Source: a virus. From it: DNA of 35,875 nt. Position 1 is the first letter of the stretch; every line of letters starts with the position of its first letter. Location: positions 1 through 35,875 of IMG/VR virus record IMGVR_UViG_3300048592_000501; one strand, 5' to 3'. Below are positions 1 through 35,875 of the stretch, piece by piece. Below the pieces are notes generated by a model. That model was not told where the DNA came from. It searched no databases and worked only from the letters and a program-made list of their open reading frames with translations. The translations under genes and the position numbers were made by a program.

Positions 1-150
1 CACAACCCCAGGCGCAGCCGCTCCCGCCTCGCTGATAGCAGCGTCAGGCGCAACCGTCACCGCACCGAGCACAACGCCAGGCGCAGCCGCTCCCGCCTCG
101 CTGATAGCAGCCGCTGGCGCAACCGTAATGCCGCCGATCACCACCACCGG
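1..150 (-). repeat. 69-bp (23-aa) tandem repeats, left end of array
   Basis: Two full units and part of a third encode ISEAGAAAPGVVLGAVTVAP-like repeats. Bases 58-103 are identical to 35830-35875, and 1-34 repeats the same unit with one mismatch, so the window was opened inside the array and its true copy number is uncertain. Confidence 0.85.
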
Positions 151-1653
151 CGACAGTCCGACCCACACCGGCCCCGACGGCGACCCGCCTACCAGCAACT
201 CGCCATTCGTCGGCGCCCCGGTCACCGTCGCTGAATCTCTCGCTACCGTCCCGGCGGCATCATCGAGATGGTACAGCCCCATCGCATTGGCGTCCGGCTC
301 AAACCGGCGCGCTGGCGTAAACGTCGCCGTGTAGCGCACCGAGTCGCTGATGAGCATCTCGTCAACCTGGCCGTTGTATCCGGAGCCAACGTCGTGTTTT
401 TCCGTGCCGAGTACAAAAAACTCATTGTCGAGTCCAGACCCGTTTGTGTGGCCGGCTGGTATGCTCCAGTTGGTCGTGTCGTAGGTGCCCGACGCCTCGT
501 TGACGCCGTCGATCCAAATGATGACCTGACCATTGCTGATATTGCGCGTGACCGCCACGTGGTGCCACTGTCCGTCGCCGATGTTCGATGTCGTGCGGAG
601 CGTCGCCCATGTGCCGCCACTGCCGGCCTGCCCGAAGCAGGCGACAAGAACGCCGCTGCGCCGTGTCACGCCGAGGACAACGTGACCGCGCTGTGCGTTG
701 TAGTCGTCACGGTCGGCGACGATGTTGGCATAGCGTGCGTCTGTTGCCGTCGTCGTGTTGTCGGCATAGTTGCAACGCAGCCAGAAATCATAGGTGAAAC
801 TCCCCGCCCCGACGTTGACCGGATATTGCGTGCTGGCCCCATCTTCGAGCGGAATGCGCACGCGGTCGATCTGGCCCGTAGCGTTGCCGTAGAATCTCAG
901 CGCATAATCGCCTGCCGATGCCACAGACACTGCCGCCGCCGGCGAGACTGTCACCGCACCGAGCGCCACGCCAGGCGCAACTGCACCAGCATCGCTGATG
1001 GCCACCGCCGGTGCAATCGTAATCCCGCCAGCTTCCACCGTCGGCGCAACCGCACCGGCCTCAGCAATGGCCGCACCAGGCGCAACCGTGACCCCGCTGG
1101 CAATGTCCGCCGCGGAAAAACTATCCCATTCCGGCGTAGCGCCATACGCCAACAGCGCCACGCCTCGATTGCCAGAACCACCAGCATAGGTGCTGTCGGT
1201 GAACGTAAATCGCTGCGTGCCATCGACATAGCCGGTGATCGTGGTCCCGGCTACCGTGATTCTGAGCGTGTAGTCGGTAGCTGTCGAAACGCTGCCCCAG
1301 ACATACCCGTACCCGACGCCACCATCGTCTCCGTTGTCGAGACGCACAATATAAAATGCGTCTCCTGGAAACATGAGGATGGCATAGCCATCAATATCGG
1401 TTAGCGCCGTGCCGCTCGTCGGACAACGCACCAGCACGCCGCCGCCATAATATCCGCTACCACTTGCACGAATCACAACAGACGCGTCTACGTCCGCTCC
1501 GTCCATGCCTGTCGCATAGCGTAGCGCACGATAATCGCCTGTCGTCTCCTGGCGCGCACGCACGCTGGAAAGGATGTTCCAGTTTCCAGCGTTGACTGCG
1601 GTCCAGTTAGCGCCTAGACTCGCCCGATTGAAATCGTCGGAGTAACTAGCCAC
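1..1653 (-). CDS. Repeat-rich LamG/concanavalin-type virion fibre or decoration protein (N-terminal part)
   Basis: A 551-codon open frame runs from GTG at 1653 (overlapping the TAG of the upstream gene by one base) to the window edge, where it is still open. Residues 1-180 begin SDDFNRASLGANW and look like a beta-sandwich lectin-like domain. Residues about 183-245 hold three 23-residue repeats of the form VTVAPAAAISEAGAAAPGV. Residues about 255-480 resemble a LamG/pentraxin-type jellyroll (GQWHHVAVTRN, IWIDGV, GYNGQVDEMLIS). Two more repeats then reach the window edge. The remainder of the gene is at 35467-35875. It sits between head-closure and gp10-like genes, so a head- or tail-bound sugar-binding fibre is inferred, not shown. 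The large plus-strand frame opposite it (268-1404) is Arg/His-rich and is taken as a shadow. Confidence 0.8.
   Translation of the reverse strand, partial: MASYSDDFNRASLGANWTAVNAGNWNILSSVRARQETTGDYRALRYATGMDGADVDASVVIRASGSGYYGGGVLVRCPTSGTALTDIDGYAILMFPGDAFYIVRLDNGDDGGVGYGYVWGSVSTATDYTLRITVAGTTITGYVDGTQRFTFTDSTYAGGSGNRGVALLAYGATPEWDSFSAADIASGVTVAPGAAIAEAGAVAPTVEAGGITIAPAVAISDAGAVAPGVALGAVTVSPAAAVSVASAGDYALRFYGNATGQIDRVRIPLEDGASTQYPVNVGAGSFTYDFWLRCNYADNTTTATDARYANIVADRDDYNAQRGHVVLGVTRRSGVLVACFGQAGSGGTWATLRTTSNIGDGQWHHVAVTRNISNGQVIIWIDGVNEASGTYDTTNWSIPAGHTNGSGLDNEFFVLGTEKHDVGSGYNGQVDEMLISDSVRYTATFTPARRFEPDANAMGLYHLDDAAGTVARDSATVTGAPTNGELLVGGSPSGPVWVGLSPVVVIGGITVAPAAAISEAGAAAPGVVLGAVTVAPDAAISEAGAAAPGVV
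925..1110 (-). repeat. 23-aa repeats between the two lectin-like domains
   Basis: Three diverged copies of the same 69-bp unit link the first and second beta-sandwich domains of the fibre gene. The third copy is truncated to GAVTVSPAAAVSVASAG. Confidence 0.75.
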
Positions 1654-2033
1654 TACCGCACCACCCGCACCCGCAACCGGGTCATCTCATCATTGCCGTC
1701 AAACTGCACGCCAACAATCTCGAACAACTCGGCATCCACCACCACCCGATCCAACTCCGTCACCGTTGCGTAATACCCGGCAATCACCACCGTGTGTGTG
1801 TACTCTGCAAATACCTGCGTCTGGCTGCGCAGCTCGTTGGCCGTCGCCGGTGCAATCCTGCAGCGGATGCCCTCATGCCCGGCCAGCGCTGCCCACGTGC
1901 GCACCTCGGCGCCCGTCGATGACTGCGTGATGGTCGCCCGCTGCACCGTCGCCGTGGACGCAAAAAACGTTGGCGCCAACCTCGTCAACCAACTCGGATG
2001 CACCAACGTCCCCTGTCTCATCATTCTCCCCAT
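1653..2033 (-). CDS. Head-closure / head-tail joining protein (SPP1 gp16-like)
   Basis: The 126-residue product (MGRMMRQGTLVHPSWLTRLA) has the size and fold signature of small head-closure proteins: an N-terminal strand, a central segment GIRCRIAPATANELRSQTQVF, and a C-terminal beta-rich part ending LFEIVGVQFDGNDEMTRLRVRVV. Such proteins plug the connector and receive the tail. It follows the gp6-like adaptor, the usual head-tail interface order. Met5 could be the real start. A heptad GAGGGGC/GAGTTGC block lies 20-50 bases upstream. The assignment rests on size, order and general pattern, not on a catalytic motif. Confidence 0.65.
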   Translation of the reverse strand: MGRMMRQGTLVHPSWLTRLAPTFFASTATVQRATITQSSTGAEVRTWAALAGHEGIRCRIAPATANELRSQTQVFAEYTHTVVIAGYYATVTELDRVVVDAELFEIVGVQFDGNDEMTRLRVRVVR

Positions 2034-2052
2034 CTACCAAACTGCGGCGAGC

Positions 2053-2080
2053 CGCCCCTCGCAACTCGCCCCTCGCCCCT
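2053..2080 (-). repeat. Heptad repeat GAGGGGC/GAGTTGC
   Basis: Four heptads read GAGGGGC or GAGTTGC on the minus strand. They sit between the dyad at 2079-2107 and the start of the head-closure gene. Confidence 0.75.
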
Positions 2081-2107
2081 GGTCACATAACAACCGATTA
2101 TCCCAAC
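2079..2107 (-). promoter_or_regulatory. Dispersed dyad motif (stoperator-like)
   Basis: On the minus strand it reads GGGATAAT, five bases, then GTTATGTGACCAG. The TAA inside GATAAT is the stop codon of the gp6-like gene. It matches the dyad found at most gene junctions of this genome. Confidence 0.6.
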
Positions 2108-2484
2108 AGCGACGAATTGATCACCTGTTCCCGCCAGGCGAAATCATCGACAATCACCTCGGCGATCTCGAACCCGGCATACCCCGCATCCGCATCGTCG
2201 GCCTCCGCCTGCTGGCGCAGCAGCTTCGCCCGCGCCAACAGTGACTCAGCCAACTTGGCCCCATCCGTCTGCACATCCAGCAGCTTTATGACCTTTAGGG
2301 TCATAGCCTCAGATGCCGCAATCGTCTCCAACGCCAGCGCCGCCGCCCGCCGCACCGACCCGGATTCCAGCGACACGAACGCCGTCAACTCCTCATCAGA
2401 GAAAACGGCATTCGCCCAATCCGTGTCAGGAATCAGCAGCCGGATTTTGCCGACGTTCGTGGTCAGGTCGTAGGTAAAGGCCAT
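2098..2484 (-). CDS. Head-tail connector adaptor (gp6/gp15-like)
   Basis: This 128-residue, largely helical protein opens AFTYDLTTNVGKIRLLIPDTD and continues FSDEELTAFVSLE and AAALALETIAASEAMTLKVIK, a pattern I know from phage head-tail connector (gp6-like) families. These form a ring under the portal and receive the head-closure protein encoded next. About 9 bases separate it from the preceding small gene. Its stop codon lies within a dispersed dyad. I see no truncation. Confidence 0.75.
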   Translation of the reverse strand: MAFTYDLTTNVGKIRLLIPDTDWANAVFSDEELTAFVSLESGSVRRAAALALETIAASEAMTLKVIKLLDVQTDGAKLAESLLARAKLLRQQAEADDADAGYAGFEIAEVIVDDFAWREQVINSSLLG

Positions 2485-2493
2485 GCGTCCGCC

Positions 2494-2712
2494 TTACTTG
2501 TCGTCTCGTGTCCGCCGCTTCGTTGGTTTCACAGGCTCAGGCTCCCGCAGCGCCACCAGGTCGCCCTCCGCCGGCGCCGCCGCCGCCGAAATCTCCACCG
2601 CCACCTGCGCCAGCACCACATTCATATAGCGCAGGCTCAGCGCAATATCGTGCAGATACTCATCTGCCTGCGTCGCCGGCGGTGGCAGCGCCCGCCGCTC
2701 CTCGCTCATCAT
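2494..2712 (-). CDS. Small helical protein after the capsid gene
   Basis: The ATG at 2712 overlaps the TGA of the capsid gene (ATGA), and the stop is at 2494, giving 72 residues. It begins MMSEERRALPPPATQADEYL, has one amphipathic helix (LHDIALSLRYMNVVLAQVAVEI), and ends in a Lys/Arg-rich tail (KPTKRRTRDDK). I do not recognise the family. A small gene between capsid and connector genes is common. Translational coupling to the capsid gene is inferred from the overlap. Confidence 0.65.
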   Translation of the reverse strand: MMSEERRALPPPATQADEYLHDIALSLRYMNVVLAQVAVEISAAAAPAEGDLVALREPEPVKPTKRRTRDDK

Positions 2713-3890
2713 GAGCCGCTCCCATTGCTGGCAACTGCGCTCTTCGGAGAAAGCAGCGTTCCACCAAAGCCGATAACCGCTTTGTACTCCTGACTCATCG
2801 TCGAGAAGTCGCCGGCCATCTGGTCGATGCCGCCACCAATGCGCACCGTGTTGGCCAGCTTCTGGTAGAGCGCCGGTTCTTGGAAGCCAGTGAGCAGTCC
2901 GACCTCGATGGCCGCCCGGCCAACCGCCGGCGAAGCGAAGAGGAACCACGATGTCGAGCCGTTGCTGCTCGAGGCAATGATCGGAATGTACGGATCGACC
3001 ACCACCGTCAAGTTGGACCCGAGCCAGTTCTGAGTCTCAAGCTCGAGGCCGCTGGCGCCGCCGGCCGTCGTCTGGCGCACGGTGGTGGCGTTGACGATGT
3101 TGCGTGCCGTCACCTCGAGCGCAGGCGGCACAACCAGGATCACCGATTCGACCATGATCGGCTCGCTGTCGCTGTCCTTCATGCTGCGCAGAATGCCCCA
3201 CGCCGTGTTGAGTGCAGCCAGGCTCAGCACCGGGTTGCTCGTCACGATGTTGGCGTTGCCAGAAGCGAAGAACGTGCCGTCCGGGCCAGTCGTGCCGACG
3301 TACAAGTCGGTGACGAATTTTGCCAGCGTGCGCGCAGCGCCACGCCCGAGCCGGTTCGGTACATCCTCAAAGGCGCCGAGATCGTCGTTCATGAGCGCCT
3401 CGAACGAAATCTTGACGCCCTTGCTGAACTTCTTCGCCGCGTAGGTGTAGCTCGTTTCGCTCAGGCCAACGTACTCAAGTTCTTCGCTCTCGTTCTGCTG
3501 CGAGAGCTGCCCCTCGGCGCCGTCGACCGCAATGCGCCGCACGGTGCGGAAATCACGCACGGTGCGCACAGAGACGAACTGCCGCCAGGAGGCTGGGAAC
3601 TCCCGATAGCGCGCCAGCAACATGCGATCCAGCACATCGCCCGTCAGATACGGGAAATCGCTGGTCGTCAGATTCTCCCGGAAAACACCGGGATAGTTGG
3701 CAGCGATGGCGCGTGCCACCGCCGGCGTGCGCGGCGCCAGCGCTTCCTGCAGGAAGTAGCTCGGCACCTTGCCCGAAATCAGATCACCCCACAGTGCGGC
3801 CGCATTCGCCACCGCACCCGCGCGTGCCTGGCTGCGATGCAATGTAAAACCATCCAGACCGCCCTCATTCAGTCCAACAAACTCGTCCAT
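2709..3890 (-). CDS. Major capsid protein (HK97 fold, Mu gpT-type)
   Basis: From the ATG at 3890, preceded by AGGAGAG, the product is 393 residues starting MDEFVGLNEGGLDG. An in-frame start 30 bases upstream exists but lacks this ribosome site. The body has features of Mu-like major head subunits: SYFLQEALAPRTPAVARAIA, a basic segment SWRQFVSVRTVRDFRTVRRI, an E-loop-like GAEGQLSQQNESEELEYV followed by YAAKKFSKGVKISFEALMND, and a C-terminal SPAVGRAAIEVGLLTGFQEP. It assembles the icosahedral shell and follows the protease/scaffold and cement genes, as in Mu-like modules. The C-terminal tail SNGSGS is short. Confidence 0.88.
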   Translation of the reverse strand: MDEFVGLNEGGLDGFTLHRSQARAGAVANAAALWGDLISGKVPSYFLQEALAPRTPAVARAIAANYPGVFRENLTTSDFPYLTGDVLDRMLLARYREFPASWRQFVSVRTVRDFRTVRRIAVDGAEGQLSQQNESEELEYVGLSETSYTYAAKKFSKGVKISFEALMNDDLGAFEDVPNRLGRGAARTLAKFVTDLYVGTTGPDGTFFASGNANIVTSNPVLSLAALNTAWGILRSMKDSDSEPIMVESVILVVPPALEVTARNIVNATTVRQTTAGGASGLELETQNWLGSNLTVVVDPYIPIIASSSNGSTSWFLFASPAVGRAAIEVGLLTGFQEPALYQKLANTVRIGGGIDQMAGDFSTMSQEYKAVIGFGGTLLSPKSAVASNGSGS

Positions 3891-3932
3891 CGTTGCTCTC
3901 CTGTTGGCTCTAGGCCACACTCACTCGCCGGC

Positions 3933-4271
3933 CTAGTAGCCGACCTTGACCAAAATCGACGTAGTTGCGCCGCTGCTGACTGCCTGAAGCGCATAGCCCC
4001 AGCGCACGCCGTTCGTGACGTCGGCATTCAACTCTGCGGAATCCAGATAGATGATAGCGCCCGCCGCAATCGCAGCGTTGCCGCTGCCGTCGGCGCCAAC
4101 GACACTCATCAAATAGATGCCGTCGGTTTTCATTGTGATGTTTCCGGCCGCGTCGGTCGACGTCAACGCCACGCCCGGAATCTGCCCGAACACCACCGGC
4201 GCACCTGCCGTAATGCTCGCCTTTGCCACTACGATCTGGTTGCCCGGATCGAACCTCAAATTTGTTGCCAT
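3933..4271 (-). CDS. Capsid cement/decoration protein (DUF2190-like)
   Basis: The 112-residue beta-rich protein (MATNLRFDPGNQIVVAKA) contains ITAGAPVVFGQIPGVAL and GIYLMSVVGADGSGNAAIAAGA. These resemble the DUF2190 capsid-stabilising proteins that lie just before the major capsid gene in many siphophages. A purine-rich GAGCGAG precedes the ATG. It probably binds the outside of the shell after expansion. The stop is 42 bases before the capsid start. A weak copy of the dispersed dyad lies upstream around 4300-4320. Confidence 0.8.
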   Translation of the reverse strand: MATNLRFDPGNQIVVAKASITAGAPVVFGQIPGVALTSTDAAGNITMKTDGIYLMSVVGADGSGNAAIAAGAIIYLDSAELNADVTNGVRWGYALQAVSSGATTSILVKVGY

Positions 4272-4316
4272 CTCGCTCTGTCCCCCAGTTTCAAATCATG
4301 ACCCATAACGCTACTA

Positions 4317-4757
4317 CTACCGACCGTTTGCCGCTGCCTTCGCACTGGTCTCGCTCAGCCCCAACGACTGGAAAGCCTCGGCCATGCGTGCCTGAACCGC
4401 CGCCTCGTCGACCTGGCCGCCCTGTGCAGGCTGCCCGCCCACGTTCTGGATGCGGCCGGCGCCATACCCGGCCGCTTCGGCCAGATACTGCTGCTCAGCC
4501 GTGATCGCTTCCGTCACCCGCTGGCGCAGCACCAGCGCGTCCAACTGGCCATCCTCGCCAATCGGCGGATTCGTGGCCACCTGGCCCAACAGCCGGCGCC
4601 GGGTCACTTCGGGCAGATTCGCCTCGGCCAGCACATCAGTCGCCAGCGCACGCGCATCCCGCAGCACCAGACCCTCCGCCAGCCGTCCATTCGCCGCCTG
4701 CAGCGCCTCAATCTGTCGCTGCGCCTCCGTCAACTGCGCCTGCAACTCCTCACTCAT
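4317..4757 (-). CDS. Nested scaffolding protein (internal start in protease gene)
   Basis: In frame with the protease, ATG 4757 (codon 241) follows a strong AGGAGGAG ribosome site and opens MSEELQAQLTEAQRQ. It would yield a 146-residue scaffold: a coiled coil, then a helical middle, then an Ala/Gln-rich tail. Phage lambda C/Nu3 uses the same arrangement. A copy of the dispersed dyad lies 14-47 bases upstream, inside the protease coding sequence. That is the only copy fully inside a gene. Separate expression is inferred. Confidence 0.65.
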   Translation of the reverse strand: MSEELQAQLTEAQRQIEALQAANGRLAEGLVLRDARALATDVLAEANLPEVTRRRLLGQVATNPPIGEDGQLDALVLRQRVTEAITAEQQYLAEAAGYGAGRIQNVGGQPAQGGQVDEAAVQARMAEAFQSLGLSETSAKAAANGR

Positions 4758-5477
4758 CTCGCTCTCCTCCTGGAACTGTAATTCCCCATTATCGTTACTG
4801 GGGACGCTGGCTTCCTCGCCCCCCGCCCCTCGCCCCCCGCCCCGGCGTGCCGCCTCAAACATGCTGATAATCTGCCCGCCGGCGCCAGGCTCCGTCACAA
4901 AATCCACACTGCGAGCGTTGACCAGTTGCTGCACAATGCGCCCCTGTCGCCCCTCAGCCTCGCCAGCCACCGCACGCCCCGCCGCCCGGATGCTCACGCC
5001 GATGTGCGGCGCAAGCTCCTCAACCGCTGCCTGGTACGGTCCAAACACTTTGGCGTCCGCATACAGCCCCGGCCCGGCCACCCCGGTCGCCTCCCAGCGT
5101 GCGCCGCTCACCAACTCCGCCGCCAGATTGCGCAGATCGCCCTCTGGCCGCTCAGCCTCTTCCGACAATGTCGGATGATTCCAATACATTTTGGTTTTGG
5201 CGGGAAACACAATCGGACCGTCCCGCTCCAGAACCTCCGCCGGATAGAACCCCGACGATCCCCAGCCCGGCTGAATCAACTTCACCGGCACCGTCCCATC
5301 GCGGCGCAGCGTCCCCTCGACCAGCGGCACAAACTCAGCGCCGATCGCCGCTTCTTCGGCCTCTACATCGTCCATGCTCTCTACATCCACATCCAGCAGC
5401 GCCAGCACCTCGCTCAGCGCCGACAACGCATTCCTCAATTTGCTCTCATTCGCCCGGCTCAATACACGCCCTGCCAT
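4317..5477 (-). CDS. Prohead protease fused to scaffold (Mu gpI-like)
   Basis: The start is ATG at 5477 behind GGGGAGGGG. The product is 386 residues beginning MAGRVLSRANESKL. Residues about 50-200 form the phage protease domain, with YWNHPT (candidate catalytic His) and HIGVSIRAAG (candidate Ser). A Gly/Arg-rich linker (ARRGGGRGAGGEE, partly built from heptads) joins it to a coiled-coil scaffold (MSEELQAQLTEAQRQIEALQA) and a Gln/Ala-rich tail. The protease should cleave scaffold and itself during maturation. The second start at 4757 would give scaffold alone. Upstream lie a promoter and an intrinsic terminator, so expression may be attenuated. Confidence 0.83.
   Translation of the reverse strand: MAGRVLSRANESKLRNALSALSEVLALLDVDVESMDDVEAEEAAIGAEFVPLVEGTLRRDGTVPVKLIQPGWGSSGFYPAEVLERDGPIVFPAKTKMYWNHPTLSEEAERPEGDLRNLAAELVSGARWEATGVAGPGLYADAKVFGPYQAAVEELAPHIGVSIRAAGRAVAGEAEGRQGRIVQQLVNARSVDFVTEPGAGGQIISMFEAARRGGGRGAGGEEASVPSNDNGELQFQEESEMSEELQAQLTEAQRQIEALQAANGRLAEGLVLRDARALATDVLAEANLPEVTRRRLLGQVATNPPIGEDGQLDALVLRQRVTEAITAEQQYLAEAAGYGAGRIQNVGGQPAQGGQVDEAAVQARMAEAFQSLGLSETSAKAAANGR
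4771..4804 (-). promoter_or_regulatory. Dispersed dyad motif inside the protease gene
   Basis: The minus strand reads CGATAATGGGG followed by AATTACAG and TTCCAGGAGG, matching the genome-wide dyad. It immediately precedes the ribosome site of the nested scaffold start. Confidence 0.5.
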
Positions 5478-5494
5478 GGCCCCTCCCCACCAAC

Positions 5495-5529
5495 AAAAAA
5501 CGCCCACGGCCATTGCTGGCTCGTAGGCG
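5495..5529 (-). terminator. Intrinsic terminator/attenuator before the protease gene
   Basis: On the minus strand CGCCTACG (5529-5522) pairs with CGTGGGCG (5508-5501), with one G-U wobble, and is followed at once by six T (5500-5495). The ribosome site and ATG of the protease gene come within 18 bases. A second stem, GGCTGCG/CGCAGCC with a 5-base loop, lies upstream at 5586-5604. With the promoter at 5623-5651 this makes a structured leader of about 130 bases. Confidence 0.6.
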
Positions 5530-5622
5530 TCGTGCGCTCTGTGACTATTCTATTTCAGATAAATTGTGTGACCCGGCCCCCCGAAGGCTGCGTTGGGCGC
5601 AGCCGCCAGGCCACACACCCCG

Positions 5623-5651
5623 ATCATATCACACACCTCACGGATACTCAA
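5623..5651 (-). promoter_or_regulatory. Sigma70-like promoter for the capsid block, with operator-like inverted repeat
   Basis: The minus strand has TTGAGT (5651-5646), a 17-base spacer, and TATGAT (5628-5623). The -35 box lies within an inverted repeat, CGGATA / TATCCG, around 5642-5663. Downstream are two hairpins and then the protease gene. The element TATCCGTGAGGT here recurs at 12522-12533. Confidence 0.55.
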
Positions 5652-5655
5652 TACC

Positions 5656-5799
5656 CTATCCGTAAAGCTCCCACGCCAGAAACACCGCCAGCGTCCACCC
5701 CGCCGCCGCAATCAGCGTCACCCAGAACTGGTCGTCATCGACATCGACCCATTCCGACAAAATCCACTTCGACTTGCCCCGCTTCCCCTTCGTCGCCAT
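5656..5799 (-). CDS. Small single-pass membrane protein
   Basis: A 47-residue frame opens at ATG 5799 and stops at TAG 5658-5656. It has a basic N-terminus (MATKGKRGKSKW), an acidic stretch (WVDVDDDQFW), and a hydrophobic segment VTLIAAAGWTLAVFLAWELY near the end. It starts three bases after the previous stop. No family is recognised. Its place between the F-like head gene and the protease gene gives no function. Confidence 0.55.
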   Translation of the reverse strand: MATKGKRGKSKWILSEWVDVDDDQFWVTLIAAAGWTLAVFLAWELYG

Positions 5800-5801
5800 C
5801 C

Positions 5802-6002
5802 TCAAAACTCGCTGATCTGCACCGGCCGCAAATAGGCCGCCAGGTCGAAGACGGTCGTCCGGTCATTCCGCCGCACCTCCAGCAGCCCCTGCCCAGGCGC
5901 CAGCCGTGCGCACAACTTCCCCCGCTCATCCCGCAACTCGACCCAATCTCCAATCTCCAATCTCTGATTCCCTGCGTCCCGCTGCGTCTCTGCGTCAAGC
6001 AT
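5802..6002 (-). CDS. Small protein with repeat-derived N-terminus
   Basis: The ATG at 6002 overlaps the end of the F-like gene and follows GGGAGG, giving 66 residues. The first 20 residues (LDAETQRDAGNQRLEIGDW) are encoded by short repeats: ACGCAG units and three GAGATTG heptads. The rest (VELRDERGKLCARLAPGQG, LLEVRRNDRTTVFDLAAYL) is a compact beta-rich protein. The family is unknown. The CAATCTC heptad block also occurs at 20829-20847 in an unrelated gene. Confidence 0.65.
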   Translation of the reverse strand: MLDAETQRDAGNQRLEIGDWVELRDERGKLCARLAPGQGLLEVRRNDRTTVFDLAAYLRPVQISEF

Positions 6003-6849
6003 TTGGCCTCCCATTTGGCCTCCGTCGATACTCAGTCGTGCACCGGCACCCCGGAAAGCGCAATGGCCGTGCGTGCCCACTCTGAAACGCCTGCGCCACC
6101 GGAATCCACCCCTCGTCTTGATTCGCCTGGCAGCCGTCGCTTACGCGGTCGTCGCCGACTGTCAACCATTTCTTTTCCATGCGCAGCCCAGCATCCTCCA
6201 GATCCCGCACTACGGTCAGGTTGCCCTCCTCGTAGCCGTTCCCGGCCTCCGTCACGGCGATCAGATGCGCCCGGCTGTCGATGTGCTGTTGTGGCTTCCC
6301 GATGGCCATCTCGCTGTACAATGACGAAATCTCGCGCGCAACCCGGTTGTAGGACCACCCCTCCGCCGTGCCGTTGTTGACGATCGTCGCAATGTTCCCG
6401 CGGGTAACGCTGTCAATCTGCGAGATCAGCCCGTAGCCGTGTGCCTCCAAATAGGCCACCGCACGAGGATTCGCCAGCCCGAACGCATAGTCCACATTGA
6501 TCATGCCGATCACCTCGCTGGCGCCGGCGAGCAGCGCCTCGGCCACCCCCGCCTGAATCGGCGTGAAGAAGAGATCAACCGTCTCCCCGCTTACCAGGTC
6601 GAACAGCCGCAGCCAATCCTCTATCGTCCACGCCTCCCGCAGCACAACGCCGGCCGCCCCTCGCCCCTCGCCCCTCGCCCCTTCCAACACCCGGCTTTCC
6701 TCAATCAGCCGCCGCCCCTGCGTCCGAAACGCCTGGCTGACCGCCTTCTCCATTGTCGCCACCGTCGGCCGCAACACCCGCTCCCGCCGGGTCATCCGCA
6801 CCCGCTCCAGGAACCGATCCAGCACCCCAATCAACTCTGCTCGCTGCAT
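5995..6849 (-). CDS. Minor head protein (Mu gpF / SPP1 gp7-like)
   Basis: The 284-residue product starts MQRAELIGVLDRFLERV. Its C-terminal half carries the SPP1 gp7/Mu F signature: a helical segment, an ITEAGNGYEEG-like stretch (here VTEAGNGYEEGNL), a WLTVGDDRVSDGC motif, and the terminal RPLRFPGCRCTTEYRR cysteine motif. Such proteins bind the portal and enter the prohead in a few copies. A heptad block encodes GARGEGRGAAG at residues 57-67. It follows the portal gene by 125 bases, which contain a dispersed dyad. Confidence 0.83.
   Translation of the reverse strand: MQRAELIGVLDRFLERVRMTRRERVLRPTVATMEKAVSQAFRTQGRRLIEESRVLEGARGEGRGAAGVVLREAWTIEDWLRLFDLVSGETVDLFFTPIQAGVAEALLAGASEVIGMINVDYAFGLANPRAVAYLEAHGYGLISQIDSVTRGNIATIVNNGTAEGWSYNRVAREISSLYSEMAIGKPQQHIDSRAHLIAVTEAGNGYEEGNLTVVRDLEDAGLRMEKKWLTVGDDRVSDGCQANQDEGWIPVAQAFQSGHARPLRFPGCRCTTEYRRRPNGRPNA
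6655..6682 (-). repeat. Heptad repeat inside the F-like gene
   Basis: Four GAGGGGC heptads in a row encode a Gly/Arg/Glu insertion in the N-terminal third of the minor head protein. Confidence 0.8.
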
Positions 6850-6877
6850 CGTCCACTCCGTCCATACCGTCTACAGG

Positions 6878-6908
6878 CTGTACAGATAATAGGGTCTTAT
6901 CGCCACAC
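6878..6908 (-). promoter_or_regulatory. Dispersed dyad motif between portal and F-like genes
   Basis: The minus strand reads GGCGATAAG, five bases, then ATTATCTGTACAG. It is one of the better-preserved copies, about 30-60 bases before the F-like start. Confidence 0.6.
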
Positions 6909-6974
6909 ACATAGTTGGGCGCATAAAACCGATTGAGCGCCAACGGCACAATCGACCGCCGCCGTCGCCGCCGC

Positions 6975-8558
6975 CTAGGCACGCAGCGCCTCACGCAGCT
7001 CACGCACCGCCTCAACCATCGCCGCCTCAGCCGCCGGCGTGGTCGCACCCATCGGTGGCGCTTCCCCATCTGGGAACATCCGGTCAATCACCTGGTCAAC
7101 ATCCCCGACCCCCAGCGCCGTCAACAGCATCGACGACAGCGTCCGCAGGTCAACCGTCCCGGCCAGCGCCTGGCCCCGCAGCGTCGCCGCATCTACCATC
7201 GCCCCGATCATCCCCGGCGTGTCTTCCTGCACCAGTGGCGGAAAATCCACCACCACCCGAGGCCACACCCCATCATTCCACACCACCCGCTCAAAGACAG
7301 CGCCCTCTTCCACCACCCGATCGATCGTGCCGACCCCTCGCAGCGCACCGCCCGGCGCCCTCACCTGCCAGAAGAGCACAAAATCATGGATCGCATTCAG
7401 CACGTCCGCCCACAACATCTGCCGGTCACGCATCGCCAGCTCAGTCGGTCGATCCAGGCTCTTCGCCGTCGCCAGACTGCCCACGCTCGCATCGCCAAAA
7501 AACGTCTCCGGCAAATTCAGGCTCGCCGCCACCATCAGCAAAATGCGCCGGCCATCCTCGGCGCTCACCGTGGCGCCACTGGTCCGCACCGCCTCCAGCT
7601 TCACCCCCTCGCCGGCGATGAACGTGCTTCCTGCCACCGGCGCCGGATTCGTGATCGTCCCGTCGCCCGCTGCCGAGCTCGCTAGCTTCGCCTTCGCCGC
7701 CATCACCGCCGACTTCCCGCCTGGCTGGCTCAACTGGAACGCAAAGCGCCGATACGCCCGCACAATACTCGCCCAATCCTCGAGGAACTCTTTGTACGCC
7801 TTGGCCCAATCAATCGCCGCATACACCTCCGACAACCCGAACTTCCAGTTGGAGAAGCTGCCCACCTTCACATGGTAGATCGGCGACTCCCACATCACCG
7901 GCTTCGAGCCGATAAACGCCGGCTTCTGCACCGGGTCATAGCGCCAATCCGGGTAATATGCCTCCTTCGTGCTCATCTCCTGTGCGCCGGTCTGCATATT
8001 CAGCCGGCTCTCTGTCCACGAGCGCAGGTAATACCACGGCGTGCGTGCATCGTTCGGATCGCAGATCACGTCCTGGATCTCCTCGAACGGCGCCGTCCGC
8101 ACCCGCACCCGCCCCGTCGATCGGTTCACAAACAGGCAGAAAAACAGATTGCCTGTCACCTGCAGCTCGATTTCCTTGGCGCTCATCTCCTGCTGACTGA
8201 GTTCCGTCGCATTCTTCGGGTCTTCATAAAACGCCGTCAGCGCATCGTCCAGCGCCGCATCCTCCGCCCGCACGTTATACCCTTGCCCAAACACATACAG
8301 CCGCTGCACCGCCACGCCCCGCTTGATCAGCGGATTCTTGATCGCCATGATCCGGCTCAGCTCCGTAATCGTCGCCAGACCCGGCCGGCTGAACTCCTGG
8401 TCCGCCTGTGTCGTCAGCAGCCGCCAATCCATCGACTCCAGCGTCCACTCCAGCGCCGCCAGCCGCTCATGCATCTCAACGACCTCAGCCGCCTCCAACA
8501 GCGACGCCTCGCCATTCACCGCCCCTCGCCCCTCGCCCCTGTCCTCATAAGTCCCCAT
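6975..8558 (-). CDS. Portal protein
   Basis: The 527-residue product has portal features: ITELSRIMAIKNPLIKRGVA near the N-terminus, a clip/stem region with PFEEIQDVICDPND, YHVKVGSFSNWKFGLSEVY, and KAYKEFLEDWASIVRAYRRFA, and a C-terminal crown with SLNLPETFFGDAS and LDRPTELAMRDRQ. It forms the 12-mer ring through which DNA is packaged and lies downstream of the large terminase. Its ATG is embedded in a dispersed dyad (GATAATGGGG), and codons 6-13 are heptad-derived (EDRGEGRGAVNG). The N-terminus is therefore unlike related portals and a later start cannot be excluded. Confidence 0.85.
   Translation of the reverse strand: MGTYEDRGEGRGAVNGEASLLEAAEVVEMHERLAALEWTLESMDWRLLTTQADQEFSRPGLATITELSRIMAIKNPLIKRGVAVQRLYVFGQGYNVRAEDAALDDALTAFYEDPKNATELSQQEMSAKEIELQVTGNLFFCLFVNRSTGRVRVRTAPFEEIQDVICDPNDARTPWYYLRSWTESRLNMQTGAQEMSTKEAYYPDWRYDPVQKPAFIGSKPVMWESPIYHVKVGSFSNWKFGLSEVYAAIDWAKAYKEFLEDWASIVRAYRRFAFQLSQPGGKSAVMAAKAKLASSAAGDGTITNPAPVAGSTFIAGEGVKLEAVRTSGATVSAEDGRRILLMVAASLNLPETFFGDASVGSLATAKSLDRPTELAMRDRQMLWADVLNAIHDFVLFWQVRAPGGALRGVGTIDRVVEEGAVFERVVWNDGVWPRVVVDFPPLVQEDTPGMIGAMVDAATLRGQALAGTVDLRTLSSMLLTALGVGDVDQVIDRMFPDGEAPPMGATTPAAEAAMVEAVRELREALRA
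8519..8540 (-). repeat. Heptad repeat at the portal N-terminus
   Basis: Three GAGGGGC heptads immediately follow the dyad that contains the portal ATG. Confidence 0.75.
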
Positions 8559-8569
8559 TATCTGTACAC
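8539..8569 (-). promoter_or_regulatory. Dispersed dyad motif spanning the portal start codon
   Basis: The minus strand reads GTGTACAGATAAT, GGGGA, CTTATGAGGACAG. The ATG of the portal gene is the last three bases of GATAATG. A protein bound here would cover the initiation region in DNA. Confidence 0.6.
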
Positions 8570-8570
8570 C

Positions 8571-8807
8571 CTACTCCTTCGCCTGCCCGGCCGCCAGCAT
8601 CGTCGCAATCGCCCCGACCGCCGTCCCCACAATCGTCCACACCTCACCCGGAATCACCCGCTCAAAGAGCGCCAGCACAATCGCCCCGATCACCGCAATC
8701 AACCCGATCGCCACCATCCCGATCACGGCGATCATGTACAAGTCAATCGACCGCTTGTCCTGCAAAACCTCATCCGGCAGCGCCGCCGGCCGCACATCCT
8801 CACTCAT
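8571..8807 (-). CDS. Two-pass small membrane protein (holin-like)
   Basis: The ATG at 8807 (after GGGAGG; ATGA overlap with the previous gene) gives 78 residues. After an N-terminal cytosolic stretch (SEDVRPAALPDEVLQDKRSI) come two hydrophobic segments, YMIAVIGMVAIGLIAVIGAI and VWTIVGTAVGAIATMLAAGQ. Size and topology suit a class II holin, but genes of this kind between terminase and portal can have other roles. There is no endolysin next to it. Confidence 0.65.
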   Translation of the reverse strand: MSEDVRPAALPDEVLQDKRSIDLYMIAVIGMVAIGLIAVIGAIVLALFERVIPGEVWTIVGTAVGAIATMLAAGQAKE

Positions 8808-9040
8808 GCCCACGCCCTCCCCAGAACCAGGTCAATCCGCCGCCGAATCTCGGCCATATCCGAACCGGCCACCGTCACCACCTCGCCACGGCTCAGCCGT
8901 AGCATAGCTTCCTCGACCGCCGTACACATCGAACGCAGCGTCGTCGTGCCCTGCACGTCAATCTGCCGATCCCGCACCTGTACCCGATACGCCGCACACG
9001 CCCCACCCGCTACTGCCATAACTCGCCCCTCGCAACTCAT
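8804..9040 (-). CDS. Small uncharacterised protein
   Basis: The frame ends at 8804 and opens at ATG 9040, directly after the terminase stop, or at ATG 9019. The second start reads MAVAGGACAAYRVQVRDRQI and is preceded by GCGAGGGGCGAGTT, so a heptad may act as its ribosome site. The 71-78 residue product has a beta-rich N-terminal part (VQVRDRQIDVQGTTTLRSM) and a helical C-terminus. No family is recognised. Confidence 0.55.
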   Translation of the reverse strand: MSCEGRVMAVAGGACAAYRVQVRDRQIDVQGTTTLRSMCTAVEEAMLRLSRGEVVTVAGSDMAEIRRRIDLVLGRAWA

Positions 9041-10558
9041 TCAGTACGGCGAAATCTCCAACGCCTCATCCACCACCACCATCCCCGCTGGCACCGTGAT
9101 CAACTCCATCAACCGATTGAATCCCGCCGCCGCTGCGTCAGCCTGATCCCTGTATCGCCCGTTTGGAATCGCTGTCAGCTCGTCGATAAATGCCTCATTC
9201 CAGGACCCGGCCACCAGCCGCACGTTGCCCGCCTCGGCCTGCGCCGCGAAGGGCAGCAGGCGAGTGTCCTTGTCGCCCGAGGGACGGTCGGCAAACGCCG
9301 CATAGCCTGCCAACAGCCGGATGTCATCCTGCACCGAATCCAGCCCGCTGGATCCCGGCTCCTGCTCGACGCCAATCACGACCTCGATGCCGTCCAGCTG
9401 TGCCGTCTGGCGCATCACCGCCCGACGCTCGCCGGTGCTCCACTGGCCTCGCTTCACATCCTCCACATAGACAATGCCGTCGGCGCCATAGGACAACCGC
9501 ACGCCCGCCGTGAATTTGGCCGAAACTTTCGTCGATGCCGCTTTGTCCCAGTAGCGCACCCGCCCCAACGTAGCAGACGGCACGGCCTGCACAATCGGCA
9601 GCCACGCCCGCTTGACCAGCGTCCCCTCGGCCGCCGTGGGTGCGCCCTGGTACTCGGCCGCAAAAACCAGGCTGCCCACATCACGCCGGATCAGCGCCAT
9701 CTCCGTCTCGCTGTAACGTCGTGGCGCCAGCGCCTCACCCGGCTCACGCCCCAGCGGGTCTACTGCGCCCTGCGCCAGCCCCATCCGCCGATCGTTGTAA
9801 TCCCGCTCCTCCTGCGTCTCCGCCACCGCCGGTAGCCGCAGCACCCTCCACTCACTGCCCTGCTCCCGCAGCAGCCGACCGGCCAAATCATCCTCGTGCC
9901 ACCGGGTCATAATCAACACAATCGCCCCGCCCTCCCAGATGCGAGTGCGGAACGTTCCTCGATACCAGTTCCACACCCGATCCCGGTGCGTCTGGCTCGA
10001 TGCCTGTTCCCAATTCTCGAATGGATCGTCGATGATCCCCAGCTTGGCGCCGTGTCCCGTGACGGGACCGCCCACACCCACAGCGAGCAGCCCTCCCCGA
10101 TACCCGGCGAGTTGCCACCGTGCCACCGCCCGGCTGTCCGACCGCAGCGCCACCGGCTCTTCCACCGGCGACAACTCCCCAAACAACGACCGGAACTCAT
10201 CCCCAATCAAAATGTCCCGCACTTGGCGGGACTTCGACTCCGCCAGCGTCGCACCGTAGGAGGTCAGAATCACCGGCTCGTCAGGATGCGTCCCCAGCCA
10301 AAACGCCGGCAGGCGCACCGATGTTAGCTCGCTCTTGCCATGCTGCGGAGGCGCAAAAATCATCAGCCGCTTAACCTCCCCCGCCACCACCCGATCCAGC
10401 GTCGCCGCCATCAGCTCGTGCACCGGATCGGCCACATACTGCGCATACGTGTATTCCGTAAACGCAAGCAGCGACGCCCTGGCCTGGCGTCTCGCCAGCA
10501 GCCTGGCCGCCGCCAATGCCCGCACATCCTCATCCGCATTTCGCAACCCGCCCCTCAC
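9041..10558 (-). CDS. terL: Terminase large subunit
   Basis: This 505-residue packaging motor starts at GTG 10558 (GTGA overlap with the previous gene). The N-terminal ATPase has Walker A PPQHGKSE, an adenine-site region LTSYGATLAESKSRQVRDI, Walker B LGIIDDP, and a coupling motif LIMTRWHEDDLAGRL. The C-terminal RNase H-like nuclease shows RYWDKAAS, VVIGVEQEPGSSG and RDQADAAAAGF, with acidic residues in the expected places. It cuts and translocates DNA into the prohead through the portal. Length and domain order are normal. Confidence 0.93.
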   Translation of the reverse strand: MRGGLRNADEDVRALAAARLLARRQARASLLAFTEYTYAQYVADPVHELMAATLDRVVAGEVKRLMIFAPPQHGKSELTSVRLPAFWLGTHPDEPVILTSYGATLAESKSRQVRDILIGDEFRSLFGELSPVEEPVALRSDSRAVARWQLAGYRGGLLAVGVGGPVTGHGAKLGIIDDPFENWEQASSQTHRDRVWNWYRGTFRTRIWEGGAIVLIMTRWHEDDLAGRLLREQGSEWRVLRLPAVAETQEERDYNDRRMGLAQGAVDPLGREPGEALAPRRYSETEMALIRRDVGSLVFAAEYQGAPTAAEGTLVKRAWLPIVQAVPSATLGRVRYWDKAASTKVSAKFTAGVRLSYGADGIVYVEDVKRGQWSTGERRAVMRQTAQLDGIEVVIGVEQEPGSSGLDSVQDDIRLLAGYAAFADRPSGDKDTRLLPFAAQAEAGNVRLVAGSWNEAFIDELTAIPNGRYRDQADAAAAGFNRLMELITVPAGMVVVDEALEISPY

Positions 10559-10758
10559 TGTGGAAATTCTCCAGTCAATGCTGCCAGCACCGCCGGCGCA
10601 TCCTCCCGCCGCACAAACACCGTCCGGCCGGCCTGCGCCACCTCGATCGCACTCGCCAGCGCCAGCGGCTTGCTATACTGGAGCACCACCGCAACACAAA
10701 AAACCTTACCGTCAGGCCGCCGTCCAATCCGGGCCGCCTCAATCCCGGTCAACTGCAC
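10555..10758 (-). CDS. Small protein upstream of terL
   Basis: A GTG start at 10758, behind AGGAGA, gives 67 residues: VQLTGIEAARIGRRPDGKVF, CVAVVLQYSKPLALASAIEV, and AGRTVFVRREDAPAVLAALT. It has an alternating beta/alpha pattern and no known motif. It overlaps both neighbours, which suggests coupling with terL. Function unknown. Confidence 0.55.
   Translation of the reverse strand: MQLTGIEAARIGRRPDGKVFCVAVVLQYSKPLALASAIEVAQAGRTVFVRREDAPAVLAALTGEFPQ
10556..10576. promoter_or_regulatory. Imperfect copy of the parB palindrome
   Basis: It matches 18 of 21 bases of the perfect palindrome at 22827-22847 (arms near GACTGG and CCAGTC around GAAATTC). It straddles the terL start. It may be a second ParB-type binding site. 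Confidence 0.4.
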
Positions 10759-10918
10759 CTGACTTCTCCTCTCTTGAATCCAAATCCAACAACTCAATCA
10801 ATAGCTGAAGCGCCGTTAGCGTATCCGCTGTCATACTAACCAGCCGGTGCAGCAACTCCACCATATACGCCAACCGCTCTTGAATCTCCTGCGCATCGGT
10901 TCCATTCATGCTGGTCAT
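10739..10918 (-). CDS. Small helical protein
   Basis: The ATG at 10918 (or 10909) lies inside the right end of a dispersed dyad, giving up to 59 residues. The product (MTSMNGTDAQEIQERLAYMV, ELLHRLVSMTADTLTALQLL) is a continuous amphipathic helix with leucines in heptad spacing, then an acidic/basic tail. It could be a small coiled-coil partner of terminase. This is inferred only from position. Confidence 0.5.
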   Translation of the reverse strand: MTSMNGTDAQEIQERLAYMVELLHRLVSMTADTLTALQLLIELLDLDSREEKSGAVDRD

Positions 10919-10940
10919 ATAACAAACAGTTATCGATCCT
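10911..10940 (-). promoter_or_regulatory. Dispersed dyad motif
   Basis: The minus strand reads ATCGATAAC, five bases, GTTATATGACCAG. It contains the start of the next gene (ATGACCAGC). Confidence 0.6.
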
Positions 10941-11211
10941 GATTCAGCAGGCCATGCACCAGCCGCTCCAGATGGCGCACCCGGCTCTCCAGCCCGGCGA
11001 TCTGCCGTTTCGCCGTCTCCGGCCACGGCCACGGCTCACACGCTGTCTGTCGCATGATTGGCGCCGATTGACGGACCTCCTCAATCAGATTGCGCTTGGC
11101 CGTCTCAAACCACGGTTCAGGCCGTGTCGTATGACGTTTCACCCATTCGTTTATTTCGTCCGGCATCGCATACTCCGCATCCATCAGATCGACAACCGCA
11201 CCCTCACCCAT
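10930..11211 (-). CDS. Uncharacterised protein next to the small terminase
   Basis: The ATG at 11211, preceded by GGGGAGG, gives 93 residues (MGEGAVVDLMDAEYAMPDEI). It has two PWxETAKR motifs (EPWFETAKRNLIE and WPWPETAKRQIAG) and a C-terminal coiled coil (LESRVRHLERLVHGLL). The duplicated motif suggests an internal repeat of about 35 residues. Its start overlaps the end of the probable small terminase gene by a few bases. Function unknown. Confidence 0.6.
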   Translation of the reverse strand: MGEGAVVDLMDAEYAMPDEINEWVKRHTTRPEPWFETAKRNLIEEVRQSAPIMRQTACEPWPWPETAKRQIAGLESRVRHLERLVHGLLNQDR

Positions 11212-11213
11212 GC

Positions 11214-11780
11214 TCACGCCTCCCCTGTGGCAATCGCCGCCAACTGTTCGTCGGTCAGCTCGTCGAGATTCGTCACCGCCACCGGCCTGGATGCGTCGCC
11301 AACCAGCGTGCGCTCGCTCCGGTCGGTCATCATGCCTGCCATCGTCATCAACATCTTCCTGTCCTGGAAACCCTGCGTCCCGCCGTGCTTCGCACTGTGA
11401 ATCGACGCCCACATGATGTCTGGCAGGAACTCCCGGAGCATCGCCTCCATGCCAGCCGTCGATGTCTGGAATAAATCGGGGTATTGATTCATCCATTTGT
11501 AGAACACATTGTCGGACGTGAAGCCAAGCAGCGTCGCCAACTCGTTCTGCGTGCGTGGCTGCCGTAATTGTTTCGGCAACGCCCGCCACACGGCGAAAGC
11601 CGCCAGCGCCCAGGTATTGCCGCCCGTTTTCTCCTGCTGGCGCAGAAACTCGATCATGTCTCGGTACAGCGAATGCAGCCGCTCACGCAGCTCGCATCGC
11701 TCTGCATATGCGTCTGTCTCCTCATCCTCTATGCGCTCCGGCGCCTGCTGGAGCCATGCCTCCCACTGTGCTCTGGCCAT
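11214..11780 (-). CDS. Probable terminase small subunit
   Basis: The 188-residue product has a helical N-terminus (MARAQWEAWLQQAPERIEDE), then TQNELATLLGFTSDNVFYKW, a helix-turn-helix of the phBC6A51/terS type, and a helical core (MEAMLREFLPDIMWASIHSA, DRKMLMTMAGMMTDRSERTL). It would bind the packaging site and recruit TerL. It lies about 650 bases upstream of terL with two small genes between. The HTH and place are good evidence; the family match is not certain. Confidence 0.65.
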   Translation of the reverse strand: MARAQWEAWLQQAPERIEDEETDAYAERCELRERLHSLYRDMIEFLRQQEKTGGNTWALAAFAVWRALPKQLRQPRTQNELATLLGFTSDNVFYKWMNQYPDLFQTSTAGMEAMLREFLPDIMWASIHSAKHGGTQGFQDRKMLMTMAGMMTDRSERTLVGDASRPVAVTNLDELTDEQLAAIATGEA

Positions 11781-11863
11781 GTCGTCAAAAACTGGAAAAA
11801 GTCACCAACACTCAAAGCACAGCGGGCGACAGCCCGCCCTGGTCGCTGTCGCCCGCCCTATCT

Positions 11864-12202
11864 CTACACGAAGTCAATCCGCCGCTGCTCATCATCCCGT
11901 GGCGCCGCTTTCAGCACATGCCACTCTGCCAGCACCGCCAGTAACAGCGCCGTCGCTCGCCAACCAACCACCAGCGCCATCGCCACCACAATACCCGTAT
12001 TGATATGCAACAGCGGAACTAATGGCTGATAGTAATGCCTGGTGGACAGGCCAATCAGCAAAAATAGGAAGAACCACGAGAGTATCATATAGATCCAGGC
12101 TACCAATCGCTCACGCCGATTCCATGCCACCAATGCAAAATACATATAGGCAGGAAACATCAGGAAGTAACAAAACGCCCGGATTAACTCGTCCACCGTC
12201 AT
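11864..12202 (-). CDS. Multi-pass membrane protein, holin candidate
   Basis: The ATG at 12202 (ATGA overlap with the previous gene) gives 112 residues. There are three hydrophobic stretches: FCYFLMFPAYMYFALVAW, LVAWIYMILSWFFLFLLIGL, and TGIVVAMALVVGWRATALLL. The C-terminus is charged. This fits a class I holin, but no adjacent lysin gene is recognisable. It may alternatively be a lysogenic-conversion membrane protein. Confidence 0.6.
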   Translation of the reverse strand: MTVDELIRAFCYFLMFPAYMYFALVAWNRRERLVAWIYMILSWFFLFLLIGLSTRHYYQPLVPLLHINTGIVVAMALVVGWRATALLLAVLAEWHVLKAAPRDDEQRRIDFV

Positions 12203-12489
12203 CGCAGCACCTGAACCAGATACATCATCAGCAGCGTGCTCGCTACTGCCATCGCCGCCACGAACACCCCCCACTGCCAGCGATTTAGAGGATACCCACT
12301 ATGCTGATGCATCCAATATTGCATCAGGTAATCCAACTGCTCATATTCATCAATGTACTGATCTAGCAAATAGACCGTGCCCGGCGTGTGCGTGGCTGCC
12401 ACTTCCTCTACTCGCTCAACCGCCCGGATCCTATCATCCAGTTGGCGCAACCGCCGCCGCACCGCTGGAAAATCCAAATCAACCGGCAT
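12199..12489 (-). CDS. Coiled-coil protein with C-terminal membrane anchor
   Basis: The 96-residue protein (MPVDLDFPAVRRRLRQLDDR) has an N-terminal coiled coil (IRAVERVEEV), a Tyr/Asp-rich middle (YLLDQYIDEYEQLDYLMQYW), and one membrane segment (GVFVAAMAVASTLLMMYLVQ) at the end. It is coupled to the holin-like gene. The pair resembles holin plus membrane accessory genes. A GAGGACGAG purine stretch precedes the ATG. Confidence 0.6.
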   Translation of the reverse strand: MPVDLDFPAVRRRLRQLDDRIRAVERVEEVAATHTPGTVYLLDQYIDEYEQLDYLMQYWMHQHSGYPLNRWQWGVFVAAMAVASTLLMMYLVQVLR

Positions 12490-12716
12490 CTCGTCCTCAG
12501 TATATCACCATTTGACCAAAAACCTCACGGATATGCAAAAATGGCAAAAAAACGCCCTGCGATAATGCTTCAATGTCGAAATTATACGCCCGCAACATCC
12601 CATTAATGCTATCGTAAGAAGCACCCCGAATCCCGCACCGCCCCACCACGGCGAGGTGACGAGTTTTGAAATTGGCATGGTTTGGGGGTAGACATCGTGC
12701 TATCAATCAATTATCG
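12490..12716 (-). promoter_or_regulatory. Intergenic region with possible promoter
   Basis: No convincing gene is seen. On the minus strand GTGATATACT (-10-like, 12504-12499) lies 17 bases after TATCCGTGAGGT (12533-12522). The latter element is shared with the promoter at 5623-5651. The predicted start would be very near ATG 12489, so the transcript may be leaderless or the promoter false. A TTG-initiated 69-codon frame (12497-12706) was not accepted as a gene. A weak dyad copy is at 12697-12722. Confidence 0.35.
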
Positions 12717-13220
12717 TTACGGGTCAACCATTCCCCGCACCGTCTCCACCGCCGTGGCCAGCCGCCCATCGTCGCCGGCCTGGCACGCTGCCGCCAGCTC
12801 GCCCAGCACCGTGGCACCCTGCCCGCTCGCCCTGGTCGCCGCGCCGGCCGCCACCGTCCCGCACGCCTCCAACAGCGCCGGCGAGCGCTCCCCATCCGCC
12901 AACCGACGCACCACCGACAGCAGCGCCGCCGTCAACTGGTCAGCCGTCACCGTCGCCGGATCTCGCTCCAGCACATAGCGCAGCGCCTCATCGAACGCCG
13001 CATCCACCACAGCCTGCACCAACACTCCTGGCGTCTCCGTCACAAACTCCCCTCCTGGAAGGGGCGCACTTGTGCTACTGGCCGCCGCCGGTGTTGCCGT
13101 GCTGGCAACCGGCGTCTTGGTCGGCGTAGCCGTCGGCCCGGCCTGTCCGCCACACCCCACCAGCACCACCACCGCCACCGCCACCATCACGCCCCTCGCA
13201 ACTCGCCCCTCGCCTCTCAT
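12717..13220 (-). CDS. Lipoprotein with Thr/Pro-rich linker
   Basis: The ATG at 13220 overlaps the integrase stop (ATGA) and follows TGGAGG. The 167-residue product has a signal peptide ending in lipobox LVGC (Cys23), a low-complexity linker (GPTATPTKTPVASTATPAAA), and a helical domain (TPGVLVQAVVDAAFDEALRY to GRLATAVETVRGMVDP). The basic n-region (RGEGRVARG) is encoded by heptads. It would be anchored outside the membrane. Next to int, it may be a lysogen-expressed surface protein such as a superinfection-exclusion factor. TPT linkers are common in Chloroflexota secreted proteins. Confidence 0.7.
   Translation of the reverse strand: MRGEGRVARGVMVAVAVVVLVGCGGQAGPTATPTKTPVASTATPAAASSTSAPLPGGEFVTETPGVLVQAVVDAAFDEALRYVLERDPATVTADQLTAALLSVVRRLADGERSPALLEACGTVAAGAATRASGQGATVLGELAAACQAGDDGRLATAVETVRGMVDP
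13191..13218 (-). repeat. Heptad repeat encoding the signal-peptide n-region
   Basis: The block reads GAGGCGA, GGGGCGA, GTTGCGA, GGGGCG on the minus strand, directly after the lipoprotein ATG. Confidence 0.7.
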
Positions 13221-14155
13221 CCCAACCTCCAATTATCCACCGGGCTCGCCCGCCTGTGCGCCTCCGCAATATCCGTCTGCGCCAGCGCTAGGTACCGCTT
13301 GACCATCTCCATTGTAGCATGACCGAGCAACCGCTGGAGCGTGTACACGTCTCCGCCATTCCTCAGATAATTGACCGCAAACGTGTGGCGGAACCGGTGC
13401 GGATTCACCACCTCCGCCACCTCCGCCCGCTGCCCGGCGCCCAGCAGCATCTTGCGCAGCGCCGCCCGGTCCAGCGGCTGGCCTCGCTTCGTCTCGAAGA
13501 GCGCCGCATCTGGCCGCCGCGCATCCTCAGCACGCCGGCTCAGGTACGACCACAGCGCCGCCTTCGCCGTCACGCCAAGGTAGACCGTCCTGCCCTTGTC
13601 GCCTTTGCCGTGCCGCACCTGTACAACGCCGCTCTTCATATCCACGTCGCCGACCACCAGATCGCACAGCTCCTGCGCCCGCACCCCCGTATCCAGCAGA
13701 AGCAGCACAATCGCCCGATCCCGGTGCCGTGTTGGTCGGCTCATCTGCGCCGGCGCCCGCTTCTCGCTGCGCCAGGTCGCCGTCTTCTCGACCGCCGTCA
13801 GAATCAGCCGCACATCCGTTTTGCTCAGCGGCACTACCTCACGCGTGCCCGCTTTCGGCGAGCGCACCGCACCCCTTATCACGTGCGGCAGCCCGTAGGC
13901 ATCCTCCAGCCACGTCCAGAACGCTGACAGCCCCGTGTGCGCATTCTTCACCGTCTTCGGCGCCAACTCCCGCTCGACGCGCAGCCAGTAGAGGAACCGG
14001 CGCACCTGGTCAGCATCAACGGCCGCCACGTCCGGATCATCGCCGACGAACTTCTCGAACTGGCGCAGCGTGTTGGCATAGTCGCGCGCCGTGTGCGCGC
14101 TGCCGGCCACCGCCCGCCACATCAGAAACCCCTGCACCGCCTCGCTCAGCCTCAT
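13217..14155 (-). CDS. int: Tyrosine recombinase / integrase
   Basis: The 312-residue enzyme has an N-terminal core-binding SAM-like domain (residues 1-100, ARDYANTLRQFEKFVG, LAPKTVKNAHTGLSAFWTWL) and a catalytic domain. The catalytic residues are Arg in TGVRAQELCDL, Lys in HGKGDKGRTVYL, HRFRH, LLGHATMEMVKRYL (His and nucleophilic Tyr). It is complete. It lies 160 bases from a tRNA-Val 3'-half attP with arm-like repeats, so it probably integrates the phage into a host tRNA-Val gene. A second, different tyrosine recombinase is encoded at 16281-17414. Confidence 0.92.
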   Translation of the reverse strand: MRLSEAVQGFLMWRAVAGSAHTARDYANTLRQFEKFVGDDPDVAAVDADQVRRFLYWLRVERELAPKTVKNAHTGLSAFWTWLEDAYGLPHVIRGAVRSPKAGTREVVPLSKTDVRLILTAVEKTATWRSEKRAPAQMSRPTRHRDRAIVLLLLDTGVRAQELCDLVVGDVDMKSGVVQVRHGKGDKGRTVYLGVTAKAALWSYLSRRAEDARRPDAALFETKRGQPLDRAALRKMLLGAGQRAEVAEVVNPHRFRHTFAVNYLRNGGDVYTLQRLLGHATMEMVKRYLALAQTDIAEAHRRASPVDNWRLG

Positions 14156-14169
14156 AGCGTGCCTCCCAT

Positions 14170-14215
14170 CATCCGTGAGTCATCCAGTCCGAATCATCCG
14201 TGAGGCAGCCAGTTG
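14170..14215. repeat. Integrase arm-type direct repeats (left pair)
   Basis: Two direct repeats, TCATCCGTGAGTCATCCAG (14170-14188) and TCATCCGTGAGGCAGCCAG (14195-14213), lie between int and the tRNA-like core. A third, diverged copy is on the other side of the core at 14412-14432. The arrangement is like P and P' arm sites. Confidence 0.6.
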
Positions 14216-14236
14216 GTCAACCATGGCGCCCGCTTC

Positions 14237-14266
14237 CTGTACCGATAATAAATTTGTTCTGTATAC
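14237..14266. promoter_or_regulatory. Dispersed dyad motif upstream of int
   Basis: The plus strand reads CTGTACCGATAAT, then a poor right half TTGTTCTGTATAC. It abuts the 20-bp hairpin at 14262-14309. Confidence 0.5.
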
Positions 14267-14309
14267 GACAGCAGCCACTCCTGCTAACTGGAGTGGCTGC
14301 TGTCGTATA
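14262..14309. other. Perfect 20-bp inverted repeat
   Basis: The arms 14262-14281 and 14290-14309 are exactly complementary, with an 8-base loop (TGCTAACT). No T-run follows on either strand except a weak TCTGTTTT on the plus side. It lies between the attP core and int, so it may be a terminator, an integrase or excisionase site, or part of attP architecture. Confidence 0.7.
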
Positions 14310-14316
14310 TCTGTTT

Positions 14317-14365
14317 TGGTGGGCGAGAAGGGACTCGAACCCGTGACCTCACGGATGTGAACCGT
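14317..14365 (-). other. attP: attP core: 3' half of a tRNA-Val (CAC)
   Basis: The minus strand carries a tRNA 3' half: anticodon loop TTCACAT (anticodon CAC), variable loop, T-arm GGGTTCGAGTCCC, acceptor strand CTCGCCC, A, then CCA. The 5' half is missing: upstream bases do not form a D-arm and the spacing is too long. GGGCGAT 97 bases upstream is part of a dyad-like sequence. Phage integration commonly uses tRNA 3' ends. Confidence 0.7.
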
Positions 14366-14411
14366 CACCAGGCCGGCGGCCACTCCCAACCGCACGGACT
14401 CCAGTTATCGC

Positions 14412-14432
14412 CCATCCATGACGCATCCAGTT
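14412..14432. repeat. Integrase arm-type repeat (right copy)
   Basis: CATCCATGACGCATCCAGT is a diverged copy of the two repeats at 14170-14213, in the same orientation and on the other side of the tRNA-like core. Confidence 0.5.
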
Positions 14433-14467
14433 GCGCCCAGCCGTGACCGCTACGCCCGCCCTGCCCA

Positions 14468-14518
14468 AATCGCCTTGCTGTACCGATAACCAATTGTTAT
14501 GTGTACAGCAGGGCGATT
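14468..14518 (+). terminator. Long hairpin built around the best dyad copy
   Basis: Arms AATCGCCTTGCTGTAC-CGATAAC and GTTATGT-GTACAGCAGGGCGATT pair over 23 positions with three mismatches and a 5-base loop. The plus strand then reads CCTTCGTTTTT. It is both a near-perfect copy of the dispersed dyad (14478-14508) and a plausible plus-strand terminator, and faces the secreted-protein gene at 14557-14880. Confidence 0.55.
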
Positions 14519-14556
14519 CCTTCGTTTTTCCACCCTGGACAAAACCCGCACACCGT

Positions 14557-14880
14557 CTACCGATAAACCATCCACTGCAGCGGCAACGACTCGCACGCCA
14601 CGCCATCGCTGTCCACATCGAGCCGGTGAATATCCAACCCCGTCACCGCCAGGCAGTACTCATAGCAGGCTTGTGCACTGGACTGGCTCGTAAAATCAGA
14701 GCAATTGTAGAGATCCCCGCTGCAGTTGCAGGGGCCAGGCGTCGGTTCAACAGGCGGCGTGGGTGTAAGCGCCACCACGACCTCGCTCTTGATCACGATC
14801 GGCAAGTAGATCCAATGCGTTTGGTCGATTGCTCCCAATAGTGCAGCCGCCAGCAGACCCGCTGCAATCAATGCCTTCAC
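14557..14880 (-). CDS. Secreted Excalibur-like calcium-binding protein
   Basis: A GTG start at 14880 behind GAGGGGG gives 107 residues. The signal segment ([17 protein letters not shown]) leads to [12 protein letters not shown], a Pro/Thr linker ([15 protein letters not shown]), and a Cys-rich domain with [18 protein letters not shown] and [14 protein letters not shown]. The DxDxDGxxCE pattern is that of the Excalibur extracellular domain. The protein is outside the membrane or at the cell surface. It is encoded between int and the repressor, a usual place for lysogen-expressed genes. Superinfection exclusion is a guess. Confidence 0.75.
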
Positions 14881-14889
14881 AGAACCCCC

Positions 14890-14979
14890 TCAATCCTCAA
14901 TCACCTGCCAGACATCCCCATCCCACTCCACAAACCAACGCCGCCCCGTTGCCTTCGCCCGTACCACCGCCAGCGCCAT
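14890..14979 (-). CDS. Possible 29-residue peptide
   Basis: A short frame, ATG 14979 to TGA 14892-14890, encodes a Trp-rich peptide (MALAVVRAKATGRRWFVEWD, then GDVWQVIED). It lies between repressor and secreted-protein genes, 11 bases after the repressor stop, in the same direction. The composition looks protein-like, but length alone makes this uncertain. Confidence 0.35.
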   Translation of the reverse strand: MALAVVRAKATGRRWFVEWDGDVWQVIED

Positions 14980-14989
14980 CCGCACCCGG

Positions 14990-15406
14990 CTAATCCACCG
15001 CTTTTTCATCCTCTTCCTCGACCTTGCGCAATATCCGAATCATTTCAATGGCGGCTTCTTGCGCACGTCGAGGGAGTGCATTGAACTCTGCAATTAGACT
15101 GCGAATCAGTCGCCGTTCATCGTCACTGTCCACGTCGACCGTGACGTACTCTCCTGCCATCTCCCGAAGCACCTTCACGTCCGGCTCGCCCAACGGCGAT
15201 TCTGACGCACCCAGCAGATAGACAACCGACACCCCAAGCGCATCCGCCAGCGCCTGCACCGTTTTCACGCCGACATTGACATCAATATCCCGTTCGATCT
15301 GGGAGATGTAACTTCGATTGACGCCTACCATGCTGGCAAGCGTCTCTTGCTTCATATCCAGCCGGCGCCGCTCTATCAATACCCGATCACCACGCAGTAC
15401 GCTCAT
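14990..15406 (-). CDS. XRE-family repressor (CI-like)
   Basis: From ATG 15406 (MSVLRGDRVLIERRRLDMKQ) the product is 138 residues. An upstream start at 15427 is possible. The helix-turn-helix is QETLASMVGVNRSYISQIER (residues about 20-40), then TVQALADALGVSVVYLLG. The acidic C-terminus (DVDSDDERRLIRSLIAEF, EMIRILRKVEEEDEKAVD) is helical and shows no LexA-like protease motif, so induction probably does not rely on RecA-mediated self-cleavage. It diverges from the early operon and is the likely lysogeny keeper. Confidence 0.85.
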   Translation of the reverse strand: MSVLRGDRVLIERRRLDMKQETLASMVGVNRSYISQIERDIDVNVGVKTVQALADALGVSVVYLLGASESPLGEPDVKVLREMAGEYVTVDVDSDDERRLIRSLIAEFNALPRRAQEAAIEMIRILRKVEEEDEKAVD

Positions 15407-15465
15407 GCTTCCAATTGTAGGAACCATTTCCGGCTCCGATAGTGAAACGGCCAGATGTCATTTTG

Positions 15466-15533
15466 ATCGACAAATGCTCTTGACAAGTGATAACAAATGG
15501 TAGTAAGATTGTCACTGTAGATAGCATTTGTTA
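15466..15533 (+). promoter_or_regulatory. Early promoter and operators between repressor and early operon
   Basis: The plus strand has TTGACA (15480-15485), an 18-base spacer, and TAAGAT (15504-15509). TAACAAATGGTA (15491-15502) lies in the spacer. Its inverted twin TAGCATTTGTTA (15522-15533) lies downstream. A third partial copy, GACAAATGCT (15469-15478), overlaps the -35 side. These look like three repressor half-sites at a PR-type promoter. Confidence 0.65.
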
Positions 15534-15555
15534 GTGAAACCGTCACGAGGAAGCC

Positions 15556-15747
15556 ATGCCAGACAAAAACCTGTCCGAAATCACCTACGTCAGACTGTCG
15601 CATGACCAGAAAACCGAACTGGAACGTATCGCCGCTAGCCACGACCTGACCCGCCGTGTATCGGATCACATTCGCTTTGCCGTTGACCAGTACATCGCTT
15701 CACAGGAAGCCAAGCGCACCAAACAGCCAACCACGTTCCCATCATGA
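15556..15747 (+). CDS. Ribbon-helix-helix DNA-binding protein (Cro-like position)
   Basis: The 63-residue product (MPDKNLSEITYVRLSHDQKT) begins with a beta-strand TYVRLSHDQKTELERIAASH and continues DLTRRVSDHIRFAVDQYIAS, the Arc/MetJ/CopG pattern. As the first gene after the early promoter it probably represses that promoter or the repressor gene. GAGGAAG precedes the ATG. It ends in an ATGA overlap with the next gene. Confidence 0.75.
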   Translation: MPDKNLSEITYVRLSHDQKTELERIAASHDLTRRVSDHIRFAVDQYIASQEAKRTKQPTTFPS

Positions 15748-16013
15748 CAGACCGGATCGTCCTCACGGCGATCCTCGCACTCATCTGGGGTGTCATCTGG
15801 GCACTATTCCTCCAGATGCATCCGTGGGGACGCTGGCTGGCCATCAAGCGCACCTGGCTCACCGTCGTCATCGGCATCGGCATCGACCTGGCGCTGCTCC
15901 TCCTCGTGTTGGACATCCACACCTGGAGCACCGTCGCCACCATCGTCGCCGCATCGAGCGTAGGCATCATCGGCCGCAGCCTCTACAACGAGCACGCCGA
16001 CGATGCCAACTAA
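15744..16013 (+). CDS. Small membrane protein
   Basis: The 89-residue product (MTDRIVLTAILALIWGVIWA) has three hydrophobic segments: the N-terminus to about residue 22, TVVIGIGIDLALLLLVLDI, and STVATIVAASSVGIIGRSL. It has a short polar tail. It overlaps the genes on both sides. Function unknown. An early-expressed inner-membrane protein could act in exclusion or in anchoring the element. Confidence 0.65.
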   Translation: MTDRIVLTAILALIWGVIWALFLQMHPWGRWLAIKRTWLTVVIGIGIDLALLLLVLDIHTWSTVATIVAASSVGIIGRSLYNEHADDAN

Positions 16014-16284
16014 GTCCAGAGTCCCGCACAAAGCACTCTGGTCGCTCGACGAGGCCATCGAGGAGCACGACCCGGACATCGCCGAACTCATCGGCCACTT
16101 GCTCGACCAGCTACAGCGGGAAGAAGAAGCCGCCCGCAACCGCTACGACAAAACCGCCCGGCTCCGGCTCAGCGAAACCTTCGCCACCGTCGCCCGGCTC
16201 CAACAGCACACCAGCCGCCTCGCCAGCCTGCACCGCCAGGCCCGAGCCAACGAATACGACCAGCACGAAAGGAAGCAACCATGA
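16003..16284 (+). CDS. Charged helical protein
   Basis: The 93-residue product (MPTKSRVPHKALWSLDEAIE) contains a long coiled-coil region (EEHDPDIAELIGHLLDQLQR, EEEAARNRYDKTARLRLSET). It has 11 bases of overlap upstream and ATGA overlap with the recombinase gene downstream, so it is translated with the recombinase. It might be an accessory factor such as an excisionase, but no winged-helix motif is seen. Confidence 0.6.
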   Translation: MPTKSRVPHKALWSLDEAIEEHDPDIAELIGHLLDQLQREEEAARNRYDKTARLRLSETFATVARLQQHTSRLASLHRQARANEYDQHERKQP

Positions 16285-17414
16285 CCGCACAAACCATCAC
16301 CATCGACGCCGAGACCACGGCGATCACCGTCTATGACTCGCCCCTCGCCCCTCGCCCCTCGCCCCTCGAATGGATCATCCCCGGCGTCGACGACGGCGAC
16401 CTCCAAGCCATCGCCTGGCAGGACGCCAAGGACGCTTGGCTCAAATCCAAACTCCGCAAATCCGGCAGCCAGAACACCGTCATCGCCTATAGCAAGGACT
16501 TTTCGCAGTTTTTCAAATGGGCCGGCAAAGCGCCCTGGAACGTCAGCAGCCGCGACGCCGAAACATGGATGGAACACCTCGAGCAGACCGGCGCCAGCCA
16601 CAGCACCATCAACCGCAAACTGGCCGCCCTCAGCTCGTTCTATGAGTTTGTGTCATCGAAATACACCTTCGTCGGCAGCGACCAGGTCGAACGCTCTATC
16701 TACATCGACAGCTACGGCAACCCCCGCCCGAACCCGTTTAAGAAGCCGCAGCGCCACCAGATCGACAGCTACAACCACAGTACGCCGATCGCCGTGGACG
16801 CCGTGCGTGATTGTTTGAAAGCAATCAACAACCAGACCCGCCTCGGCAGTCGTGACTACGCTCTGATCGTCACCTACATCTACACCGGCCGCCGATCGTC
16901 CGAGATCGCCGCGCTGCGTTGGGGCGACATCCAGCACGACGCCGCCAAGGGCCGCTACTTCTACACGTGGCTGGGCAAGGGCAACAAGGGACGCACCGAC
17001 GAGCTGCCCCCGCCGGCCTGGCACGCCATCAACAACTTCCTCAAGGTCAACGGTCGCCTGGAAACCATCAAGCCCGTCGACTTCATCTTTCAGCCGGTCT
17101 TCGCCGACCGCGCCGCACGCCTCCCCAACGTCGACGCCACCGACGAGAACCGCCCCATCAGCGGATCGATGATCAACCGCATCGTAAAGCGCCGTTTCTC
17201 CAATGTGGGCGTGGCCGCCGACCTCGTCCACACCCACACTCTCCGCCACACCGCCGCCCACCTGCGCTACCGTGACGGCGAAGGCGAAGACATCCTGGCG
17301 ATCAGCCGCTTTCTGAACCACAGCAGCGTCGCCGTCACGCAGATTTACCTCAGCAAGCAGCACAAGCCGCTCGACACCGGCTGGACCAGCGTCGAGCAAC
17401 TACTCATGTTCTAA
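16281..17414 (+). CDS. Second tyrosine recombinase (XerC/D-like)
   Basis: The 377-residue protein has a SAM-like core-binding domain (DAWLKSKLRKSGSQNTVIAY to TGASHSTINRKLAALSSFYE) and a catalytic domain with Arg in TGRRSSEIAALRW, Lys in LGKGNKGRTDELP, HTHTLRHTAAHL, and LNHSSVAVTQIYLS (His and Tyr nucleophile). The catalytic set is complete. It is in the early operon and is quite different from int at 13217. With FtsK-like, ParA and ParB genes downstream, dimer resolution or an alternative integration function is likely. A heptad block encodes SPLAPRPSPL near residue 23. Confidence 0.88.
   Translation: MTAQTITIDAETTAITVYDSPLAPRPSPLEWIIPGVDDGDLQAIAWQDAKDAWLKSKLRKSGSQNTVIAYSKDFSQFFKWAGKAPWNVSSRDAETWMEHLEQTGASHSTINRKLAALSSFYEFVSSKYTFVGSDQVERSIYIDSYGNPRPNPFKKPQRHQIDSYNHSTPIAVDAVRDCLKAINNQTRLGSRDYALIVTYIYTGRRSSEIAALRWGDIQHDAAKGRYFYTWLGKGNKGRTDELPPPAWHAINNFLKVNGRLETIKPVDFIFQPVFADRAARLPNVDATDENRPISGSMINRIVKRRFSNVGVAADLVHTHTLRHTAAHLRYRDGEGEDILAISRFLNHSSVAVTQIYLSKQHKPLDTGWTSVEQLLMF
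16339..16370 (+). repeat. Heptad repeat inside the second recombinase gene
   Basis: CGCCCCT repeated four to five times (GAGGGGC on the other strand) encodes a Pro-rich insertion in the N-terminus of the recombinase. Confidence 0.8.
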
Positions 17415-17427
17415 GGGAGCACACATC

Positions 17428-17709
17428 ATGACCACCGACCAACACGCCGTTCAGGCAAAACAACTCATGCGCCACTATTTACACATGGCCATCGAGGGCA
17501 GCGGACAGCACTGGGACAGCGACAACGCCGACGAAGTTTCCGACATCGTCGATCACATTATCGGAGCCTGCACGCCGGACACACCGCCTCAGCCCGATGC
17601 CCTGACCCGCATCGCCGTTGCCCTCGAACGCATCGCCGACGCACTGAAGGAGACGTCCGATCTAGAGCACGTCGATTTTATGACCAAGCTGTACGCGCCT
17701 AACCACTAG
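17428..17709 (+). CDS. Uncharacterised helical protein
   Basis: The 93-residue product begins MTTDQHAVQAKQLMRHYLHM behind GGGAG. The C-terminal half is DALTRIAVALERIADALKET, a heptad-spaced helix often seen in small phage proteins. Acidic overall. It stops at TAG, which is the first part of the next dyad copy. Function unknown. Confidence 0.6.
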   Translation: MTTDQHAVQAKQLMRHYLHMAIEGSGQHWDSDNADEVSDIVDHIIGACTPDTPPQPDALTRIAVALERIADALKETSDLEHVDFMTKLYAPNH

Positions 17710-17737
17710 TACCGATAACAAACCCTTATCGCACCAG
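17709..17737 (+). promoter_or_regulatory. Dispersed dyad motif upstream of the FtsK-like gene
   Basis: The plus strand reads GTACCGATAAC, AAACC, CTTATCGCACCAG, then the AGGAG ribosome site of the 11-codon leader ORF. Confidence 0.65.
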
Positions 17738-17746
17738 GAGCACACC

Positions 17747-17782
17747 ATGCGACAAACCAGCAACACCCGGAGGCGCAAATGA
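17747..17782 (+). CDS. 11-residue leader peptide ORF
   Basis: ATG at 17747, well spaced after CCAGGAG, encodes MRQTSNTRRRK and ends in a TGA that overlaps the ATG of the translocase gene. The translocase itself has no separate strong ribosome site, so translation is probably coupled through this leader. Confidence 0.5.
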   Translation: MRQTSNTRRRK

Positions 17783-19095
17783 GCCTCCACGAACAACTGA
17801 CGAAAGAGATCAGGATCATCAATTTCACGCTGCGGGACTTCGGCGTCGATGCCGGCACCCGGCCCACCTGGACGACTATCGCTGGCGCCAGCTACATCAC
17901 CTACGAGCTGCGCACCGGGCGCACACAGCGCAACGCCGACATCGCACGCCTGCTGCCCGAACTCTCCGAGCGGCTCAGCGCGCACCGGCGCCGCCCAACG
18001 CCCGTGCGCATGCTGGAGATGCCCCTGCGCCTCGAAGTGCAGCACCCGGCGCCACAACCACTCGATTGGCGAAAAGCCATCCTACGCATTGGCGCCAGCA
18101 GGCTGCTCTCTGGCCGCAACTACAGCGCCACGCCTACCGGCGACTGCATCGTCGACCTGGCCGGTAAACCGCACGTGCTCATCGCCGGCATCACCGGCAG
18201 CGGCAAATCGACCATGCTGCGAATGATGCTCGCCTCAATGGCCTACAGCACGCCACCCGACGCGCTGCGCATCTACCTCGTAGACCGCAAAAACGAGGAT
18301 CTCGTACCGTTCGCAGCATTGCCACACGTAGAAGGCGCCGCCTGGACGCTCGACGAGTCGATCCAGATCATCAACACATTTTCCGCCGAACTGGATAGCA
18401 GGGTCGAGCAGGGTACCGCCGATTGGGTGCGCCTGCTCCTCGTCGTTGACGAGCTCGCACAACTCGCACCGGAGTCACTCAAAACGCTCTCCAGCATTTT
18501 GGCCATTGGTCGCAGCAAACGCATGCACGTGCTGGCCGCCACGCAGCACCCGACCGTCAGTCTGATTGGCGACAAATCCAACTATCCCGTCCGTTTTGTC
18601 GGCCAGGTCGTTGACGCCCAGACCGCCGCCATTGCCACCGGCCGCAAACAGTCCGGCGCCGAACTACTGCCCGGCAGCGGCGCCTTCCTCTACGTCGACG
18701 GCGCCCGCCTCGAACGTATCCAGGCATACCACCTCGACGCCGCCGCCGTGCCGGCGCTCGTAACGACCATCGGCGCCAAGTGGGGACCGGCGCCAACCCG
18801 CACCGCCACCCGCCCGGCCGTCGTTCCCGACGACGAGATCACCCAGATCGCACGCACCATCGAACCGCTGTGGCGTGCAGGCGCCAGCAAAAACGCCATG
18901 GCCAAAGCCGCCCTGGATCGTCCCTATGCCGGCTCCTATACGGCCAAAATCGACAGAGCAATCGCTCTACTGGAGGCTTCTACTCTGCGCTCTACTACCA
19001 CTACTCACACGAGTGAGAGCGCATCAAATGCTAGTAGTAGTAGTAGAACCCCGGCGCAGCAGGCCCCGATCCTGCGCATCGGAGGCGCACGATGA
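17779..19095 (+). CDS. FtsK/TraB-type DNA translocase
   Basis: The 438-residue protein lacks membrane segments. After a 130-residue N-terminal part comes an FtsK/SpoIIIE motor: Walker A GITGSGKST, RIYLVDRKNED, Walker B LLLVVDELAQLAP, and RSKRMHVLAATQHP. A conserved VGQVVDAQTAAIATGRKQSG stretch follows, then a C-terminal helical domain (DEITQIARTIEPLWRAGASK). Such proteins pump double-stranded DNA and occur in conjugative elements and in dimer resolution. The end of the gene has a Ser/Thr-rich stretch encoded by inverted CTACTAC/AGTAGTAG repeats (18992-19046). Confidence 0.82.
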   Translation: MSLHEQLTKEIRIINFTLRDFGVDAGTRPTWTTIAGASYITYELRTGRTQRNADIARLLPELSERLSAHRRRPTPVRMLEMPLRLEVQHPAPQPLDWRKAILRIGASRLLSGRNYSATPTGDCIVDLAGKPHVLIAGITGSGKSTMLRMMLASMAYSTPPDALRIYLVDRKNEDLVPFAALPHVEGAAWTLDESIQIINTFSAELDSRVEQGTADWVRLLLVVDELAQLAPESLKTLSSILAIGRSKRMHVLAATQHPTVSLIGDKSNYPVRFVGQVVDAQTAAIATGRKQSGAELLPGSGAFLYVDGARLERIQAYHLDAAAVPALVTTIGAKWGPAPTRTATRPAVVPDDEITQIARTIEPLWRAGASKNAMAKAALDRPYAGSYTAKIDRAIALLEASTLRSTTTTHTSESASNASSSSRTPAQQAPILRIGGAR

Positions 19096-19703
19096 CCCGA
19101 CACTACCACCTGTCCGATACCGGCCACTGGAGCGACGCCCTGCTCGCCGCCTTCCTGCCAACCAGCGACAAACCGCTGCCCGCCGAGGCGCCCGACCGCC
19201 CAAAGCAGACCCGCCAGGCGCAAGGCTGGCACCGCTTCCGCTGGCGCCAGATCGACCGTGTCGGCATGGACGCCGAGCACCTCATGCGCCGCTACGGCAT
19301 CCCCGTCAGCGGCCGCTACGTCCCGCTCTTCGGCGCCGTCGAAGAGGTTGGCTTCGACGTCCCGCAGCACCAGGCCATCTGGGCCGAATATCTTCTCTGT
19401 CGCGCCGGCTGGATGCTCACCACACCGCTGCTCGACGAACGCCACCGAGCGCTGCTGCAACGAGCGTGGAACGAAGGCGCCAGCCGTCCCGCCGGTGGCG
19501 GCAAAATCAAGCGCTACGGCCTCGTCGCCAAATGCTACGGCGCCTTTGATAACTTGCTCGGGCTGGGCGAATCCCACCGAGACCGCCTCGCCCCGCCGCA
19601 GCAACATTGGCGCCGCCAGCCATCCCTGGGAACGCCGAGCACCAGCTCGGCCACTCCCCGCAGCAACATCGGCGCCTGGCTCAAATCACTCTTCTGGAGA
19701 TAA
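19092..19703 (+). CDS. Uncharacterised protein coupled to the translocase
   Basis: ATGA overlap with the translocase gene. The 203-residue product starts MTRHYHLSDTGHWSDALLAA and has a Trp/Arg-rich segment (GWHRFRWRQIDRVGMDAEHL), a helical region (QAIWAEYLLCRAGWMLTTPL, DERHRALLQRAWNEGA), and a low-complexity C-terminus. I recognise no family. The coupling suggests that it works with the translocase, perhaps as a DNA-binding or loading partner. Confidence 0.6.
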   Translation: MTRHYHLSDTGHWSDALLAAFLPTSDKPLPAEAPDRPKQTRQAQGWHRFRWRQIDRVGMDAEHLMRRYGIPVSGRYVPLFGAVEEVGFDVPQHQAIWAEYLLCRAGWMLTTPLLDERHRALLQRAWNEGASRPAGGGKIKRYGLVAKCYGAFDNLLGLGESHRDRLAPPQQHWRRQPSLGTPSTSSATPRSNIGAWLKSLFWR

Positions 19704-19705
19704 CC

Positions 19706-20236
19706 ATGACTAACCACAACTCCGACGACCCTTGGGTGCAGCACGAAATCATTGCCCTGCGCACCTCAAACCGCTGGGCAACCCTGGGCATCACCCTACT
19801 ACTGCTGCTGGCCGCCGCCGCCCTGCTCTGGGCCATCGACCACTACTTCGGCGGCGACGGCGTGCGCATCTTCCTCATCGCCCTGGGCATCCTCAGCATC
19901 GTCGTCGTCATCTATGCGCTCAGCATCGGCGTCAGCGCCGTCTACGGTCGCCAGGCCATGGCCCATCACGACAACGTCCTATCCGGTTTGATCCAATTCC
20001 AGCGTGCCGACGACTACGGCGAAGTTGCACGCCAGGTCGCCACCGGCATGTCTGGCGCCATGCGCAGCGGCAACACCCTGGATGCACGTGTACTCACAAT
20101 CGCCAACCAGATCGCCAAACAGCAGTACGCGCAGCTGATCGACAGCCAGCGCCAGCAGCCGCCACAACTCCCGGCCGGCTGGGCCATGATCGACGACGAC
20201 CAGGCCGACGCCGGACAATTCCGGCACATCGACTAA
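19706..20236 (+). CDS. Two-pass membrane protein
   Basis: Start ATG 19706 behind GGAGA; an upstream in-frame start lies inside the previous gene and is not used. The 176-residue product has two close membrane segments (RWATLGITLLLLLAAAALLW and IFLIALGILSIVVVIYALSI) and a 110-residue cytosolic C-terminus. It might anchor the translocase at the membrane, replacing the missing N-terminal domain of classical FtsK. This is inference from order alone. Confidence 0.65.
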   Translation: MTNHNSDDPWVQHEIIALRTSNRWATLGITLLLLLAAAALLWAIDHYFGGDGVRIFLIALGILSIVVVIYALSIGVSAVYGRQAMAHHDNVLSGLIQFQRADDYGEVARQVATGMSGAMRSGNTLDARVLTIANQIAKQQYAQLIDSQRQQPPQLPAGWAMIDDDQADAGQFRHID

Positions 20237-20237
20237 C

Positions 20238-20278
20238 AAAAAAAAGCCGCCGCTCCTGTGACCAGCAGGACCGGCGGC
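20238..20278 (-). terminator. Intrinsic terminator facing against the early operon
   Basis: The stems GCCGCCG/CGGCGGC and TCCTG/CAGGA form a 12-bp hairpin with opposed C bulges (20246-20278). On the minus strand it is followed by eight T (20245-20238). On the plus strand it has no T-run, though it is preceded by eight A. Confidence 0.65.
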
Positions 20279-20316
20279 GTAGATGGAAGCACACCATCTG
20301 AAAGGAAGCATACCAC

Positions 20317-20538
20317 ATGAAGACATTGCACTCAAGACATAACGGAACCAACGACTGGCACATCAAATGCGCCAACGACCTATGGAAAGTCTACGACCGT
20401 GACCAGAAATACCGCTGCAGCTTCCGCACGCGCGCCGAAGCCGAACACTACATCGACCAGCACCGCACCCGCCGCCCAAAGGGCAACCTGGCGCAACTCG
20501 CCCCTCGCCCCTCGCAACTCGTGCTGCTGGACGCATAA
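20317..20538 (+). CDS. Small protein with heptad-derived C-terminus
   Basis: The 73-residue product, behind AAGGAAG, begins MKTLHSRHNGTNDWHIKCAN and contains WKVYDRDQKYRCSFRTRAEA, resembling small phage proteins with a single beta-sheet domain. Its last 15 residues (LAQLAPRPSQLVLLDA) come from a heptad block. No known function. Confidence 0.55.
   Translation: MKTLHSRHNGTNDWHIKCANDLWKVYDRDQKYRCSFRTRAEAEHYIDQHRTRRPKGNLAQLAPRPSQLVLLDA
20494..20520 (+). repeat. Heptad repeat at the end of a small gene
   Basis: CAACTCG and CCCCTCG heptads alternate and encode LAQLAPRPSQL before the stop codon. Confidence 0.75.
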
Positions 20539-20557
20539 CGCCACATTACCAGTACAG
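20531..20557 (+). promoter_or_regulatory. Dispersed dyad motif
   Basis: GCATAAC, five bases, ATTACCAGTACAG. Here the TAA in GCATAAC is the stop codon of the previous gene, and the right end leads into the ribosome site of the next. Confidence 0.55.
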
Positions 20558-20568
20558 GGACACAAACC

Positions 20569-20928
20569 ATGACCACCGACACAAATACCGACATGGAACG
20601 CATCTACAACCGCCACACCGCCGCCCTGCGCATGTTTGCCAGCGCCGGCGCCATCTCTCTGCAAGCAGTCATGCTCGATCTGGCGCTCGCCCTGCAGGAG
20701 CTCGCCGAGACCCAGGGCGCCATGCAGCAGCGACGAATCACCGAACTGGAACGCAACCTCGAACAACTCCAGCTCGACATCGACGCCGAAGTCAACGGTT
20801 ACCGATCGCAGCTAGCCGAAGCGAACGCCGCAATCTCCAATCTCCAATCGCAACTCACCCAACTCGACGCCGACAACGCCAGCCTGATCTGCCGCCGCAA
20901 CCAATATATCTTGGAGACAACCCAATGA
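20569..20928 (+). CDS. Coiled-coil protein
   Basis: The 119-residue product is mostly a coiled coil (ALALQELAETQGAMQQRRIT, ELERNLEQLQLDIDAEVNGY, SQLAEANAAISNLQSQLTQL). The stretch AAISNLQSQL is encoded by CAATCTC heptads (20829-20847), a block found also at 5945-5963. Likely structural or a partner protein. No specific family. Confidence 0.6.
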   Translation: MTTDTNTDMERIYNRHTAALRMFASAGAISLQAVMLDLALALQELAETQGAMQQRRITELERNLEQLQLDIDAEVNGYRSQLAEANAAISNLQSQLTQLDADNASLICRRNQYILETTQ

Positions 20929-21389
20929 CCGCCACCACACACGACCGATTCATCGTCACCGCCATTCTCGTGATCATGGCCGCCCTACTCTGGATACTGC
21001 CTGCCGGCGCCCAATGCGATCCTGGCGATCCTGGCGCTCCCGACTGTAACGACCTAGAGACATGGCCCGTCATTGAGCCGGACCCGGAGCCGGCCATCGC
21101 CAGCCAGCTATACCTGCCGATGATCACCACCGACACCCGCACCTGGTTCACCCCGGCCGAACTCACCGCCGCGCAACTTGGCTACGGATTCGACCCGGCG
21201 ATCGTCGCCGAACACACCTGGTGCGAACTCGCCCCCAGCGCACTCCCGCCAGACGTCATTCGCTACGACCACTGTCTGCAACATTGGTACGCCGGCCAGC
21301 CAACCGACGGCCGCCTCGCCGTCTATTACTGGTTTGACGGCGCAACCGTGCGCGCGTTGCTCATTTCCAGCACCAGCATCGAGGAGTAA
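20925..21389 (+). CDS. Secreted protein with YLPM motif
   Basis: ATGA overlap with the preceding gene. The 154-residue product has a signal peptide (FIVTAILVIMAALLWILPAG, cleavage near GAQC), an acidic Pro-rich segment (CDPGDPGAPDCNDLETWPVI), the motif SQLYLPMITTD, and a C-terminal domain with four conserved-looking aromatic patches and two Cys (HTWCELAPS, YDHCLQHWYAG). The YLP motif is shared with the secreted protein at 14557-14880. Early secreted proteins could alter the host surface. Function unknown. Confidence 0.65.
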   Translation: MTATTHDRFIVTAILVIMAALLWILPAGAQCDPGDPGAPDCNDLETWPVIEPDPEPAIASQLYLPMITTDTRTWFTPAELTAAQLGYGFDPAIVAEHTWCELAPSALPPDVIRYDHCLQHWYAGQPTDGRLAVYYWFDGATVRALLISSTSIEE

Positions 21390-21394
21390 CCGTC

Positions 21395-21541
21395 ATGCTC
21401 ACCTGCAGCATCGCCATCCTGGCCGGCGTCGTCGCCGGCGTCGTCACCTTCTACATGCTGTGGCAGGCCACAGCACTCTCCGGCGCCAGGGCCGAGCGAG
21501 ATCCCCACCTACAGGAACATCCCGACGGCGACGACGCCTAA
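21395..21541 (+). CDS. 48-residue single-pass membrane protein
   Basis: ATG 21395, after GAGGAG, to TAA 21539-21541. The hydrophobic segment (IAILAGVVAGVVTFYMLWQA) is near the N-terminus and is followed by a charged tail (GARAERDPHLQEHPDGDDA). It lies directly upstream of the hairpin that precedes parA. Confidence 0.55.
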   Translation: MLTCSIAILAGVVAGVVTFYMLWQATALSGARAERDPHLQEHPDGDDA

Positions 21542-21552
21542 CGAGGAACGCA

Positions 21553-21582
21553 GGGAGATCGGGCAGCATTTCCCGATCTCCC
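21553..21582. other. Perfect 11-bp hairpin upstream of parA
   Basis: GGGAGATCGGG, an 8-base loop, CCCGATCTCCC. There is no T-run on either strand. It may be a ParA/ParB binding site or an RNA-stabilising structure ahead of the par genes. Confidence 0.6.
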
Positions 21583-21593
21583 CCGACACAGTC

Positions 21594-21619
21594 TCAATAA
21601 TGATTTATTACCAGTACAG
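21594..21619 (+). promoter_or_regulatory. Dispersed dyad motif upstream of parA
   Basis: CAATAAT, GATTT, ATTACCAGTACAG, followed by the GGAAG ribosome site of parA. Confidence 0.5.
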
Positions 21620-21631
21620 GAAGCACACACC

Positions 21632-22381
21632 ATGACAACACCTATCATCGCCATCTGCAACCACAAGGGCGGCAGCGGCAAAACCACCACCGCCTGGCAT
21701 CTAGCCCACGCCCTCACCGCCGAAACAACCGGCGCCATGCACCGCGTGCTGCTCGTCGATCTCGACGACCAGGCCACGCTCACCAACCGCCTGGCGCACA
21801 GCATTACCGGCAGCGACATCGAAACCGAACCAACCATCGCCGACGCACTCGACAGCGGCGTCACCTCCACCTACCGCTACACGCCGCTGCTCTCCTACAT
21901 CCCGGCAGATTATCGCCTGTCGTGGGTCGCCGCCAAAATGCAGGCCAGCAGCCCCAACCACGCCTACCTGTTGCGTGCCCTGCGCAACCTGCCGCCCTAC
22001 GACATGATCCTGCTCGACTGCCCGCCCTCCGCCGGCATCATCATGATCAACGCACTCGCCGCCTGCACACACACGGTGATCCCCGTCACTCCGAGCGAGG
22101 AGAGTTGGGACGGCCGCCAGCGCATGGAGCGTATGATCGCCGAAATCAGCAGCGTCCTCGCCAAACAGATCACGCCGCTGGGCGCCGTCCTCACCATGCG
22201 CAGCCCCCGCAGCAAAACCCAGGACTACTACGAGACCCTCAACGCCCAGGCCGGCCTGCTCGGCGCCGTCCCCCACGCCGTCGGCCTCGACGCCGACCAG
22301 CGCATCTACACCGCCTACCAACCCATCGCCAGCGCCATCCTGGCCAAACTGGCGCAGGAGCAACCATGCTCAGCCAACTGA
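21632..22381 (+). CDS. parA: ParA partition ATPase
   Basis: The 249-residue product is a full ParA: deviant Walker A CNHKGGSGKTT, RVLLVDLDDQATLT (motif A'), and Walker B YDMILLDCPPSAG. It lacks a long N-terminal HTH, so it is of the short type Ib/soj-like class. It uses nucleoid binding to position the ParB-DNA complex and to segregate low-copy DNA. Its last 16 bases overlap parB. It is not a phage packaging ATPase: the motifs are specific to ParA/Soj. Confidence 0.92.
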   Translation: MTTPIIAICNHKGGSGKTTTAWHLAHALTAETTGAMHRVLLVDLDDQATLTNRLAHSITGSDIETEPTIADALDSGVTSTYRYTPLLSYIPADYRLSWVAAKMQASSPNHAYLLRALRNLPPYDMILLDCPPSAGIIMINALAACTHTVIPVTPSEESWDGRQRMERMIAEISSVLAKQITPLGAVLTMRSPRSKTQDYYETLNAQAGLLGAVPHAVGLDADQRIYTAYQPIASAILAKLAQEQPCSAN

Positions 22382-23724
22382 TCAACACCACCAAGCACGA
22401 CAACGTCCGCATCGACGCCCTGCGCCTCGATGGCGGCACGCAGCCTCGCCACGGCATCAACGCCGCCTACGTCACCGAACTCGCCGAATCCATCGTCGAA
22501 GGCGCCACCCTGCCGCCCGTCGAAGTCATCTACGACGGCGCCAACTACTGGCTCTATGACGGCTTCCACCGTGTCGCAGCGCACCAGCAAGCCGGCATCA
22601 TCATGATCAACGCCAACATCCGCCAGGGCGCCCAGGCCGACGCCCAGTGGCGATCCTACGCCGCCAACCAGACCCACGGCCTGCGCCGCACCAACGACGA
22701 CAAGCAGCGAGCCATCCAGGCCGCCCTGCGCCACCCCAACGGCGTCACAATGGCCAATCGAGAAATTGCCCGTCACCTTGGCGTCGACCACAAGACCGTC
22801 GGCGACTGGCGCGAGAAACTTGAAGCGACTGGGGAAATTCCCCAGTCAACGACGCGCACCGGCGCCGACGGCCGAACCATCGACACTACCAACATTGGCA
22901 CTAACCAGCCGCCGACAGTTGATCCATGGCTGGCTGCGCTGAATGGCGATGGGCCGCCGGTGAGTGTGATGGAGATCGCGCGGCGGCTGGCGGCTGTGAT
23001 TGAGCCGTGGGTGGCGGCGTGGGTGGACGACAAGGGGCGCACGTGGCGTGATGTGGCGAACCGGAATCCGCAACATGCGAATTCACCGTTCCGTCAGGAT
23101 TTACAGGCGGAGCTGGCGCGGCGCGGTTTGCGTCTCAGCGGAATGGCGACGGGGGAGGCGATCCGGTTGGCGTTCCAGGCGTTGTCGATGCGGGATGGGG
23201 CGCAAGCGGTGACGGCGTCCGGCCTGCCACCTCTCGAGCTTCGCACCGTCGGCGCCATGGCCGATCATTACGTGCGCCACCTGCTCACGCAGATGGATGC
23301 CGATGGTGCACTGGACCACGTAACCACCAGCCTGGACGCCGTCCGGGAGATAGAACGGCTATTGAGTTGTCATGCGTCTATCGCCCGTCTCGTCGCCACC
23401 GCAGCCAGCGACCTGTTGGCCGGCGTTCTCGATCTGGAAGTCTCAACCGCCGCCGACACCCGCGAGCGCAACCATCTCGACGCAACGCCGCCAGTAATCA
23501 GCAATCAGGATCGCCCCCTGCCCGACTGGGCCGCCGACGACCCCGACCCAGACCGCCCGCCCGCCCAACGCCCGCTAACCGGCAAGGAACTCTGCACCGC
23601 CCTGCTCGGCCAGGCCATCGTCGACGTCTACAACCTGCCCGGCTCCGTGCGCCTGATGCTGGAAAACAACCAGACGATCACCATCAACGGCGCCGCCCTC
23701 CATTTCACCATTGAGGAGGCATAA
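22366..23724 (+). CDS. parB: ParB-like partition protein
   Basis: The ATG at 22366 lies inside the end of parA and gives 452 residues; an earlier in-frame opening is antisense noise. The N-terminal ParB/Srx domain has TLPPVEVIYDGANYWLYDGF, then HRVAAHQQAG (the DGFHR pattern), and is followed by REIARHLGVDHKTVGDWRE, a helix-turn-helix. The middle (about 185-285) is G-rich at third positions, unlike the rest of the genome. The long C-terminus is helical and of unknown role. A perfect palindrome lies inside the gene at 22827-22847. Confidence 0.85.
   Translation: MLSQLINTTKHDNVRIDALRLDGGTQPRHGINAAYVTELAESIVEGATLPPVEVIYDGANYWLYDGFHRVAAHQQAGIIMINANIRQGAQADAQWRSYAANQTHGLRRTNDDKQRAIQAALRHPNGVTMANREIARHLGVDHKTVGDWREKLEATGEIPQSTTRTGADGRTIDTTNIGTNQPPTVDPWLAALNGDGPPVSVMEIARRLAAVIEPWVAAWVDDKGRTWRDVANRNPQHANSPFRQDLQAELARRGLRLSGMATGEAIRLAFQALSMRDGAQAVTASGLPPLELRTVGAMADHYVRHLLTQMDADGALDHVTTSLDAVREIERLLSCHASIARLVATAASDLLAGVLDLEVSTAADTRERNHLDATPPVISNQDRPLPDWAADDPDPDRPPAQRPLTGKELCTALLGQAIVDVYNLPGSVRLMLENNQTITINGAALHFTIEEA
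22827..22847. promoter_or_regulatory. parS: Candidate parS: perfect 21-bp palindrome in parB
   Basis: Arms GACTGGGGAA and TTCCCCAGTC flank a single A. Partition sites are typically palindromes of this size within or next to par genes. An 18/21 match lies at 10556-10576, at the start of terL. Confidence 0.5.
22915..23213 (+). other. G-rich compositional island inside parB
   Basis: By hand count 22981-23040 has 32 G and 13 C, while 22621-22680 in the same gene has 18 G and 28 C. The reading frame is not broken. This looks like a segment of recombined origin or one evolved on the opposite strand. Confidence 0.65.
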
Positions 23725-23727
23725 CCC

Positions 23728-24087
23728 ATGCAACAGCTAGACATCTTCACCCCCATTGCCCCAACCCACACGCCAAACCATGCGCGCGGCGCCACCCTGG
23801 AAGAGCAATTCGCCGCCTTCCATGCCGCCAACCCGCACGTCTACCACGCCCTGCGCCGCCTGGCTCTCGGCATGGTCCGCCGCGGCCAGCGCAAGATCGG
23901 CGTCAAGATGCTCTTCGAGGTGTTGAGATGGCAGCACGCCATGACCACCGCCGACGCCGCATCGACATTCAAGCTCAACAACAACTATGCGCCGTTCTAC
24001 AGCCGCCTCCTCATGGACAACGAGCCTGAACTGTCCGGCGCCTTCGAGACCCGCACCCAGACGTGGCAACTGGCGGAGATCAACTGA
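23728..24087 (+). CDS. Conserved phage/plasmid protein (LEEQFAAFHAANP type)
   Basis: A 119-residue protein behind GAGGAGG. It contains EEQFAAFHAANPHVYHALRR, GQRKIGVKMLFEVLRWQHAM, and TFKLNNNYAPFYSRLLMDNE. I recall this pattern from small proteins of many phages and plasmids of Gram-positive and Chloroflexota hosts, near replication genes. It has an FxLNNxxxxxY-type signature. Biochemical function is not known to me. Confidence 0.75.
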   Translation: MQQLDIFTPIAPTHTPNHARGATLEEQFAAFHAANPHVYHALRRLALGMVRRGQRKIGVKMLFEVLRWQHAMTTADAASTFKLNNNYAPFYSRLLMDNEPELSGAFETRTQTWQLAEIN

Positions 24088-24095
24088 TGGGCGCC

Positions 24096-24125
24096 AGTAC
24101 GCATAACAACAGCTTATCAGACCAG
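24096..24125 (+). promoter_or_regulatory. Dispersed dyad motif
   Basis: AGTACGCATAAC, AACAG, CTTATCAGACCAG, then the AGGAG ribosome site of the following gene. Confidence 0.6.
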
Positions 24126-24136
24126 GAGCCGACCCC

Positions 24137-24400
24137 ATGACCAATACACGCGCCCGCCAAACATACGACAGACCCAGCTACTGGATCGGCGAAGAGGAAG
24201 TGAACGGCATCATCATCGGTGGCAACACAAACACCTACCAATTCTGGCACAAAGTGCGCCGCCTGTCTGACAACGCCGTCATCGACGAGCCAATCACAAG
24301 CAAACAACAATTCGACAACGATGACCAGGCGATCACCTGGTTTCGTGCCAACTATCCGACCGAATATGCCGCTGGCGCAGAAATGAGAGTCTACGAATGA
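24137..24400 (+). CDS. Uncharacterised protein
   Basis: The 87-residue product (MTNTRARQTYDRPSYWIGEE) has a beta-rich N-terminal half (EVNGIIIGGNTNTYQFWHKV) and a helix with an acidic region (DDQAITWFRANYPTEYAA). Strong AGGAG ribosome site. ATGA overlap with the next gene. No family recognised. Confidence 0.6.
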   Translation: MTNTRARQTYDRPSYWIGEEEVNGIIIGGNTNTYQFWHKVRRLSDNAVIDEPITSKQQFDNDDQAITWFRANYPTEYAAGAEMRVYE

Positions 24401-24705
24401 CCACCAAACTCGCCACCATCGCCGACGAAATGAAAACCCTCGTCGGCCAGGAGCCGACCTGGGCGCAGCGCAGCCTGCCCGCGGGCCTACGCATCATCTA
24501 TCAGCGCCACGAGGATGGCCGCGTGCGCCTCGCCCTCGCCCGCGAGGACGCCTACCCCAGCGACGACGACATCGCATCCGCCCTTGCCGCCTTCACCATC
24601 CCCGCCAGCGCCGAGGCCGACTACGGCCAGCACCGCTGGATCAGCCCGAAAACCAATCGCCCGGTGAATTTCTATCGGGTTCAATTTCAGTGGATGGAGC
24701 GTTAA
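24397..24705 (+). CDS. Uncharacterised protein upstream of the initiator
   Basis: The 102-residue product starts MTTKLATIADEMKTLVGQEP. The middle is beta-rich (LRIIYQRHEDGRVRLALARE) and leads to a short helix (DDIASALAAFTIP) and a basic end (WISPKTNRPVNFYRVQFQWM). No known motif. It sits immediately before the replication initiator, three bases apart. Confidence 0.55.
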   Translation: MTTKLATIADEMKTLVGQEPTWAQRSLPAGLRIIYQRHEDGRVRLALAREDAYPSDDDIASALAAFTIPASAEADYGQHRWISPKTNRPVNFYRVQFQWMER

Positions 24706-24707
24706 CT

Positions 24708-25547
24708 GTGAGCATCAAAACAATGTCGTTAGTCTGGGACCATTCGCCACAAAAGGGCAGCAGCCTGATCCTGTTGCTGGCCATCGCCGATTACGCCAAC
24801 GAGGAAAACCGGGCATGGCCTAGCATTGGCACGCTGGCCGCCAAAATCCGCATGTCAGAGCGCAACACACAAATGCTGCTGCGCAAACTCATCGACGCTG
24901 GCGAGCTGGAAATACAACAAAACGCCGGTCCCAACGGCACCAACGTCTACCGCATCATCCTCGGCAGGGGGGGTGAAAACTTTGCACCGGGGGGTGAAAA
25001 ATCCAGCACGGAGGGGGTGAAAAATAGCGCGCAGGGGGGTGCAATAGCTATTGCACCCGAACCGTCATTAGATCCAACAGTAGATCCGTCAGTAAAAGAA
25101 GGCGCCGTTCCGGCGCAGCCAGCCGCCGCCGAACCGCCTGCATGGTACGAAGCCGACCCGCCTGCGCCGACCATCCCGCCCACACCGCCCACCGTGCGCA
25201 GCCTCACTCAACAGCCCACCGTCGCCATGTACCGGGACGTTTTCCTGCGCTATCCGTCCAAGGCGCAGATGACCCTGCTCCTGGCGCACGGCGTCACCGA
25301 CCTGCGCCGCTGGCGTGCCGTCCTCCAGCACTGGTGCGGCCGTGGCTGGTCGCCAACCAACATCGCCGGTATGTGCGACCTCTACGACCATCCCGAGCGC
25401 CTGGAGGAGCGCCAGCGCCCGCCACAAGCCGCGCATCGCCCATCGCCTCTCGCACCTGCGCCCACGCCAGGCGCCGATCCAGCTTGGCAGAGCAGTTGGG
25501 ACGAATGGATCGCCGAACTCAGCCGACCGGCTGGATTGGGAGACTGA
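24708..25547 (+). CDS. Replication initiator-like protein with internal iterons
   Basis: GTG 24708, 9 bases after GGAG, gives 279 residues (ATG 24723 is an alternative). The N-terminal winged helix (SLVWDHSPQKGSSLILLLAI, WPSIGTLAAKIRMSERNTQM, LIDAGELEIQQNAG) resembles phage replisome organisers. A Pro/Ala linker is encoded by iterons and a palindrome. The C-terminal part (VAMYRDVFLRYPSKAQMTLL) resembles a DnaD-like or loader-contact domain. The gene order initiator then DnaC-like loader is that of lambda O-P or DnaD-like systems. It probably melts the origin within its own gene. Confidence 0.75.
   Translation: MSIKTMSLVWDHSPQKGSSLILLLAIADYANEENRAWPSIGTLAAKIRMSERNTQMLLRKLIDAGELEIQQNAGPNGTNVYRIILGRGGENFAPGGEKSSTEGVKNSAQGGAIAIAPEPSLDPTVDPSVKEGAVPAQPAAAEPPAWYEADPPAPTIPPTPPTVRSLTQQPTVAMYRDVFLRYPSKAQMTLLLAHGVTDLRRWRAVLQHWCGRGWSPTNIAGMCDLYDHPERLEERQRPPQAAHRPSPLAPAPTPGADPAWQSSWDEWIAELSRPAGLGD
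24967..25058 (+). other. ori: Candidate replication origin: four G-rich iterons plus palindrome
   Basis: GGGGGTGAAAA occurs three times and GGGGGGTGCAA once, with the conserved T at 24974, 24995, 25018 and 25040, that is 21-23 bases apart. The last iteron begins a perfect 22-bp palindrome (25037-25058, arms GGGTGCAATAG and CTATTGCACCC). A locally AT-richer stretch follows (25065-25105). Confidence 0.7.
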
Positions 25548-25549
25548 CC

Positions 25550-26425
25550 ATGCTCGCCACTCAGCCTGACCCTATCGCTGCCATCATCAAACTACCCGAC
25601 GCGCACGCCTGGGCCGCCGGCTGCGACGAGTGCCAACATGGCATCCGTCGCCCGGCGCCCGCCCTGCGTCACGACCGCCCGCTCTATCAGGATCGACTCA
25701 CCCAATGGCGCTCCGGCGAACTCCACCTCTGCGACTGCGCCGCCGGTCTCATCCTGGCCGACTGGTTCCTCCGTATCGACGACGAGCAGCGCCAGCTGGA
25801 CGCCGACAACGCCGCCCTCCCCGCCCGCCTGGCCGAACAGCGCAACGACCGGATCTTCGCCAGCGCCGGCATCCCCGCCAAATACGCCGCCTATACCCTG
25901 GCCGGCTTCGAGCGCCTGGCCGCCAACGACCCAGGCAAACGAGACGCAATCGCCGCCCTGCGTCACTACCAGCAGCACGGCCACGCTCTGCAAAACGGCG
26001 AGGAGCGCCCCGGCCTGATGCTATGGGGACCCAGCGGCGCAGGCAAAACCGGCAGCCTCTCTCCGCTTTTCACGGAGCTCGTGCGCAATGGAGCCAGTGG
26101 GCTCTGGCTCCAATACAACCAACTCATGGCCGACATGCGCCGCTTCGAGGATGGCCAGGTCGATGCCCGCATGGAAGCGTGCCAGTCCGTGCGCTATCTC
26201 TTACTCGACGACCTGGGCGACCCCTCCGCCCAGAAAGCGGCCACCGATTATGCGCGAGACGTTCTATTTCGCATCGTCGACTATCGCACCAGCCGCAACA
26301 TGCCGATCTTCGTCACCACCAACTTGGCGCCCGACATGCTCATCAACCAATTCGACCAGCGCACCGCCCGCCGCCTGCTCGGTGCATGCGCCATCTACCA
26401 CATGGGAGGCAAAACGCTCCGATGA
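25550..26425 (+). CDS. DnaC/IstB-like helicase loader
   Basis: ATG 25550, two bases after the preceding stop, gives 291 residues. A zinc-ribbon-like N-terminus (GCDECQHG ... LCDCAAG) leads to an AAA+ domain: Walker A GPSGAGKT, Walker B YLLLDDLGD, sensor 1 IFVTTNLAPD, and an arginine-finger region DQRTARRLLGACAIYHMGG. It would load a host replicative helicase at the phage origin. The usual helicase gene is absent, so the host enzyme is probably used. Confidence 0.87.
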   Translation: MLATQPDPIAAIIKLPDAHAWAAGCDECQHGIRRPAPALRHDRPLYQDRLTQWRSGELHLCDCAAGLILADWFLRIDDEQRQLDADNAALPARLAEQRNDRIFASAGIPAKYAAYTLAGFERLAANDPGKRDAIAALRHYQQHGHALQNGEERPGLMLWGPSGAGKTGSLSPLFTELVRNGASGLWLQYNQLMADMRRFEDGQVDARMEACQSVRYLLLDDLGDPSAQKAATDYARDVLFRIVDYRTSRNMPIFVTTNLAPDMLINQFDQRTARRLLGACAIYHMGGKTLR

Positions 26426-26721
26426 TCACCGACACCGACGTGCTCGCCCTCGGCTGCATCCTGCTGGCCCTCGCCTGTGCCGGCCTCGCCATCTACGCCT
26501 GGCAGGAGCACGACCAGGCCCTCGACCAGCGCCGCCAGGCCGAAGAACAAACCATGTGGGCAGATCACTTCCAGCAACTCGCCGAACACACCGCCGCCGA
26601 ACTCGCCACCCTGCGCCACCGCCTGGCCCAACGCCAGCGCACTGGCCAGCCGCCCCTCGCAACTCGCCCCTCGCAACTCCCCCTCCACACCGTCCGCCCC
26701 GACCAATTCCACCTCAACTAA
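26422..26721 (+). CDS. Single-pass membrane protein with coiled coil
   Basis: ATGA overlap with the loader. The 99-residue product has an N-terminal membrane segment (VLALGCILLALACAGLAIYA), then a charged coiled coil (DQALDQRRQAEEQTMWADHF), and ends in a heptad-encoded tail (LATRPSQLPLH). It is the last plus-strand gene before the convergent junction. An inner-membrane spanin-like role is possible but unsupported. Confidence 0.6.
   Translation: MITDTDVLALGCILLALACAGLAIYAWQEHDQALDQRRQAEEQTMWADHFQQLAEHTAAELATLRHRLAQRQRTGQPPLATRPSQLPLHTVRPDQFHLN
26652..26684 (+). repeat. Heptad repeat at the end of the early operon
   Basis: CCCCTCG and CAACTCG heptads alternate over about 30 bases and encode PLATRPSQLP. 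Confidence 0.75.
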
Positions 26722-26725
26722 ACGC

Positions 26726-26754
26726 AAAAGAGCCGGGGCGCACCGCCCCGGCTC
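26726..26754. terminator. Bidirectional terminator at the convergent junction
   Basis: GAGCCGGGGCG, loop CAC, CGCCCCGGCTC: a perfect 11-bp stem five to nine bases after the early-operon stop. Four T follow on the minus strand; the plus side has CCTGTTC. It separates the early operon from the convergent tail genes. Confidence 0.75.
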
Positions 26755-26756
26755 CT

Positions 26757-26785
26757 GTTCATATAATAGAAACTTATCAGACCAG
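26757..26785. promoter_or_regulatory. Dispersed dyad motif at the convergent junction
   Basis: ATATAATAG, AAA, CTTATCAGACCAG on the plus strand, between the terminator and the last minus-strand gene. Confidence 0.45.
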
Positions 26786-26799
26786 ATCGTCTTAATTCA

Positions 26800-27276
26800 T
26801 CAGCCGCCAATCACCAGGACACCGATCTGCCGAGTCCCCGCCTGATTATTGCGAATACGATAAGCGCCAGTCTCGTAGGCAAAATTGACCGATGCGCCTA
26901 CGCCAATCGTAGCGGAAAATTGATCGGCCGGATCGAGCAGTTCAAGCGTACTGAATGCAAAACCTTGCACGGCGAACAACGCCACATTTGCACCGTCTGA
27001 ATCGTGCAAAATCACCAGGCCGCTAGTTTGACCCGTCCAATCGGATAGCGGTCTAGTTTGACTTGCCGTCATGGATAGATACCGTATCGCAATGCCGGCC
27101 TCAAGCGTCTGTTTCGCACTCCATATATTCGCCGTCGCCAGCGCCCCATACCCTGTCAGAAAATTCGACCTGGTTATCTTCCTCGTCACCCCGGACCCGG
27201 CCACCCAAAGCGGAATCTCATCCGCTCCTACCGCCGACGTAATTGCCGTCAATTGCGTAATCGTCCGATCAGCCAT
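26800..27276 (-). CDS. Short tail-tip/fibre protein
   Basis: The 158-residue product starts MADRTITQLTAITSAVGADE, an N-terminal anchor seen in many short phage fibres (ITQL-xx-ADExPLWVAGSGVTRKITRSN), followed by a beta-rich head (SGLVILHDSDGANVALFAVQ). It is the last late gene and so probably part of the distal tail, possibly in receptor recognition. It overlaps its upstream neighbour by eight bases. Confidence 0.65.
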   Translation of the reverse strand: MADRTITQLTAITSAVGADEIPLWVAGSGVTRKITRSNFLTGYGALATANIWSAKQTLEAGIAIRYLSMTASQTRPLSDWTGQTSGLVILHDSDGANVALFAVQGFAFSTLELLDPADQFSATIGVGASVNFAYETGAYRIRNNQAGTRQIGVLVIGG

Positions 27277-27481
27277 TCTTCAACCCTCCCGGCTCAAATC
27301 CGACCGTAAAATCACGCAGCACATACCCCTCCGGCGCCCTGTACAGCGTCGCCAACTGCTCCTCGAACATCTGCAACTGATGCTGCATCGCATGTGCCTG
27401 CTGCTCTGCCAGCTTGATCTGGCGGATAATGCGCAGCGCCTCCCGCACATCCTCCGCAGTCAATTTGATTACACCCGCCAT
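27269..27481 (-). CDS. Small tail-associated helical protein
   Basis: ATG 27481, right after GGAGGA, gives 70 residues (MAGVIKLTAEDVREALRIIR). A helix (QIKLAEQQAHAMQHQLQMFE) is followed by LATLYRAPEGYVLRDFTVGF. Upstream in-frame ATGs lie inside the previous gene and are disregarded. Position suggests a tail-tip or chaperone protein. Confidence 0.6.
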   Translation of the reverse strand: MAGVIKLTAEDVREALRIIRQIKLAEQQAHAMQHQLQMFEEQLATLYRAPEGYVLRDFTVGFEPGGLKNG

Positions 27482-27489
27482 CTGTCCTC

Positions 27490-29643
27490 CTACAATGCCG
27501 CTATTGCCTGAATAATTGTCCTTATATTCAACTGCGCCTCGATCATCGCTCGCTTGATTGCTCCTGTCGATTTTCGCCGCACACCCACAGCATTGTTGTT
27601 GCTCGTCGGCCGCAACGTCGTGCTGTTCTGCAGCAGGCTGGTCAGGTCGACTCGGTACCACCCGTCACCCAGGCTGGCGAAACCATTCACGCCAACCGTG
27701 AACGCATACCAGGTCGACCCGTCGACCGAGTACTCCACGTCAGTCAGCCCAAACATGTTGGCGCCAGAATCACGGAAGATGCCATAGCTCGCCGTGAGCG
27801 TCGGCGTAAAATCGTGCGTGTGGCTGCCGATCGTGTGCGTGTGGTCGCCGATCGTGTGCGTGTGGCTGCCGATCGTGTGCGTGTGGTCGCCAATCGTGTG
27901 CGTGTGGCTGCCCTCGCTGCTGCTCGTTTGCCCGCCGCCGCTGGCCGCCGTCACACTACCACTGTCGCTGGTCGTGTAGATTGACACTACGCCGACGTCG
28001 GCGCCCTCATAATACATGCCGCCGCCGGTGAACAGGCCAACGTTGCGCCCGCCACTCCCCTGGCTCGCGCCGATGCGGTGTTGGTGATTCGGCACGTCGT
28101 GCGTGTGGTTGCTAACCGTGTGCGAATGGCTGGAACCGCCGCTGCTCGTCGTCGCACCGCCCGCCGCTGTCGTCGTCGCGCCGCCGCTGCTGCTCGTCGT
28201 CGAACCGCCCGCCGCCGTCGTCGTCGCGCCGCCCGCCGCTGTCGTCTGGCTCGTGCCAGCCACCGATTTTACCGTGCTCTCCAGCGGCAGCAACTGGAAA
28301 TCGAACGTGACGCGTGTCAATTGCGTCACCTCCGAATCAAACCGAAAGCGGAATATCGCCGTTTCCACATCGTCGATCGGTTTGTTGTACGAGATCACAT
28401 AGCTGTTGGCGTTGAGCTGCGGCGCCGCCTCGTACATCTGACCCGATCTCAGCCGGCCGACCATTGCCCCGACGTCGCTTTCCGGATACCGGTCCACCGT
28501 CGCCACCGTCAGCCGCGTCGTCTGCGGGCCGTCCGCCGTTGCCGTCGTCGTCGCTTCCAAAATCAGCAGATCGGCGTCGATGTCGACATGCTGCGCTAAG
28601 TCTCGATACACCACCCGGATCGTCTGCATCGGACGCAGCACAGTCTGGCAGCCTGCCACCGCCAGACTGTAAAACTTCGCCGGCGCATCATGTGCCAGCA
28701 TATAGCGCAATGCCTGATCAAACAGCGCATTCGCCGCCGCCTCGACATCTGCATCAGTCGAGGAAATCGGCGTAATATCGTTCCATTGCACCGCCTTGAT
28801 CCGGACGCCATAAAGTCCTTCTGCCGTCAGATTCCGTAGTATTCGATGCCACAACCCTGATGTCGGCGACTGAAAACCGGCCGGCAACGTCCGCGTCATC
28901 GCCTTCATGGTTAATCTGGCGTCGGCATTTCCGCCGCCAAATGGTATTAGCGTCGTGACAATCTCGCCAGCATCCTCGATCTGCTCCAATTGCGTGATCG
29001 CACACACTCCGGCCGTTGGCGTCGACAGTGCTCGCACCGCACGCATTCCACTGCTGACAGACGTGCTGGCAAACGTCACCCGGCGATCACCGGACACATA
29101 AAAATGCGTCCGGCACTTCGCTGCCAGGCTGATCATCGCCTGCAGCACCGTCTCATAATTCCACCGGCCCACCAAACTATTCACCGGTGACGCATCGTCG
29201 GGCGTGAATCGCCAACCCGTCGTGTAGACGATATTTTCCAGGAAAGCCACCGCCGCGGCGTGCGTTACTGGCGTCATTGGCGTCGACGCCAATTCAACAC
29301 TGCCATCCAAATAATACCGATTGGTCGTTCGCCAAGATAGTTCACCGAGCAGATCCACGCCGCTTACGGCAAGCATAATCCTGCCGTCGTCGCCTATGCT
29401 CGTGGTGATCGACTCGATCACACCGCTGCCAATGACCTGATAGCTGCCGTCCACCTGCGCCGAACACCGCACCACGCGCAGCGCCTGCAATAGCGTCGAT
29501 TTATCATCCGCCGCCGGCAGCGCAAACGAGAACACACCCGCCCGATCCATCCGGCTGGTGGATTCCCACATCGTTGCGCTTGTGATCGGTCCAGATCCTA
29601 TCTTCACGCCCGCCGTCGTATATACATCGATAAACCAACTCAT
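27490..29643 (-). CDS. Baseplate/tail-tip protein with HxH fibre-like region
   Basis: The 717-residue product has an N-terminal part (MSWFIDVYTTAGVKIGSGPI ... GVDLLGELSWRTT) typical of phage tail hub/minor tail proteins (gp37/gp27-like), and a helical-beta middle. A Ser/Thr/Gly/Ala-rich stretch (TTAAGGATTTAAGG) follows. Then come HxH repeats, SHTHTIGDHTHTIG repeated twice and flanked by SHSHTVSNHTHDVPNHQHR. A beta domain (VEYSVDGSTWYAFTVGVNGF) and a helical tail end it. HxH motifs bind iron in the T4 gp37 tip. It probably contacts the receptor. Confidence 0.75.
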   Translation of the reverse strand: MSWFIDVYTTAGVKIGSGPITSATMWESTSRMDRAGVFSFALPAADDKSTLLQALRVVRCSAQVDGSYQVIGSGVIESITTSIGDDGRIMLAVSGVDLLGELSWRTTNRYYLDGSVELASTPMTPVTHAAAVAFLENIVYTTGWRFTPDDASPVNSLVGRWNYETVLQAMISLAAKCRTHFYVSGDRRVTFASTSVSSGMRAVRALSTPTAGVCAITQLEQIEDAGEIVTTLIPFGGGNADARLTMKAMTRTLPAGFQSPTSGLWHRILRNLTAEGLYGVRIKAVQWNDITPISSTDADVEAAANALFDQALRYMLAHDAPAKFYSLAVAGCQTVLRPMQTIRVVYRDLAQHVDIDADLLILEATTTATADGPQTTRLTVATVDRYPESDVGAMVGRLRSGQMYEAAPQLNANSYVISYNKPIDDVETAIFRFRFDSEVTQLTRVTFDFQLLPLESTVKSVAGTSQTTAAGGATTTAAGGSTTSSSGGATTTAAGGATTSSGGSSHSHTVSNHTHDVPNHQHRIGASQGSGGRNVGLFTGGGMYYEGADVGVVSIYTTSDSGSVTAASGGGQTSSSEGSHTHTIGDHTHTIGSHTHTIGDHTHTIGSHTHDFTPTLTASYGIFRDSGANMFGLTDVEYSVDGSTWYAFTVGVNGFASLGDGWYRVDLTSLLQNSTTLRPTSNNNAVGVRRKSTGAIKRAMIEAQLNIRTIIQAIAAL
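27805..27912 (-). repeat. 21-bp repeats encoding [S/D]HTHTIG
   Basis: Five to six tandem 21-bp units give the HxH-rich segment of the tail-tip protein. They are in frame and coding, so they are not CRISPR. Confidence 0.75.
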
Positions 29644-29960
29644 GCCGTCTCAGGCTCCAGCCGCACACCCGCCATCGCATTCCACATGGCGTTCACCGTC
29701 CACTGAATATCGCTGTCCGTCGACTCTGTGCCAATTGCCGGATTGCTCGCCACCGCATACGCCCACGCCCGCTGCTTGCTCAGCGGGTCCACCAGCGTGC
29801 CATGCGCCAGGCTGACCCGCCGCTCATGCAGCGCAATCGCCTGTGGCGTATTCATTGGCCGGTCTGCCAGAATCTGGACCGCCGCCGTCACCACCGCCTG
29901 GCGCACCCGCGCCTGAAATGCCCCATCCTCAGCTAATTCAATCTGTCCGAGAAAATCCAT
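29640..29960 (-). CDS. Small tail-module protein
   Basis: The 106-residue product starts MDFLGQIELAEDGAFQARVR, with a helical region (QAVVTAAVQILADRPMNTPQ) and ALHERRVSLAHGTLVDPLSK, a pattern I know from uncharacterised phage tail genes between the distal-tail and hub genes. It overlaps the downstream gene by four bases. Confidence 0.6.
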   Translation of the reverse strand: MDFLGQIELAEDGAFQARVRQAVVTAAVQILADRPMNTPQAIALHERRVSLAHGTLVDPLSKQRAWAYAVASNPAIGTESTDSDIQWTVNAMWNAMAGVRLEPETA

Positions 29961-29975
29961 CGTCCACCCCGTCCA

Positions 29976-30821
29976 CTAGGCAAAAACGTTCCACCACGCC
30001 AGCCCCACCGCCGACGCCGGCCCCGCCATCGACACCGACACCGACTGGCTACCCGGTTCCAAATCCAGCCAGCCCGCCGCCGTGTGCCCCGCACCGAGCA
30101 CAAATCCGCTGTAAGCGTTCGCGCCTGCATTCTGGATGCTTTGCACCTCATCATCCACCACCAGGCTCGCACCCGTCGCCAGCGTGCCCGTCCACGTCCA
30201 ATCAATGCCTCGCTCAGCGCACACCACCCGCATCGCCGAAATCGTCCCCGCCGCCGTAATGGTCAGCACCGCATGGCGCACCGGCAGATTTCCAGCCACC
30301 TCCACCAGCGCATTCCCCAGCAACGACACCGACGATTGCGCTAGGCTGCGCCAGCCCGCCTGCAATGTCTCAAAACTCGCCGTCAGCTTCACAATGGTGG
30401 CCACATCCTCAACTGTCCGGGTTCCGCCAATCGACAACAGCCTGGCTAAGCGCCACTGCACCGCCCCGTCCGACTCCCGCTGTCGGTGCAAAGCGCCCCG
30501 CACCCCAATCTTCGCCTTCAGCAGATCGACCGCATCCCGCATCAGCAGCGCCTCAGCCCCGGCAATGATCGGATTCCCAGCAACCTCGATAATCCGGTCG
30601 CCATTCTCCGCTACCAGATACACATTGCCACTGCCGCCCCCATAGGCGCCCGCAAACGGCACCACAATGCGCCGTGGCAGCCGTCGGGCGCTCCCGGCCC
30701 AGTCGAACGACCCGCCCACACTCTCGACAATCGACGACGCCACCGCACCACTGCTCAGATCGTCTTCTGGCAGCACATCTGGCAGCGCAACCCCGTCGAA
30801 CTCATAAATGCGATATGGCAC
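29976..30821 (-). CDS. Distal tail protein-like (Dit-like)
   Basis: A GTG start at 30821, at the end of a dispersed dyad, gives 281 residues beginning MPYRIYEFDGVALPDVLPED. A middle segment (EVAGNPIIAGAEALLMRDAV) and a beta-rich C-terminus (VSVSMAGPASAVGLAWWNVF) fit a distal tail or minor tail protein. Position right after the tape measure supports Dit. Sequence motifs are not decisive. Confidence 0.6.
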   Translation of the reverse strand: MPYRIYEFDGVALPDVLPEDDLSSGAVASSIVESVGGSFDWAGSARRLPRRIVVPFAGAYGGGSGNVYLVAENGDRIIEVAGNPIIAGAEALLMRDAVDLLKAKIGVRGALHRQRESDGAVQWRLARLLSIGGTRTVEDVATIVKLTASFETLQAGWRSLAQSSVSLLGNALVEVAGNLPVRHAVLTITAAGTISAMRVVCAERGIDWTWTGTLATGASLVVDDEVQSIQNAGANAYSGFVLGAGHTAAGWLDLEPGSQSVSVSMAGPASAVGLAWWNVFA

Positions 30822-30845
30822 GATAACTCCCCATTATCTGTACAG
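30820..30845 (-). promoter_or_regulatory. Dispersed dyad motif after the tape measure gene
   Basis: The minus strand reads CTGTACAGATAAT, GGGGA, GTTATCGTGCC. It begins directly after the tape-measure TAG and ends at the next GTG start. Confidence 0.65.
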
Positions 30846-32540
30846 CTACAATCCCGCCGCCCGCAGCGCCGCCAACACCCCGTCCTGCGACGCCTGGCGC
30901 ACCATCGGCCCGTCCACCTGCCCGTAGAACTGCTGCGTAATGCTCACCGACGCCCCGGCCATCGCCGGCTCCGGTACGTTCAGCTTGGCCACCATCCCGC
31001 CCAGCATCCCATCCATCGAGCGCGTCACGCCGGAGATTGCTTTTTGCATCCCGACACCAATGCCCTCAGCGAACGGCACGCCAACCTCCTCGGCGGCTAC
31101 CCTCGAAGGAGAATTGATGCCAAGCGCATTCCTGGCCGCTTCCAGCGCATTCCACGCCGCCTGTCGTGCCTGGTCTGCCAGCCACCCGGCCGCATCTCTC
31201 AGCCCGTTGCCAATGCCCTCCATGATCGCCCGGCCAATCCCGCCCCAGTCGATCGACGACCACACATCCGCAATCGCCTGCACAACCTGGCGCATAATGT
31301 TGGTCAGCGTCGTCTGCCAGTCGCGCACGATGTTCTGCAGCGTCTGGCCAGCCCCCTCCCAATCCCCGGTGAGCACCTGCAGGAACACCTGCACGATGTT
31401 GAGCAGCGTGCGGAACATCATCTCCCAGAACTGCATGATCCAGCCGAAATAACGCTGGACGGCATCCACAATCGCCGCGCCGTGCTCCTCCCAGAATCTG
31501 GTAATGGCGCCGAGGACCGTCTCCACGAGCTGCTGGATGCGCGGCATATTCTGTACCATCCAGGCCCGGAAAAAATTCAGCGGCCCGTTGGTCTGCTGGT
31601 TCACCGCATCGCCGAAGCCGTTGAACCAGCCCATGGCCGCCTCGAGCATCGGCCCCACCGTCGACCGGATCACCGCCCCGATCGCATCCATCGCCGGCAC
31701 CACCTTCCCGGTAATAAACGCCGTCAGCGGAGGCAGCACCTGCTGCACCAACTGATTAAACGTGCTCACCAGCGCCAGCACCACCGGCAGCAGCGCCTGC
31801 CCCATCGTCGCCTTCAAATTCTCCATCTGCGCATCGAGGATGCGTTGCTGATTCGCCAACCCATCCGACGTCCGAGCAAAATCCCCCTGCGCCGCACTCG
31901 TCTGCTCATAAATCAACGCCTGCGCCGCCAGCACCTTCTGCTGTGGCGTCAACGCATCTTTCGTAGTCGAAATAATCCCCAGCTCCAGCGCCTTCTGCCG
32001 CATCGACGCATCGTCGAGCAGCACCCCATACGCCCGCAGCGGCTCACTCTCCCCACGCAGCGCCGCCCCAATCGCCTGGATCGCCTGCTCCGGCGACGTG
32101 TTGTTGAACGACGCCAGGTCAGACGACAACCCGACGAAATCCGTAGCGAACGATTCGAGATCCTGCCCGGTCAGCCCGGCAGCTTTCCCGAACGTGGCGA
32201 ACGTGGCCGCAGCATCGAGCGCCTGTTGCTTGCTCTGTCCAAACGCCAGCGCCGCATTGTCGGCCCACGCCTGGACGCTCTTCGCATTGTCGCCGAAGAG
32301 CACTTCGCTTTTGCTCAGCGTCTCGTTCAGGTCGGAGGCCGCCGTCACACTGTCGGCGCCGAACTGGATCAGCGCCTTGCCCGCCTCGATCGCCATGCCG
32401 GCGACGGCAAAGCCCACGCCCATCGCCATTCCCGACACGACGTCCTTGAACTTACCGAACTTCCCTTGCGCCTTGTCCAAATCCTTGGTCAAGTCGCCGG
32501 AATCGCCGGTCATCCGAACTTCTAGCGTCTCAATTGCCAT
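30846..32540 (-). CDS. Tail tape measure protein
   Basis: The 564-residue product starts MAIETLEVRMTGDSGDLTKD and has a TMP N-terminus (DKAQGKFGKFKDVVSGMAMG), hydrophobic segments (GVGFAVAGMAIEAGKALIQF; VVLALVSTFNQLVQQVLPPL), and long helical Trp/Gln-rich repeats (TRFWEEHGAAIVDAVQRYFG). It ends with a beta motif (ASVSITQQFYGQVDGPMVR). At about 0.15 nm per residue this implies a tail near 85 nm. It overlaps the chaperone gene by 11 bases. Confidence 0.85.
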   Translation of the reverse strand: MAIETLEVRMTGDSGDLTKDLDKAQGKFGKFKDVVSGMAMGVGFAVAGMAIEAGKALIQFGADSVTAASDLNETLSKSEVLFGDNAKSVQAWADNAALAFGQSKQQALDAAATFATFGKAAGLTGQDLESFATDFVGLSSDLASFNNTSPEQAIQAIGAALRGESEPLRAYGVLLDDASMRQKALELGIISTTKDALTPQQKVLAAQALIYEQTSAAQGDFARTSDGLANQQRILDAQMENLKATMGQALLPVVLALVSTFNQLVQQVLPPLTAFITGKVVPAMDAIGAVIRSTVGPMLEAAMGWFNGFGDAVNQQTNGPLNFFRAWMVQNMPRIQQLVETVLGAITRFWEEHGAAIVDAVQRYFGWIMQFWEMMFRTLLNIVQVFLQVLTGDWEGAGQTLQNIVRDWQTTLTNIMRQVVQAIADVWSSIDWGGIGRAIMEGIGNGLRDAAGWLADQARQAAWNALEAARNALGINSPSRVAAEEVGVPFAEGIGVGMQKAISGVTRSMDGMLGGMVAKLNVPEPAMAGASVSITQQFYGQVDGPMVRQASQDGVLAALRAAGL

Positions 32541-33296
32541 TGGCTACCGTATGCTCCAGGTTCGCCGTCAGCATCATAAATTTAGTCATCATGTCCCGGC
32601 TGGGTGCTGGCGCCCTCGCCCCTCGCCCCTCGCCCCTCTTCCAGAACTCAAACATGAAGTCTGACAACTCGAACGGCTCCCGCTTCTTCTTCACATTCCG
32701 GTGCGCATTCGCCGTCAACGTCGCCACCAGCGCCATCCGCATATCGTCCCGCAGATCACCGAATGGCTCCACCTGGTAGAATGCCAACCACGCCGCAAAC
32801 TCCGCCGACCCCATCCGCTGCTGCAGCTCTGCCACCGTGCACCCGCCCAGCGCCAGCGCCAGCACGTGCCAGAACCTCAGCTCGTGGTCGTCGAGGAGCT
32901 TTTTTTTAACGTGTCGATGTCCCCCGGCGTCATCCGGCTCAGCGTCAACGCCTCCCCGGCCAGGGTCATCAGTATGTCCCACGGCACACCCAGCAGCATA
33001 TCGAACTGCTCCGGCCCCACCACCTGCTGCCCAGCTTCCCCGATCCAGGCCATCTGCACCACCCGTGCCGCAAACTCAATCGCCCGCCGCACATCGTCGC
33101 CCGTCTTCGGCACGCCGCCCTCGCCGAGCACCTGGTACAAATCCAGCACGCCCGCCGACAACGCCAGCCGCTCGGCGCCCGTCAACTCGCGCAGGATCAC
33201 ATCGCCGTCCCACTCCGGCACGGCGACGCTCTTCCTGCGCAACGCAGGTCCGGCCCCATTCAACACCTCAAGCCCAACTATCCTACTCATGGTCAC
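32530..33296 (-). CDS. Tail assembly chaperone GT (frameshift fusion)
   Basis: A -1 slip on AAAAAAAA at 32907-32900 would join the first 132 codons of the G gene to the 124-codon T frame (KLLDDHELRFWHVLALALGG to EHTVANGN), giving about 255 residues. The T frame has no start of its own with good spacing. The heptad-encoded KRGEGRGARAPAPS is near its end. G and GT are made in a ratio that sets the tail-shaft assembly with the tape measure. Confidence 0.72.
32612..32640 (-). repeat. Heptad repeat inside the T frame
   Basis: Four GAGGGGC units in tandem encode GEGRGARAP in the C-terminal part of the frameshift product. Confidence 0.75.
32877..33296 (-). CDS. Tail assembly chaperone G (unshifted)
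   Basis: The 139-residue product (MSRIVGLEVLNGAGPALRRK) has a TAC-type N-terminus (VILRELTGAERLALSAGVLD, LYQVLGEGGVPKTGDDVRRA) and stops shortly after the slippery run (TLKKSSSTTTS). The size, the order tail tube-G-GT-tape measure, and the slippery site make this a safe assignment. A GGAAG ribosome site precedes ATG 33296. Confidence 0.75.
   Translation of the reverse strand: MTMSRIVGLEVLNGAGPALRRKSVAVPEWDGDVILRELTGAERLALSAGVLDLYQVLGEGGVPKTGDDVRRAIEFAARVVQMAWIGEAGQQVVGPEQFDMLLGVPWDILMTLAGEALTLSRMTPGDIDTLKKSSSTTTS
32900..32910 (-). promoter_or_regulatory. -1 programmed frameshift slippery site
   Basis: On the minus strand, TTA AAA AAA AGC contains the slippery heptamer A AAA AAA in the correct phase. 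A shift by -1 leaves the G frame before its TGA and enters the T frame. Confidence 0.75.
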
Positions 33297-33299
33297 TTC

Positions 33300-33326
33300 C
33301 TGGTCACATAATCAAAGGTTATGACG
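33300..33326 (-). promoter_or_regulatory. Dispersed dyad motif between tail tube and chaperone genes
   Basis: The minus strand reads TCATAAC, CTTTG, ATTATGTGACCAG, then the GGAAG ribosome site of the chaperone gene. Confidence 0.6.
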
Positions 33327-33334
33327 CCACCAGA

Positions 33335-33781
33335 CTACGGCGCCGCCACATGCGCCCACGTGATCGCATCCGTGATCTTGAGCGTCATGCTCGCCGTCTG
33401 CGCATCCTCCATCGGATTCGACAACTCGAACCCCGACACAAACCCGTCGAAGATCGCCGTCGTGGTCGCCCCCGCCGCGCCCGGATAGGTGATCCGGAAC
33501 GTCTGCACCGTGCCGTCTTCGAGCGCCGCATAGATGCTCGTCGACAGCGTCGGGTCGTGGCTGGCCAGGTCAGGATCGAACACAATGTCGAACGTCAGTT
33601 CCCCGCCGTCACGCATGCCCGCCCGGTACTGCCGCCACACGCTGTCACGGTGGCTCACCTCGATCTGGTCTGCCTGCGTGCCCGGCCCGTTGATGTCTCG
33701 CACCTGGCCAATCGTCGTGTACGTCGACGGCGCCGTGGTCAACCAGGCCAGCGTCGCCAGATACCCTGCATACTCAGTCAT
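33335..33781 (-). CDS. Major tail (tube) protein
   Basis: The 148-residue product starts MTEYAGYLATLAWLTTAPST and has typical siphophage tube features: TIGQVRDINGPGTQADQIEV, SHRDSVWRQYRAGMRDGGEL, a central ITYPGAAGATTTAIFDGFVS, and a C-terminal FELSNPMEDAQTASMTLKIT. It stacks as hexamers round the tape measure. Position before the G/GT chaperones confirms it. Confidence 0.87.
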   Translation of the reverse strand: MTEYAGYLATLAWLTTAPSTYTTIGQVRDINGPGTQADQIEVSHRDSVWRQYRAGMRDGGELTFDIVFDPDLASHDPTLSTSIYAALEDGTVQTFRITYPGAAGATTTAIFDGFVSGFELSNPMEDAQTASMTLKITDAITWAHVAAP

Positions 33782-33784
33782 AGC

Positions 33785-34183
33785 TCAATCTCCCAATTGT
33801 TCTGCATGCCACACGAAATAATCCAGCGACGCCACCCAGCTGCCCGACGCAGCCTCTACTACATCCCGATCGTCCTGCATCAGCGCCACGTCGATGCGCG
33901 GCCCGCTCGCCTGCGCCAGCGTCCCCATGGCCAGCCGCAACGCCGCCCGCAGTGCTAGCGACCCATCAAACGACGATGACCAACAATTGAACTGATAACG
34001 CGGCCGGCTGTACGTCGGCACTGTTGAATCACGATGCGTCACCGGCCGCGTGCTGATGCGCTGAAACGTCACCGCCGGCAGCGTTGCATCCTGCGGCAAC
34101 TGGACCGGATAGACGCGCGTGCCAGCCAACGCCGACAACCCGGCATCCGTGCTCAAATGGCCAAACAGCGCCGCCTCGATCAT
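33785..34183 (-). CDS. Tail completion protein (DUF3168-like)
   Basis: The 132-residue product (MIEAALFGHLSTDAGLSALA) has GTRVYPVQLPQDATLPAVTF and YQFNCWSSSFDGSLALRAAL, a recognisable DUF3168/gpU-like pattern of tail terminators. Its start overlaps the previous stop by one base (34183). It caps the tail and meets the head-closure protein. Confidence 0.82.
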   Translation of the reverse strand: MIEAALFGHLSTDAGLSALAGTRVYPVQLPQDATLPAVTFQRISTRPVTHRDSTVPTYSRPRYQFNCWSSSFDGSLALRAALRLAMGTLAQASGPRIDVALMQDDRDVVEAASGSWVASLDYFVWHAEQLGD

Positions 34184-34650
34184 CAGTCCATCGCCTTCCG
34201 CATCAACTCCGCCAGCGCCTCGACCGCCTCCCGCTGCGCCGTCCGACCATCCTCGTCGACCGCCGGTCGCAGATACGGTTGCGCCGCCTGGCTGTAATTG
34301 CGCCCGAGGCTGTCGGCGCCCTGGAACCCATATTCGATGCGCCGGGCATACTCGACATTGGTCCCGACAAACACCTCGGCATGATGCTCACGCACCACCG
34401 GCTGGCTAACCTGCCCGGCCGTGTTGACGATGCCCGCATTATCCGGCGCCAGGTCCTCATGCCCGCCGATGTGGATCGACCGCCGCAGATTGCCCGTGCG
34501 GTACGTCGCCCGCCGCTTGGCACTGTTCTGGATCAGCACCGCCCCGGCCGTCAACGCCCGCTCCAGCGTGCGCCCCTGCGCCACCTTGGCCATGCGCTTC
34601 CACTTATCATAGAGCCGCTGGCTTCCTCGGATCTCAGCCCGAACCGGCAT
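34183..34650 (-). CDS. HK97 gp10-like head-tail protein
   Basis: The 155-residue product (MPVRAEIRGSQRLYDKWKRM) carries the phage HK97 gp10 signature: GRTLERALTAGAVLIQNSAK, RRATYRTGNLRRSIHIGGHE, and EVFVGTNVEYARRIEYGFQG. It works at the neck or in tail assembly. A GAGGAGTGAGG ribosome region, built from heptads, precedes the ATG at 34650. Confidence 0.87.
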   Translation of the reverse strand: MPVRAEIRGSQRLYDKWKRMAKVAQGRTLERALTAGAVLIQNSAKRRATYRTGNLRRSIHIGGHEDLAPDNAGIVNTAGQVSQPVVREHHAEVFVGTNVEYARRIEYGFQGADSLGRNYSQAAQPYLRPAVDEDGRTAQREAVEALAELMRKAMD

Positions 34651-34676
34651 TCCTCACTCCTCGCCCCTCGCCCCCG

Positions 34677-34704
34677 TTCAGATAAGGCCCCATTATCGGT
34701 ACAG
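34677..34704 (-). promoter_or_regulatory. Dispersed dyad motif
   Basis: The minus strand reads CTGTACCGATAAT, GGGGC, CTTATCTGAACG, directly after the TAG of the adaptor gene. It is one of the closest matches to the consensus. Confidence 0.65.
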
Positions 34705-35007
34705 CTACTCCGCCTGAATGCGAAACCACGGCTCGACCGTATTCACCCCGTCCGAGTACCGCACCCGCACCACATAGCGCCGCCCGGTCGTCAGCCCGGC
34801 CAGCAATGGCAGCGTGATTGTCGTTGCACTCATCAGCGCCGACCCCGACAGCACATCGTCCGACACATCGACCGCTGGCGTCGCCGTCACATCCTCGACC
34901 GTCACGGCAACCACCGTCACCGGCGCTGGCGTGCAATCGACCACCCATCGGATTGATTCATTGGCACCCTGTTTCTGGACGCCCTCGATCACCTCTCGCT
35001 GGATCAT
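34705..35007 (-). CDS. Ig-like phage adaptor protein (fibre-tail adaptor type)
   Basis: ATG 35007 (ATGA overlap with the upstream stop) gives 100 residues starting MIQREVIEGVQKQGANESIR. The beta-sandwich (VTVVAVTVEDVTATPAVDVS, LPLLAGLTTGRRYVVRVRYS, NTVEPWFRIQAE) resembles proteins annotated as fibre-tail adaptors. It may link the LamG/repeat fibre to the particle. An earlier start at 35034 is less likely. Confidence 0.65.
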   Translation of the reverse strand: MIQREVIEGVQKQGANESIRWVVDCTPAPVTVVAVTVEDVTATPAVDVSDDVLSGSALMSATTITLPLLAGLTTGRRYVVRVRYSDGVNTVEPWFRIQAE

Positions 35008-35465
35008 GCTGGCGTCGTCAGCCTCAACTCGCAATTTTGCAGCGTCAGCGGCTGCCCGGTCGAGACCGTGCGGTCAGACGACAGATCCCACCAGGCCAGC
35101 ACCAGCCTGCTTCCCTGGGTCGCATTGTCGTCGGTCAGGATGGCGTAGCGTGCGCCGCTGCCGCTCGCCGGCAGATTGCCCCCACTTGCCGTCCACACCA
35201 AATCGCGAACCTGCACATACGCCAGGTTGCCCGAGTCATCCTCCGTCAGCACATCAAAATCTGTGTTGTTGCGCGTCAGCGCAATCCCGCCGGCAGTGTA
35301 TCCGTTCCCGGCCGCAATCTCGGTCAACTCCGAAAATGTGTTCGTGTCGACCGTCGGCGCTACTGCCGATGTTATCAACGCCGCATAGAGGCTTGTTACC
35401 TCAGTCGCGTTGCGAAACACCTGATCCAGCAGCCAGTATTTTCCTCGATTCGTTATTCCGCTCAT
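35004..35465 (-). CDS. Structural protein (RGKYWLLDQVFRNA type)
   Basis: The 153-residue product starts MSGITNRGKYWLLDQVFRNA, a pattern seen in many uncharacterised phage virion proteins, and has a beta-rich body (YAALITSAVAPTVDTNTFSE, GSGARYAILTDDNATQGSRL, VLAWWDLSSDRTVSTGQPLT). It lies between the fibre gene and its adaptor. A GAGGAGATTGAG ribosome site is partly shared with the end of the fibre gene. Confidence 0.7.
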   Translation of the reverse strand: MSGITNRGKYWLLDQVFRNATEVTSLYAALITSAVAPTVDTNTFSELTEIAAGNGYTAGGIALTRNNTDFDVLTEDDSGNLAYVQVRDLVWTASGGNLPASGSGARYAILTDDNATQGSRLVLAWWDLSSDRTVSTGQPLTLQNCELRLTTPA

Positions 35466-35466
35466 C

Positions 35467-35875
35467 TCAATCTCCTCGTCTCACTGTCAACCCAATGTCA
35501 TATGTCGCCGTCAATCCAAACGACCGCCGCGAGCGCAGCGTGATCAACGCAGCAATTACACCGACGATCACCACTGGCGCCAATGCATCCGCCTCTGCCA
35601 CCGCGGCCGCTGGCGTGGCAGTTGTCGCACCATACACAACCCCAGGTGCAGCCGCTCCAGCCTCGCTGATGGCGGCCGCTGGCGCAACCACCACCGCACC
35701 CAGCACCACCGTCGGCGCAGCCGCTCCTGCCTCAGCAATGGTAGCCGCCGGAGCAACCGTAATCCCGCCAGCCAGCACTGTCGGCGCAACTGCACCGGCC
35801 TCGCTGATGGCGGCCACCGGAGCCACTACCACCGCACCGAGCACAACGCCAGGCGCAGCCGCTCCCGCCTCGCTG
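35467..35875 (-). CDS. Repeat-rich LamG fibre protein (C-terminal part)
   Basis: This frame is open at the window edge and ends at TGA 35469-35467. It has four and a half 23-residue repeats (VLGAVVVAPAAAISEAGAAA) and a C-terminal tail (VIAALITLRSRRSFGLTATY, DIGLTVRRGD). Overlapping 35830-35875 with 58-103 joins it in frame to the gene at 1-1653; the merged protein would be about 650-690 residues, depending on repeat number. Confidence 0.78.
   Translation of the reverse strand, partial: SEAGAAAPGVVLGAVVVAPVAAISEAGAVAPTVLAGGITVAPAATIAEAGAAAPTVVLGAVVVAPAAAISEAGAAAPGVVYGATTATPAAAVAEADALAPVVIVGVIAALITLRSRRSFGLTATYDIGLTVRRGD
35560..35875 (-). repeat. 69-bp (23-aa) tandem repeats, right end of array
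   Basis: Four and a half units run to the window edge. The last 46 bases are identical to 58-103. Confidence 0.85.

Follow-up and report, generated by a model that had tools for sequence, protein, structure and literature searches.

Dyads at the gene junctions of a temperate phage as candidate core sites of a phage-encoded Xer-type recombinase

Introduction

Phage genomes are modular, which is commonly attributed to selection acting on the products of random or homologous recombination. The phage genome studied here raises a narrower question. Why is one long inverted repeat found at gene junction after gene junction, and which protein would use it? We analyzed the window (the whole stretch of 35,875 nucleotides) together with related phages from IMG/VR.

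A dyad repeated along the genome

The window contains 14 strong dyads and a half-decayed one, nearly all at gene junctions, with the 31-bp consensus CTGKWC-N-SATAA-N7-TTATS-N-GWMCAG. The initial annotation had described about 17 copies of a 30-bp dyad. The dyad is real, but the unit is the full 31 bp, with half-sites of approximately 12 bp, a variable centre of 6-7 bp and an inner ATAA...TTAT. In a scan of the window with a symmetric position weight matrix (PWM), the 14 dyads score 21-41 and the next-best match 7.2, against a maximum of 12.6 in 20 Markov shuffles; two previously proposed copies, at 12697 (score 5.7) and near 4300, are indistinguishable from shuffles. The pattern GATAACN5GTTAT, with at most two mismatches, matches the window 24 times (2.1 expected; none of 100 shuffles reaches 24). 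Eleven copies keep ATAA and TTAT without change, and the 7-bp centre is unconstrained in sequence while the spacing is exact.

Dyads in the window (no strand assigned; rec1 and rec2 are the recombinase genes listed further below):
2079..2109, dyad, spacer CAACCGA, PWM 35
4770..4800, weaker dyad, GTAA core, within ORF 4317-5513, PWM 21
6878..6908, dyad, spacer TAGGGTC, PWM 33
8539..8569, dyad overlapping the start of ORF 6975-8558 (portal position), PWM 33
10911..10941, dyad, PWM 32
14237..14266, half-decayed dyad with 6-bp spacer and decayed right half, between rec1 and the attP-like segment, scores 17 and 24
14478..14508, best dyad, CTGTACCGATAACCAATTGTTATGTGTACAG, PWM 41
17707..17737, dyad 3' of rec2 and ORF 17428-17709, PWM 31
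20527..20557, dyad, TTAC variant, PWM 27
21589..21619, dyad, TTAC variant, ahead of parA, PWM 23.5
24095..24125, dyad, PWM 32
26755..26785, dyad between convergent operons, past a terminator-like hairpin, PWM 37
30815..30845, dyad separating the tape-measure gene from the gene that follows, PWM 30
33300..33330, dyad, PWM 29
34674..34704, dyad, PWM 34

Placement at junctions, as first described, is borne out: the copy at 4770 is the only one in the window within an ORF, and among 349 dyads of 23 phages 20% lie in coding interiors, which make up 76% of the sequence. One copy (26755) lies between convergent genes; none lies in the gap between the divergent repressor and RHH genes (15427-15556), which holds a different inverted repeat. 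Is the dyad simply an abundant repeat of the host? In four Chloroflexi MAGs it is not: they contain no copy with up to three mismatches.

A shared core with phage-specific arms

At least 23 related phage contigs, many of them found through a search with rec1, have dyads of this kind: the inner core is shared, the spacers differ and each phage has outer arms of its own. Most have 11-21 copies each. Spacing along these genomes is regular, at 2-4 kb, and much more even than that of random junctions. Between orthologous dyads, conservation is 0.73 for the spacer and 0.71 for the arms, compared with 0.54 for the immediate flanks (P=7e-6 above flanks). The geometry of the sites and their conservation are established. 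Within one genome, identical spacers occur in none of 2308 pairs, where 2.3 are expected, a difference that is not significant.

The two halves of a dyad may not always be equivalent; XerC/XerD sites have two different arms for their two recombinases. With 12-bp halves, no re-paired set reaches the observed asymmetry in 11 of 23 phages, and 2 of 25 sets do so for the window; with 8 bp, the A/B asymmetry is significant in two phages only. In some phages the stronger arm preferentially faces one way with respect to transcription, but there is no overall bias (126 vs 175).

The arms of the window are shared by G006 and G016 (r 0.84 and 0.69), in which both recombinases are about 65% identical to those of the window; the arms of G001 and G020 correlate at r ~0.4. 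G016 is one of three genomes (with G015 and G019) that have rec1 and rec2 and no dispersed dyads, yet have one dyad (two in G015) beside these genes. The lone G016 dyad has the window's arms and is perfectly palindromic; it and the best dyad of G006 are the counterparts of the copy at 14478. The half-decayed copy at 14237 has a similar counterpart in G006 (20498) and a weak one in G016 (8535). Chloroflexota and Actinobacteria MAGs that encode distant relatives of rec2 show no dispersed dyads, a search of phage records yielded only rec2 relatives below 30% identity, and a plasmid collection yielded nothing related.

Two recombinases and their link to the dyads

Genes and segments near the best dyad:
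13217..14155, minus strand, rec1, XerA/XerC-like tyrosine recombinase, 312 aa (family models)
14319..14365, no strand assigned, attP-like segment adjoining rec1, resembling a tRNA gene end (sequence comparison)
14990..15406, minus strand, HTH_3 repressor, not the dyad binder
15556..15747, plus strand, RHH-like small protein, no family match, not the dyad binder
16281..17414, plus strand, rec2, Xer-like tyrosine recombinase, 377 aa (Pfam PF00589; XerC/XerD models)

The two recombinase genes are linked to each other and to the repressor gene. Both recombinases match the XerC/XerD models over their full length, below the equivalog cut-offs. rec1 is probably the integrase. The attP-like segment has copies of 45-55 bp near rec1 in G015 and G017 and short matches at rec1 in G001, G006, G016 and G020; ARAGORN finds no whole tRNA. 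We propose rec2 as the partner of the dyads. Its residues R205, K233, H319, R322, H347 and Y356 are invariant in an alignment from 21 phages, and its structure model matches Cre/XerH with Z ~19.

Tyrosine recombinases are the only protein family present in all 18 of the contigs that hold the full region. An alignment-based rec1 scan of IMG/VR gave 80 loci (scans with ParB, or with rec1 or rec2 as single sequences, yielded at most one locus), and among rec1-selected loci the presence of dyads is associated with rec2 (counts 15/10/6/47, P=1.5e-5); the six exceptions are mostly contigs or loci cut near rec1. The similarity of the arms follows that of rec2 (Mantel r 0.55, P<0.0005) more closely than that of rec1 (0.31). 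TerL similarity likewise tracks the arms, so part of this signal is phylogeny. The link between dyads and rec2 is established by these comparisons; that rec2 binds the dyads and cuts at them we infer.

Exchange of modules at the dyads

Do the dyads mark the borders of exchanged segments? Near relatives provide three examples. G005 and G004 are 88-93% identical; a single chimeric dyad in G004 corresponds in G005 to two dyads with an extra methyltransferase gene between them. In G013 and G033 the terminase modules between dyads differ, and DNA of 82-85% identity resumes at the dyads. G010 has an additional M23 peptidase gene between dyads compared with G011. Module boundaries at the sites, a feature of pdif elements, are thus found in all three pairs, and the breaks fall at the spacer edge. 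Exchanges with breakpoints in the dyads are therefore established, whereas exchange as the selected function is a more conditional proposition. Overall, 16 of 93 breakpoints lie within 30 bp of dyads, against 8.9 at random gene junctions (P=0.007), an enrichment of only 1.8-fold that leaves 77 of the 93 elsewhere. In the L012-L019 group, genes are inserted at junctions without dyads, so not all insertions in the wider group use them.

A possible Xer-type system

Taking the sequence comparisons together, we think it rather probable that the phage encodes a tyrosine recombinase system of Xer type, that the dyads serve as its core sites and that they bound exchangeable modules. The recombinase would most likely be rec2, with rec1 possibly acting on the second arm. 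The dyads have the Xer/dif arrangement of two inverted arms of ~11 bp, a centre of 6-8 bp and inner ATAA/TTAT, which is not how a helix-turn-helix operator is built, and rec2, with its intact active site, and rec1 are encoded in the same element. ATAA-centre-TTAT is reported to set XerCD binding and cutting (PMC11705084), with centres of 6 bp in dif and 8 bp in ColE1; the dif site itself is a non-coding palindrome whose inner part is the most conserved (PMC2731167).

One recombinase subunit would occupy each 12-bp half-site, with the inner ATAA/TTAT serving as the general contact and the outer arm giving phage specificity, and strands would be exchanged within the 6-7 bp centre. A genome would not recombine with itself, because the centres differ between its sites. 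Since a site tends to keep its centre in relatives, matching sites could allow recombination between two related phages that share a cell, which would thereby swap or gain the module in between. It is tempting to go further and to hypothesize, with somewhat less confidence than we would need to favor it, that in these widespread uncultivated temperate phages the genome is a regular array of exchangeable modules whose borders are dif-like sites, served by a dedicated Xer system of two recombinases, and that relatives infecting the same cell trade modules, terminase and other core genes among them, by site-specific and not by homologous recombination.

Even spacing of sites is not predicted by module exchange and counts against the model, which alone does not account for the regular 2-4 kb. 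The spacers of the sites that bound some modules differ, and we also count this against it; the G005 module is an example (TCGGCC and TGCCTA). Also weighed against it are the linkage among rec1, rec2 and the repressor, the use of rec1 to find many of the phages, and the majority of breakpoints that lie away from dyads.

Alternative explanations

A master repressor with a recombinase fold is the most serious alternative, although we consider it unlikely. Here rec2 would (also) silence the prophage at the junction dyads, as MrpR does at SPBRE, and the divergence of the arms would reflect immunity specificity. A protein of tyrosine-recombinase fold, MrpR binds intergenic elements that recur along its prophage (PMC10516654). 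The same fold is seen in the model of rec2, which also matches MrpR/YopR and SroF (Z ~14-15), and the regular spacing and junction placement fit. Stoperators, up to 30 per genome, likewise diverge with their repressor (PMC6550527). However, MrpR keeps three of seven catalytic residues and does not recombine (PMC10516654), whereas none of the six is lost in rec2. MrpR peaks lie in promoter regions, while dyads are as common at convergent junctions (16/40) as at divergent ones (10/35). Silencing does not predict spacer conservation or breaks at the spacer edge, and the window has an HTH repressor with its own operator-like repeat.

The idea that boundary sequences underlie phage mosaicism is an old one. 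Passive linkers for homologous recombination, or modules arriving with their own dyad, would explain mosaic junctions at dyads, but we find this improbable: the arms are phage-specific and follow rec2, the breaks fall at the spacer edge, and the identical stretches shared by dyads of one genome are too short for homologous recombination.

The initial annotation saw in the dyads the sites of a dimeric DNA-binding protein laid out like stoperators, and named the HTH_3 repressor or the RHH protein as binder. The dimeric character and the layout are supported, and dispersed intergenic sites in a temperate phage, together with GATAACAAA near the divergent operator, would suit such a protein. Kinship contradicts both candidates, which we rejected. 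The nearest relatives of the window's repressor (E ~1e-17 to 1e-18) and RHH protein (4e-4 and 6e-7) are in G001 and G020, whose arms differ, and relatives of either are undetectable in G006 and G016, which share the window's arms. The repressor-RHH gap lacks a dyad, and the length of the site, 31 bp with a centre of either 6 or 7 bp, exceeds what an HTH_3 dimer would cover. This explanation is very improbable.

Still less credible are promoters or RNA hairpins at gene starts, rejected even though GATAAT resembles a -10 box and a ribosome-binding site is often next: dyads are no rarer at convergent junctions than at others, an Rfam scan of the window gives no match, and no stable hairpin is kept because the arms are often non-complementary (G022, CGGGACTG and CGGCACGC). 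The weakest candidate, also rejected, is parS or KorB-like sites, since the window carries ParA and a ParB-like protein (22366-23724) but the latter occurs only in three genomes (window, G006, G016) and is missing from the other dyad phages.

Comparison with known systems

If the Xer-type reading is true, site-specific marking of borders would be a direct, testable mechanism for mosaicism, and the findings suggest phage genomes built from exchangeable blocks. They would also add new recombinase/site pairs: arm specificities number about two dozen, and a matching rec2 sequence is available for most. If rec2 is instead a silencer, it would join the master regulators that have a recombinase fold and genome-wide sites, in this case with an intact active site.

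Integrons also combine a tyrosine recombinase with site-bounded cassettes and crossover at one site edge. Unlike integrons, in which attC is a folded single-strand site, the window has no array beside an integrase, and the integron-integrase model matches it only far below cutoff. The stoperators of mycobacteriophage cluster A resemble the dyads in their many copies per temperate phage genome and in a motif that varies with the cognate protein (PMC6550527); they are 13 bp, asymmetric and repressor-bound (PMC6550527), whereas the 31-bp dyad is not tied to the repressor. The SPbeta MrpR/SPBRE system likewise pairs a recombinase-fold phage protein with repeated intergenic elements genome-wide (PMC10516654), but MrpR has lost catalytic residues and has a 15-bp motif in promoter regions, while rec2 has intact residues and the core dyad is 30-31 bp.

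Acinetobacter pdif (xrs) sites share ATAA-centre-TTAT, two arms, variable centres and several sites per replicon; genes between sites are gained or swapped, and replicons exchange through matching centres (PMC11705084, PMC6449649). The pdif sites number mostly 1-4, are uneven and are missing from plasmid backbones (PMC6449649). The system in the window, by contrast, is phage-borne, with its own recombinases, phage-specific arms and centres of 6 or 7 bp, and the phages carry 11-21 evenly spaced sites that take in core genes such as terminase, portal and tape measure.

Dyads of the window and its relatives

In the window, the IMG/VR record of a tailed and probably temperate phage (35,875 bases, 62.7% G+C), a 31-bp dyad occurs in 14 strong copies, as scored with a symmetric weight matrix built from 11 exact cores. 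The weakest scores above anything in shuffled sequence, and the next match is far lower. The half-site consensus reads CTGTAC-N-G-ATAA; after it comes a 7-bp centre (the spacer) of free sequence, and the ATAA-to-TTAT distance is constant at 7 bp in exact copies. As the initial annotation proposed, the dyads sit at gene junctions, the sole copy inside an ORF being that at 4770; two copies that it lists, at 12697 and near 4300, are without support. Features of the window referred to below are as follows.

13217-14155 (minus strand): tyrosine recombinase gene, rec1
14237: dyad whose centre is 6 bp long and whose right half has decayed
14262-14309: perfect 20-bp inverted repeat (hairpin, 8-nt loop), with dyad 14237 on one side and a tRNA-like segment on the other
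14990-15406 (minus strand): HTH_3 repressor
15491-15533: imperfect inverted repeat TAACAAATGGTA/TAGCATTTGTTA, 19 nt apart
15556-15747 (plus strand): RHH protein
16281-17414 (plus strand): second tyrosine recombinase gene, rec2
17779-19095, 21632-22381, 22366-23724: a set for chromosome maintenance (FtsK-like ATPase, ParA, ParB-like protein)
26755: dyad between convergent operons

Both ends of the record (1-1650 and 35500-35875) lie within one GC-rich repeat-coding stretch, so the genome is probably permuted or circular and was cut inside the repeat; in two related contigs (G001, G018) the end likewise joins the start. Runs of CGCCCCTCGCCCCTCG-type repeats occur in about 10 places (approximately 2050, 4820, 6660, 8521, 13190, 16340, 20500, 26650, 32620 and 34655), within genes, including the rec2 N-terminus, and at gene ends, with no link to the dyads.

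Relatives came from three IMG/VR scans (terminase, pattern, rec1 alignment), most of them through rec1; all are contigs from metagenomes, and many of them are incomplete. Dyads with shared arms turned up in dozens of contigs when xTAA-N6/7/8-TTAx was searched for in general; shuffles gave 1-3, save for one AT-rich contig. Per-phage matrices give 8-21 dyads each in 23 phages. The list of dyad phages is heuristic and gene calls come from a simple script; since thresholds derive from shuffles, a few false members are to be expected. The dyads of the related contigs share the inner core and differ in their outer arms.

Dyad arms and cores in related phage contigs
G001, G020: arms TCGAC/TCGGG
G003: arms CAGT
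G004/G005: arms GCTA
G022: arms CGGGACTG/CGGCACGC
G013/G033: arms CAGTATCA-GTAA
G026, G028: CTAA cores

Coding interiors hold 20% of 349 dyads vs 76% of sequence. A dyad is present at 16 of 40 junctions between convergent genes, 10 of 35 between divergent genes and 247 of 1026 between tandem genes. Their spacing is far more regular than that of gene junctions drawn at random, with a coefficient of variation of 0.23-0.61 vs 0.70-0.90 (combined p-value ~3E-37). The first base of the 7-bp spacers in the 23 phages is A in only 4 of 240, counting both strands, so that ATAA is hardly ever followed by A. Other repeats also occur. G007, with 12-14 dyads, carries four copies of ATGTCCACRGACAT (L262/L263; contig positions 6167, 16011, 22011, 27841). 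G030, with rec1 but without rec2, has eight copies of a perfect palindrome with a constant centre, TTCTGCSGCAGAA (L264/L265; 4252, 7975, 10766, 15465, 16181, 23195, 25526, 26199), an operator- or stoperator-like repeat that makes a useful contrast.

Tyrosine recombinases accompany the dyads

Which protein goes with the dyads? Tyrosine recombinases are the sole family present in all 18 dyad contigs that hold the whole region. A ParB-like protein was rejected as partner, being present only in the window, G006 and G016. Among loci selected by rec1, 15 have dyads and 10 do not when rec2 is present, against 6 and 47 without rec2 (p-value = 1.5E-5); the six exceptions are mostly contigs or loci ending near rec1. 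Arm similarity correlates better with rec2 identity (r = 0.55) than with rec1 identity (0.31). The terminase correlates as well (0.49, n = 10), and phylogeny therefore contributes to the arm signal.

The repressor and the RHH protein had been proposed as dyad binders, and here the window offers the cleanest contrast. Both are of the G001/G020 type, whose dyad arms differ (r ~0.4). In its arms and in both recombinases the window instead matches G006 and G016 (r 0.84 and 0.69 for the arms, ~65% identity for the recombinases); its repressor has no detectable resemblance to those of G006 and G016. This argues against either protein. The divergent gap between their genes contains no dyad; the different inverted repeat there (15491-15533) is likely an operator of the immunity repressor. 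In G015, G016 and G019 the recombinase pair is present with no more than one or two dyads, which adjoin its genes; that of G016 is a perfect palindrome, CTGTACAGATAACAGACGTTATCTGTACAG.

Both window recombinases match XerC/XerD/XerA models along their length. In rec2, R205, K233, H319, R322, H347 and Y356 are invariant in 21 phages. Its relatives in 50,697 phage records are all below 30% identity, and distant ones occur in Chloroflexota and Actinobacteria MAGs. Several of these phages share a tRNA-like segment of 45-55 bp near rec1, so a tRNA gene is probably the site at which rec1 integrates the phage. We consider it likely that rec2, perhaps with rec1, binds the dyads.

Exchange of gene blocks at dyads

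Sequence identity between G004 and G005 is 88% on one side and 93% on the other of a dyad position that holds one dyad in G004 and, in G005, two with a DNA methyltransferase gene in between; the G004 dyad consists of one arm and the spacer of one G005 dyad joined to the other arm of the second. In G013/G033, 82-85% homology ends at a dyad with spacer TCTCCA in both, beyond which the terminase modules differ, and returns at the next dyad (TGAATA/TGGATA); the following module also differs, its spacers TCACGA and CACACA being in swapped order. G010 carries an additional gene, for an M23 peptidase, between dyads. Of 93 breakpoints in three near pairs, 16 are no more than 30 bp from a dyad, vs 8.9 for random gene junctions (p-value = 0.007), an enrichment that is real but modest, with most breakpoints elsewhere. 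On balance we favor the view that the dyads are kept for module exchange.

Comparison with known systems

No comparable phage system is described in the literature searched, which left preprints and most subscription journals outside its scope. The dyads may instead, or also, serve silencing by a recombinase-fold protein: MrpR of SPbeta acts in this way with its repeated elements, SPBRE (PMC10516654), and the dyads are regularly spaced. Against pure silencing, the rec2 active sites are intact, dyads occur at convergent junctions, spacers are conserved, and breaks fall at the spacer edge. An AlphaFold model of rec2 (mean pLDDT 81) resembles site-bound Cre and XerH (Z ~19-20) more than MrpR/YopR and SroF, which are repressors with a recombinase fold (Z ~14-15). 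In orthologous dyads, conservation of the spacer equals that of the arms and exceeds that of adjacent flanks, which fits a need for matching centres between recombining partners such as that shown for Acinetobacter plasmids (PMC11705084).
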